Shown piece after piece: positions 1-64,000 of a stretch of DNA of 64,000 nucleotides. Below the pieces are notes generated by a model, which was not told the DNA's origin, made no database searches, and was given only the letters and a program-made list of their open reading frames with translations. Origin of the DNA: Patiria pectinifera. Lineage: Eukaryota > Echinodermata > Asteroidea > Valvatida > Asterinidae. The first letter of the stretch is position 1. Every line of letters begins with the position of its first letter. The position numbers and the translations under genes are program-made. The DNA is taken from NCBI GenBank assembly GCA_029964075.1, contig CM057147.1, positions 11,553,513-11,617,512 on the forward strand, written 5' to 3'.

Positions 1-3000
1 CTCGGCACGAGGGGATACAAATGTTTACAGACACAAAGGTGGTAACAACTGAAACGACAGACGAATGAAATTTCTTTTTTTTTGCCCGGAATTGAATTAT
101 TTATTTTTGTTGAAATATAATTGAACGTATTATTTTATTATCAGAGCCATTAAGTATAATTTCCATTAGAAGATTAAGTTTGAATAAAATAACGAACATT
201 ACTTCAAAAATTAAAAAAGAAAATTAATTATATGGATTGTAAAACTATGTACAAATTATCGGACATTTTAAGGATGGAAAATGGGGGAGACTAACCGGCA
301 TGGTTAGAAGGATATTTTTTTGAAGGAATTTTTGAAAGACTAACCGGCATGGCTAGGAGGATATTTTGTAAGAAGGAAATTGAGGAAGGCTAACCGGCAT
401 GGCTAGGAGGATACTTTAAAGGAAAAAGGAGGGACTAACCGGCACGCTCGGAGGGTATTTTTTAGAAGGAAAATTGGGGAAGACATGAATATTGAAAGAA
501 GTGTACGTTAGCTTTAATAGCATGCTGTATTAAATAATTGTCAGAGTTCAAAGGAAATACAGTAGTCCACTTATGTAAAAAGTGTTTTACACAGCAACTA
601 GAACGTACAAACACTCTAAAACGAATTGCTCAATATTATGTCAATTTACTTCCTTTTCGAGAGTAAAATGGGAAAATGCAGGTCCACTTGCGTACATTTA
701 TTTACATCACAGCTTAGGTCCGTACGTGGCCAGCGTGTTGGAAGGGTGTGGTCGTTTTTGCCATGAAGTGGACCTTTTTACCGTAAGTGTTTTTGCATTG
801 CTACAAACATAGGGTCTGTAGCTGTCCCTAGACGTACCTCAGGATACGCCAGATGATCAGTCGATCCCCGTTGAGAAAGGTGGTTTAAACCGTTCGGAAA
901 GTGCCTATAAGTGAGCTTGACAACCAGTTATAAAGATCCAATCATTGCCAAGCTCGGCACGATGGGATACAAATGTCTACAGACACAAAGGTGGTAACAA
1001 CTGAAACGAAAGACGAATGAAATTTCTTTTTTGCCCGGAATTGAATTATTTTTTTTGTTGCAATATAATTGAACGTATTATATTATTATCAGAACCATTA
1101 AGTATAATTTCCATTAGAAGATTAAGTTTGAATAAAATAACAAACATTACTTCAAAGATTTAAAAGAAAATTAATTATATGGATTGTAAGTATGTACAAA
1201 TTATCGGACATTTTAAGGATGGAAAATGGGGGAGACTAACCGGCATGGTTAGAAGGATATTTTTTTGAAGGAATTTTTGAAAGACTAACCGGCATGGCTA
1301 GGAGGATATTTTGTAAGAAGGAAATTGAGGAAGGCTAACCGGCATGGCTAGGAGGATACTTTAAAGGAAAAAGGAGGGACTAACCGGCATGGCTAGGAGG
1401 GTATTTTTTAGAAGGAAAATTGGGGAAGACATGAATATTGAAGGAAGTTGTACGTTAGCTTTAATAGCATGCTGTATTAAATAATTGTTCCGAGTTTAAA
1501 GGAAATACAGTCGTCCACTTATGTAAAAAGTGTTTTACACAGCAACTAGAACGTACAAACACTCTAAAATTAATTGCTCAGTGTTAGGTCAATTTACTAC
1601 CTTTTCGAGAGTAAAATGGAAAAATGGAGGTCCACTTGCGCACATTTATTTACACTACAGCTTAGGTCCGTACGTGGCCAGCGTGTTGGAAGGGTGTGGT
1701 CGTTTTTGCCATGAAGTGGACGTTTTTACTATTAGTGTTTTTGCATTGCTACAAACATAGGGTCTGTAGCTGTCCCTAGACGTACCTCACGATACGCCAG
1801 ACGATCAGTCGATCCCCATTGAGAAAGGGGGTTTGAACCGTTCGGAAAGTGCCTGTAAGTGAGCTTGACAACCAGTTATAAAGATCCAATCATTGCCGAG
1901 CTCGGCACGAGGGGATACAAATGTTTACAGACACAAATGTGGTAACAACTGAAACGACAGACGAATGAAATTTCTTTTTTGCCCGGAATTGAATTATTTA
2001 TTTTTGTTGAAATATAATTGAACGTATTATATTATTTTCAGAGCGATTAAGTATAATTTCCATGAGAAGATTAAGTTTGAATAAAATAACGAACATTACT
2101 TCAAAGATTTAAAAAGAAATTAATTGTATGGATTGTAAAAGTATGTACAAATTATCGGACGTTTTAAAGAAAGAAAATGGGGGAGACTAACCTGCATGGT
2201 TAGAAGGATATTTTTTTGAAGGAATTTTTGAAAGACTAACCGGCATGGCTAGGAGGATATTTTGTAAGAAGGAAATTGAGGAAGGCTAACCGGCATGGCT
2301 AGGAGGATACTTTAAAGGAAAAAGGAGGGACTAACCGGCATGGCTAGGAGGGTATTTGTTAGAAGGAAAATTGGGGAAGACATGAATATTGAAAGAAGTT
2401 GTACGTTAGCTTTAATAGCATGCTGTATTAAATAATTGTCAGAGTTAAAAGGAAATACAGTCGTCCACTTATGTAAAAAGTGTTTTACACAGCAACTAGA
2501 ACGTACAAACACTCTAAAATTAATTGCTCAATATTACGTCAATTTACTACCTTTTCGAGAGTAATATGGAAAAATGGAGGTCCACTTGCGTAAATTTATT
2601 TACACTACAGCTTAGGTCCGTACGTGGCCAGCGTGTTGGAAGGGTGTGGTCGTTTTTGCCATGAAGTGGACCTTTTTACTGTTAGTGTTTTTGCATTGCT
2701 ACAAACATAGGGTCTGTAGCTGTCCCTAGACGTACCTCAGGATACGCCAGATGATCAGTCGATCCCCGTTGAGAAAGGTGGTTTAAACCGTTCGGAAAGT
2801 GCCTATAAGTGAGCTTGACAACCAGTTATAAAGATCCAATCATTGCCAAGCTCGGCACGATGGGATACAAATGTCTACAGACACAAAGGTGGTAACAACT
2901 GAAACGAAAGACGAATGAAATTTCTTTTTTGCCCGGAATTGAATTATTTTTTTTGTTGAAATATAATTGAACGTATTATATTATTATCAGAACCATTAAG

Positions 3001-5256
3001 TATAATTTCCATTAGAAGATTAAGTTTGAATAAAATAACAAACATTACTTCAAAGATTTAAAAAGAAAATTAATTATATGGATTGTAAAAGTATGTACAA
3101 ATTATCGGACATTTTAAGGATGGAAAATGGGGGAGACTAACCGGCATGGTTAGAAGGATATTTTTTTGAAGGAATTTTTGAAAGACTAACCGGCATGGCT
3201 AGGAGGATATTTTGTAAGAAGGAAATTGAGGAAGGCTAACCGGCATGGCTAGGAGGATACTTTAAAGGAAAAAGGAGGGACTAACCGGCATGGCTAGGAG
3301 GGTATTTTTTAGAAGGAAAATTGGGGAAGACATGAATATTGAAGGAAGTTGTACGTTAGCTTTAATAGCATGCTGTATTAAATAATTGTTCCGAGTTTAA
3401 AGGAAATACAGTCGTCCACTTATGTAAAAAGTGTTTTACACAGCAACTAGAACGTACAAACACTCTAAAATTAATTGCTCAGTGTTAGGTCAATTTACTA
3501 CCTTTTCGAGAGTAAAATGGAAAAATGGAGGTCCACTTGCGCACATTTATTTACACTACAGCTTAGGTCCGTACGTGGCCAGCGTGTTGGAAGGGTGTGG
3601 TCGTTTTTGCCATGAAGTGGACCTTTTTACTGTTAGTGTTTTTGCATTGCTACAAACATAGGGTCTGTAGCTGTCCCTAGACGTACCTCACGATACGCCA
3701 GACGATCAGTCGATCCCCATTGAGAAAGGGGGTTTGAACCGTTCGGAAAGTGCCTGTAAGTGAGCTTGACAACCAGTTATAAAGATCCAATCATTGCCGA
3801 GCTCGGCACGAGGGGATACAAATGTTTACAGACACAAAGGTGGTAACAACTGAAACGACAGACGAATAAAATTTCTTTTTTGCCCGGAATTGAATTATTT
3901 ATTTTTGTTGAAATATAATTGAACGTATTATATTATTTTCAGAGCGATTAAGTATAATTTCCATGAGAAGATTAAGTTTGAATAAAATAACGAACATTAC
4001 TTCAAAGATTTAAAAAGAAATTAATTGTATGGATTGTAAAAGTATGTACAAATTATCGGACGTTTTAAAGAAGGAAAATGGGGGAGACTAACCTGCATGG
4101 TTAGAAGGATATTTTTTTGAAGGAATTTTTGAAAGACTAACCGGCATGGCTAGGAGGATATTTTGTAAGAAGGAAATTGAGGAAGGCTAACCGGCATGGC
4201 TAGGAGGATACTTTAAAGGAAAAAGGAGGGACTAACCGGCATGGCTAGGAGGGTATTTGTTAGAAGGAAAATTGGGGAAGACATGAATATTGAAAGAAGT
4301 TGTACGTTAGCTTTAATAGCATGCTGTATTAAATAATTGTCAGAGTTAAAAGGAAATACAGTCGTCCACTTATGTAAAAAGTGTTTTACACAGCAACTAG
4401 AACGTACAAACACTCTAAAATTAATTGCTCAATATTACGTCAATTTACTACCTTTTCGAGAGTAATATGGAAAAATGGAGGTCCACTTGCGTAAATTTAT
4501 TTACACTACAGCTTAGGTCCGTACGTGGCCAGCGTGTTGGAAGGGTGTGGTCGTTTTTGCCATGAAGTGGACCTTTTTACTGTTAGTGTTTTTGCATTGC
4601 TACAAACATAGGGTCTGTAGCTGTCCCTAGACGTACCTCAGGATACGCCAGACGATCAGTCGATCCCCATTGAGAAAGGGGGTTTGAACCGTTCGGAAAG
4701 TGCCTGTAAGTGAGCTTGACAACCAGTTATAAAGATCCAATCATTGCCAAGCTCGGCACGATGGGATACAAATGTTTACAGACACAAAGGTGGTAACAAC
4801 TGAAACGACAGACGAATGAAATTTCTTTTTTTCCCGGAATTGAATTATTTATTTTTGTTGAAATATAATTGAACGTATTATATTATTATCAGAGCCATTA
4901 AGTATAATTTCCATTAGAAGATTAAATTTGAATAAAATAACGAACATTACTTCAAAGATTTAAAAAGAAAATTAATTGTATGGATTGTAAAAGTATGTAC
5001 AAATTATCGGACGTTTTAAAGAAGGAAAATGGGGGAGACTAACCTGCATGGTTAGGAGGATATTTTTTTGAAGGAATTTAGTGAAGACTAACCGGCATGG
5101 CTAGGAGGATATTTTGTAAGAAGGAAATTGGGGAAGGCTAACCGGCATGGGTAGGAGGATACTTTAAAGGAAAAAGGGGGGACTAACCGGCATGGCTAGG
5201 AGGGTATTTTTAGCAGGAAAATTGGGGAAGACATGAATATGGAAGGAAGTGTACGT
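1..5256. repeat. Satellite array, about 950-bp units, six copies
   Basis: Five complete units and a partial sixth begin at 1, 953, 1901, 2851, 3802 and 4752, each with CTCGGCACGA. Copies are close to identical apart from small indels. Units 2 and 4 share variants (CGATGGG start, TGTCTACAG, GAAACGAAAG) and units 3 and 5 share another set (CGAGGGG start, TGTTTACAG, GAAACGACAG), so the array is an alternating dimer of about 1.9 kb. Unit 6 mixes the two types and loses similarity near 5256. The 76-codon open frames in units 1, 2 and 4 begin with GTG rather than ATG and are closed in units 3 and 5, so I do not call genes here. Confidence 0.95.
289..485. repeat. Internal subrepeat in satellite unit 1 (four copies, about 50 bp)
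   Basis: The motif GACTAACCGGCATGGCTAGG followed by an A/G-rich tail of about 30 bases occurs four times in a row. The same four-copy block recurs in every later unit (near 1233, 2186, 3137, 4087 and 5036). In unit 1 the fourth copy reads CGGCACGCTCGGAGG instead of CGGCATGGCTAGGAGG. The satellite is therefore a repeat within a repeat. Confidence 0.85.
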
Positions 5257-6030
5257 TAAGCCGTAAACACGCAGCGCGAGAATTTACAAGGATTGTAAGG
5301 AACAGATCATTCAAATATATACCGGAAAAGTCAAGGAGTTCATAGGTTAGTATAAGCATGTAAAAGCTCTTACCAGTCTTATTTTAGTAATTTTGACCAA
5401 ACCCCCCCCCCCCAGAAATGTGTCTAAAAAGCGGGACTCATCATGTACAGTTCGCTAGACCTTGGGTAGGTTTTGTCTCGAGACTTTACGACCTACACCG
5501 TAAGAACCTTTACGTCTTTTTGTATTGCTACAAACATACGGTCTAACAAACGGGTTCTTTTTACGCATGGAAATACACCGACAATCACGAGGAAAAAAAC
5601 ATGGACCTGAGGCATTTTTTTTTTGCCGGGGGGGGGGGCGGGGGTTCGTTCGACCCCATCCACCCCGGCTACTAATTGCTCATTATTATGTAACATGACT
5701 ATAGTTTCGAGAGTGAGAAGGAAACATGGTCGCCCACTATTGTAAATTGATTTATTCAACAACTTATTAGGGCCGTATACCTATAGCCAGTTTTTACCAT
5801 GGAGTGGACTTATTTTCACCATGCACTGCGGACCTTTTAACATGTAATATGCAGGTATTTCTTACCCATACACAAATCACGAGGAAATAATAGAGATGCG
5901 GCCTTTTTCGGGGGGGGGGGTGTTCGTTCCACCCCCTCGACGCCGCGACTACTAATTGCTCATTATTAGGTAAAATTACTACCTTTTCGAGAGTAAAACG
6001 GATGCATGGTCGTCCACTTGTGTTAATTGT
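5257..6030. repeat. Decayed satellite fringe with G/C homopolymer tracts
   Basis: Beyond the array edge, pieces of the same unit persist with many mismatches. Near 5515-5545 there is a match to the GCATTGCTACAAACATA part. At 5671-5830 and 5955-6025 there are matches to the stretch containing TTTCGAGAGT and the TCCACTTG-like region. Long G or C runs (near 5401, 5628 and 5915) interrupt them. Older copies at an array edge are expected where homogenisation fails. No gene is seen. Confidence 0.6.
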
Positions 6031-6063
6031 GGCACAAGAGCTCTAGACTGTACACCAGTGTTT

Positions 6064-6188
6064 GTACCGAGTACTGCCGAGTACTTCGCGAATACTTTGA
6101 CAATCGAGTATGAGTGCGAGTACTCCAAAAGAAGAATACAAAGGTACTCTAGCAGTACTCGAGTACGAGTACCGAGTACGAGTACTAC
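6064..6188. repeat. GAGTAC simple repeat
   Basis: GAGTAC and its complement GTACTC recur at short, irregular spacing. The block near 6153-6186 is almost pure GAGTAC/CGAGTAC. The motif is nearly palindromic. Open frames on both strands here are low-complexity artefacts. Confidence 0.8.
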
Positions 6189-6448
6189 ACCACTGCTTAT
6201 TGCATTCCGGATCATCAATGTTTTGGACTATTCATGTATCTGGTGCTGGTCCTAAACTCATTAGCTATGAACTTTTCTTCTTGTCGTAAATAGTTGGGGG
6301 TGTCCAAGTAGTAAGGCTTGTGAGGTGCTGGCACTTTCCAGTTCCTTAAAATATATTCCTTAAAAAAAAATAAAAAATAAAAAATAAAAAAATGGGACTC
6401 GATCATAATCACCGTATTCCCAAAAAGTGCCGCCGAGCGAAGGACGCC

Positions 6449-6910
6449 TTAAGAGTCATTTCGTGTAAATACTTCATATAAGTGTCCACGCTCAAAAAAT
6501 CGAATTTTTTTATACTTTGTGGGATAAAAGGACTTTGGGAGCAAGTAACCAATTGCCATTTTGGGGCAATTTTGAGGCTGCAAAAAATTCATTTTTCGCG
6601 TTATTTTCAAACGTCATCAAGCCAAACTGCAAAGTAATGTCACAAAAGTAACTATATCATGACAAAGTATCATCCTTACCCTTACAAGAAAATTTTTTAC
6701 ACAATTTACACTGAAAAATCTCCTTTATATTATTTTTAGGCCCTATAATGCAGCATGTGTTTACAACCATGGCAACGGGCAAAATAAAAGTTTAAAAAGT
6801 CTATTTTGGTTTCTTGCTCCCTAAGTCCTTTCATCCCACAAAGTTTTAAAAAATTCGACTTTTTTGAGCGTGGACACTTATATGAAGTATTTACACAAAA
6901 TGACTCTTAA
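6449..6910. mobile_element. 462-bp foldback element with about 97-bp inverted arms
   Basis: The left arm (6449-6545) and right arm (6813-6910) are reverse complements with few mismatches. Both include GAGCGTGGACACTTATATGA or its complement. The ends read TTAAGAGTCA and TGACTCTTAA, so TTAA sits at both termini and could be a target duplication. TTAA duplication is known for piggyBac-type elements, but no transposase is present, so the superfamily is uncertain. It looks like a non-autonomous MITE. Confidence 0.8.
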
Positions 6911-7042
6911 TAGATTATGGAAGCATACAAAGACCGCTTTTTATCAACAAAAATTACAGTCAAATACTTCAAAATAGCTCGTTTTCACTGCAAGCATAAT
7001 TCTTTCACATGATCATCTAATTCCATCCTTAAAAAAAAACAG

Positions 7043-7207
7043 GTGCTGGGAAACGACTGGAGCTACGACTGCAATGAGACAGGTCATGAGGGTCAGCACG
7101 AGTCGTCCTACACGGCTCAGATGGCTCCTGGCAACAATGGCATTATTGTCTTCACCAAAACCAGACGGACTCATCCAATACCTTACGGCAAATCCAAACA
7201 CCAAAAG
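7043..7207 (+). CDS. Isolated exon-like fragment with lipid-transfer-protein helical signature
   Basis: The segment is open and bounded by AG (7041-7042) and a GTATAT donor. Read from 7044 it contains TTGATTAMRQVM, then WLLATMALLSSPKPDGLIQ. This resembles the helical repeat of vitellogenin-type lipid transfer proteins (GT...aa, then a leucine-rich helix and P-P). Exon 6 of the main gene (12681-12855) carries the related LILLSPKPNKELVERLL. It ends with two bases of a codon, which does not fit the phase of the exon at 8116. It may be a skipped or alternative exon, or a remnant of a duplicated gene copy. The acceptor has an A-run, not a pyrimidine tract. Confidence 0.4.
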
Positions 7208-8115
7208 GTATATAAGACAGGATATCACCTGTACCCGGGGAGGGGGTGCACCGGTTGTGTACGCAAATAAAGTTAGAAGGGTGAAGTCAAATTTGGCGGA
7301 TCTGTTATTTTAAATCACACCTGCTTATTTCAATAAAGTTACAAACCACACCAACAAAAATATGTTTAAAAAAATGTTCACACGTTATCACGGTTTCATA
7401 ATCATAAAACAAAACACTTGTAGCTACAACTGAAAACAATTGCTCCTGCGCAAAAGCGTGAGGTCATTTTTTTCCGGGGGGGGGGGGGGGGGGGCTGTAG
7501 GATTTTTTTGTTCATGTTCTCATTATTCTTTTGTTACGCAACAGTGATTATATGAGCAAACTTTATGTAGAATGTTTTCAATGATCACCTTACCGGAGTT
7601 CATTATTTGAACGGAAACCCCTAACGGTGGGTCTGTGTTTAACAGTTGTAAGGAAAAAGTGTATTTCACGCACAAAACAATAACGAAGGAGACATTCTTG
7701 TCGGTTTTGACGGGGCACAACCGCAAACTAGACTTCAGTTGCTGACTTTATCATGCGAATCATTCAATCTTCATTCTCAAAGTTTCTCTTCCCTTGATTT
7801 GTTTTTAATTGCTAGTTTTAAGCAATACAAAGTTATTCACTTTTTGAATGATAATGGCATAACAACTTGACTTGGAATTATTTGCGAATTATTTGACAAT
7901 ATTTCATCGGGCGACCCTAACTAAACATAAAATGTCTTCCTTGAGGAAGAAAAAAACCGTAGTTAGTGGTGGAAATATAATTCAAAAAAAAATAGTCATT
8001 ACAAGAAAAAAAAAGTTGAATTGATATACTAGGATTAATTATCTCCTTAAAAAAAATCTCAATTCCTTTGGAAGCCAAACTAACATCATGCTTGTCAATA
8101 TTGGTGTACATTTAG
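7208..8115. other. Non-coding stretch before exon 1
   Basis: No gene is seen. It holds a G homopolymer near 7478-7494 and otherwise AT-rich sequence. Minus-strand open frames here lack any recognisable domain. Confidence 0.5.
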
Positions 8116-8201
8116 GAGATTCACTATCACCCAGCTATGCAGCTCCCATCCATGGTGAAGATACTGGACCACTTTGATGCTCCGAAAGAATCAGCACCTG
8201 G
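8116..8201 (+). CDS. Exon 1 (first supported exon)
   Basis: The acceptor is TTTAG and the donor GTAGGA. The 28 codons plus two bases include MQLPSMVKILDHFDAPKES. The frame is chosen because it is the only one that joins exons 2 and 3 without stops. The ATG at 8137 has no signal peptide after it, so this is probably internal rather than the true start. Confidence 0.55.
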
Positions 8202-11200
8202 GTAGGATGTTTTAAGTCACTATTTTCTGCGTCTCTTCTGTTTCGAATTGAGACGCCATATTCGATTTTTTGAGTCGTTCTTTAAGAAGAAGAGGGTACC
8301 ATTTACAGAAACTAAATGATTTAATATCGAACTTGAACGGTAATGAAGGATATCAAGGTTTACAAAACTTTACAGGCAACAAAATCTAATGTTTGGGAAA
8401 TCGTTCAGAAGAACGATCAAAAGGGGCTTGTGTATGAAGCGGATTTGTGATGTCTGCAGCATTCATACATATTTCGCAATGTCCTTTTATTACATTCGTT
8501 TTATCTCGTAAAGAACACAGTTTGCGAATGAACACAGTGAACTTGATAAATATCCTTTTAACGTCTGTACTGATCCAATTCAAACGATCATCTACCTTTG
8601 ATCTCTGTTAAGTTCAAGTTCAGACGGTATCATTATTGTAGTGGCTGCCGGTGGGATAAAATAGTTTCCCGCCCTCTTTTGTGAGAAAAACGAAATATTG
8701 TTAGTCTAGTCTGGCTCCTGAATACGCCACGTGTTTGAATGATCCTTAAGCGTCTAGGTATAATAACTTAATAGCGGAAAACTTTGAAGTTGAGTTTTAA
8801 CTCAGTCATGTGTGCTGAGTCAGTCATGTCAGTGTATATAAACTGAAAACATGCTTGTTTATCCAAACCTGGAGGAAGGAATCATCCATGATGAAATCAA
8901 CAGAGGCCTGGTCTTGTTGTGACCATGTCCAGAGCAAGGAAGAGTCACGTCAGCATCATACCTATTCATAGTTCATTAGTTGAACGTACGCTGGCGACTG
9001 TCTGTTTTCTGAACGAAAAAATAAATTGGCCACTTTGTAGACATGTAGCCTACCAGATATTTTCTGAATAATGTTTCACTGAATTTTACTGACATAAATC
9101 TTTGACTTTAGTAATAATAGTATTTGTTGAGATAGTTCCGATCAACAAAAAAAAAAACAAAAAAAACAAAGAGACTGATTGTTTTCCATTATTTTATCAT
9201 TCCTGACCCTGTTACAGATTTCAGCATCAACATCATTGGGATGAACAAGCAGGAGATGATATTGGTAAATATTGTTTGGAATAATTTGTGGTAAATTTGT
9301 GTGAGATTGGTGTTCAAATTGCTAAATAGTTAATGCATGTAGGGCCATTTTTTTTTCTTAAGAAAAAGGTCCATTAATTAACACTATAAACCCCCTTGAG
9401 CATGTTGAGTGATTTACTAGAAATCTCCTCACTCTTGCAAAATCCAACACCAAACTGCTGGACTCTGATTGTGGTGGTATGCCTGACCCCATGTAATAAA
9501 AGCATAATCAGTTAAGTGCAGTACTCATTCAAACAGATTCCAACAAAACATGCAGTTGGATTTTGATGGGTTGGGGGTGGTTATGGTTAATTAGTAAATT
9601 ATTATAAGGTATACAAAAAATACATACATTTGTACATGTATGTCCTTGGAAACCCACTTGAGAAAAGGAAGGAGAGAAGGTACTTTACTCCTATCTTCTG
9701 GGGAAATAGTGTGCGTGGAACTACATGGATGGGCTTCGTGTAAGAACAGTAGTAGGCGCTGTGTGACCTCTTTCCATTGCACCAGTGGGAGGCAGTGGGA
9801 GGGACACCCGGCATGCACGTACTGGTTTACACGCATTTGGCGCGAAGTACCCACAAGTCATGTTGTTCTGAATGTGCACAAGCCAATATCGTCGTCATAC
9901 ATTGACAGGCGCAACGCGCAATGACATCAAGAGATCCCACCAGTGGTCTCCCCAAACCCTTTTATTAGTTGAGGGGATCGTATCTGTGCATGGCTTCCTC
10001 ACTTTAGCCATGGCCCATGCATTAATGCATTTAACACAATCTGACCTTGACTATTGTACATTTTATTTTGTACATGACTTAGTTATGTAGTTCAGGTATA
10101 ACATGATCAAATACTGATGCAACTTTTAATCTGCCGTTAGTGTAGTAAGTCTGTGGTGAGTTGTAACATTTCTACAAAGTTGTTAGACAAGTTTCTCGGT
10201 CCCAAATTAGTTTTCCCCCAACATAATTGTAATGACTGGTCATTGTTGAGCTGATCGTAATCTTGACAACAGGGTTGTACATTCCTTTCATGGGCTTGAG
10301 ACATGTGAGAAGGTTAGTTGGTTATTGACATATTTCAGATGAGATATGGCGTGCCACTACAAATCAAACCAGACAAAGGGTAATTGATTTCTTTTGTTTG
10401 AATGACACTCAGAGTTTCCTGAGATGCAGACTGTTTCTGAAGGACAGCTGACCTTTGTTGGAGAGTCCTACTACCAGTCACCTACTGGACCACCTGATGA
10501 CGAGGATATTGTCACTGACTCCATTCACCTGAGGAAGGTACAAATACTCAAATCAAGTATCTTTAATTGAGGTTATCAATTATGCCGTTTCACTATATAC
10601 ATTTAGGCCTAGCCTGTACTACTTTCCATCAGCAATCACACTTTTGGTCACATACCTTGGATGCATGAATGCATGCGTACACATGGATGTATTAGCGATA
10701 CCCGACATAATGATTAGAGCTACTAACCGAGAATTGGAATTTGATGCGATCTGGTAATTTTTTTTAATTTTATTGGCAAATTAAACAAATATTTTTTTTT
10801 GTACTATTTTTAACTGAAAAATCATGTTGTCTTTTCTGTCTTCACAAAACGCTTCTCAACAACCTTGTTATGTCAAAAACGCTTGTAATTTGTTTGCCTA
10901 CTTACATTCACTATTTTTGAGAAGAAACCTCCGTTGTTTTTACAACTTCCCTCCGCAATTACAAGTTTCCTTCGCAATTTGCTATCGCGGTGATGAAAAC
11001 ACGTGCATAATGCTCAATGCAGCAATGCTGTACTGGTTTCCGCCGCGCACTAAAAAGGCCAAAGAAGGCATGATGGAAATGCAGCAACCGGTCTATGCAA
11101 CCAGTCTATGACCGACCAACATTAAACAGGGTGCACTGCAGTTGCAGGTCGGTACATCGAACAAAAATGCCAAGTAAACATCGATGGAGAAAAAAGATTT

Positions 11201-14200
11201 CTGCAAGTTATTTCACTGATCTTGATTTCTCTTGTCTGTGTATATATTTTCCGTGTTCATCAATTCATTTAGAGGTTGTACAGCTCGTACTTAGAGGCGA
11301 GGCTTACATGTTGTCCTCAAATGTATGAATATGAATTAAACCTCACTGATTTGTTTACTCTGTTCCTAGCTGCAAAATGTTCATCTGAACTTTGATATGA
11401 CATCCTTGAAGGAGGAGATTGCTGACAACTTGACATGCATGAGGACAGCACCTATGAAAGGTATGATGCACCGGGAGAAAATAAGACACACAAACTGTTT
11501 GGACAAAAAAATTGACCCATGAGAGTCAATGCAATGTCTGAAATAACAGTCCAATTTATCGAGACAAATATAGTTAAATGACTGGTAAATGTGAGTCTAA
11601 TTTGTCCAAGACAATTTGAATCAAGCATTTTGAACAAAGAATGGACGAATTATTGTCTAGTTTCTCTAATAATTTACCCCAGAGGTTGACATATGGACGT
11701 GCAGTTCATGGCAAACATTTAACATATGACATACAAAGTCACCACATTATTCACTGTATTCTTTAAAATATGTATTAAAAGCGTTCTCTTAAATATGTAA
11801 GGTTTTTATATTTGACTAGTGCTTAAATTTTAATCCGTAATTTTAATAGTTTAACAAATTACTCTGAACATGTAATGCGTATTAGAATATTTCGATATTT
11901 TGCGCAAAATAGATAAACATTTCATTATTGATAACCACAGGTCAAATCATTTTTTGCTTACATGTACAGCATTATCAAAGAAATTTTGCACTAAGTAAAA
12001 TAATAGAGAGCTTCAAAAATATCCAAATGGAGTAGATCTCTGCCAAGCTTAAGAGATTGTCTTACCCTTTTGTCATACACAGGATCCCATGAACAGACCC
12101 ATTGTTACCAGAAGCTAGTTCAAACTTTACACTCGGTGCCTGACGCTCAGAAACTGGCAGAGATTGTGTCTCCAATGTACAAGCTGCCACTGTCCAGGTA
12201 TGCAATACATGATGTCCAGGTATATTCTCATTCTCAATGCGCCAATGCCACGTCAAGTCGCACGATTCACGCTCGCACAGCGCCCGAGTTGCGTCATTAC
12301 GGCGCCCAGACCAGAGTGCAGAGGTGTTGCGATTCTTGTGAGTATGTTCAAAAACGTTGGCGCTCATCGGAAACCACTATGGCCCTCTGGCGCCCATCTG
12401 GCAACCTATAGTTGTCGCTGCGATCTAGTAGTTGTTGTTGCGCCCCGGCCATTTTTAAGGACGCAGTGAGAGCGCATAAAAATATGTGAACGCCGACAGT
12501 CTGACAGGGCCTTAAGCACATAATTGCTAGGCAATAAGTAGATTGTGTACGGTTTGTGACTGGTTGTCAGTTGAGTTACGCTAAGCACATAATTGCTAGG
12601 CAATACTGTAGTTTCCACTTAAGCAGATCCATGAAATTGGGCCCTTTTCAGATGTTAGAGAGCATTATTTCTTTTCTCAGACGTATCCGTGACAAGCAGG
12701 ACAGGTTGAACATGCTGGATGCAGTTGCCGGGATACACACTGATGCCTCCCAGTCGCTCCTTACTGATCTCATCCTCCTGTCTCCAAAACCAAACAAGGA
12801 GCTGGTAGAGAGACTACTCATTGCCTCTGCTGGCTTCACACACACTATATCAGAGGTAGTGTACAGACTCCTTTCAAGTTGTTTCTTAGGATTTAATTGC
12901 TGTTTATATGGCATTGAAATTATGAATGATGATAGTGTCAAAACATCAGCCTTATAATCCATTAACATTTTTTATGTTGATTTTTTTCAGCATTACCTAG
13001 AGACTGTAGAAGACATCGCCTTTCAACCTCACAAATTCCCTGGTAAGTTTTGGAATCTTTCCTTTCTTTAAAAACAAAATAAAAAAGTGTTCCCTTAACC
13101 CATCTATCTACACGGAAACAAATCAGAGGTAAGTATTTTTCACTAATGCTGTGCAACCCGCAGTCCATAAAGGCTCATGTCGTATTTGCTTATGTCGTAC
13201 CTGGTTGCCCTAATCGCCCGAGCCGAGTTGAGAGCAATTATCGGCGACCAGGCCCCTAACCGCATTGGTTAAAAACTTTTTAAAAAGTACAAACATTATG
13301 ATGCTGTGTAGTTCAAGAATTTTACATTTCATTGTTGTCCTTGTTCAGGGACCATTTATGTGAACAGAGCATGAATTGCCATTCCCACCCTCTCCCCAAA
13401 CAAACACGCAAAATGACAGCCTCGATACCGGCTGGTTATGAACACTTCTCAGCAGTGCTCTAACAGCGCTTTAAAACCACCCGCGTGACAGGCTGTCTTC
13501 CAATAAAACTGTTAACTGTCCATTTAACCACATTTTTGAACAACGTAACATTTGTGAAAGGACCATTCATTGTAAATCTTTTTGTTCTAGAATCCTTAAA
13601 AGACCCTGAGATACAGAGGGTTGCTGTGCTGGCACTTGGTTCCATGGCTGGTCACCGATGGAAGGCTGGATACAAGTCTCAAGCACAATTCATTGTCCGC
13701 AAGATTGAGGATAAACTTGGTGTGCACGGTCAGTTACTAGAAAATCTTTGTGGTTGAGAAACGCCAACATTCAGTTTCTTTGTATTTGAACAATATAATA
13801 TTTTGACTTGTTCTGTTCAGAACGGTTTTTTTTTGCCAATTGACATTAACTGTTTTTAAATAACAGTTCCTAAACAGAAACCATATTTCCAATAAAGATC
13901 TCACTTTTAAAGGTATTTTTGTATTTATTCCGGACTTTTTGGAAATTTCTTGGTGTCTGGTCAACATTTTTTTGGAAAGGTTATGGACATTCATGACCTG
14001 TTCTGTCAAACCAAGTATATGTTTGAAAATTACACTTTGAGGTTCCTGAAAAGGGATCCATAAGCACATGGTGTGGCAGCCAACATTTTCGTTACAAGTA
14101 CTTAGCATTATGCATTTAGTTACTCTACAGTTGTACAGTTTGACTTGAAGACTTTGACCTGTCCTGGCTTCTCATTTGGCAAGTGTTGCAGGATGTATAG

Positions 14201-17200
14201 TGTTGGGCACAGCATGTTCACAAAATACCGTCAGGGTTTACTACTGTTAAACTAAACTACTCATCTTTCATTTCTGACCTTCTCAGATCCCTGGGCCTAT
14301 GAGAAGACCTTGACCTCTCTGACTGAGGCTGAACAAGAAGAGTTTCACCATGACACGGTGGCATTGATTGAAGCTCTGGGCAATGCTGGGCTGCATCGCT
14401 CCTTCCCCCACATCCAGAGCTATACCAACCACAGCGCTACTCACCCACTGCTGAAAAGGGCTGGCTTACACTCCCTGAGAGACTACCATCATGACACGGT
14501 GAACAAATGTTAATTCTCTGGAATGACCAGACAGTTGCCCATTTATGTCGAGCCTAACATTGTTTATCCAGAATAGTAACTCGGGGGCGGGGACGACGTC
14601 ATGTATTTTGGACACTTTGGCCCAGATTGCACACTTTTGATTCGATTTGAATTGATAACAGTTGAAATGATTATTTAAAGGTGAAAAAAACCATTAATTT
14701 AAAAGGTGCTTGAAATATGTGTCTGCTAGGATGGCAAAGTCTGAAACTAGATGCATGTTATGCAGTGCCAATATGATTTATGTATTGCTGCTGATAAATA
14801 GAAACAAGCAGTATGACATTGTAGGTGATAACCAGGTTTTTTTTTGGGGGGGGGGCTAAAAGAATATTTTCTGCTTGGTGATTATCTCCTGGTCATATCC
14901 TTACAGGCAGCGGGGATTCTGCTGAAGTCAGCCTTAGATGAAGATGAGAATGAGCATGTCAGATATGAGGCATCCTTGTTTTACAAGAATCACCCGATGG
15001 GCGGTGACCAAAATATCTCCAAGTTTGTCACCCCAGAAGAGTGAGTAAGAATACTGTTAGGCAAACAGTGGTTACAATTTGAGATTACAAGAGCACTTTG
15101 TTGTTCAACACACATGATGGTAGAGAGGCGAGGCTTACATGTTATTTCTTGTTTATCCTCAAATGTATTTGAACGATAGATCAGAAGGTGCAAGACCTGC
15201 AGAGATCCATGCACGTACGAATCTCTTTCAAATGGATGTTGGATAAGAAAAACTTCATTGCAAACTACAAACACTATTTCTTTAAAAATTAGCAAATGTA
15301 AAAATAAAATCAGAAGCTCGATGTATAAAAATTTTAACCGAAAAAAGAGCAATTAATCCTTGAATGTATTGTGTGACTGATTACCTCAAAAGGTAGTTTT
15401 TACGAATTATGATTTATTTGTTGTGTGGAGAGCTTGAGCCTATGGTTTCTGAATGTTTATCAAACACTTTACAATGGCTGTCGCCCGTCAAGGCATAGAA
15501 CATAATCTTGGCCTATCAAACTTTAGATTGTATACAATGTACCTGGTTAACTCGATAGGTAGATGTAAGACTGGAAATCAATTCCGTAATTGGCTGGGTT
15601 TAGTCCGCCTGCGCCGCCGCGTACCGCACCGTACCACCGGCGTTGATCACAACCTGACACTGACTCTTTTAAATCTTGTATCAAAACTTACCTCTCAATT
15701 CAAGCTTTTCATTAATTGTCTCAGACCCCAGGGCAGTGAATAGGTTTTCCTAGATACTACCATGTATAAGTTGTTAGTACTCATTATTACTTTTATAATT
15801 ATTAACGTCATGGGGTTACGCGAAGCGCGCGTTATAATAACAAGTGGGAACGATTCCTGCATCTTTGGCCCCATACATGTATATCGCTTTCAATTACTGA
15901 CTTGAATTATCTGCAGCCCTAACGTGCACAAGACATGGTAATTGCTACCAAAATTGGACGGGGTACTTTGATTGGATTAGAATCAGGATGATATGAATAT
16001 TCATATTACACCTGACATAAAATGTAGGCATCTCAGCTAGCTCGGCGCTGTGCATGTAGTGCCTCACCATGCAACACAGCCTGGAGCGAATCGATTGCCC
16101 TTGCGGTCAAAAGCTAATTCCTTGGTCATTTGGAATCCATACATCATTATATTCTTATTCGAAAAGCAAGTTTCGGAAATCATAGTTTACCACTGAGTGT
16201 AATTTAATGAATATCGTTAAAAAGAGAGACAAAAGAAAAGAAGAAGCGCGCATTGATCAAGCATGCTGAGAACTATGTATCCTCACTCTTATAATGTATG
16301 ATTCCCCAGTGATACAGCCAGATTACTATTGGCCCTCTCTATTGAAACGTAATGCATATGGATTTCGCTGGGCGCATAAATGAATAACCGTCCGAATTAG
16401 TCAAGTCATTAGACCTTTTGAAAAATTATGCCTGGATGTTAAAACACGACACACAACACTAGCGAGCGCCGTGCTAGTAAATATTGGGTGCTTTGTTGGA
16501 CAATACACGACAGTGGATAATGGCTTGCCCTTCAACTTCAAGTCTAGGTAGATGCTGATTATTGCAAAATGTGTAAATGTATCATCTATATTAGGTTTGA
16601 TAAATTAACAAAAGGTTATTACAGGCATCCTAGATTCTTTGTTAACCAAGTAAATGGAATGCAGATTTTCATAATTTGGGCTATGTTTAAACTTAAAGTC
16701 TGTGAAAGGCTTTTGAATTTTTTAATTATATAATAATGTTAAAACACTGTAATTTTCACATCACTCATTAGTCAGGGTAAGTGGTTTTTATCTGACGCAC
16801 TTTATTGCATCTGTGAATATTATTTCCATTTTAGATATTCTGCCGTCAATTCTTCCCAAGACGTAGCAATCACTGCAGTGAGTGTGCCCTCTAGACATCG
16901 CTTGAGACGAGGATTCTGGGATGGATTGAAATTCAAGTTGGCCAGTCCCTCAATCCGCTGGAAAAAGCTCCTCGGCAGCTCAGCGACTGGGGCTGAGTTT
17001 GGCTTGACCATTAGAAATGAACTTAACATGAACATTGGTACGCATTTCAGACTGTATTTCATGCATTTTCATATTCTTTTGGTGTTGATTTGTGAAAAAG
17101 TGGGGGGATATAATTTTGTTCACCTAATGTTTTATAAAAAAAGACCTATGGGACAATGTGATTACAGAACAAGGAGTATACAGAGTTGTAATTGAGTCTG

Positions 17201-20200
17201 TCAAAAGATACTGAAACATGTTACCTGACTTGTGATTGACTTTATATTACAGAACAATTACATCAATTGTATTTGAAGAAAAGTTAAGCCTTGTACAAAA
17301 CAAATGAGCCTTTGACAGTTCTTTTTGTGTCTGACAGCTCCATTGAGTGGTCACCTGAGCGTGGATCTATTAGACGAAGCTTATGCCACAGTCGTGGTTG
17401 GGCTTGTTGGGTTTTCATTGGACCTTGCCCGGGCCCGATTCTGCTTTAATGGCTTCATTGATTATAACCTCAACATACTTCAGGTATGTAGCTCTCATAG
17501 TGCATCCACAAACTTACCTCGTTTTGCTGACTTCACCATGCAAACCTTCAGATCTCATTGATAATGATATTAACAAAAATGTTAGCGAGTATTGTTGACA
17601 TTTCCATCCAATCAAAGTAATGCAATGAATGAAGTCAATTAATGCATGGGCTCCGACCAGAAATCATGGTTTGCGTTGTGTGACGGACTCCACAGAGCGT
17701 GCGTGTATGCACACATAATATGTATTCGCTGGTGTGCATACCTATATCACAAAGCATAAGCACTGACAATTTTCATCTGAATGTGCACAAGCCTGGGGTG
17801 CATCCACTTAGTAGTGTTCATGCGTTTTGCACACATGCGAAACGGCGTTTTGGTCCGAGCCAATGAAAAAGCTCTGACTTGCTAGCTCCGCCCCTAAGCT
17901 CAATCAACCATGACCGTCAACGTCTTTAGAAAGTAACATTTTTTTTCTTGTAACAACGGATACTCGCTGCATGATCAGAGAATTTTTTTGTGACATCGCA
18001 ATAAAGGCAGGCGATGAGTACACCACCATCTTTTCCTCAAAAAAACATCGGTTAAAGTGGTCAGAAATTGCCTCAGATCGCACCACAGAGCACCTAGAAT
18101 CCAAAAACAATTCGGGGCCCTTAAGCGGGCCCCGAACCCCATGCCGTAATTTTTTGACCCACTTTTTGGGGGGACAAAAAATTGTTTTGCCCCCCCCCCC
18201 CCAAATTGTGTTCTGGATCCGCCCTTGGTGCTCGGCAGGTCCAGGAGTAACAGGCAGGGAGGTTTTTGGCGGCACATGTCCTAAAGGGTTAATATACATG
18301 TATTCCCGGCAAAATGTCATTTTTCAGTAACAGGTTTTGTGGGTTTTGATAAAAGCTGCTATCCAAACAATAACCTTTTTCGAGTTGATTTACAAAGCAC
18401 TGCCATTTTCACAGTTCCTCGATGTCATCGTTCCATTGTGGGTTGCCACACGGGGCCTTCATGTAATTAATGAACATAAAGACGTTAGCGTGACCCTTGT
18501 AAAGTATATTAGAGGGGTACACCTGAGCTTGGCTGAATGGTGGCCTTAATTTCTCATTTTTTTTTTTTTACCTTTGCAGAAGGTATTTTATGAATTTGAG
18601 TACAGAGTAGCTCCTAATACCCTCATACTGAGACAAAATAGTTTCAGTTTCAGAGGGTAAAATTGCACTTTTGACATCAGACAATTACCGGCCCTTTACC
18701 GTGCATGTTTTATCCCAACCGAAACTGGATATGCCAAGTCAAGTTTTGGGGCTTCAGGGCATTCTGAGTGCATTCTTATGACGCACTTCGTCTTGAAAAG
18801 TTCATAATGGTGCAGCTGTAGCACTGTTTTGTTTTACACACTCAATCAATGAGTGGTTAAGTCTCAAGACTTTGCTACTTCAATGTAAACATGCAAACAT
18901 ATTAATTTTTTTATCATAAAAAGGTGTGACATTGTTGCATGAGAAAGTGTATGGTATGTGAAAATTGGCCATAATGTCGTCTGATGCTTTGTATTGGGTT
19001 AATCAGGAGTTTGGCGTGGAGCGCATCAGTGACTTTGTCAAAGCATACGATCTCATCATTGGACAAGTAGTTGGAAACATCCGTAGGGCAGTGGACATTG
19101 TTGTTGGTCTCTTCAACGGTGACATAAGCATCGCTCAGCTATTTGACGACTTTGTCCAAGCTCTGGAGAACATTCCAAGTAACATTACGGTAAGTTTGTA
19201 CGTGTAAGACATAGTTGGCAGGCTATATTACCATATATGTATTTCCCTTATTAAAAGTATCACAATGTATTACCCTTAACATATTCTTAAAAAAAAGGTT
19301 GAGGAAGAAGTCTAGCTTTTATTATATTTCAGCCAAAGTGAAACTTTAACTTTGCATGGCATTTTCATTGTTAATTAATATTTGCAAGGCCAATAATATA
19401 AATACATACAGGGTGAATACAAAAATTAAACCAATATGTCCGTAACCCCCAAAAGGTAAGACTGAGTGTTCTTTCAGCAAAACGAAAACAATTTACATTC
19501 ATCCCCGTGTGAATTGTTTTCGTTTTACCGAAAGTAACACTTACCTTTTTGTGATCCATGGACAGAACCTTAAAATAGTGTTTGTGTTTAAACTTCCGTA
19601 ACTTGGAAAGTACATAAGTAATTTGAATGATTACTTAGAGCCTTGACATGACACTACATGTCCTATTTATCTATTTACATGTGACAGGTTCTGAGCTCAT
19701 TAGCTAAGCGTGTAATCTGGCTAGGCAGTAGTAGATTAATTAAATGGGATCTCTCACCTGTTTCAGATAGGCATCCAGAGTTGTGTCAAACCAAATGGCA
19801 TAAGAAGCAACTTGGGTTGACCAATGAAAGTAGATTTTCCGTTGACTTATCCGAGGAGTCCTCTGAAGAACTGCAACAGTGGATTGACTTAGAAGCTCCA
19901 ACACTGCAAATACTGCAGTGTTCAATTTACACCATTGGTATCTATATAGGACCATCTGGTGTTAAATTTTGCTGGTGTTGTCCTATATAGATACCAAATG
20001 GTCTTAAATTAACACTACAGTTTTTGCAGTGAACCTGTTTTATCGTCAAGGAGTTATTGTAATTAATTTCTAAATTATTTGGAAATCTTCTGATAAACGG
20101 TTCGACAGAACTCTGGAGTGCCAGTCTGAAACAGGTGGGATTCCAATGGAAATAAGCCTCTGCAATTGGCTTTCTAGGCTACCCCAGTTGAAATCAACTG

Positions 20201-23200
20201 TTCTTGCTTTCGTATCTTTGTATCGTCGGGTGCCCGGCAGAAGGGCATATGAGCGTTCTGATGCAAAAATCATTTTCACAAACATTGCATTGAAAGGTTC
20301 CATTGTTCCCTCGCGCGCATTATGTATCCAATGTTCTCCCACACAAAATATAAATCGTACGAATTTGAAATTTGTCACACGTATGAATCATAAGTTTTGT
20401 TTCAACTTTTATTAATTTCTGATGAACATGTTTAAATTTCATTAAAATGGAGGCAGTTTTCTGCATATGCCCTTTTGCTGGGAACGTTTTGGTGATTACG
20501 CGCTATTGCATAAGGGCATATGCACATATATGCCCTTTTGCCAGGCACACGACGGTATATACTGTTGGTTTCATCTGAATAAAATAATAATGATAATAAA
20601 TAAAAGTGTTAATTGGCTTAATTGCACTGCTTATGAGGATTGTCTTGTAACGTTTCTAGTTGTTTATGTCCCTTATATAGAATGTGAGATATGTGGCTAC
20701 AGAGGCTGTGTCCAGACTATCCCAGTTTGATCCTGATCAGCTACCCCGGTCCTTCAGGGGTGTCATTAATGTGGTCAACAAGGCTACTCAGTTATTCAGT
20801 GATATCAAGACAGATGTCATGGAATTCTACCAGGTCATTGTTAAAATTTGTGGTCATATCCATCACAAAGTCCCTCACAAGTCATCTCTCAATTCAAGTC
20901 AAAAGGCTATCACTAAAAAATCAAAACAAAATCCCAAGTCATTCACAAGTAAGGTGACAAGTAACGGGGGAGGAATACTGGCAAAGGAATGCCTTGGCCA
21001 CCGTTAAGTGGAGTACATGACTGCACAATGGATGACTTGTGATGAATTTGTGATGACTTGTGAGGACTTGACCTAGACTGAGATATTAATTATCTTCAAT
21101 TGTGATTTGAATTGTGCTATTCCTGCTGCACACATGTGTAATATGATAACCACTGCCTACAGCGTTCAATCTTTGTTTCATTTGAAACAAGGCCGAAGGC
21201 CGATTGGTATATGAGACACAGATGCACATAGTAAGAAACAAGTAAGACTCTAGTGCAAAGTTGCAAAGCAAACTGAATACTTGTCACGTTGGTAGCAAAC
21301 AAAATTATATGTTCTTTAGCCAAATATTCAGGACATTTTGACAAAACTGTTGAGCGTTGATACAGTTAATTGATCAAGTTCATCTGTCATCAAGCTGAGT
21401 TTTACTGTGTGACTTTATGAAAGGCTTTAATTCATTCATTCATACATATATTTCAATATTGCTGAAAATTACAAGACGTACAAATTACAAGAGGTACTTC
21501 AACTGTATGAACATTTTAAAATATTTCACCTAGGAAATAAGTGTCTTTTATTGCCAGCTCCAAAATTGGTGATGCCTTTTTTTTCTAAAAGAGATTGTAT
21601 TTGGTGGTATATGAAGGATCAATTTCACTGGTAATTGCAATTAACATGAATTTGTATCTGTTCAGAGCGTCAATGAAGCTATCACAGTCACCTTGCCCTG
21701 GGCAGCAGAGCAGATCTGGAAGTCTATTATTGCAATTGCAGATTCTATAGTTGATCTACTCAAGTCACCACTGAAAGCCATCGCAGACATCTTTAAAGGA
21801 GTTCTCAAGTAAGTTTGCAGGGTTTAATGAATGCAAGGATTATGGGTAAGCATTATGGGTAAAAGTGATTTAAATATTGGGTTTTATCTTTGCTGTTTGA
21901 GAGCTTGTAGATTACGAATTCAAGAGCTTGATCAGGTGGGGCCCGAACCCACAATCCCTAACTCGCTGTTGGATATGTCTGATCACCAGGCTTGCTGGGG
22001 TCATCTGGTCAGTTTAAAGTAAACAAATAATGAATGTTTGTAAGTGTAATGGTAAGAATAATTGAGTAAGGTGACAGATGGAATGTTACATTCCATAGGG
22101 TGAAGCCAAATGGAATGGAACATTGTCATCTGGCACCGGATGATATTATTCTTTTCATTGCACGAAGATGAAACGTTCATTATTTATTTTATACAACACC
22201 TATAAATCCTCGGCTGGTCAGAGCCTAGCCTCCAAAAAGCGTGACTGTCTGATGAAACTTCTTTTTACCGTGGAATAGAACTTCTATTTGTGCGGTTCAG
22301 CCGGGCCGTAGGTTGGGACGAATAATTCAATGACACGTGATGAACAACCCACCAATCACGGGGATTTATTCAGGCATTGTAAAATTGACAATACCACAAT
22401 TATCATCTTGTACCAATTTTATATAATAAAGGGTAAACACCCAATATTAAACGTTACATGTGCCCTGTATAAATGTTCATTATTTAAGATATAATATTAC
22501 TGTTTAGGGTTAGAACGCACCTTTGATTCCTCTTCCAACCACTTCCCCTTGTAGAGTAGGTCACTTGGTGTAACTATAAACTTCTTCCATTTTAGCTTGC
22601 TTATCTCAGGCCCATTAGGAAAAGCAATAACACCACCACCATTTAACGAATAGGCATCTTTATTGCTATATATTATTGTGGGCAGATCATACAACATTTT
22701 AAATGTTCTTTCTTATTTAATAGCATCAAGACTGCAGTTATTGAAATCAAAAACGCCAAGAAAGAGGTGGAAGAAGCCAACTTTTTCAAGGAAGGTGAGG
22801 CACATTCATTACAGAAATTGTATTTTTTTACTAAATCACGTGGCAGTACTGCGATGAATTGGGGATTAGAAAAGGTTCCTTGAACTTCCCGCCCTTGGTC
22901 CTCACACAGATCCCTATTCTTACAAACTTATGATCCAGAGCATTGCACATAATTCGCAGACAGAGTTTCGGACATCAATTTTATACTCATTTTACTAACT
23001 GCAGAGATGAAACAAGGGGAATGAATTGTTGGGAATCTAACCTGAGCCTACTGCTGAGAGTCAATGGTACTTTAAAGCATTCCCAAGATGCTGCAGGTTG
23101 CTTATACCAGTGACATATCTACCTTTGAGCCCCATCACTCTTAATTTTTCTTGTGGGGCTTGTGCACTAGTTTAGGAAATGCTTATGGTCTTACCTTTCC

Positions 23201-26200
23201 ATGAAAAAGAGCATTTTGCGCAATTTTATCAACTGATGTTTGTATTCCTGTCTCCTACGATCTTAATGTTTTAATGTGTTACAACTTCTGTTTCTACAGT
23301 AGAGACGTGATCATCTCTGTTTATAGTTTGGTAAAAACCTCTCGTCTCATAGATACCATGACTGGCTCCAACCCAAAAGGTCAAACAATCTTCGCAATAC
23401 GAACACTATGTCGGTCCTTAGATGTAGAACCAACCGATACAAATATCACAATTCAATTTTTAACCAATCTTCTAAAGAAGAACTAAGCATTATGCTTATT
23501 CTGGTGTTACATTTTTATATTGATTTTTATCTTCTATTCATTAATACCTGAGGCAGTTTATGTATTCCTATTGGTCGAGAGCCCGTCATGTGGGTGGTCT
23601 GACATGGTTGATAAAACATCGGCTGGCTCTTTAAAACACGTTTTCCTGTGTCACATGAAATGTTTGACTCCTATGAAATCTTGTCCCTATCCTTTTATGT
23701 GTTGGGCATAACTTGGGCATGCACATTACTACCAATGAGTCCGTTTTTCGAGAGTATGCAGTATGCACCACGCGCGCCCATCTCCATATAAGGAGATGTT
23801 TACGACTACTCGCGGGAGGCACATACCATAACACAGCTAGAGGGGTGTTTATAAAAAAAAAAATGCAACCCTAAACCATTTGCCTTTTGAGAAAAAAAGC
23901 GGTTAGGTGGATTTTTATGTTTTGGGTATCAGATTAAAGCCGAGAGATTTTTCTTTCAAAAACTATACAAAATCATTGAAATAGCACTTTGTGTTGCTGA
24001 GAAAATGTCAATTATGTGAAAGTAGTCTTTTACATCCTGTACACAAGTACTTCAAATAGTGAAACATTTTTGTTGCACGCCTATTGTGCAAATATCCTTA
24101 ATTTGTGCACGGATTAAGACATGCACAAATAGGTAATGTAAAATTCTCTTACTGTGGTAATTTTTTTTTGTGCAGGATAAAAAGTGACTACTTTTACCAA
24201 ATTGGCATTTTCTCAGCAAACAAAAGTGCTATTTTCATGATTTTTTTCTTCAGTATTTGAAAGAAAAAGCGCCCAGCTTTAATTCAATACCAAAAACATA
24301 AAAATCCTCCTATCCCTTTTAAAAGGCAAACGTTTTAGGGTTGCATTTTTTGGGTCACCCTATTAGGAACAGCAGCACCTCCTAGTATCCGATAAAATCT
24401 ACCCCCACACCTAGCTGCTTTCCGAATAATAGTGACAGAATAATTGGTGATTCAGCCCTCTGGAAAGACAGATCCTTGATATGCATTTGCTGTGAAACAA
24501 ATGTAACCAATCCTATTAAAGGAGTCAGATGTCACCAGAGTTTTCAAGTTCAAGACTTATTTTGTGGAATGTGGTCCTATATAAAACTATGAAAATCTGT
24601 AAAAGGCACAAGCAAGGAGCAAATCATACAATGCATTCCATGTGCTTGCCAGGTCAGAGACCCTACTGGTTTGATCTGCCCAAGGTCATCGGTGATATGC
24701 TGAACGAATTAAGGGAGCATCTTGGCAACATCAGACGAGATCTTAGTGTTTGGGTGGATGAGATTGTGGGTTCCTCAGATCCCGTCAAGAAGCTGACAGG
24801 GGGAGCAGTGGATTCGGTGAGGGTAGTAAATCTAAGGTTGCATTAAAAGACGAAACATTCACTGTTTGGCAAGATCAGAGATTCCTTTTTTTGCCAAGAG
24901 AGTTACATCCATTACATTTTTTTTATAAATAAAAAAAATTGAAAACACACCAATTGCAAAATTGAGAATACCAAAATAGATATTAACACTCGCATAATTA
25001 TTGCTAAATGTGAACAAACCTTGTTTCTTATTAGTCCAGTCACATTCTGATGTACATGTAACAAGTACTGCCATTTATAAACATATGGCTACAAATGAAA
25101 ATCCTATTTGCATCCCAAATTGTTATGTATTTTATGTACCATTAATTAGTAAGTCAAACGATCAATACGGTGATCCCCCTCCCCCAAAAATGTCTTTTTT
25201 AGTTGCTTCATTTCTACAAAGAAGGTCGTATAACATTTTGTGTTGGATTATTCAATAACCATTTTCTGGGGTCATAAACAAGATCACGGCTATCAGTTCT
25301 GCCACAAGAGCAACAGTTTGCTCTTGAGTGATGCAGAGATACAATTGTAGCAAGGTGTCCTGCTGAAGGACACAAGAACTAAGATCCCTTGGCTGGGTTT
25401 GAACTCAGATTTCAAACAGTTTACACAAGCTCCACAATTGTCTTCCTGGCCGATCCAATATCTGTCATTTCAGTCTGCTGTTTTACATTTTATTTTTCTC
25501 TCACAAATAGCTCACATTGAGGAGGCGAGTCAAGGATGAGATTGAGTCCATCTTCCAAGATTTGATGGAACCCATACAGCCCATCGTGAATCTCCTAAAA
25601 CCATTCTTTGAGCTGTACGACCTTGTGTTCAGCACTGTTGATGCTGTCAAAAAAGCCTATCAGACTCTGAAGGAAGGGTGAGTGTATATGGAGGAGGAAT
25701 AAGCATACTGCCAACCAAAATTTAATGTGATGAATATTTCTTTTAACTTTTAACACATTATTTTGCTATGCAATAATGTCTGCTTTATAACTCCACTAAG
25801 TTAGGCCCAGATCATTCATTCAGAATGATACGCTCACTGTGGTTATATGTTAAATGTACTGGCTGGTAGTTGCATCAATCACAGGACAAATTCATGTCGC
25901 TAAATAGTCAGATAAATATTAGCGTGAAAGTTCATCTGTGTTGGTAGTTTGATATTATTTAGAGGTACACTTTTGATTACAACACTAGAACACATGATTG
26001 GGTGCATTCCTATCGCACAAACACAGATGAAATATGCACCCTTTTCAGGACATGTTTGTGTGTACAATATCACTTGAAGTTTAAATGCATTCACTGTATG
26101 CCATTTGTACATGGGCTTTACCACGTTCACTTTTAAAGAAGTTCAATATACATGTCTTCAAAAGGAATTGTCATAGCTTCGCTCTTGTGTAAAAGTCTTT

Positions 26201-29200
26201 TTTATGCTGCTTGCATTTTTTTCAGATACCAAAAGTCTCAAGCTCTTGTCATGAAACTGTTTGGGCCTAAGGCCCACGAGAGATTTCCTAGGAAATATCG
26301 AGAGCCTGGCTCTGGGGAGTGTGCATCAGGAGGTTTCTACCCAACTGACTCGGCTGGATATTATGAGGATCAAGGTGTAGATCTGGAAATTTCAGCAGGA
26401 GCAATGGTGTGTATTTCATTGTATATCACCAATATTTGCAAATTTGAACCTTGCTGTCCTTGAGCAAACTTGTTTACCAAGTGCTGTTGTTTCAAGGCAG
26501 AAGTAAATGTGACTCCATGTTAGATGTAGAAATGTATGTGTGATAAACCTTGCATGTTTCAGTGTACTCTTCTCAGTAGAATAAAGTAATTACATGTTTG
26601 CTAAGCAGAGTGATTAAAATTCCTGTCAAACACAGATGGCGCACATCGCTGGACAGAATATCAGCTAAGCATTATGTTTGTGCTTTGCCTAGTTTTCATT
26701 AGTTATACCTGCTTCTCTTTGTTGTGTTGAGTAAAAACAAATATCCCTTGTATGCGTCCTTGTCTCCAACAAAAACAAGAGAGGTTACCAGTTTTTTTTC
26801 CCCCTTCGGGCAACATTTGGTCTGAAGATTAACCTCATTCAGTAAAAGTTGCACTGATATTCAGCCATGCATGAAAAGTATACAGGCTTTTTTTTGTGAC
26901 TACCCAAAAATACTACCAACACAATTTTTAGAATAGGCCTCTTGCTATCAACACAATGGCAACAATGGGCCTTAAGACAATGTCAGAAAAAAGGGTTGAC
27001 AAAACAGGATATCAATTAAATGGAATTACATTCATTGAACTTGAAACTGAATTACAGATAAGGTTCACATTTCACTGTCCTGCTGCTCGTCCTTCCACCT
27101 GTCTGTCATTCACATCAATGCATAGTTGTGTTCATGTCCTCATGTCTGCAATAGCTCTGCCGACCATCAGTGTTCTTCTGAGTGCTTGGACTTCAACAGT
27201 AATTCGTTGGCAAAGTTCATGCAGGGTTTTTGGCTCAATACGGTAAATGCGGTACACCTGGTCCTTGAGGTACAACAAAATCAAAGGGGCCTGGCGATAC
27301 TGGCGCCCCTTATTCAGGATCTTGCCTGCGCCATTTTGTCCATATTTTGTTTCTGCACTGGCCTAGCATTATGCTGCCGTACCTCCAGACAGTGTTCTTC
27401 AAATTGTCGTGTTTTGTACACATCTGCCTGGCCTTACCATGGCTACTTGAAAATGTTTTGTCTTGCAGTGTGCTGCCCATTTAATATCGTCAATTATTCC
27501 CTTAAGAAAATATTTGGAAACAGAGTGCAGGTATTTTGTTGGGTAGTCTCAAAGAAAGGCTGTATCCTTTTTATGCATGCCTGAATGTCAGTGAAACTTG
27601 TACTGAATGCGGTCAATATCCGGATCGAATGTTGGCTGAAGAGAAAAATATGGCAAACTTATCCAACAGGACACTGTTTTGTACTCAGCCTGTATATTAA
27701 ATCAAACTCCCTAGTATTTTAGCACCCTTAAAATTGTAAAGAATAGTAACAGTAGGGAAAACTGTTTACTTTAATTTTCAAGGACAATCCCAGTGTAATC
27801 TCAATTTTGTTTTGATGTCCAAATATTGTTTTGTTTTTGTAGTTGGTGGCACCATTTTCAGGCGTCCTATTCAAGAGTGCTGGTAAGCCCAACCAGGTTA
27901 CTCTGCTAGCTGGTGGTGGGGCCTTCAGAAACATCAAGATCTTCATTGACAACATCGAGCCCAACCGCACCATCTCTGAAACTGAGGGAGTGAATGTAAG
28001 TAGAAAAAAAAATTCATTGATACACGATTTGTCATTGGTGGCCTCTCATTTTGGATGGAATTATTTGAGTCATTTTTGTGAGTAACCCGTCACTGTAGAA
28101 TGAGCTTAAAGTTTTTAGCTGTAACTATGCAGTACAAAGGGACAAAAACCACAATTCAAAGGGTTGGCCTATTCTTAGTATTGAGGTTCTATTATACAAA
28201 ACCATTTTTAACCCATTTTTAACCCTCCACCTGTCCAAAGTTATGTTCGTGTACAATATGGGTGTTGTCTGAACTGAACCTGCCATGTCTATTTTTCAGC
28301 AACCTGAATCTGGACTGCTCATTCACTGTCATACAAAAGTGGATTTTAAATGAAATCAGATCTTCCAAGTTTGTGGTCGTTATTTCTGTTACTGAACTTA
28401 ATTTCTAAATGTTATATACCACTGAATGGTGCTTTTCTGCAGATTAGAAATACATGTATCTCACTAATCCAACATTAAACTCATTTTGTGGTGACGAGGT
28501 ACACGTTTTGTTTATGATCTCTCTGTAATCTGTTCATTCTGGTCTTTAATCTGTCCACCCACAAGGTGATAGCTGGTACCGTCATTGGTACAGTCGGCAG
28601 GTCTACAACCTGCACACCACCCAACTACATCCACCTGTTCATGAAGAACTCTAAACCTAACCGCCTGGCAGCCATTCTAGACGGTGCTCTGGGTGACGAT
28701 TCTTCAGCTTCTGATGAAGCTGCTAAGGAGGGCTATGTGGACCCTAGTAACTACCTTGCCAAGAGGCCGCTGGCGCTACCAAAATGGACTCAAGTCTGTG
28801 ATGATTATAAGGTGGTGTGGATGGTAGGTCCTTGTAATAACACTGTAATCTAATAAATTATCAATAATAACACTATGACCTTTAACCCCAAATCATCCAA
28901 ATACATGGACCTCTTTGCTGTGGGTTCATACTGCGTCAATATTTTCAACAGTCTGTAACTTGCTGAGTGGCCTTAATCTACCTTTAGTGGGGATTCTGTG
29001 AAAATTTAGGGACTTCACTATCTGGACAAAGCTTTATTTATTCAGAAATCCATGAACACCGGTAACGTAAACAAGCATTTCTTTTGGGGGGGGGGGCTGA
29101 AGGGGCATACTGCGTTTGCCTTGTCCTTTTGTGAATCGTGGAACTTTAACAAAAGAGAATAATGGTATAATGGAACTCTAACAATAGAGAATAATGGTGT

Positions 29201-32200
29201 CAACGATTGACCGAAGGTCCACTTTTGAGGCGTGTGTACAAAAATTATGCGACTATCACATGCGACAAAATCACACATGTTTGATTTTATCCAGTCGCCC
29301 GGTACATAGTCAGATCTGTTTGAATTGTCTGTGCACACGTCTGTATGATGGTCCGATGATCAGGAAAACCGGTAAAATCGGGAAGGTGAGCGCAGGGCTT
29401 AATTTCGATTGTGCTTCCAGCAGGCAAGTCAGCCATGGTCTGCTTTCTGACAGCAAAGTTTTGAACAAGAACTATAGGTTAACCATAGTTAAATTATCTT
29501 AGCTCAAAGACAGACCCACAGAGGAGTCAGGAGGGAGTCAGACCCAAGACGTTTGTGAGGTTGTTTTGATATTAATTGAACTTGAGATATCCGCACGTTG
29601 CTTATGTGCTGGTGTAAGTTGTATCACATATCAACCACTACTCAATACATTGTCCTCAACTGAACTTGTACTTGAATCTTGTTTCACAGGGAAGGACAGT
29701 GAAGGCAGGTACTTTGCTGGGGGGCGATAATAACGGAGAGACGGAGGACACCAGCCCAGAACGCCAACCTCCCCCTGACACTACCACCGATAGACCTGAC
29801 CCTAGCAAGATACCACCAAAGCGAACATCTTCCCTTGATGAAGCACTGTCCCAGGGTAAACAGATCAACCAGCGAATAAGTCCTTTCTAATTTGAAGTCC
29901 CATTTGTACATGTCTATGAATTCCTTGTTTCAAGGTGCTTTACAACAATCAGGCATTCAGTTTTTCCTTGGATCAACTGATTTCCTCATGTTGCAATTCA
30001 CACTTTTGCCTTCACATATTGAAAAGCACTGTATAAAGTCTTGTAAAGTTTGGAATGTCGTCCTCTTTTTGTAACTTCATATGCAGGCCTGAATATTTAA
30101 ACACTATTATGATCACTACATTTGCCTAGGCAATAGACAATAGCATGTAAAATGTAAAAAAACATGTCAGTACCAGAAAGTTGAATCTATGCAAGTAGAT
30201 TTTGATTTTTGAGATTGAAATGATAATTCGTGAATTAGTATTTGATGCTTTTTTGAAATAGATAAACGTGCATAAATCTTTTACATACTCCATTTACCTG
30301 GCATACTTAATGCTTTTGTGTAGCACTGCATTTGTGTGTGAACGACATAAATCCCATTGTATGTTTGATGAATACATGTTTATTTCAGTTGTTGTTATTA
30401 TTTACAATCTCTTCACTGTTGTTTTCAAGGCAACAAACAACAGACACAGGAAATACTTGGCCTTCCAGTGCCAAAAATAGGCTCGGGTTCTCCTTTCGAG
30501 AACTTCACTCTGAGGAACTTGAAGATTGGCTCCATTCTGGCATTTGCCCGTAAGATTGGACTGGAGAAAACAGCAGATGACTTACTGACAGTTGTCAAGA
30601 CGATTGTTGTGAGTATGGTAGTCCTAAACATTAACTGGTATTCATAGGGATTATTTAGAATTAAAAAAAAAACATTGGTTTGCAATGTTTAAATGTAGTT
30701 TTCAGTTATGCACTGACTTGTTATGCAAATCTGTCCAAAAATGTAAATTTGGATTTTTTTCCACTCATAAATGCCTTAGACAGTTTACCCATTCTTATTG
30801 GTCGAGAGCCCGTCACGTGGCCGGGATTAAATGGTTGATAAAGATCGACTGGATGGTCTTAAACACTTTTTCCAGTGTCACATGAAATTTGGACTCCTAT
30901 GAAATCCAGTGCCTTTTACCGTTTTATTGGTTGAACGTTCACAATCCTCACATAGGCATGCGCAATACTGCCAGTGAGTCAGTATTTCATAGTCCTAAAT
31001 TCACATTGCGTCGGCACAGCTGTGTTCTGTTCCAGACGTGCAGTACGTAAGACACGCGCTTCAATCTCCATATAAGGAGTTGTTAACGACTTCCTCACGA
31101 GAGGAACGTACCACAAAATAGCTAGAAAGGTGTTTCGAAAAACATAAATTAAAATTGTTTTAACAAAATCCTTGGCAATTTATAAATTTTGACTTGTTTT
31201 ACTTTTGGACAGAAGAGATTTGATTTTGTTACCGAAAAGGTATATATGAATGGGAATAAATATGTGCTTGGCCAGTATTAAACACTATGTTTAAGACTGG
31301 GTGGAGTCTGGATACTGATAATTATTCTCGCCTGCACCTGAATTCTAATATTTACTAACTTGTTACATAGGTAATGAAATTGCCATTGAAAATTGTGTAT
31401 TTAAACAGAACAATGTATTTTTATTTCATTTCTGACACTTCCAAGATTTGTAATAACTAGAATAGAGTACCAGGATTAGAACTTGTCAAACATAGATCTG
31501 CTTAAATTTCCTCTCAAGCAAATTCCATGTCTTGCAGTGGAAGTATGTTGATTAATTTAACAGAGTAGCACAATGTATTACATGAAATTCCCAAATCTTT
31601 CTCTCTTGTAAACCTGCAGAAACTAGTGAGTGACAAGCCGTGCGTTCTAGCTGAGTCTTTGTCCAATGATATGTTGAGGATTGAGCTCCAGCAGCGCGGT
31701 CTCAGCTCACAGGGAGACAGGAAGACTCTACTCCAGCGATACAAACAACCTGAAGATCGTAAGTACAAGTTGCTCATCCGTGTGATTTAGGTGTGTCGTA
31801 CTTAAGGCTATACATGTACCTCTGGAAAGGTTTTCAAACCTCTGAAAAGTAGAAAGCAACTTTTTGTCATAAAACCTTTGCTGTAAATTGCGCATGAGTT
31901 TGATATAAAGAAACGTTTGGACACAATCGTACCGATTTGATGAGAAAAAAAATGCTCTTGGTGAAGAAAAGACTTATTCCATCTGATATGGTATCATTCA
32001 AAAAACAAATCATTGAATGTAGTTTCAAAACAAGTGTCCTTGTTGTGCAATACAAATCTGAAACTGGATCCATTTCGGAGACCAAAAAAATGCAAAGGTT
32101 ACTGTGTCTTCTCAAAATGTATAGTATCTATCGAGCTTTATAACATTGGCACGTTAGATGTTATGTACCCTGTAACAGTTTTGTTGTCGTGTCGGTGCAA

Positions 32201-35200
32201 CAAGGTCGAATCTCCTATAACAACGTGTGACGTCAGGTACGTGAAACGAGTTTTCTATGCCAAAAGGTCGTATCTCACTTAAAATTACCCGGATGTACAC
32301 ACAAAGTAAATGAATGTCCTTTACCTTATTCAACATTGCAAGTGTGAATTGCGATCACTTGCCTTGATGTCATAAATTTCTGAAGAAGTATGCATTCAGT
32401 CCAAGTATGAGCCAGCCCTTTGTACCTTTGAATTCATAAAAAAAGAAGCCCCGATCGCAATTCCGGGGGGAGGGGTGTAATTTAGAATAAACGGTGAACT
32501 TTCACAAATGGATGTATATACACTTTTCATGTGTACATGTACATAGTACAGTACCTACATTATAACATGTGTAAGTATTTCTGTTATGGAAGACGTCCTG
32601 CTGTTTCTCCCCCTTTTAATATTTCCACCTGCAAATTCAATCTCAGAACATGATACTCTCCTGATACAAGCATCCTGAGGAATGTAATTGTATTGCTTTA
32701 CCTGTGTCAGGTCTTTTGGCATCTTTGTACACCTTCATGTTATTGCTGTTACTTTAACATTTGAGTGCAGTTTTTTTTACGAATGATGTGTCTCTGCAAG
32801 TGTGAGGAAATGTGTTGCAAATTCAACACTATCGACTAAACTGGGACGATTTCTTCTTGTCGTAGGCTGCCCCCTTCTACAAGTCTCCTTGCCCAAGAAT
32901 GTCTACTGTAGGATAGATGAAAGCTGCCTGGGTGTCGAGTGCTGTATGAACATCAAACTCTTCATGGTATCTCTGGCCTTCAAGGCATTCATGCGCTTTG
33001 ATCCTTGCGAGTTCCAGTTTGTTCTTGGTGTCAACTCTTGGAACTACACCATCCAAATCCTGGATGTTGAATTTGGTAAGTCCACTACTTTTGTACAATT
33101 GCAATTACGAACTTCAGATTTTTGAGTGATTAAGCACAACCCGATCACCATTTTAGAATTGTTCAAATAAATAGTCTTTGTTTCTTTCCCTCTTTTTTCT
33201 TTTCCGGACAATAATTCTCAATTGATAACATTTCGTTGCCCCGAAAAGGCTTAACTTTTTTTTCTGGGAATACCTGAAAGTTATTTGAACTTAAAATGCG
33301 GAGAAAGCCTCAAAATCAAAACGAACCTATTTTCTTCTGAACGATTCACGGGAAAACGATAAAACCTGGTAGGAACTTGAACATTTTGATGTCATCATTT
33401 AGTCATCGGTTATCGAATTACAAGCAAATTGAGGTCGAAATAATTACTTTGAACCATAATTTTTCAAATGAATAGAGTACCGTTGTAATCTTTTGTGGTC
33501 AGCCATTGCCTCGGGCAATATTTTGGATTCCTGGGCACAAAGCAGTTTAGCCTTTACTTCCGCTGCAATTAAAAATGGATATAACTTGAAAACGGAAGCA
33601 TTTTACTACAGACAAACTGCCTAACACAAAAAGGCATGATGATGTCATTACCTAAAAGGACACCCTCTAGAGGCACATCAAATAAACTTGAACATGCATG
33701 AATTTAAAATTCATCATTCATTCCCATCTCAAGATGAACACGTATCCTGTCAGAACTAAATCAGTATTCAGTTTGCACACTTTTAATGATGACGGCCTCA
33801 AACCAAAAATAACGTGTACATTTACGTAAAATATACTGAAATTCATCATACCCAAAAAGACACTTATTTTCTTTTCAAATTAGATCAAATGGTTTTACAG
33901 GAAAACTGAATTCTGGGCAATGTCCTATGAAATGGTTCTCTGTCCGATCACCCCGCGTTTATAACTCAACAAACGCGAATCTCTAGTTATACATTAGCAA
34001 TTTGAAGAAAAAAAAATAAAATTAAGAAAAAACTTGAAGAGGCTGATTTTGGAATTAATCTTGCTTTGAGAGAAAGAGTTATTAACACACTGTTATTTTT
34101 TCCCTAGGCAAAGAATGGGACATGCCAGTGCCCTTTGACATTCCATTTGTGGATGATATGGAGCTGCATCTTAGGTAGTTTTATCTTTTTGAAATTCTAA
34201 TTTTAAAGTTTTAAAGTTGAACAAAGAAATTGTGTAGAGCGGGCCGGTGTTTGAACCTGCACCCTCTGGAGTACCGTTCCGGCAATCTATCAACTGAGTC
34301 CTTCAACCATTTGTTGGTAATTCCCGAAATAGTAAATTATTTGGTGGGTGCAATAGTCCGACAGTCAGAAGCCCATAGGTTTAAACTCATGCGTTTGAAC
34401 TCTGCCAAGTTCCAATCAAGTTCGTTGTTCAACTTGAGACCTGACTGAAAGAACTCAGACCTTTTGATTTTGAGAACTTAGTATAAGTTTGTTTAACTGT
34501 AAAGAAAGACAAAGTACACATACTATGGATTTTGTGCATGAACAATTGATGGTGCCTTGTGACCTCTTTCTAGAGCTCCCGTGGGGGGACACATCAAGTG
34601 TGCATACTGGTTCGCGTGTATGGTTCACAACTAATTTTCCTGAATGTGAACAAACCTACAGCATCTTTGCATGAGTATCAGACATCGTGCGTGTGCATTC
34701 AAACATTGTGAGTGTGCATGTACCTGCCATTGGTCACATCCAACTCTGCCTTTGTAACCTCTTGGGGGGGGGGGGGTACCAATAGGTATGCACAGATCCT
34801 GATTAGGGCCGGTTTAGACTAGGATACAAAATGGACATTAGTGACAATTGGGGCGATTCAGAATGCAATGCGCCACCAACAGTTTGCCATGGAGAGTCAA
34901 TTTTTCAAGTTTATGGTGGACAAAACACGGCCCATTTGAATAAGTGTCAGTAGACAACTTGATCTAATTTGTTATACATGTAGATTGGGCATAGCGTTCT
35001 GCTGCCTTACACAAAACATATTGAAAAAAAGAAAAGGGCAAACATACACTCGAATCATATGCTTACGAAACAACTGACCAGAAATAAAATAACAATTTGC
35101 AACGTCCCGCGCTGCAAATTCTTCGACAATCTCCCACAATGCACTGGAAAAATTGAACTCCCCGTGGCAAATTCTTGGTGGCGCACTGCATTGTGAATCA

Positions 35201-38200
35201 CTCATGTCTATTTTGTATCCTGATCTAATCCGGCCCTTTAATATTCTGCCACAGGTACCGCATTGAGAAGAGCAGGACTCAGCTACTGGTCAGCATGGCT
35301 GTTGGTTTCTGCCCAACGACTGGTGATGCAGATTGTTTGCCATTTATCCAAGTGTTGAAGGATTCTGCTATTGCTTTACCTGTCTGCCATTCCGATGGAA
35401 CCATCACGTGGCCAGACAGTAAGCAAGAGGGAAAATTATAACAGTACAATATTGTTACAATCAAACCATCATTGTTATTAAAACATTAAATAAAAAAAAT
35501 CCCATAACAAGAACAATAAACTTCATTTTGAATTTTAGTTGACCTTGAGGAGTATTTCTCTCGCGCTGCCTTGAAGAATCTACTCAAGGAGACGGGCGAG
35601 GAGCTACTGAAGGCGGGCACTGAGGCTACATGGAAATATGTCTTGGAAGAGCTGGGCATACCCATGGTAATGTCAGACTTCAATAAGGATTGTTAGATTC
35701 ACGTAGATCTGAAGTTCATGTAACAAGTATATTCACAATGACTTTGGTATGTTTTGTTGTACACTGCTAGAAAGCTCCCAGTTCACAATAGTAGGGTCCA
35801 AAACATAAGTTCCGTGACCATTCTCTGGCTAGGATGGTTTGACGATGAATTTGACTTCTATGGACCATTTATAAAGAAATTAGCCCCCCGGTCCCTCCCA
35901 AAAATCCCGGCATTTTTCGCAAGGGGGCCAAATCCAAGATGGCCGCCGGCGCCATCTTGAAAAATTAACTTTTGAACCAGAGCACCCAGAATCATGTATG
36001 AAGACACTTTTTCAGGTAAGTCGACCATGAGGATTCCGATTCCGACATCAGTTTGACGCTATGGCATCATTTTGACCCAGAAATCCAAGATAACCCCCAT
36101 TTGATAGAGCAAAAACATAACTTTTGAACGGGAGCACCTAGGATCATGAATGAACACATTATTTTGGCAAAATCGTTGCGCTGATGCAATTTAAGAAGGT
36201 CCTGGACCCATCCAACATAAGATGCAAGCTTCTAATGGGATCGAGGGCCATATCGGCTGGATTTTGTATAAACTTGTTTAGCACAACGACGTTCTGAGTT
36301 GTTTTAACAAAGCACACTTCCTTTTTTAGGTTGTGTCCCTAATGAGGCTACGGCAATCATCATAATCATCATCATCATAATCACTACATATATGTTGGCA
36401 CCAAATTATTCTTTTTTATATATTTTATATCACAAAACACTTCCGATACTTCTTACTGTTATACGTTTCCTGGAATTGGTACGCGTACTGCAATGATGCT
36501 GTGGTTTCGGTGGTTTGAGATGAATTGGGAACATGCATGTATCTTACGACAATGTCCATCGTTCCACGTGTCCTCCAGTGTGGTAGGCTTTGCGACAAGG
36601 CCACCGATTCTATGACCTCAAATGAGAGGTTGGACGATCCCACGAAAAAGGCCCTGTAATGGAGCGGTCTGGACAAGTTTGGAGATGTCCACGCAACTGA
36701 CAATTCGGATAAAAGCCCTGTCGGACAATATATGTGTCCGTGATGCATGTAGCTTGACCTTATGAAATGCCAAGAAACTTGAACAGGCCAACAAAAGACA
36801 AGAAAAACAAGAGGTTGATAAATGCCAATTTCAGTCTTTGTCTATGTCTGTTGTCTAGTTCTGTTGCCCAGCTGCGGCTTCAGCTGCCAAGGAGCTGCAA
36901 CCGAGTTTGGGGGCAATGCATCATAAAACAAAGTGCTAATGGTGCTGTAAGACAGATTCAGCAAAGCACCCAGAATCAAAGCCAATCCTGATTTCGTACG
37001 ATCACGCCAGCTTTCAAGAGACAGAGTGGCCTTGGAAGATCAGAGCCTGCAAGACAGAATCAACTGTCTGATAGATCCTGCAGCTGATCAGCCCTACACG
37101 CTTGAAATCAGATATCACCTCAAATGTCGTTTGAAATAATGCGTAGCTATCAGAAAATAAGCGAAGATGACAAACTCCCACGCATGCTCAATGTAACTCT
37201 TTATAATGTTCAGACCATCTTCTTTGGTTATATAAGAACAGTAACCCTAACCCTAACCCTAATCCCAACATCCAGGGTCAAGTCATCCTATATACAAGAT
37301 ATCCTAACCCAGGAGTTTGAGGGCAAGATCGGCTTCCGCTCCAACCCTCGGAGGAACCAGAGTGATCTAATCCATGACACGGCTGGGGGGGGGGGTCTTG
37401 TAGAAGCAGCTCTGTCCTCTATCGGTGTTAGCATAGTAGTAAGCAATTGGTGCGCAATATGGCTGAGCAGCTCAAAGATGTCATCAGTTCAATCCAACTC
37501 GTCCCAGAGCTAGAAAAGGGGGAGCAACTCTCGCTTCTCATGGTGCGGCAGATATCTACTTTGCGTGGGAAGAGGGGGTAGATCTGTCCCCAAGCACACT
37601 CTCTCTCACCTCTCTCATCAAACAGTACGTCATAAAACGACCAACCACATCCGCCATCAATGCCACCGTCACCCTTCGCGGGATGACTTACATGCAGCAA
37701 TGAGCTTGTCGGTTCTTAGTAGAAGCTGGTCATGGGGTTCAGCTACCCAAGCGTGCTTCTCCTGCAAGACGTCTGAACCATGCATGACCTAGAGCGGTGC
37801 TCGGTCTGTCCCAAGGAAATCGCTGATGAAGAACCAATCATCAGTGACATTGACACTGATGACTTTCTCAACAACAACTTTATAGGAGGAGGAAACGCAC
37901 CGCTGTAACTTGATGTTTCTGCAGCGTCTAGAACCTCTTGTACATGAGAAAAAGGCAAATATCCAGGATGAGCTTATGCGCATCAAAGACGCAAAGACTG
38001 TCTCACAAATACTGGCTGATGAGGAGGCTGAGATGAAAGCAGGTACGTCATAAAGGACCACACGGCGCTGTGAGCCGCCCATCCACCCTAATCATGCAAC
38101 GTACAGAGCCATGCGCTTAGTGCCGATGATTAAGACAGCTTGTCTTTGACATGATTCACAACTGACTTGTTGGGCAGTCAGTGTAAGCCTTGCGCTTCCC

Positions 38201-41200
38201 CTGCTCCATATTCAAGCCATCATGACACCGAATAGTTTGCTCGGCTGCATCAGGTTGCCATTCACTGATGCTTGGTTCTCCTTCAGCGATCTCCTCAGGA
38301 GAGACCGAGCACCGCTCCAGGTCATGCATGGTCTAAAGGCCGCGGAGGAGAAGCACATTTAGGTAGCTGATCCCCATGCCCAGCTTGTAGTAAGAGTCAA
38401 TAAGCTCCTTGCTGTAAGTCATTCCGAGAAGGGTGACGGTGGCATTTCTGGCAGATGTGGTTGGTCGCTTTATGACATACTGTGTGATGAGAGAGGTGAG
38501 AGGGGGAGTGCTCGGGGACAGATCTACCCCCTCTTCCCACGCAAAGCAGATTGCAAGCAGAACTCCTTCTTACTTGCTCTAGCTCCTTGACCCTCGGTGC
38601 CTACGGAACGAGTTTGATTATTCATTCCTAAGCCAATCAGCCACATTGTGCACCAGTTGCTATCTGCCATGCTGACACCGATGGAGGACAGCGCTGCTTC
38701 GACATAAGAACCACCCTACCCCCACAGAAGTGTCACAGTCTAGGTCGCTCTGTCTCCTTCGAGGATGGGAGTGGAAGGCAATCTTGCCCTCGCATGAATA
38801 GGGTGACTTGACCCTGGATGTTGGAAAGCCATACACACAGAGAAGGTTTATCCTGTCATCTCTGAGGAGACTCTAATTTGCCCTTAGCTTATGTTCCTCA
38901 AAGATAACTGTTCTGATGTGGTCAAAGAAGATTGTTTGATCCTCATGGAGAAAGGCATAGTGCATTCATGAGAGTTTGTCATCTTCACTTATTTTCTGAT
39001 AGCTACGCACATAATTTCAAACGACATTTGAGGGTGATATCTGATCTCAAGCACGTAGGGCTGATCATAATGCAGGATCGATCAGACAGTCGATTTTGTC
39101 TTGCAGGCTCTGATCTTCCACGGTTAATGTGTGTCTCTGGAAATCTGGCCATGCGTGATCATACGAAATCAGGATTGGCTTTGATTCTGGGTGCTTTGCT
39201 TAATTCATGTTACAGCTCCATTAACATTTTGTTTTATGATGCATTGCCCCCAGACTCGATTGCAGCTCCTTGGCAGCTGAAGCCGCAGCTGGGCAACAGA
39301 ACTAGACAACAGACATAGACAAAGACTGAGATTGGCATTCGTCAACCTCTCTTTTTCTTTTTTTGTAGGTCTGTTTCAAGTTTCTTGTCTAGTTTCTTGG
39401 TGTTTCAAAAGGTCAACCTAAATGTATCACAGACACACTGTCCGACAGGACATTTATTGCAAATGACAGTTTTGTGGACATCTCAAAACTTGTTCTGACC
39501 GCTCCATTACAGGGCCTTTTTCTTGATTTTCCCACATCTCAATTGAGGTAATGGGATCGGTGGCCTTGTCGCAAAGCCTACCACACTGGAGGACACATGG
39601 AACAGTGGACATTGTCGTAAGCTATGTTCTCAATTCACATCACAAACCAGGGAAACCACAGCATCATTACAGTGCGCGTACCAATCCGAGGAAACAATAA
39701 CAGTAAGAAGTAGCAGAAGTGTTTGTGATATAAAATATATAAAAAGCGAATAATTTGGTGCCAACATAATATGCAGTGTGACGATTATGATGATTGCCGT
39801 AGTCAGTGGGGACAAAACCTGAAAATGAAAGGTGCTTTGTTAAAACAAGACAGAACTTCATTGTGCTAATCATTTTTAAAACCAGCTGATATGGCCCTCG
39901 ATCCCATTCGGACCTCACTCCTTAAGAACCATTAACCATCATGTCTGGCTGCGGGTTCTCGCTCCATTTATGCTGGATGGGTCCAGGACCTTCTTAAATT
40001 GCATCAGCGCAACGATTTTGCCAAAATAATGTGTTCATTCATGATTCTAGGTGCTCCCGTTTGAAATTTATGTTTTTGCTCTATCGAATGGGGGTCATCT
40101 TGGATTTCTGGGTCAAAATGATGTCATAGCGTCAAACTGATGTCGGAATCGGAATCCTCATGGTCGACTTACCTGAAAAAGTGTCTTCATACATGATTCT
40201 AAGTGCTCTGGTTCAAAAGTTAATTTTTCAAGATGGCGCCGGCGGCCATCTTGGATTTGGCCCCCTAGCGAAAAATGCCGGGATTTTTGGGAGGGACCGG
40301 GGGGCTAATTTCTTTATAAATGGTCCATAGAAGTCAAATCCATCGTCAAACCATCCTAGCCAGAGAATGGTCACGGAACTTATGTTTTGGACCTAACTAC
40401 AAGGAAGGCAATGTACCATGGGACATGCGCGTGTCAACACTGACCTGTGGGGACAGCAGAAAGTCCCCATAACTCGGTCCTAATTTGCTTAACCATAAAA
40501 ACCTTCTCTATATACATGGCGACGGCCTGCCCACTGTAATGCATATGTGCATATCAATGACTTTAGCATTGCGCTTGAGCAATGAAAATGCATAGGGGTG
40601 TCAAAAGGAAGAAACAAATAAGCACTTTATATTGATTCTCCTCAAGGGCTCCAAACAGTTCAAAACTATTATCAAAAATAATGTTAAAAAATAAAATTAA
40701 AAAATAGCTAAAACAAGAGAGTCCAAACAAACTGATATGCAATTTCATTGTTTGTTTTTTTCAGTAGGCTTCAACAGACTCTGCAGACAGCATACAATTG
40801 CTGTCTGTTGTGATATAGTCCATAGGTTTTGTACCACCTCTGGAACATATTTCGCCTCGGGCCCCATTTGTATCCCGGTGTTTAAAAATCAACATTCACT
40901 ACATTAAAGCAGGCAAAGATTGTATACTGTCTGTAGAGTCTATAGAGGTATGTTAAAAAATCAAGTGATTTCATATCAGTCTGTTTGGAGTCTCTTGTTA
41001 TTTCAGTTTCTTTGCCGCTATCGTTAAATAAACCACGAGAAACATATGTCCAATTATAGTGCAGTTGAAGTCTCCACTGTTTGATCAATTTCTTTACATT
41101 AAATAATTCAGATTAACAATTTATTCTTGCAAGTTGTTCAACAAGTTACACCATTTACCTCTTCAGGAATTATTGGGTGGTAAAGAGCCATGTCCAACGC

Positions 41201-44200
41201 CTTCGAGTTTGAGTAAGATGCAGCTGATAGCCACACTGGAGGAGAGGCAACTTGCAACCAATGGAACGAGGATGGAGATGGAAGCCAGGCTATCGCAGGA
41301 TGATAGAAGTAAGTAGAATAACTCAAGGAAGGCTGCATACAAATCTTGTGGCTAAGGCTGGCAGTTGTACAAGTGTCTATGGGAAATGGCTTCAGTCGCT
41401 ACAATAGGCTAATGTTTTAATTGGAAGCCATAGCCAAGTGGTTTGGCCTTTTGCATCATTCAGAAAGGTATCAAAATCAGTTGTTAGGAAACACCAGATG
41501 TTGTTTGTGTATGAAGCATAAAATAAGCAATTCACAGAAATACATATCTTAAGGTGCTGAGCAAATTTGCCGCAAGTCTCTGATAAAAACAATTGTTATA
41601 TTTAATTGTTAATAGTCTTTACGTCAAAGCAAACCATCTCTGTTCCCAGAGAAATGGTATACAAATATTGAGTGGCTAGGAATGGGAGGAATGTTATCTC
41701 AGGATAAAATAGGTTTTTTTATTTCACGAGGCGAAGCTGAGTGAACCGGTAAAGTCTCGATTTTACCAAGCGATAATATTCTTCCCATTTCACTATTTAA
41801 TGTCAATCAACATTGATTTTAAGGTTTTCATCACATTTCGTCCGCCCACCTCAATTTTCACTCCTGCCCCAATTTTTTTTCATATTTTTTATATTTTTCT
41901 GAAAGTGTGTTTTTTTTTTCTCAAAGAAAAAAATGTATTGTCCATACAAGTTTATACCCAAATCCACAGGCACTGTCATACTGATTTTCACGCAAACATA
42001 GTGCACGACAGTACTGAGCACATCGCGCAAATTCAGTGCTAATACATACGTTATCGTATTGTCAGGAACCATGACGAGTCGATTGCACAACGATGTAGGC
42101 ACCATGCAGAATGTATTATGCTAATGCAATGCGTCATCGTATAGTTAATAACCATGACGAGTCGATATATTATTGATACGACAACGCAATGTCTTAAAGT
42201 TGTTAAAGTTCACAGTTTGACACCTTGCTGGCATGGCAAGTGTAGGCCATTTGTTGCGTTACTTGTTTGAACACTCATCCACTGAAAACCAAAGCTGCTA
42301 TAAACTTTGATGTATATTACCCTTTCTTAATTCTAGACACAAATCCTAGGCCAAAAAACAGCTGATTATATAATTTTCATGTTTGTTGTGCCTTTGTTTA
42401 GGTTTACCTGACGTTGTCCCCTCAATTGACTTTGAATGCGAAGAAGTGGAATTTATAAAATTTAAAACATATATTCCCCTCCCGACCGATTTTCCTCAAT
42501 CAACCTAAAAATCAATGTTGATTGGCCTAACTGACATGTAGATCCTTGCCATTTGGTTTACAGTTAAAACGAACTTCTATTTCAATACACAATTGGTGGG
42601 AAATGTATTTCTTTCTTCCAAACCACCCCTTCACGAAATGTTTGAACCCAACTCTGGCTTAATGCGCAATGCTTAACGCCCACATCACCATGCATTTGCA
42701 CACAAATACTGTGCCATGGAACAAGGATGATCCTAACTGTTGAATAGTAAATCTCATTCACCGAATGGGATTTTTTTTGCCCCAGGGTGAATAGGAGCAA
42801 TAATGAATTTCACGTGATGCAAGTTCCACCAATCAAATGACAAGTCTAAAGACAAAATTGGACTTATAAACGTTGTAAAATCTTGTCTGATCTGTACAGC
42901 GTGTCAGTTATTCACGTTGCCGGAGTTCACCCCAGAGCTGGCAAAAGTGGCCTACTGCTCCCTGAGTGAGAACTGCCTCCGTCTTGACTGCTGTCTGCAA
43001 CTCGACCTTGAAGACTGGCATTTCCACCGCTCGTTCAAAGCCTTTGTGGAGATAGATGCCTGTGATTTCACATTCTACGTCGCCTTTCAGCACTTGCGGT
43101 ACAAGAAGTTGCTGCTGAGCTATGAATGGGGTGATTTGGGTCATTTTCTATCTCTATTCTACATGTATTACAGAGAATACGTCCAAAATTTCCAAAGCGC
43201 AAACGCAAGCAAATCCTCAGACAGTAATAAAAGAACGTTGCGTCACCACACACACACACACACACATCTTTGTAAAAACCGGCAATCGTAAACCCCCTAT
43301 TATCCTTACTCATCATTCCTTTGTTTGTGCTTTTACTTTTTAGCAACAGCTTTCTTTGGTTTTGAACACGAATTTCAATCATGGACTTTTAGTCTAACGT
43401 TGACGTATTGTTTGAGCCCTTACCCTTTTGTCCCTAGTCTACAATCGCATGTGTTTACACAATAACATAAACACTGCATGTCTCAGAATCCTATTGATAT
43501 CTCGCCCCTATTGTGACATTCAGTTGTGACCAAGTCCCGAAAAATAAGTCTTAAGGAAATGTTTCACTATAGTAGGTTTGGACGCATAACTTGCTCTGCA
43601 TTTGATATATCACTTAGTTGAATATCTTTTAAAATATGTATTAAAATACATACAGCCCTTACATGTAGGCGGTTGAAAAATGTGGCAGCTAGTCAGTTAA
43701 ACTTTTTACCCCCAAAACAGGCTAGCTCAGGTCATTCGTGACTCAGTTTGGGGTCAGGTTACATGTCAGTAGTCAGCATTTTACAAATGAAGTCAATTTA
43801 ACCACACAGGAAAACCAGAACAGCAAACCATAGGTCCCATTGCCCTAAAATACTCCATCAACAAACTGGATGCGGAGAAGGCGTTTGAGATTGACTTTGG
43901 AGCATCTATTTGTAAGAGCGCTGATGATTGCGTTTTTGATGTGGACATCATCCAGGACTACAGAGTTCCCGTTCCATTCTGCAATTCCAACTTCTCATTC
44001 TCCCTTCCAGGTAGGAACAAGAGTTTAATTGGATTCGTTGTAGTAATGACACCAATATTTCCTCAGGAGTGCTCATGAATAAAATGCTTTATGATGCTTT
44101 TGTGAATCAAGATACACCCAACCAAAAAAAAGTTCCCCCTTAATACTTGTTTGTCTACCTCAAAAACTGCTGGGCACATCTTGCTGAAACCACGAATGAT

Positions 44201-47200
44201 CAGTACATAGTACAATCCAGCCATACTCTTTGTTTGGCCCAAAACAGTGATAATGAGTACAACATATGCAATTTATGACAAATGGTACCGGAAAAAGTTG
44301 CACTTTTGTATGCGTGCAAGGTGAGTTTGAACCACAACTTGCACGTATACAAAAGTGCAACTGTTTTCGGTATCATTTGTCATAAATTGCAAAAATTCAT
44401 GCAAGTTATCACTGTTTTGGGCCAAATAGAGAGTGTGGCTGGATTGCCAAGGAATTTCTGTACTGATTAGTCAATATTTGAGCAAGAGGTGCTCAGTAAA
44501 TTTTGAGTAAGACAAAAAAGTATTGAAAGGGGGGACTTTCTTTTTTGGTTGAGTGTATACTGCAAGGTTATTGAAGGTTGTAACTTTAGACAAGAGTATC
44601 TTATTTAAAAGGCGGGTGAATGAAAGATTCCTGAATGAATGAAACATTTTTGAGATGGTTTTTTACAATTTTTATGTGCCTCTTTTGACTTACTTGACCA
44701 AATATATTTTCTTAATTACCATTTTAAACAGGTAATAAATAATGAAAGGTTTGCGGAAACACCATGTGCGAATAATTTTTGAACTAAGAGAATGGTTTTG
44801 AAAAGAACCAGAGTATGCTCTGACCGTCTTCAGATGAGACAGTTCGATCTGTCCAGGTTCTTTGGTCAACCGACGATTCACAAACCTGAGATCCCTCTGC
44901 GCCCCATAGTTGCCTCTCGAGGTTCCCCCACCTACATCAGCCCAACACTTAACCAAAATCCTCAGACCCTTGGTGGGTCACACACCATTCTCTTAGTTGA
45001 GAAATTATTCGCACATGGTGTTTCTGCAAACCTTTCCTTATTTATTATCTCCACCATGCAAAGCCTCAAATCTTACTTATACAAGTAAATTTTAACGCAT
45101 CGTTTAAAAAAATAATTTCACTGTTTCAATGACTAAGAGTATGTATATTAATGGTTCAGGTGCTATAAAAAGGTGGTGAAAATCCTGAAATGCAACATAC
45201 ATATGGCGGCAATATGACAAGCATTGAAACCCTTCCTAAATTTCTTTGTGCACAAGGTAGCTTTGCCTAATAAATGTCATTTCCTCAGTACTGTGTTCTG
45301 ATGCCTTACACACCTGACTTTTTGTTCATAGGAGGGACCACCTTGAGGGAGTTTATAAATCAAGTTGGCCCGAGTGCTGGGCAGCAAGCTGTCAATATTC
45401 TCCTGGAGTTCATTGGGCTTAGAGATAAGATTAATGATGGACCGTGTGACACCACAGCACTGATAGGACCTGATGAAGAAGGTGAGGTTTGGTCTCCACC
45501 AAAAATGTTTGTTTTTGATGTCTAAAAAAATAAAAAAATAGGAAACCAACCCTTACCCACGCAGATCTTTAAAGATCCGCCTGGCTTTTAAAAGATGGAG
45601 CTAATGGAATTTAAAGAATTGAGGAAGGTAGAGCCCAACAACCATCGGGACATTTTATTGGGATTTATAGCCCTTAAAAGTGTAACTATAAAGAATGTGT
45701 TCTTGGTTATCTAAAGAGTGGAGGATTTTGAAGGATTCAGGAAGCACGCAGATCTTTTAAAATCCGCCTTGATTTTAAAGGATTTAGCTAATGGATTTTA
45801 AAGGATTGAGGAAGGTAGAGCCCTACCACCATTGAGATTTTTCATTGGGCTTTATATCCCTTAAAAGTGTTACTATACAGAATGGGTTCTTGGTTATCTA
45901 CAGAGTGGAGGATTATGATGGATTCAGGAAGCTTTGCAGCAAATATCATGAGGCTAAACGTTTTGAAATGTAGCACAATTAGTGTGCCAAAGTGATTTTC
46001 TAGATTTACTACAGTGCCTTTTTTATTCCTGGTTTTTAAATTCTTTCTGGTTCTTTGCTCACTCTTTGTTTATTTTTTTCGCTATCCAGTATGCACTGAT
46101 GTGAGCCTTCCACTACTACCCAGTGGAGTGACTTGTGAGTTTTCAGACCGCTGCCTTGGCATACGATGCTGTACTGAACTGGATCTAGAAATCACTGTAT
46201 TATCAGTCAACATGTGGCTGATTCTAGACCCCTGTGAGTTCACGCTGTCCATGGGATTGGGAAAGTGGTCCTTGACATTCACCATATTTGACTACCATTG
46301 GGGTAAGTGCCTGTAATACATTCACAGTATATGTGTATGTAAATTCAGTTCACATTTCAACTTTGAAATTCTTACCCATCGATTGGCCACTATAAAACTA
46401 TAATTTTGTGCAAAATGTCTGATTTCAGAGTGCTTCACATTTCCCTCAAATCTTCTCTGGACTCTATTTTAAGACACAGTTATGAATACAGTTAAACAGT
46501 CTGGAAAAAAAACCTTTTAAATGTATTGACAGATCTCTCACTTGTACAAACACAACTCTGAAGCCACTCTCCAAACACATGTGTGTTATTGCCAGCCATT
46601 TATGTGACACATTTAGCCACCGACACACACAATTCTAAAACAAACTTCAAATAGAATTACTTGCAAGCAGAATCTGTAAAGTTGCCCTCAGGTTGACCTT
46701 GTGACAACACATGCCAGTCGGTGACCGACTTGTCCTATTTTTAACCAGGTACCCAGGAAGAGCTGAAGATTGGCAAAGCCTTGACACTTATCTACACCAT
46801 TGACAAACTGACTGAGGACAAGGTGTTTGTATTGGACCTAGCACTGTCCCTGTGCCTCCAAGACTCAGACTGTAACACGCCCTCTATTGATATTCTCAAG
46901 AAAACTCGGGTGCCAATACCACTCTGCAATGAGAATTTCACGTTCACACTTCCAGGTAATGCTTTTTAAACTGCTTTTAATTTGATATGAACAAGTGAAC
47001 AGTAGATGGAACCGCTTTGACCGCTTACCACAGCGGATACACCAAGCTCATAAGTGCATGAAGTACGCATGAATAATTTACACAAACGTGTTGTGTCTTG
47101 ACTTGTGGGTGTATGAATGATGTCAATATGTACAAGTGTCTCGTCCATGCTGCTTTTCAGTGGTCCCTCCCAACTTTCTCTTTGTAACCATGAGGGGTAC

Positions 47201-50200
47201 TTGTACATGGAGTCCATAGAGAAAATAACAACGAGTGCTGGTATTGAAGGATACTTTAGGACCATTGTCATGTGCTGGCAGTCGGGTGCCAGACACAACA
47301 GACGTGTGGGCATCTATGAGCTCTGTGCACAAACAAGTGAGGGTGCTTTTTTTCTCGAGAGCCCTGTTGATGGGACACACTGTTTGTGCGTCCTGTGGCC
47401 AAATTCATGAAGGTGTCGCAAAGTTAAGGAAGTCGCAAACACCTCGCTAACGCTAATTTTGTATTCACAAAAGCTACGCTTCGCAAACTCTACGCAAATG
47501 TTAGCAAATCTGGCATATACTCGAAAACACCGCGCAAATGTTTGCGCGTGATTCACAAAGCCCTCGCCATCTTTGCGATTTCGCAATCTCTTCGCAAAAG
47601 GTTCGCTAAAGGGCTATTTTTTGGCGAAGAGTAAGAGGTCGTCGCTAACTCCTCGTAACTGACAGTATGGCGCTCATGCTCTAACTGGATGAAGAACTCC
47701 GTCACGAATTACGCCAAATTAGGGTCTTTCTGACCGAACCGACGCCATAGAAAGATATAGTGATGATAAATAGCGACAACTAAGGTATACACAGTTTATT
47801 GACCTCTCTAAGGGTATCAGACGTCAGATATAATGTCCCCACATCTGATTTTTTTAATGGCACAAAGAGTGAACTTTTTGACTTGGGTCATAAGAAAGTG
47901 GCATTTAAAAGATTAAATCGAATTCATATCTATAGATAGGGTTTTAAAAGGTTATGACCTCTCGTATTGGGATACCAGAGGTTAAATTTGAATTGTTCTA
48001 TATATGCACAATTATCTTCATAGCATGAACACTTACCATCTGGACACTAATCGTGCAAACAAGTTGGGGTTTAAAGAGTATATTTTACAAATAGCTATTA
48101 ATAAGGTTCACAAAGGTCATTGACCTATAAAAGGTCACCCGAGGTCAGATATGAATTGTTCCCACATTTGTTTATTATTTCCATTGTATGACGACCTATG
48201 ACTTAGACTTGGGTTAAAGGAAAGTGAAGTTTCGAATAAAAATTGTTATGAATGGAGTATGTAAATATCGCTGACCTCTCAAAGGTCACCAGAGGGCAAA
48301 TATTAAACGCCTCCATATCTGAAAAAAAGAAGGCACGAAGAACCAACATGCAAAGATGCTTATATCACACAAAAGTTCAAAATTCTTGGACATATTGAGC
48401 TATGCCGCTCCACTATTGGGAGAATCGAGCTTTCCTTTGCGCTGCTGCCCATCTTTGGCAGTGTGAGAGGTCCACAATGTGCACGAAGCAACAGTGTCTT
48501 CGGGAGATGCATTTGAAAGTTCCTCCCAGTTGTCTCCCCAACTCTCCCTTTCTTACCGTTGGGGAGTTTTTGTGCACGGAACCCATTGTTGCATGTACCT
48601 CATCCTTACCATACGTGCACATGAACCAGTACACACATACTATGTGTCCCTCATTGGCTTAAACGAGTTGGCTGCAAGGTGTCTTCCTTATTATCAATTA
48701 TCCTAATCGCAGCACTGCAGCATTTGCAGATCTTGAGAAAATCTAATTGTGAATTGCAAAAGGAAAAAAAGTCTGTCTAATCTAAGCAGGCAGAAAGTCT
48801 TGCAAAAATGAATATAGTTTTTAATATTTAGCATTTGAATTCTCTGCTAATAGGTGAAAAGAATTGTTTGGGAACAGAAACAGCCAAAAAGATTTGCCAC
48901 ATACATGTAGTAAAAAATATCAACGCTTTTACATTGAACAATACACATTCAAACCTACCAAAAAAATTGAATGTTGTCATGAATTTGCCTTATTCCATAG
49001 GTGATGGGACTATTAAAGGCTTCTTGCAGATGCTTGGGCAGAACGCTGCTGAATCAGCAATTGATGCTATTCTTGAACACCTAGGGCTATCTGTAAGTCT
49101 TTTAAAAGTGTTTTTTTTATTAGCAGCATTTTGAGATTACTGTGATAAAGTTATTTATTTTGAAAGAAGAATTGAACCCCAGTGCATATTATAACTTTAG
49201 TGGAAACCCTTGAATATAGAGATGTAATGCATTGAAAGTATCATTGTGAAAAAATCGAATGTTGTTGCCATCAGCACACCGTATGCTTATTCCTCAAACC
49301 TTAATAGATCCATTTGCTCTAAGGGCCCAATCAAGTAAACTACAGTGTAAAATCGACTAGGTGCCTTTCAGGATTTGTTTGACAGTTTGTGATAAAAAAG
49401 TCTCATCTTCATTGAGTCATCCAAGAATTGGCATTTTAATCATTGACCTGTTCAACCAACACCTGTTGTTACGTAGGAATTCATCAGTCGCATGCCATGT
49501 GTCCGTCCACAAGTCACACAAGATGGTTGGCACAGACGTAAGTTCAAAAAGACTTCCATGTAGTATTTGTACTTTTTGTTGTAATATTTTTTTTGTCAGT
49601 TGTATTTCTTAAATATTTCAATTTTCGTTGGCTTCATATTCTGAGTTTGTCATTAACATTTCAAATTCACCTAAAACATCAATACAGTAGAAGGAATCCA
49701 CCAGGATGGTGTCTTGGGTTCAATTGCTGTTTGAGTTAATTTCTTAATTTTTTTACCAGAAAGCTCTGTTTAATGTAAATGGTTATAATAAAAGCATTTT
49801 TCCCCATATGTGTCTAGTTTGCCCCAAGGATGTCAGACTTCCCCACCTTCCGAGAAACCTGATCTGTATCCTTCCAGAGAAGTGTCTAGGGTTCGATTGC
49901 TGTCTGGAGCTTCCCATCCCAGGGATCAGTCCCATCAGCACCCAGGTCTCCTTCATCTTTGATCCTTGTAACTATCAGCTGTCAGTCAGTCTAGGCAGCT
50001 GGAGTCTGGATCTGCAAATCTTGTCCTATCAGTGGGGTCAGCAGGAAGAGGTCGACATCGGCAAGGCAGTAACTATAAGGTATTTTAGAGGCAATACTGA
50101 TGGTGCATGGTGTACCTCATGCATAATGCCTCATACATATCAAATTTATAACCTGTCTCCGTAAGGTTTGCTAAATAGAATACTGACTGTGGTACGCCTC

Positions 50201-53200
50201 CAGCATAATAACAAGTTTGTTTTATTGGTCAGTTTTTAATGGCATCAAGTTTCTATTATGTCAGATTAAAAAACACAGGCCTATCTGTGAATTTGAAGAT
50301 ACACAAATTTGAATTGGGGAATAAATATGTACTCAGCCGGTTTTCAACAAATCCGTTTAAGACTGGCTTGGGGCCTGGACGCTAATAATCCGGTCAGACC
50401 GGTCTTAAACGGACTTGTTTAATACCAGCCAAGCACATATTTATGCCCAATACCTTTTCAGACTAAAAGTCAAAGGAAGTCCAAAATTATACATTTCCAA
50501 CGATTTTTTAAAACAAATTTACCTTTAGCTAAGTTTTTGTATTTGCTTCTCGCGAGTAGTTATAAACACCTCCTTATGGAGATTGGCGCGCGTGATGCAT
50601 ACTTTGCGATGTGGCGCCGAACGCAGCAGTGTTGGAAGTAGTGTTAATTAAGGTCTATGAAATACGGACTCATTGGTAGTATTGTGCATGCCAAGCGAAG
50701 ATTGTGAACAACGGCCAACCAATCTTCTTCGTTTTTGGTGTGTGAAACAAAAAACTAAGAAAGTAGTTAGACCTCTGGATGCTTGCTGATCTAGCCACTC
50801 TCGAGTCGCTGCATTTTACATCAACATCAATCAGACCAATAAAACGGTAAAAGGGACCAGATTTTACTGTCCAAAGTGTTTAAAACCAGCCAGCTGGTGT
50901 TTATCAACCGTTTAAAACCACCCACGTGACGGGCTCTCTACCAATAGGAATGAGTAAACTGTCTTATTAGGTATTTAAGAATTGTGGATAAATGTGTAGA
51001 AATATAATTCTTTGGATTAAAGATTACCTTTGATGTAAGGATTTTTTTATTGACTGTAAGACTCAGAAAGTAAATAAAATAAATTCAGTTGGTGTTTTCT
51101 TGTCTATTCTCCACAGTCTGACCATTGACAAGTTAGATGCAGAGGAATTGTTCCAGATCAATTTGGACATCTCCATTTGCATCGACGCTGACTGTACAAC
51201 CACACCAGTCCTTCAGGATTCCCTGGTTCCTATTCCATTCTGTAATCTCAGTGCTTCCTTTGAGCTGCCTGGGGATGGCAGCTTTGCTGGTCTTGCCAGG
51301 GAGCTCAGTGGGAATGTAGGGGAGTTGGCCATCCAGGCTGGACTCCGAAAACTTGGAATCGTGGTAAGTTCAAGAAAATTACAACTTGTATTCTAAACAA
51401 AAAGAAAATGAATTGACCTTATTAGAATTATGGACTCATAACACAAACAGTTGATGGCACTTCTGGACCATTCTGAGAGCCCTGTGTGCACACCGTAGCC
51501 TGTACGTACACACTTTCATGTTTACAAGCATTACATTCACTGTATGTGTGGACCTCTCAACAAAAGATAACACATGAGCATAAACCTGTTTTCAGATATG
51601 TTGTGTGGGCTTGCTCACGTCCCCACTAGATGTCCCCCTAAAAAAAAAACAGGTTGAGAGGCATTTTGGGTTCAGTTTATCCTTCCTTTGTTGTCGTCTG
51701 TCGGCACAATTCTTTGATTTTCAGTAGCCAAACCATGCTCTCTAATGCCCATTTTTCGGCCGCAGAAAATACATATATATATATATTTATAATTATTTTT
51801 TTTTCGGGGGGACAGACTTTTGACGACATGATGTGATTTTCCCTTTTAAAAGCTGTAACATTATCACATCCGTGAATGGTCTGGGTGTGACACCAACGAA
51901 CTGAAAGCAGCAGCACTGGAAAGACGGGCTGTGGTGGAAGCGGCGCCAGTGATCCCAACTGTGTATAATTCGAGGAGGAGACCACGGGCAAATGCCTATG
52001 TCTAACGAATGAATGAACATTATCTGGTTAATCCCTTAAGACAATTAGTTGCACCACAGGAGGCCAGTCAAAATGGTACTATTTACTTCCTGCTGGATCT
52101 ACCTTTTGAAGTGTAAAGGCTCAGTCCGACAAATTTACGATTTCCGTTGTTTGTGCATCAATTTCAATGATCCAAAAAAGAAAAGAAAACATGGTTTCAT
52201 TACTGGACAAAACCGAATATTACGTTGGACATTTAAATTGTGAAAAATCTAGGGAGTTAAGGCCGCTAAGTATCAGTTAAGGCATGCCAGCAAGTCGTTC
52301 AGTCAAGCGGTACTAATCAGTCCCTGCTGGTGGTAGGCATTCATGTGGTGCTAAAACTGCCCGAAGGTGATAAACTCTGGCGAGAGATCGCTTAGCCTAG
52401 TACGAAAACCCAAATATAATGGGTCAGGTCGGGTTTTACTTTTAAAGTATTATAGGCCACTTATACTGAAAAAGACCACTAAAATTACATATTACCACGG
52501 TCAAATTGTGGGACTTAAAAAAATGACCCCGCCCCCAAATAAATAACAACTTGGGGGGGGGGGGGCGCCTCAAGCCCACCGAGGGGGGCCCCCACCCCCA
52601 CTCCCTTGGTTTGCTACTGCTCTCATGCACAGACACATCGGCTGATATGACATTTGATAATGATATCGATTTCGTCAATATCATCTTTTGATATTCAGTA
52701 TCACATGGATCGAGTAATGAAGTAATATTGATATATCGATGGACCCTAGTGTCCACAGACAGGGACATATGCTTGTTTCACTATGCAACTTGCAATATAT
52801 ACTGCATCGACTTGTTACTTCTATCTCTCTCCATTCTTATGTGCTAGATTTGTTAGTTCTACAAGCAAATTGACAAGTTATTTTTTGTCACATGGAACGA
52901 AATTATCACATTTTCTTTTGCAAGTATTGACTAATGTCAAGCCTTGTGAAGAGAAATTTCTGCGGATCTGTTATTTTTAGAAACGTAATGTTTATTCAAT
53001 TTGCAGCAATATGTTAGCAACCAGCAATGTGACATGGAGATACTTGCACCAAGTGAAAACAGTAAGTGGCCTTGAAAAATAATAATCACCCCTAATTCCT
53101 GAGTTTACATGCATTTAATTATATACTATAATTTGCAAATTGTCACATACCGACATCTGATATTACCAGTTTGGGAAAATTAAAGTGCTTGATTTCTTTA

Positions 53201-56200
53201 AGGTATAAGACTACTTGTAGCTGTCAAAAGTAATGTACATTCATAAATACCTAAGACAGTTTACCCAAACCTATTGGTCGGAAGCCCGTCACGTGGTCGG
53301 TCTTAAAGGATGATTAAACACTTTAACTATTGTCACATGAAATTTGGACTCCTTTGATAAGGTATGAATAGGAATAAAAATGTGCCTGACCCGGTATTAA
53401 ACACTATGTTTAAGACCAGTTGGAGTCTGGATGCTGATAATTACCACCCATCCAGATTCCAGCGGGTTAAACATAATGTTTAAAACCGGCTAAGCACACA
53501 CAAGGGCGGATCCAGAACACAATTTTTTGGGGGCCAAAAAAAATTTTGGTTCCCGCAAAAAAGTGGGTCAAACAATTTACGGCGTGGGGTTCGGGGCCCG
53601 CTTAAGGGCCCCGAAATTTGGATTCTAGATGCTCTGTGGTGCGATATGAGGCAATTTCTGACCGCTTTAACCAATGTTTTTTGAGGAAAAGATGGTGGTG
53701 TACTCATTGCCTGCCTTTATTGCGATGTCACATTAAAAAAAGAAAAAAAGAATGGGTTTCGTGGGGTTTTTTGGGGGGTCGGGGGCATGGCCCCCTTTGG
53801 CCCCCCGCCCCCCCCCCCGGATCCGCCCTTGAGCACACTTTTATTCCCTCATTAATCTCTTACATTGCCAGTGCATCAGCAGAGACGTTCTGTAATTTGC
53901 AAACTGTACACAAAATTCGTTGTCAGAATGTCCACTCTTAAGGCTGCCCCCTCCATCCAGCCTTTTGACGTGTACAGTGGATGACCGCTGCCTGGGCCTG
54001 ACATGCTGTGCATCCCTTGACCTGGTCTTCACTCAGCTGTCCACCACCGCTTACGCTCTCCTAGACCCCTGTGAATTCCAGCTGTCTGTCGGGCTGGGGT
54101 CCTGGTCTAAGAATCTGACGCTCTTTGAATACGACTGGGGAGTGGATAAGGTGCTGGATATCAGTGATTCTGTGCGTATAGAGTGAGTATAATTATAGGC
54201 ATATGAGGATTCCAATCCTAAAGTCACTGGAAGAAAATTTACTGTACGATTTGCTACGCAGTAGCATATGCATGTATTGGCACTGCATTGGTAATTGTTC
54301 GGGGACCAGCATTGGTAATTGTTCGGTATTTTTTTAATTTATTTTTCCATTCGTAAAAGGGATAAAAAGCAGGGGAAGGTGTCGCTATCAGTTGTAAAAT
54401 GCTAGTGCTTTCTTTTCATGTCTCTTGCCCCAATCCCCCACCTCCCCACCTTGTTTTACACTGAAGGAGTGATGAAACTCCGAACACACAGTGTACATTA
54501 ACTTAACATCACGGTCTGTTATAGTAAAATTGTAAACATAGATACTCATTTAAAGAGGTTGTTGATTGCTGGAAAAGATATTTAGAGCTTGAGACTTATT
54601 TAAACTGAACAAATCAAGGATTGTTTGTTTCATATACTGCTATGGCAGCTTGTTGCATTTGTGTAATCGTTGTTGCTTGAGGCAGCAGACAAATGACACA
54701 ACAGTTCGAGGAGTTATAGTTAAGTGGTTTTGGTTCTGCATGTATGTTGTGACACAAATCAATTATTGAAAACCAGAGTCCTTGTTATGACATCACAAAG
54801 CTTTTGATTTTTGTTAAATGGCCCGAAGAAATTGACTACTTTTGTTTTCATTTTTGCAGGTGCCAGAAACAAAAAAAATCCTTTGAATCTATAATTATAT
54901 AATTATATTTAAGCATGCATTACAGAAAATAGGAACCGAGTCGTCGTTTTGTATTTCGGTGAACTCCAAAATTGAAACCATGTTTCCCTTAAATTTTAGA
55001 AACTGTCTTCGAATCGAAATTGTCACAATGCTAATACTGGAAAATGTGTAAATGTCCTTGCATGTATTTGGAAGAAATTAAGAATGGCATTTTTAATCTG
55101 TAAAAATCCAGAAGGAACCAGGACATTACAATTTCCCTAATTCTTTTTGGAAATCTATATTTGTTTTGGCTCAGATATAATGTTGACAAGCTCAATGAAC
55201 AGAAGGAGTTCCTGATTGACTTGTCAGTAATTCTGTGCATAGATGGCACCTGTCGACCCATCCACCTGCTGCAGGCAGCTCATGTACCCATACCAATCTG
55301 CAACCCCAATGCCACCTTCTCCCTGCCTGGGGATGGTACCATCTCTGGCTACCTGAATAGCTTAGGGGGTCATGTCACCGATGCAGCTGTAGACTTGGTA
55401 CTAGACTATTTAGGTCTGAAGGTGAGATGTTTGACCTAGATATAGGTATGTTAGTGATTAAGCAATACCCTGTATAACAGTATTGGCGCTTCATAGCCAC
55501 TGATAATAAGAGTCCCAGTGGAAGTAACACACCACTCATGGTTAAAGCATGTTTGGCATGATATGCAATTACATGTATAGCATCTTCACATGAGCATCAG
55601 TAGGACGAAACAAACCACTCATGGCTTGTGCATGTGTGGCATATTATCCAAGTACACAAACCGAAAGCATCTTCACATGTGCACCTATGGGAGGAACACA
55701 CCACTCATGGTTTGTGCATGTATGGCATATTATGCAAATTCACAAAAATATACATGTAGCATGTTCACTTGAGCATCAGTGGGAGGGACACGTACACCAC
55801 TTATGGCTTGCGCATGTGTGGTTTATTATGTAAGTACACAAACCTAAAGCATCTTCACATGAGCACCTATGGGAGGGACACACCACTCATGGTTTGTGCA
55901 TGTATGGCATGTTATGGAAGTACACAAACATAGCATCTTCACATGAGCACCTATTGGAGGGACACACCACTCATGGTCTATGCATGTATGCCACATTATG
56001 TAAGTACACAGGGGCGGCGGAACTGGGGGGCTGGGGGGCCCCCCCCCCCAGTTTTTCCGAAGTGCCCCTTTTGGGGCCATAAATTTGCCGCCTCGTGCAT
56101 AAAAGTGCCCCCTCGAGATAAAAAAAAATGCCCTTAAAGTATCTTACTATTTCTTAGAAGTAACTATTTCCCAATAATGGTATAGATAGTTTTGATATTA

Positions 56201-59200
56201 AACGAGGAATATAAAAACCAAGCCTCCAAACCCATACAATATTCCCTGAAAATGGGCACATAATTCATAGTTATCGCCCCTTATGTTTGACCAGCATGCC
56301 CGTGTATTGCATATTGTGCAAACCTTCATCTTACATGAGCATCAGGTACCATAAATGTTCAAGAGTCCGTCCAAGTGGTGCCTCCCAACTGACTCTGTGT
56401 ATTATTAAGGGGTACTTGTGCACAGAGTCCCTACTAAACACATTCACACATTTGTGTGAGTTTGTCTTCTTTTTTTCTCTCTCTGTCTATTTTAACTGCA
56501 AAAGTTTATTCCCATTCAATTAAAAAACAAGTTCCGCTCCAAATTCAATACACATGGCCATCCTTGACAATGTATTGAGATATGTCAGTGCCAGCTAGTT
56601 CTAGTAAACCTGAGTTCTCTCAATTAATAGTGCTCAAAACAATGAGCATTTAAAAATGAACACCTTTGTCTCACACAATATCTGCTCCACAAGAACACAA
56701 GAAACCTAAAAATAGTAAGCGGAAACAATACCGACTGTATTGAAAGTAGAGAAATGTAGTTGACCAGATACGTTAACATTGACATCTTAAAGGTATTAAT
56801 ACATCATGGATGTGAGTAGATTTAACTGTTTTTTTCCATCACTTTTATCTAGAACTTCCTGTCAAGAGACACCTGTTCTCTTCCTCCAGCACTCCCGGTT
56901 GGTAGTGACAGTAAGTACTGACATAACATTGCAAGTACCAGCATTATTCAAAATTAAAGTAAATGACACACTTCCATAATTACAGACTAGTAGTCAAGTC
57001 AATCTCAAAGGCAAAGGAATGGCTTTTATACTACAAGTAGCTAGTGATTGACTGATGATTGAATTGTGATTGACTGATGATAACTTGTGATTGACTGATG
57101 ATTGACTGAATTTTTACTTTTTATTGACTGATGATTGACTTGTGATTGACCTGTGATTGACTGATGATTGACTTGTGATTGACCTGTGATTGATTGATGA
57201 TTGACTTGTGATTGACTGATGATTTACTTTTGATCGATTGATGATTGACTTGTGATTGACTGATGCTGACTTGTGATTGACTGATGATTGACTGATGATT
57301 GATGTATGATTGACTGATGATCGATTAATGATTACATTGTGATTGACTGATGATTGAATTGTGATTGATTGATGATTGAATTGTGAGTGACTGATGATTT
57401 AATTGTAAGTGACTGATGATGACTTGTGATTGACTGATGATGACTTGTGATTGACTGATGATTGACTGATGATTGAATTATGATTGACTGATGACGGATT
57501 AATGATTGCATTGTGATTGACTGATGATTGAAGTGTGAGTGACTGATGATTTAATTGTGAGTGACTGATGATTTAATTGTAAGTGACTGATGATGACTTG
57601 TGAGTGACTGATGATGACTGGTTGGTGTGAACAGGAAGAACCACATATCCATACGTACAGCTCAAGTCAAAAATCTTCTCATTTAACATATTCTCGCATT
57701 TATTCGCAAGCACACAGGTGTGAAACACATTTTGAAACAGTACATAGAAACACTCAATTAGACATCTAAGTAAGAACTTGTACAATCGGATGATACCGTC
57801 CACAAGATATTTCTTGACTCTACTTTTATCAAGGTAAGATAATGTTATCAAAAAAAATCGCGTATATCTTTTGAATATCTCAAACTGATAACGACTTGCT
57901 AAACCAGTTGGCGACTTGAACTAGGGCATATGGCTTAATTATTACTGAAACATTGGCTTGATAAATAACTAGTTCAAACGGAAGGTCAAGGACAAATTTA
58001 AGGCATGAAAATGTTGAAATCATAGGCTACATCGACTTTGTGTACACAAATCTGAGAACACACACACCTGCACTAATAAGGCAAAGCAGGACATAGATAA
58101 TCAAATAAATTAACAAGACAAATATATTAACGAGAGGAATAGTATTATGCTGAATTTATATAACCTAAATTAATCATTTCATATGTTCTAGTTTCCTGAA
58201 GGGCTTTTATTTCCCGCATTCACTTGATTCTTCGTATAAAACGCTCAACTCGAAGAATGATTAAAAAACGACGCACGTTCAGACCATCACATTTAATTTG
58301 TTTTTACTTTGCGACGCACATGCGCTACTGACGCAAGAAGGAGTTCTTAGTCCGGCGCGGCGTTCATCTTAACGCTGTTTAAACCACTTGTGATTGACTG
58401 ATTTTGGAGGTGTTCACCTAGTGCAATTGAGAGTTTTCCTGGTTGAAACCTTCCATTGTAAACCTTTACATTTATATGAGTACACTTGTTGAACTCCTAC
58501 ATTTTAAATTTCTGTTTTAGGTTGTCCTGTGCAGATTCCTGACAGTCTTCCCAACTTGTCCTGTCACATCAGCAGTCGTTGCACAAGTCTTCATTGCTGT
58601 CTGAATCTAGACTTGAAGGTGACCCAGATCAGCTCCAAGGCCTGGTTTATCATTGACCCATGTGACTATGCGCTGTCTGTCGGGCTAGAGTTGTGGTTCT
58701 TCAATGTCTCACTGTTTTCTTACGAGTGGGGAATGATCGAAAGTTTCATGATTGGCGATGCCCTGAGTGTCAGGTGAGTTTATATGAAGAAGAATATATT
58801 TCCAAACTAAAATAAAACTGGTGATTTTCTCTGAGCTCTGTGAATGTTTTCATAACTGTGACATCTAAGCCAATGAACTAGCAAAAAGAAATCGACAGAC
58901 CAAATTTTGGAAGTACCTGATGTGATGATTTGTTGTGACCACCATATAGACTAATACTGAGGACAAAATCTTGACCGTTTTGTGTTTTTATTCAATTTGA
59001 ACGGTGGAATTTAAAGAATTCTGACAAATAAGTACAAGTTTGAATTATTTTGTCCAGGTTTTCCATTGACAAGCTTGACGCCACCAAGGAGTATGAAGTA
59101 GATCTGGCCTTCTCTCTCATCATTGATGGCATCGCTACAGACTTCCCAATCATGGCTGACCAGAGAATCCCAATACCTTTGTGCGATGCTAACCTCTCCC

Positions 59201-62200
59201 TGGCCTTGCCTGGGGATGGCTCAGTCAAAGGTTTCCTGGAGGAGCTGGGAGACAATGTGGGACAGGCAGCTATCCAGCTGGTACTGACAAAACTCAACCT
59301 ACAGGTGAGAGTGACACACTGGAACACCCAAAGAGGATAGAGTGTCTTTCAAAAACAAACTGAAAAAGGGCTAATTAAAAGGGGGCTAAAATATCATAAG
59401 CAACACCCCGTGTCACATTACATCCACACCCTTCCCCTCCACCCCTCCTTCCATGCTTTTCCAATTTGTCATGACCTGGTGGGCTGTCCCCAAATACAAG
59501 GCCTGGGTACACCACTAAATTGATATGACACTTTGCCAACTGAAATGTATACTTCTTGGACCTGTGGTCTGCTTACTGTGAGAATCCTTGATAACTGTAG
59601 CAGAATATTCTGGGGTACCACTGAGCATATTTCACGTGTCAAGGAATTTTGGCTTGTGTGCATACATGCATTCCCACGGAGTCACACAATTTCTTTGCAG
59701 GCTCTGTTGGCCAAAAAAGAAAAAGGTTAATGTAAGTGCATAATATCTGTGGTTAGCCTTACAATGGAATTGAGCCCTTTGGTGTAATGATCAGAAATTT
59801 TGTAGAAGCTGACATCTGCCCAGATAAAATAGGGATTATACTATCTTTTAAACCTTTGATCTTTGATGTTTAACCATGTCAAACAAATAAAGTACATACA
59901 TGATGGCACCCCCCCCCAACCAAAAAAACCTGGAACATCATACTTCCACTAACTTGGAACCACCTCTACTAATGGATGGAAAATCTTTTTAAAAGAAATA
60001 TGATACCAAAATCTCTCGATTCACTCCACTAGTTTTTGTTGCAGATCCTATTTTGTGAAGCACACATCTTTCATGTAGGTATTACTACATAACAATTAAA
60101 CCCTCTATCCAATTAAATGAGATTCGCAGGCACAGTTTCGTAATTCATCCGAACAAAATGACTCCCGACTGTGTTTCACAACATGTGGAACTGTCTAATG
60201 GACTGAATCGGGCGATCTTTGTGTCATTTTCTTAAACAGAATTCCCCATGCAATTGTTTGAATCTCAGGGTTGCTGGAGTACGCCGTGCCGGTTTTTTTT
60301 TATATGGCCACCATGTGTAAGGGGAAATTAGGTTCTGACAAGTGCATTTGTCTTCTTAAGCTTACTTTTGAGTGGAAATGGAGGAATAGCCTTTTTAAAA
60401 TGTGGCTGTTGTTATATTAGCAGGGATATCGCATTCAAATGCTTAATATCTGAGATACTACCTAATGCTACTTGTACTAGCATTAGGTCTGTGTAATTTT
60501 GTTTTACTTACATTTCTTACATGTGTGTTGTATTTCTTACATGATGATATTCGTATTTTCTATTTTGTACCTTAATCTCCTTTTTGAATTTTTTTTCCTC
60601 AATGCATAGAGTTTAATTGTATTTCTTATTGATCTGTCATTTTCTCAGGATACGATCATTGGAACGACGTGCCAGTTGCCTTCACAGATAACGACAGGCA
60701 CCCGTAAGTCTGTGTTTGATTGATTGGTTTCTGCTAAAGGCCCTGTCACACTGTCTGCGATCTTATATGCGCTCTCACTGCGTCCTTGAAAAATAGCTGG
60801 GGCGCGAAAACAACTACTAGATCGCAGCGACAACTACAGAGGTCACCAGATGGGCGCCAGAGGGTCTTAATGGTCTCCGATGAGCGCCAAGGTCTTTGAA
60901 CATGCTCAAAACAATCGCAACACCTATGCGCCCTGGCCAGGACGTCGTAATGACGCATCTCGGGCGCTTTGCGAGCGTGAATCGTGCGACATTGAAGTGG
61001 CATTGAGGCAGCCTATAGGCGCAAGACAGTCGATGTAGTCTCCGTGAGAAAGTAACTCGACTGCGATGAACTTGTAGAATAATTTTGAAATTGGACTATG
61101 TATTGACCGTTTTGTCGTGGTATTTATACAGCGCAAGTGACGTCACATGAGCGTATTTTGGTCGAATAGAGAGCGCAACGCGAGCTACTAGGACGTATCA
61201 ACAGCGAGCAGAGCGTTGTGTGAGCGCAGTGACAGCGCAGCGGCAGCGACTAGACCGAGTAATTGAGCTTGACGGGGCGCAAAGAGAGCGAGTTGAGCGC
61301 ATCGTAAGCGCGGGAAGAGCACAGTCCGAGCGTAGCTTGAGCTTCTTTGAGACAAAAAGTTGTCATTTTCTTGCGTCCTCGCTGCGATTGATAAATTTAT
61401 GAAATATTTCTGGTCGTCGTAAGGTCTCCTATGAGATCGCATATAATGTGAAAGGCCCTATACCAAATTCAATTTTGAACATGGCCCAGTCAGTGGTGAA
61501 CTCAATATTGCTGTAACAGTGACATGGTATTGGTTGAGCATTTTTAATGCGTCACGTAATCGTGGCCAGGATCCTTGGTAATCAAATTTGCTACTAAATG
61601 TACATTTGCAATTAATCGGCAAGTACCAGCCACTTCATATCAAAGACGAACGATCAACAATTAATGTTTGTATAATGCATGTACATGTATACACGAATCC
61701 TGGAAACTTTTGATGTCAACACAACTCTGCCGATCTTGGACTTTAAGAAGAAGCTTCTGAAGTTAGTACATTGGCAATGAATCCCTACCTACAATGTTTA
61801 CAGTAATATTTGTATATAACTTTCATGATCTTTTGCCCATCCACCAGCCTCGGAATATTTTCGCAGGACTGTGTCAGTCTATATAGTTAGTTAATTGCGA
61901 TCAAATGAATAAATATAAATCAAACCGCACCCCTCGCTGACACTTATATCCCTGCACCTAAAACATCACTTAATGGAGTCGTGGAAAGAGGAAATTGAGA
62001 CCAATTTGCCAGTCAAAGGACAGTACGGTCATTCAGTAAGCACATGCTCATCTACAAGGGAATTCCCCAAGATAAGAAATAGCTTGCTATGGCGAGTCAC
62101 GTTACGGCTCCACAGTACATGTGACGGGTGGTCATGCATTATGCATGTTAGTAGATCCATTTACATTCGGTTGGACTCCGTGTGGCCTGGGGCAGCATAA

Positions 62201-63747
62201 ATTCTACACAAGTGACAAAATTGATGTCACGTTTTAAAAATAAGCAGTGTTCCGTATGAAACATGTCTGTAAAAACAAAAACAGGCTTGATATTTCCTTA
62301 TGAAATGTCAGAGACAAATTTGCTTCCCTTTGGCTACCAGGAACACCACCCTCGACACATTTCAATTCATTAGAGGCATAGTTCAACATGGACAGATTCA
62401 TGAAGACGTGTACAATGCGATGTATGACCCACCATGGCGTGCTCGGCATGCTTGCACCATAGAGAAAGCAACAGATCTATGCTTGCAGGAAGGAAAGATC
62501 CATGGTCTACACAATTTGTTTGTTCCTATCCTGCAATGAAATTACCTGTCCAAGTAATGAAGCATTTATAAAATTATGCGCAATGACGATCAAGGAATCA
62601 TCTGGCTGAAATTATCCATGTATCCTTTAGTCGTCTTTGTTTTTTCTTTTTTTCTTTTTTACTAGAATGCCCATTGATCTCCCTACCCTTCCTGGAGAAT
62701 GTCGTCCAATGTTCCATCGACGATCGCTGCCTCGGCATCCAATGCTGCATCCATCTTGACTTTGTCATCACTGAACTCTTGCTGAGTGCAAGGATTCAAG
62801 TCGACCCTTGCAACTTCCAGCTGTATGTGGCCTTTGAGAACTGGGAACTGAACATCACTCTCTTCAGCTACACCTGGGGAAAGGTGGAAACGGTGAACAT
62901 TGGAAACGCTGTGATGTTGAGGTGAGTTTGGTGCTTATGTTTCTTCTGTTTGTTGAGGATTGGAGAATTGGGGAAAAATCTGTTCTTTTGATTGTTAATT
63001 GAAGTTACCAAATTTAAAGATGAAATACTCCTTAATTTGTAAAAATGGACTCGAAAGATACAATTCAGAACATTTCAAAACATGATTGGGCAATATGATT
63101 GAGCAACTTTTGATTTGAAATTGAGATCCTAGAATGCTGTTTTTCTCAGAATATACATCTTAGATGTTGAACACTTTTGTTGCTTCAAACAAACAAAATG
63201 CACAAATTACAAATGATGGACTATGTCTTTAAAAAGCCATTTAAGATGTTGCATTTGAATTCCATTTCAACTATCCATGTATACAAATATGACAAAATCG
63301 GATCCTTGAAGCACTGATACACAAGTATAGGAAGGAAACTATTAATTACAGTAGTTCTTTGGGCCGAGAACTTCTGGTGAGCACTACTTTCATTTATATG
63401 TCCCTATAAAAATATGACACTTTAATGCCAATGAAAATTACCTTGTGTAATTTGCCCCCCCCCAATAATTCAAATTTGTAACATTTGCTATTTTCAGCTA
63501 TTCCCTTGAGAAGCTGACAGCCAAGAGAGTCTTCTCTGTGACTTTGAGTCTCACGTTGTGCATTGATGACACCTGCACCATGAACCCAATACTTGACCAT
63601 GTCTGGGTTCCTATACCCTTGTGTAACACTAATGCTACATCATTCACCTTGCCTGGTGATGGCACAGTGGAGGGATTCATACGAGAGCTAGGCGGTCGCA
63701 TTGGAAACTCTGCTATTGACCTGGTGCTGGAGAAGTTTGGCCTGAGT
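8116..63747 (+). CDS. Giant multidomain secreted-type gene (48 exons in window, incomplete at both ends)
   Basis: I assembled 48 exons whose donor and acceptor phases agree at every junction, giving about 2520 codons with no internal stop. Approximate residue order: 45-350 helical region like the vitellogenin/MTP large lipid transfer family; 350-510 beta-type segment; 510-810 amphipathic helices; 830-1000 M23/LECT2-like fold; 1010-1060 Pro/Thr/Glu-rich linker; 1064-1123 helix; 1130-1169 SAP-like motif; 1170-1359 module 1; 1360-1406 second SAP-like motif; 1407-2520 modules 2-7. Modules share CLGxxCC, DPC, K(L/I)-containing strand, PIPLC and LPGDG motifs, about ten cysteines each, and N-glycosylation sequons, which implies secretion. 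No signal peptide or initiator Met is identifiable, so the 5' end lies upstream or was missed. The gene continues past 64000. Lipid carriage is inferred from the N-terminal similarity only. Start and end given are the first and last supported coding bases, and introns lie between. Confidence 0.8.
9218..9264 (+). CDS. Exon 2 (small, His/Gln/Asp-rich)
   Basis: The 47-base exon lies between TTACAG and GTAAAT. The phase-consistent frame reads GFQHQHHWDEQAGDDI. The alternative open frame (DFSINIIGMNKQEM) would need a previous exon ending after one base, which exon 1 does not give. The frame is therefore chosen by phase, not similarity. Confidence 0.5.
9620..9960. repeat. Dispersed intronic repeat copy
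   Basis: It contains TGTGACCTCTTTCCATTGCAC, GGGAGGGACAC and TGAATGTGCACAAGCCAAT. Related strings recur near 17780-17870, 34555-34680, 47150-47230, 48510-48640 and 56370-56440. The overlapping open frames are not conserved and are not called as genes. Confidence 0.45.
10413..10537 (+). CDS. Exon 3 (N-terminal beta segment)
   Basis: A clean exon with a GTACAA donor. It encodes FPEMQTVSEGQLTFVGES, a short Pro/Asp-rich loop and TDSIHLRK. Alternating hydrophobic residues suggest beta strands, as expected at the end of the N-terminal barrel of lipid transfer proteins. Confidence 0.8.
10538..11369. other. Intron 3, no feature seen
   Basis: AT-rich intron without recognisable repeat or conserved frame. 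The open frame at 10824-11111 has no domain I can name and no matching splice context. Confidence 0.5.
11370..11460 (+). CDS. Exon 4
   Basis: It lies between TTCCTAG and GTATGA and encodes LQNVHLNFDMTSLKEEIADN followed by LTCMRTAPM. It is a strand then a helix, leading into the helical domain. NLT is a possible N-glycosylation site. Confidence 0.8.
12083..12197 (+). CDS. Exon 5 (start of helical domain)
   Basis: It encodes CYQKLVQTLHSVPDAQKLAE then IVSPMYKLPLS. The pattern FxxLVxxLRxL...L is typical of the first helices after the N-terminal sheet in vitellogenin-type proteins. Confidence 0.85.
12235..12515 (-). mobile_element. Truncated copy of the GC-rich TIR element seen at 60736
   Basis: Reverse complement of about 60738-61005, including GCGCTCTCACTGCGTCCTT, the ATCGCAGCGACAACTA region and the AAGGCCCTGTCA end. 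Only one half is present. It is much richer in GC and CpG than the surrounding intron. The overlapping open frames on both strands are artefacts of this element. Confidence 0.75.
12513..12605. repeat. 24-bp direct repeat
   Basis: TAAGCACATAATTGCTAGGC (plus AATA) occurs at 12513-12536 and again at 12582-12605. It lies just outside the end of the truncated element and could be a local duplication linked to its insertion. Confidence 0.8.
12681..12855 (+). CDS. Exon 6 (helical domain)
   Basis: The acceptor is TTTTCTCAG and the donor GTAGTG. It encodes RLNMLDAVAGIHTDASQSLL and then LILLSPKPNKELVERLLIAS. In lipid transfer proteins the equivalent repeat is LLDALxxAGTxAS..., then Pro-x-x-x-Leu-Leu. 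This is the strongest family signal in the N-terminal part. Confidence 0.85.
12991..13042 (+). CDS. Exon 7
   Basis: A 52-base exon after a T-rich tract and CAG, with a GTAAGT donor. It encodes HYLETVEDIAFQPHKFP, a helical segment linking exons 6 and 8. Confidence 0.8.
13591..13728 (+). CDS. Exon 8 (helical domain, ALGSMA motif)
   Basis: It encodes SLKDPEIQRVAVLALGSMAG and ends IVRKIEDKLGVH. The string A(L)LALGSLA is a hallmark of the helical region of vitellogenin and MTP, which supports the family call. Confidence 0.88.
14287..14498 (+). CDS. Exon 9 (helical domain, ALGNAG motif)
   Basis: It encodes EFHHDTVALIEALGNAGLHR, FPHIQSY and LLKRAGLHSLRDY. The (E/K)ALGNAG...ix...l pattern followed by an R-A-A/G-L-x-x-L-R helix is characteristic of vitellogenin_N-type superhelices. 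Confidence 0.9.
14907..15040 (+). CDS. Exon 10 (end of helical domain)
   Basis: It encodes AAGILLKSALDEDENEHVRY then EASLFYKNHPMGG and ends FVTPEE. The acidic stretch followed by EVRxEAxxxL...P matches the last helices of the lipid-transfer helical domain. Confidence 0.88.
15041..16834. other. Intron 10, no clear feature
   Basis: 1.8 kb. A GC-rich patch near 15600-15660 stands out from AT-rich surroundings. I see no conserved frame, inverted repeat or RNA gene. Confidence 0.45.
16835..17037 (+). CDS. Exon 11 (beta-sheet start, basic cleavage-like site)
   Basis: It opens with EYSAVNSSQDVAITAVSVPS, then SRHRLRRGFW and a strand-rich part ending EFGLTIRNELNMNI. RHRLRR fits a furin-type R-x-x-R/RR site near residue 412-417, as found between domains in many lipid carriers. 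Cleavage is inference. NSS is a possible glycosylation site. Confidence 0.88.
17338..17483 (+). CDS. Exon 12 (beta segment)
   Basis: It encodes PLSGHLSVDLLDEAYATVVV, GLVGFSLDLARARFCFNG and YNLNILQ. Alternating hydrophobic residues suggest amphipathic beta strands, as in the C-sheet of lipid transfer proteins. The donor is GTATGT. Confidence 0.88.
17995..18227 (-). mobile_element. Truncated hAT-like MITE (relative of 53501 element)
   Basis: Reverse complement of the first part of the element at 53501-53831. The end GGATCCGCCCTTG lies at 18215-18227, and the GGGGCCCTTAAGCGGGCCCCG block is shared. Similarity stops near 17995 at GATGTCACA, so the second inverted end is missing. It includes a 14-base C run. 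Confidence 0.75.
18580..18606 (+). CDS. Exon 13, possible 27-base microexon
   Basis: A long T tract and TTTGCAG precede KVFYEFEYR, with a weak GTAGCT donor. The frame continues open to 18656, where a better GTAAAA donor exists, but that would leave two bases and exon 14 can only start in phase 0. Exons 12 and 14 also join directly in phase, so this exon may be optional. Confidence 0.4.
19007..19189 (+). CDS. Exon 14 (amphipathic helices)
   Basis: It encodes EFGVERISDFVKAYDLIIGQ, NIRRAVDIVVGLFNG and LFDDFVQALENIPSNIT. Long helices with regular hydrophobic faces resemble lipid-surface helices. In-frame TGA at 18959 and a single AG force the start at 19007. Confidence 0.88.
19451..19553. repeat. 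Short perfect-stem foldback
   Basis: AAAAGGTAAG...GCAAAACGAAAACAATT is followed after a short loop by its near-complement AATTGTTTTCGTTTTACC...CTTACCTTTT. The arms are about 44 bases with few mismatches. It would form a strong hairpin in the pre-mRNA. Confidence 0.8.
19747..20142. mobile_element. About 396-bp foldback MITE
   Basis: The ends read CACCTGTTTCAGATAGGCA on the left and the complement of CACCTGTTTCAGACTGGCA on the right. The inner arms share GGTATCTATATAGGACCA and its complement (19938-19955, 19979-19996). The arms are interrupted by unequal sequence. No transposase. The superfamily was not identified. Confidence 0.75.
20225..20555. repeat. Inverted AAGGGCATAT repeat pair
   Basis: GTGCCCGGCAGAAGGGCATAT near 20229-20249 and the complement of TGCCTGGCAAAAGGGCATAT near 20525-20550 are inverted. 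Two more copies of the core lie at 20465 and 20511. It may be a small non-autonomous element. Confidence 0.5.
20681..20833 (+). CDS. Exon 15 (amphipathic helices)
   Basis: It encodes NVRYVATEAVSRLSQFDPDQ, VINVVNKATQLFSDIKTD and VMEFYQ, between CTTATATAG and GTCATT. The helical pattern continues that of exon 14. Confidence 0.87.
21666..21808 (+). CDS. Exon 16 (amphipathic helices)
   Basis: It encodes LPWAAEQIWKSIIAIADSIV, DLLKSPLKAIADIFKGVL. Strong hydrophobic periodicity and a GTAAGT donor. Joins exon 17 across an AA|C codon. Confidence 0.9.
21831..22020 (-). mobile_element. tRNA-derived SINE-like head
   Basis: On the minus strand GTGGGTTCGGGCCCCAC (21936-21951) resembles a pol III B box. 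The flanking order resembles other tRNA-like heads in this window (25390, 34246). No clear A box or tail was found, so the call is tentative. Confidence 0.3.
22050..22157. repeat. Small imperfect foldback
   Basis: AAGAATAAT...CAGATGGAATGTTACATTCCAT and ATGGAATGGAACATTGTCATCTGG...ATTATTCTT are imperfect inverted repeats with a short centre. Confidence 0.6.
22497..22697 (-). pseudogene. Possible coding remnant, unknown
   Basis: The minus-strand frame reads LPTIIYSNKDAYSLNGGGVI, AFPNGPEISKLKWKKF and TPSDLLYKGKWLEEESKV. Its composition looks protein-like, but I recognise no family. It lies in intron 16 and is probably a transposon-derived fragment. Confidence 0.3.
22724..22794 (+). CDS. Exon 17 (charged helix)
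   Basis: The 71-base exon encodes IKTAVIEIKNAKKEVEEANF then FKE. A charged, probably coiled helix, with a GTGAGG donor. Confidence 0.82.
23274..23486 (+). pseudogene. Possible coding remnant, unknown
   Basis: The frame contains LVKTSRLIDTMTG, GQTIFAIRTLCRSLDVEPTD and IQFLTNLLKKN before a stop. It looks like real protein but has no place in the gene model and no family I recognise. It is probably a transposon fragment in intron 17. Confidence 0.3.
23540..23850 (+). mobile_element. Dispersed family copy with CArG-like core
   Basis: It shares TTGGTCGAGAGCCCGTCA, the TGTCACATGAAAT...GGACTCCTATGAAAT block and CTCCATATAAGGAG with the copy at 30765-31330, and in reverse with 50310-50960. It breaks into a foldback element at its right end. 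Confidence 0.7.
23860..24353. mobile_element. About 494-bp foldback element
   Basis: The left arm (about 23860-24025) and right arm (about 24185-24353) are inverted copies. Shared strings include ATGCAACCCTAAA, AGCGGTTAGGTGGATTTTTA (imperfect), TTCTTTCAAA and GCTGAGAAAATG. It is inserted in or beside the dispersed copy at 23540. No coding content. Confidence 0.75.
24653..24816 (+). CDS. Exon 18 (amphipathic helices)
   Basis: It encodes YWFDLPKVIGDMLNELREHL, NIRRDLSVWVDEIVG and DPVKKLTGGAVDS. The plus-strand frame from 24529 is open upstream, but the splice site at GCCAG fixes the start. Confidence 0.88.
25360..25460 (-). mobile_element. SINE-like fragment
   Basis: The minus strand carries TCTGAGTTCAAACCCAG, a good match to a pol III B box, next to CTTAGTTCTTGTGTCCTTCA-like sequence. 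The A box is not clear. Confidence 0.3.
25511..25677 (+). CDS. Exon 19 (amphipathic helices)
   Basis: It encodes LRRRVKDEIESIFQDLMEPI, PIVNLLKPFFELYDLVFSTV and DAVKKAYQTLKEG. Last of the helical block before the M23-like domain. The donor is GTGAGT. Confidence 0.9.
26226..26406 (+). CDS. Exon 20 (start of M23/LECT2-like domain)
   Basis: After LVMKLFGPKAHERFPRKY comes PGSGECASGGFYPTDSAGYY and DQGVDLEISAGAM. LECT2 and M23 peptidases have H-Q-G-V-D with His and Asp as zinc ligands. Here Asp replaces the His (codon at 26368) and the second Asp is kept. The domain continues in exons 21 and 22. Confidence 0.88.
26407..27842. other. Intron 20
   Basis: 1.4 kb. Apart from the transposase remnant listed at 27075, I see only AT-rich sequence and T tracts. 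Confidence 0.5.
27075..27305 (-). pseudogene. Mariner/Tc1-type transposase C-terminal remnant
   Basis: On the minus strand one frame reads LILLYLKDQVYR, then TLHELCQRITVEV and RAIADM, a stop, then CIDVNDRQVEG. This matches the order (FFLWG)YLKDxVY...TLxELxxRI...RxxxCIxxNGxxxE found at the end of mariner-like transposases. No DDE core is seen. Dead fragment in intron 20. Confidence 0.5.
27843..27995 (+). CDS. Exon 21 (M23/LECT2-like domain, core)
   Basis: It encodes LVAPFSGVLFKSAG, QVTLLAGGGAFRNIKIFIDN and ISETEGVN. VxAPFSG directly after GVDxxxSAG is the strongest match to the LECT2/M23 fold. The remainder fits its beta-sandwich strands. The first strand is short of any catalytic residue. 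Confidence 0.9.
28566..28823 (+). CDS. Exon 22 (M23/LECT2-like domain, end)
   Basis: It encodes VIAGTVIGTVG (the GxxIG strand typical of M23), then NYIHLFMKNSK. In active M23 enzymes this site is H-x-H. Here the first, catalytic His is Tyr (28626) and the second is kept (28632). A longer acidic and basic tail follows. An earlier donor at 28811 is possible in the same phase. Confidence 0.85.
29042..29100. repeat. G homopolymer in intron 22
   Basis: A run of nine or ten G bases near 29085-29096. Such runs are common in this window (5628, 5915, 7478, 14846, 34765, 37385, 52553) and produce false open frames. Confidence 0.6.
29690..29855 (+). CDS. Exon 23 (Pro/Thr/Glu-rich linker)
   Basis: It encodes GRTVKAGTLLGGDNNGETED, then a stretch rich in Pro, Thr and Asp (RQPPPDTTTDRPDPSKIPPK) and LDEALSQ. 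Probably a flexible, possibly O-glycosylated spacer. Confidence 0.87.
30430..30608 (+). CDS. Exon 24 (helix before SAP-like motif)
   Basis: It encodes EILGLPVPKIGSG, FENFTLRNLKIGSILAFARK and KTADDLLTVVKTIV. NFT is a possible glycosylation site. Confidence 0.87.
30765..31330 (+). mobile_element. Dispersed family copy with CArG-like core
   Basis: It includes ATTGGTCGAGAGCCCGTCACG, CCATATAAGG (31070-31079) and, at the 3' side, TGGAGTCTGGATACTGATAAT. Related to 23540, 50310 (reverse) and 53230. No coding frame is shared among copies. Confidence 0.75.
31620..31758 (+). CDS. Exon 25 (SAP-like motif 1)
   Basis: It encodes KLVSDKPCVLAESLSNDMLR then IELQQRGLSSQGDRKTLLQR. The pattern L-x-x-x-L...L-x-x-R-G-L...G-x-(R/K)-x-x-L-x-x-R is the SAP helix-turn-helix, usually nuclear and DNA-binding. 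Here it precedes the first cysteine module. The single Cys aligns with the linker Cys of later modules. Confidence 0.85.
31759..32865. other. Intron 25, no feature seen
   Basis: A short G run lies near 32463. Open frames on both strands lack any recognisable domain. Confidence 0.45.
32866..33075 (+). CDS. Exon 26 (module 1, cysteine segment)
   Basis: Cysteine segment with CPLLQVSLP, C-x5-SCLGVECC and FDPCEFQFVLG, then WNYTIQILDVEFG. Six cysteines in the spacing shared by all seven modules. NYT is a sequon in the same place as NLT, NVS and NIT in modules 5, 6 and 7. Confidence 0.9.
33076..34107. other. Intron 26, no clear feature
   Basis: AT-rich, about 1 kb, with no recognised element or conserved frame. 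Confidence 0.4.
34108..34174 (+). CDS. Exon 27 (module 1, connector)
   Basis: It encodes KEWDMPVPFDIPFVDDMELH then LR. This piece is a separate exon only in module 1. In modules 4-7 it is fused to the cysteine exon, and in modules 2-3 to the following exon. Confidence 0.85.
34238..34312 (-). mobile_element. tRNA-derived SINE head
   Basis: The minus strand has an A-box-like CTCAGTTGATAGATTGCC (34281-34298) and a B-box GCAGGTTCAAACACC (34246-34260) with tRNA-like spacing. No intact cloverleaf is obvious, so this is a SINE head rather than a functional tRNA gene. Confidence 0.5.
35255..35418 (+). CDS. Exon 28 (module 1, strand segment)
   Basis: It encodes YRIEKSRTQLLVSMAVGFC, a Cys after seven residues, then IQVLKDSAIALPVCHSDGT. 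Equivalent to YSIxKLD...C...C...PIPLC of later modules, but lacks the glycosylation sequon they carry. Confidence 0.88.
35539..35666 (+). CDS. Exon 29 (module 1, terminal helix)
   Basis: It encodes IDLEEYFSRAALKNLLKETG, EELLKAG and WKYVLEELGIPM. Equivalent to GDGTIxGFLxxLG...AIDxxLxxLGL of later modules, with LPGDG replaced. Confidence 0.85.
37242..37262. repeat. Telomere-like (CCCTAA) run
   Basis: About three and a half units of CCCTAA at 37242-37262 in the left arm. The matching place in the right arm goes from GGATGTTGG to other sequence, so the run is specific to one arm. Confidence 0.7.
37310..38055 (+). pseudogene. Frameshifted transposon protein remnant (left arm)
   Basis: Shifting frames read FEGKIGFRSN, EEGVDLSPSTLSLTSLIKQY, PTTSAINATVTLRGMTY, ERCSVCPKEIADEEPIISDI, DTDDFLNNNF and LMRIKDAKTVSQILADEEAE. 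The order (ATxxxGMTxSK..., then LERxxxCPxEIAxGxPxI, then NDDF) resembles a multi-copy uncharacterised animal protein that I associate with mobile elements. The precise family name is not known to me. Several frameshifts and stops. Confidence 0.55.
38260..38790 (-). pseudogene. Frameshifted transposon protein remnant (right arm)
   Basis: The minus strand carries the same protein pieces as the left arm (VDLSPSTPPLTSLITQYVIK-like region, MTYSKEL, MHDLERCSVSPEEIAEGEPS). The right copy keeps MTYSKEL where the left has a stop after MTYMQQ. Also broken by frameshifts. Confidence 0.5.
41167..41308 (+). CDS. Exon 30 (SAP-like motif 2)
   Basis: It encodes ELLGGKEPCPTPSSLSKMQL, then IATLEERQLATNGTRMEMEA and RLSQDD. 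Same L...L-x-x-R...G-(T/K)-x-x-x-x-x-RL pattern as exon 25. It lies between modules 1 and 2 and begins with the linker-type xLxxxxxC. Confidence 0.82.
41309..42899. other. Intron 30
   Basis: AACCATGACGAGTCGAT occurs twice, at 42067 and 42151, marking a short duplication. Otherwise AT-rich sequence with no recognised element. Confidence 0.45.
42900..43130 (+). CDS. Exon 31 (module 2, cysteine segment)
   Basis: It has CQLFTLPEF, C-x5-CLRLDCCLQLDLED and IDACDFTFYVAF, ending LLLSYEWG. The usual DPC is DAC and CLG is CLR. The sixth-cysteine spacing is kept. No sequon in this segment. The intron falls inside the final G, as in modules 1 and 3. Confidence 0.9.
43247..43266. repeat. CA microsatellite
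   Basis: About ten CA units in intron 31. Confidence 0.9.
43810..44010 (+). CDS. Exon 32 (module 2, strand segment)
   Basis: It encodes YSINKLDAEKAFEIDFGASI, C-x6-C, and YRVPVPFCNSNFSFSLP. NFS is the conserved sequon. The donor splits the G of LP-G, as in module 3. Confidence 0.9.
44112..44559. mobile_element. About 448-bp palindromic MITE, Tc1/mariner-like
   Basis: The ends read TA-CACCCAACCAAAAAAAAGT and ACTTTCTTTTTTGGTTGAGTG-TA. The long arms mirror each other up to a short centre near 44320, sharing GTTGCACTTTTGTATGCGTG and its complement. TA at both ends fits the Tc1/mariner target duplication. Non-autonomous. Confidence 0.8.
44733..45048 (+). mobile_element. Penelope-like RT fragment flanked by inverted arms
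   Basis: The left (44733-44800) and right (44983-45048) arms are inverted copies containing ACACCATGTGCGAATAATTT. Between them a plus-strand frame (about 44833-44942) reads RFFGQPTIHKPEIPLRPIVA then SRGSPTY. This matches the (R)FYGLPKIHKPxxPLRPIVSxxGSPTY motif of Penelope-like reverse transcriptases. Only this short piece remains. Confidence 0.7.
45332..45481 (+). CDS. Exon 33 (module 2, terminal helix plus linker)
   Basis: It encodes GGTTLREFINQVGPSAGQQA, VNILLEFIGLRDKINDGPCD and ALIGPDEE. Here the helix and the Cys-containing linker share one exon. In modules 3-7 the linker is a separate small exon. Confidence 0.88.
45559..45932. repeat. Tandem duplication, period 187 bp
   Basis: Two adjacent copies starting ACGCAGATCTTT at 45559 and 45746. 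Each includes TTGAGGAAGGTAGAGCCC and TTCTTGGTTATCTA. The copies differ at scattered bases. Confidence 0.85.
46090..46302 (+). CDS. Exon 34 (module 3, cysteine segment)
   Basis: It has VCTDVSLPLLPSG, C-x5-RCLGIRCCTELDLE and LDPCEFTLSMGLGKW, ending FDYHWG. Full six-cysteine pattern. Intron in the final G. Confidence 0.92.
46749..46955 (+). CDS. Exon 35 (module 3, strand segment)
   Basis: It encodes EELKIGKALTLIYTIDKLTE, DLALSLCLQDSDC and RVPIPLCNENFTFTLP. NFT is the conserved sequon. The IGKALTL connector is part of this exon, unlike modules 4-7. Confidence 0.92.
46956..49000. other. Intron 35
   Basis: 2 kb with a dispersed repeat copy near 47150-47230, a patch rich in TTCGCAAA/GCGAA (47430-47640), a degenerate tandem repeat (47790-48345) and a further dispersed copy near 48510-48640. 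No gene is seen. Confidence 0.5.
47790..48345. repeat. Degenerate tandem repeat with AGGTCA-like half sites
   Basis: About four copies of a roughly 155-bp unit. Each has TGACCTCT or TGACCTAT, then AGGTCACC or a variant, then AGAGGTCA/AGGGCA and AGATATxAATT. Copies begin near 47799, 47957, 48119 and 48269. The strings match nuclear-receptor half sites, but function is not shown. Confidence 0.55.
49001..49092 (+). CDS. Exon 36 (module 3, terminal helix)
   Basis: It encodes DGTIKGFLQMLGQNAAESAI then DAILEHLGLS. Donor GTAAGT after a complete codon. Confidence 0.92.
49477..49537 (+). CDS. Exon 37 (linker 3)
   Basis: The 61-base exon encodes EFISRMPCVRPQVTQDGWHR. One Cys at position 8, as in all linkers. 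Confidence 0.85.
49818..50079 (+). CDS. Exon 38 (module 4, cysteine segment plus connector)
   Basis: It has CPKDVRLPHLPRN, C-x5-KCLGFDCCLELPI and FDPCNYQLSVSLGSW, then YQWGQQEEVDIGKAVTIR. From here on the connector is in the same exon and the intron lies after ...TI-R. Confidence 0.92.
50310..50960 (-). mobile_element. Dispersed family copy, reverse orientation
   Basis: The minus strand matches 30765-31330, including the CCATAAGG(AG) core, GAGAGCCCGTCACGTGGGTGG and the TTGGTCCxTTTACCGTTTTATTGGT region. At 50330-50455 an internal palindrome contains TTAAGACTGGCTTGG and its complement. It preserves an uninterrupted AGCACATATTTATGCC site that is split by an insertion at 53501. Confidence 0.75.
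51117..51363 (+). CDS. Exon 39 (module 4, strand and helix)
   Basis: It encodes LTIDKLDAEELFQINLDISI, C-x5-C, SLVPIPFCNLSASFELPGDG and LAIQAGLRKLGIV. The strand and helix parts, separate exons in modules 1-3, are fused here. NLS is the sequon. Confidence 0.93.
51364..53006. other. Intron 39
   Basis: 1.6 kb. It contains an AT dinucleotide run near 51772-51792 and a G/C-rich patch with a 13-base G run at 52540-52610. No gene is seen. Confidence 0.5.
53007..53061 (+). CDS. Exon 40 (linker 4)
   Basis: The 55-base exon encodes QYVSNQQCDMEILAPSEN, with the conserved Cys at position 8. Donor GTAAGT. Confidence 0.85.
53230..53500 (+). mobile_element. Dispersed family copy, internally deleted
   Basis: It begins AAGACAGTTTACCCAAACCTATTGGTCGG and passes to GACTCCTTTGATAAGGTATG..., lacking the middle part of the 30765 copy. 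It ends at AGCACACA, where the hAT-like element follows. Confidence 0.7.
53501..53831 (+). mobile_element. hAT-like MITE, 331 bp, with 8-bp target duplication
   Basis: The inverted ends are CAAGGGCGGATCC (53501-53513) and GGATCCGCCCTTG (53819-53831). The flanks are AGCACACA and AGCACACT, an 8-bp duplication with one mismatch. CA-starting ends and an 8-bp duplication are hAT hallmarks. No transposase is encoded. A truncated relative lies at 17995-18227. Confidence 0.85.
53927..54182 (+). CDS. Exon 41 (module 5, cysteine segment plus connector)
   Basis: It has CPLLRLPPPSSL, C-x5-RCLGLTCCASLDLV and LDPCEFQLSVGLGSW, then KNLTLFEYDWG and VLDISDSVRIE. NLT is a sequon. An AG at 53939 is also possible, but the start at 53927 keeps the first Cys. 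Confidence 0.92.
54183..55174. other. Intron 41, no clear feature
   Basis: About 1 kb. GCATTGGTAATTGTTCGG is repeated directly at 54285 and 54309. Otherwise nothing is recognised. Confidence 0.45.
55175..55421 (+). CDS. Exon 42 (module 5, strand and helix)
   Basis: It encodes YNVDKLNEQKEFLIDLSVIL, C-x5-C, HVPIPICNPNATFSLPGDG and AAVDLVLDYLGLK. NAT is the sequon. The donor is GTGAGA. Confidence 0.93.
55500..56010. repeat. Tandem repeat, about 85-bp unit, six copies
   Basis: ACACCACTCATGG followed by TGTGCATGTATGGCATATTATG and AGCATCTTCACATGAGCA recurs near 55536, 55615, 55702, 55798, 55882 and 55966 (spacing 79-96). The open frames with repeated WFVHVWHIM-type text are only this repeat translated. 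Confidence 0.8.
56853..56910 (+). CDS. Exon 43 (linker 5)
   Basis: The 58-base exon encodes NFLSRDTCSLPPALPVGSD, with Cys at position 8 and donor GTAAGT. Confidence 0.87.
57035..57620. repeat. GATTGACT(T)G minisatellite
   Basis: Dozens of degenerate copies of TGATTGACTGATGATTGACT, with the 11-12-base core TGATTGACTGA or TGATTGACTTG. Some copies carry GATGACTTG or GAGTGACTGATGATTTAATT. A shorter, related TGATGACTTG cluster lies at 21030-21072. Confidence 0.9.
57621..58520. other. Rest of intron 43, nothing clear
   Basis: A CpG-containing patch near 58265-58380 (ACGCACG, GACGCACATGCG) stands out. No gene or named repeat is recognised. Confidence 0.45.
58521..58773 (+). CDS. Exon 44 (module 6, cysteine segment plus connector)
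   Basis: It has CPVQIPDSLPN, C-x5-RCTSLHCCLNLDLK and IDPCDYALSVGLELW, then FNVSLFSYEWG and FMIGDALSVR. CLG is changed to CTS. NVS is a sequon. Confidence 0.92.
59058..59304 (+). CDS. Exon 45 (module 6, strand and helix; two cysteines lost)
   Basis: It encodes FSIDKLDATKEYEVDLAFSL, then IIDGIATDFPIMA with neither of the usual two cysteines, RIPIPLCDANLSLALPGDG and AIQLVLTKLNLQ. NLS is the sequon. Confidence 0.93.
60649..60703 (+). CDS. Exon 46 (linker 6)
   Basis: The 55-base exon encodes DTIIGTTCQLPSQITTGT. Conserved Cys at position 8 and a GTAAGT donor. Confidence 0.87.
60736..61460. mobile_element. GC-rich TIR element, about 725 bp
   Basis: The left end reads AAAGGCCCTGTCACACTGTC and the right end TGTGAAAGGCCCTA, preceded by GAGATCGCATATAA, which mirrors GCGATCTTATATGCGC on the left. 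The interior is rich in GAGCGC/GCGCTC and CpG, unlike the flanking intron. A half copy in reverse is at 12235-12515. No transposase. Confidence 0.75.
61461..62665. other. Rest of intron 46, nothing clear
   Basis: The open frame at 62300-62539 has no recognised domain and no compatible splice site. Treated as non-coding. Confidence 0.4.
62666..62921 (+). CDS. Exon 47 (module 7, cysteine segment plus connector)
   Basis: It has CPLISLPFLEN, C-x5-RCLGIQCCIHLDFV and VDPCNFQLYVAFENW, then LNITLFSYTWG and VNIGNAVMLR. NIT is a sequon. Confidence 0.93.
63498..63747 (+). CDS. Exon 48 (module 7, strand and helix; last in window)
   Basis: It encodes YSLEKLTAKRVFSVTLSLTL, C-x5-C, VWVPIPLCNTNATSFTLPGD and AIDLVLEKFGLS, with a GTGAGT donor. 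NAT is the sequon. The module-7 linker and the rest of the gene lie beyond 64000. Confidence 0.93.
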
Positions 63748-64000
63748 GTGAGTGTGCATAGTTTGATGTCTCATTGGCTTTTAATCATTGTCCTATCCAA
63801 GGCTATTGGTAATGGCTAATCTCTTTCATAAAATATTATCAAGGAATTGTAAAGGTTGTGGGTAGCCTACCGCCATGATCAGATTGAAGTAATTGGAGTA
63901 ATGGATATATAGCTGTAAAAGGGGTTGATCCCCTCCCCCTTGCGCGCAAAAAAACTTATTATAAAAAAACTTATTTAAAAAAGGTATGTATCCTTTACTC
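63748..64000. other. Start of the intron after exon 48
   Basis: Non-coding to the window end. The linker exon expected after module 7 is not reached. Confidence 0.6.

Follow-up and report, generated by a model that had tools for sequence, protein, structure and literature searches.

A giant forward-strand gene in Patiria pectinifera combining a vitellogenin-type head, an M23/LECT2-like domain and tandem cysteine modules: a candidate branch of the large lipid transfer protein superfamily

Introduction

Which kind of protein is encoded by the long chain of exons that runs along the forward strand of a 64,000-nucleotide stretch of Patiria pectinifera DNA (the whole stretch being referred to here as the window)? 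A first-pass annotation had joined 48 exons from position 8116 into about 2520 codons and described an unrecognised giant protein in which a vitellogenin/MTP-type N-terminal half is followed by amphipathic helices, a LECT2-like M23 fold, two SAP motifs and seven tandem cysteine modules. Large lipid transfer proteins (LLTPs) are lipid carriers in many animals, and DUF1081, DUF1943 and VWD are domains known from their extracellular members. Here, we rebuilt the gene model, searched for its relatives and asked which function is compatible with the domains it carries.

Results

The exon chain and its limits

The final model comprises 48 exons on the + strand between 7043 and 63747, which add up to 7752 bases or 2584 open codons with no in-frame stop. 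Exons were assembled by dynamic programming over splice sites and codons, using generic splice weights set by us and a codon table that was seeded with window peptides picked by eye and then re-estimated. The resulting chain was tidied by hand to 2525 codons from 8137 before three changes were made on the basis of homology: the first exon was moved to the acceptor at 8116, exon 7043-7207 was added upstream and exon 3 was replaced (on weak evidence). A loose first run had yielded 85 exons and 3721 codons, the surplus of which was removed by stricter penalties and the module pattern. Seven exons at 36.6-38.8 kb lying inside a foldback element were dropped, and a start exon placed at 7074 in a different frame gave way to the homology-backed frame at 7043. 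Counted from 8116, our model has 47 exons and about 2530 codons and is thus close to the first-pass chain, which missed the upstream coding exon 7043-7207; position 8116 is a plausible acceptor (tttag/GAG) and not the start of the gene. The features of the chain are as follows, all on the + strand, with the evidence in brackets.

7043-7207, 8116-8201, 9218-9264 (or 9421-9476), 10413-10537 (+): exons 1-4, second part of a vitellogenin-type N-terminal sheet (N-terminal homolog profile)
11370-11460, 12083-12197, 12627-12855, 12991-13042, 13591-13728, 14287-14498, 14907-15040 (+): exons 5-11, helical domain of Vitellogenin_N type (Pfam)
16835-17037, 17338-17483 (+): exons 12-13, furin-type site RLRR/GFWD and beta-patterned block of about 95 residues (homolog motif, alternation score)
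19007-19189, 20681-20833, 21666-21808, 22724-22794, 24653-24816, 25511-25677 (+): exons 14-19, amphipathic helical segment of about 305 residues (hydrophobic moment)
26226-26406, 27843-27995, 28566-28823 (+): exons 20-22, M23/LECT2-like domain with GVDL and NYIH motifs and CDDYK at its end (Pfam below cut-off, homolog profile)
29690-29855, 30430-30608 (+): exons 23-24, charged/proline-rich linker and short helical stretch (homolog alignment)
31620-31758 (+): exon 25, SAP motif 1 (Pfam SAP above cut-off)
32866-33075, 34108-34174, 35255-35418, 35539-35666 (+): exons 26-29, cysteine module 1 (module alignment and profile, as for all modules below)
41167-41308 (+): exon 30, SAP motif 2 (Pfam SAP below cut-off; two SAP stretches in the amphioxus homolog P0001)
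42900-43130, 43810-44010, 45332-45481 (+): exons 31-33, cysteine module 2
46090-46302, 46749-46955, 49001-49092, 49477-49537 (+): exons 34-37, cysteine module 3
49818-50079, 51117-51363, 53007-53061 (+): exons 38-40, cysteine module 4
53927-54182, 55175-55421, 56853-56910 (+): exons 41-43, cysteine module 5
58521-58773, 59058-59304, 60649-60703 (+): exons 44-46, cysteine module 6
62666-62921, 63498-63747 (+): exons 47-48, cysteine module 7, ending at a donor

All exon boundaries follow the GT-AG rule (checked with 9421-9476 as exon 3), and the substitute 9218-9264 is likewise preceded by AG and followed by GT. When five homologs were used as tblastn queries at E<=0.01, the 30 merged intervals obtained all lay on the + strand and coincided at least in part with an exon; this search left 17 of the 48 exons without a match. 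Every exon is aligned in 8-12 members of a 12-homolog alignment, with best per-exon identities of 0.27-0.65 except for exon 3, which as first chosen (9421-9476) reached 0.11. Scored against a profile built from only four homolog segments, the alternative 9218-9264 comes out on top among 63 phase-compatible candidates, by a narrow 21.8 bits versus 20.8 bits; exon 3 is the weakest part of the gene model and the choice of 9218-9264 is weakly supported. Twenty N-glycosylation sequons are present in the chain as modelled with 9421-9476.

At the upstream end, a profile of nine homologs matched the frame at 7013-7267 (E 9.5e-14), and profile positions 1-145, leader included, left no credible coding trace, the next match in 1-8300 on both strands having an E value of 6.1. 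Homologs in which the start is present open with a hydrophobic leader (judged by eye). At the downstream end, 63747 is a donor (AGT/gtgagt) rather than the end of the gene, and since module 7 stops at it the gene continues past the window. As about 145 N-terminal residues of the homologs, leader included, are absent, the last exon ends at a donor and four long homologs carry more modules, the gene is, judged by its relatives and splice signals, incomplete at both ends.

The window also contains several repeats. Positions 1-5290 are occupied by a satellite array of units of about 950 bp that are 78-100% alike, each with an internal tandem repeat of about 50 bp; this array may lie within an intron of the gene. 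A 4.6-kb foldback (near-palindromic) element at 35789-40399, in the intron after module 1, has outer arms of 432 nt that are 97% complementary and inner arms of 79-92%; it was the source of the spurious exons mentioned above and coincides with a local rise in GC. Inverted interspersed repeats pair 17983-18197 with 53529-53738 (75-95%) and 12257-12407 with 60840-60990 (87%), and an 89-nt family has three direct intronic copies (23527-23615, 30754-30842 and 53230-53318). Tandem repeats within introns comprise a 187-bp duplication at 45558-45932, an approximately 86-bp array at 55510-56016 and an array of the 11-bp unit TGATTGACTGA at 57038-57620. Rfam and tRNA scans of the whole window were empty.

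Relatives in amphioxus and molluscs

At least 25 relatives were found: at least five with the joined protein, at least 12 more by profile search and eight more by module search. They come from the amphioxus species Branchiostoma lanceolatum and B. belcheri, from one gastropod (Babylonia) and from the bivalves Mercenaria, Pinctada, Ruditapes, Saccostrea, Mizuhopecten, Potamilus, Mytilus and Argopecten; since a candidate is scored in the protein search only when it shares exact words, this list implies no absence from vertebrates, arthropods or cnidarians. Amphioxus P0001 shares 33% identity over 98% of the query, amphioxus P0004 29% over 100% and clam P0002 29% over 98%, and P0001, P0002, P0004, P0006, P0007, P0008 and P0009 all align with nearly the full chain in one stretch (about 98-100%). 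A single gene is thereby supported, this conclusion resting on homologous gene models. Across up to 1107 core columns, identity to the window is 28.8-37.0% in 15 homologs and 26.6% in scallop P0017, and a tree over the 1107 columns places the window outside both of the clades formed by the molluscs and by amphioxus, at no finer resolution.

None of these relatives carries a functional name; they are listed as uncharacterized or hypothetical, some with automatic domain names, NCBIfam searches of three homologs gave nothing useful, and a search of the openly licensed literature, including by twelve homolog record names, found no paper on the family. The protein was therefore rightly called unrecognised in the sense that no functionally named protein or paper was found, but homologs with the same domain order already lie in the databases. 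Mytilus coruscus P0012, which aligns over most of the chain, bears the ill-fitting UniRef name 'Carbamoyl phosphate synthase ATP-binding doma...' and is possibly misnamed or a fused gene model.

Some relatives contain further domains. Mytilus P0013 has two VWA stretches in its module array, which by eye lie after the beta part of a module and ahead of its tail, and Mytilus P0023 begins with part of a VWA domain. Argopecten P0017 shares the head and has one weak module, followed in the precomputed Pfam list by PF17963 and PF17803 (taken here as Big_9 and Cadherin_4). An EGF-like stretch and a transmembrane tail were also recognized in it by eye, and it is possibly a membrane-bound paralog.

A vitellogenin-type head followed by a beta block and amphipathic helices

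The claim of a vitellogenin/MTP-type N-terminal half was borne out by Pfam: Vitellogenin_N (PF01347) matched the window with E 4.6e-15 and 55.6 bits (cut-off 24) over profile positions 283-582. The same domain was found in amphioxus P0004 with 40.4 bits over positions 2-521 of 590 and at E<=0.001 in five of ten homologs scanned, and was absent from P0010 at E<=0.01. The window thus contains the Vitellogenin_N / LLT module (PF01347) by which membership of the LLTP superfamily is judged. DUF1081, DUF1943 and VWD gave no Pfam match in the window pieces at E<=1 (the gene's own C-terminus lying beyond the window), nor in five homologs at E<=0.1, in ten homologs at E<=0.001, in P0004, P0009 and P0010 at E<=0.01, or in the precomputed Pfam lists of the 25 homologs found. 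Since these domains are missing among the Pfam matches, lipid loading via the standard cavity can be regarded only as putative. Solved LLTP structures were matched neither by the window head (single-sequence PDB search, E<=1) nor by the homolog profile (E<=0.1); the top PDB match of the latter (E 0.0043) was a designed repeat protein aligned with the helical head, which was discarded, and LECT2 came second.

Between the head and the beta block, the window reads RLRR, and a furin-type RX[KR]R site occurs in eight of the 12 listed homologs that cover this place. Further such sites are found inside the head in 9 of 12 homologs and after the M23 domain in 8 of 13; the window lacks both. The block of about 95 residues that follows has no Pfam match and shows beta-type alternation in the window (z 3.1, reached by 1 of 300 shuffles) as well as in P0001, P0003 and P0004 (z 2.3-2.9). 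The amphipathic helices proposed by the first-pass annotation stood out clearly, the helical segment having a mean helical hydrophobic moment of 0.429 versus 0.219 in shuffled sequences (z 9.9, reached by 0 of 300 shuffles), with z values of 9.6 and 9.4 in P0001 and P0003; no other tested part of the window chain exceeded z 1.6. Together, the furin-type sites and the strongly amphipathic segment suggest a secreted, cleaved and lipid-associated scaffold.

An M23/LECT2-like domain with a decayed zinc site

Peptidase_M23 matched the window with E 4e-4 and 20.9 bits, below the cut-off of 28.7, and its relatives lent the LECT2-like assignment its backing: six of ten homologs matched at E<=0.001 (best 3.3e-8), PF01551 is precomputed for five of the 25 homologs found, and a ten-homolog profile matched LECT2 (E 0.013) and SpoIIQ (E 0.055), both weakly. 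With the M23 stretch alone, the PDB search returned LECT2 at E 1.3, besides nanobodies (best E 0.033) that are regarded as chance matches.

A motif pattern located the region in 16 of the 25 homologs (P0001-P0016); P0018-P0025 were unmatched, and P0017, which the pattern missed, also reads NYIH. The zinc motif H(x)nD is broken in the window (EDQGVDL, with D replacing the first zinc histidine), and this histidine is absent in 14 of the 16 homologs and retained in two. The HxH motif is likewise lost in the window (NYIH), 15 of the 16 homologs having NHIH. The strand before HxH should hold a further catalytic histidine, but the window and 16 of 16 homologs have asparagine at that place (a motif reading of uncertain register). 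Since the first zinc histidine and HxH are both lost and asparagine takes the place of the further catalytic histidine, the window domain is probably degenerate and not a peptidase. The bivalve proteins P0007 and P0009 retain the first zinc histidine, the aspartate (H..GxD) and HxH, and may for this reason bind zinc. In PMC9662197, degenerate M23 folds are described as interaction hubs and LECT2 as lacking a catalytic histidine.

SAP motifs and an undescribed cysteine module

SAP 1 scored above the Pfam cut-off of 23.9 bits (E 1.8e-5, 24.7 bits) and SAP 2 below it (E 1.3e-3, 18.8 bits), the two motifs noted earlier being backed by relatives: Pfam SAP is above cut-off in P0001, P0009 and P0010 and below in P0004. 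The motifs sit in the linkers that flank module 1, one on either side and each between cysteines; a pattern for this arrangement caught SAP 2 in the window and both motifs in P0001, and SAP 1 of the window was recognized by eye. The apparently secreted context argues against a DNA-binding or nuclear role.

The module spans about 190 residues with the pattern C...C...C...CC...DxC...YxWG...C...C...PxPxC, and the seven tandem copies that had been counted were all recovered. The array shows strong beta-type alternation (z 7.3, 0 of 300 shuffles), and the seven module tails gave no significant helical hydrophobic moment. No credible PDB relative emerged from an eight-row module profile (best E 0.3), module 6 as a single sequence gave nothing useful, and two window modules tested had no Pfam match at E<=1. 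Eight module triplets scanned singly returned sporadic hits only, namely Agarase_CBM (7e-4) in one and Cu_bind_like in two (best 0.0066); the latter, plastocyanin-like, also appeared with E 0.08 in one of five homologs and is a weak lead only. The module would therefore be an undescribed domain without a credible Pfam or solved relative. Counts, partial modules included, reach 14 in P0001, 13 in P0003, 16 in P0007 and 27 in P0006, and range from 1 to 11 in the remaining 11 homologs with modules, many of which are partial.

Overall, the order of head, helices, M23 domain, SAP motifs and modules holds, and the profile searches that had been proposed as a check found Vitellogenin_N, M23 and SAP similarity, with M23 and SAP 2 below cut-off in the window.

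Discussion

The gene appears to represent a new branch of the LLTP superfamily, one whose architecture is new and whose module is undescribed. Our preferred explanation, to which we assign a probability of roughly 0.45, is an LLTP-derived extracellular protein that captures lipid-bearing particles or microbes, in haemolymph or elsewhere; a capture or opsonin-like lipoprotein is our best guess from the domains present. Secretion would follow if the leader of the homologs also starts the window gene. The chain would then enter the secretory pathway, where the head would fold and might take up lipid as other LLTPs do. Cleavage by furin-type enzymes would fall between head and beta block and, in many homologs, at further sites within the head and behind the M23 domain; the resulting fragments may stay associated. 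The amphipathic helices would rest against lipid or a membrane, and the groove of the M23 domain would bind either fragments of bacterial wall or a partner protein. Locked by disulphides, the modules would together make up a long and multivalent arm outside the cell. We infer the association with lipid from the amphipathic segment together with the head, the groove's ligand binding from degenerate M23 relatives (PMC9662197), and a non-yolk role from the roles suggested for other LLTPs (PMC1783640).

The main rival is a structural protein of the extracellular matrix or of a secreted gel, in which the modules act as a spacer and adhesive chain and the head persists as a relic used solely in folding and secretion. 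We consider it possible if rather unlikely. The modules could simply be structural, and chains in which as many as 27 disulphide-rich modules occur (counting partial ones), the VWA domains within the Mytilus array and the PF17963, PF17803, EGF-like and transmembrane parts of P0017 fit such a protein; a mere relic, however, would not need the amphipathic segment and beta block, which align in 12 of 12 homologs with best per-exon identities of 0.30-0.56 and whose periodicity is kept in the homologs tested. A role as a yolk or bulk lipid carrier, the protein being a paralog of vitellogenin or apolipophorin that bears additional domains, would account for the Vitellogenin_N head and for furin-type sites like those known for some LLTPs (PMC1783640). 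We regard it as improbable, given that DUF1081, DUF1943 and VWD are missing among the Pfam matches, no phosvitin-like serine tract was noticed by eye and the chain consists mostly of cysteine modules and an M23-like domain.

Less probable still is an active M23-type metallopeptidase with accessory domains, for example a secreted peptidoglycan hydrolase: the Peptidase_M23 matches and the intact H..GxD and HxH motifs of P0007 and P0009 speak for it, but the window has D for the first zinc histidine and NYIH for NHIH, 14 of 16 homologs lack the first histidine, and asparagine replaces the further catalytic histidine in the window and all 16 (register uncertain). That the exon chain joins two or more neighbouring genes is the most remote of these alternatives. 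Partial homolog records exist (P0005 and P0014, both from Mercenaria, P0016 and P0018-P0025), yet single gene models from amphioxus and bivalves each align continuously with about 98-100% of the chain, and phase is maintained through 48 exons.

We further suggest, as possible if rather unlikely, that this LLTP branch was already present in the mollusc-chordate ancestor, and that a small beta block, a long amphipathic segment binding lipid, a decayed M23 domain sensing microbial walls or a partner, and an open-ended series of undescribed disulphide modules replaced the classic lipid cavity sheets and VWD tail in what became a secreted lipoprotein capturing microbes or particles. If true, a giant branch common to amphioxus and molluscs would widen the LLTP superfamily, add an undescribed extracellular domain with up to 27 copies per chain and provide the degenerate M23 fold with a further animal home besides LECT2.

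Comparison with known systems

With vitellogenin, the MTP large subunit, apolipophorin II/I and apolipoprotein B, the window family has in common the PF01347 domain, apparent secretion and furin-type sites. It differs in lacking Pfam matches to DUF1081, DUF1943 and VWD, in place of which come the beta block and the amphipathic segment, then the M23-like domain, the SAP motifs and the cysteine modules. Extracellular LLTPs have been suggested to act in clotting and immunity (PMC1783640). A coral skeletal vitellogenin-like protein was considered as a relative and rejected, having VWD and kinase domains according to passages of PMC4890752.

LECT2 and the degenerate M23 proteins SpoIIQ, EnvC and NlpD share with the window domain an M23-like sequence and a decayed zinc or catalytic site, whereas the window domain is built into a giant chain and is followed by a conserved CDDYK segment and a helical linker. 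PF02037 matches are shared with SAP motif proteins; unlike the nuclear ones, those of the window lie in an apparently secreted, cysteine-bracketed setting, for which the C-terminal SAP fold of MANF/CDNF is a secreted precedent. The closest likeness in domain order is to the long ones among the uncharacterized amphioxus and mollusc proteins, from which the window protein is set apart by the 13-27 modules of four of them, the VWA domains of Mytilus P0013 and P0023 and the other domains of P0017.
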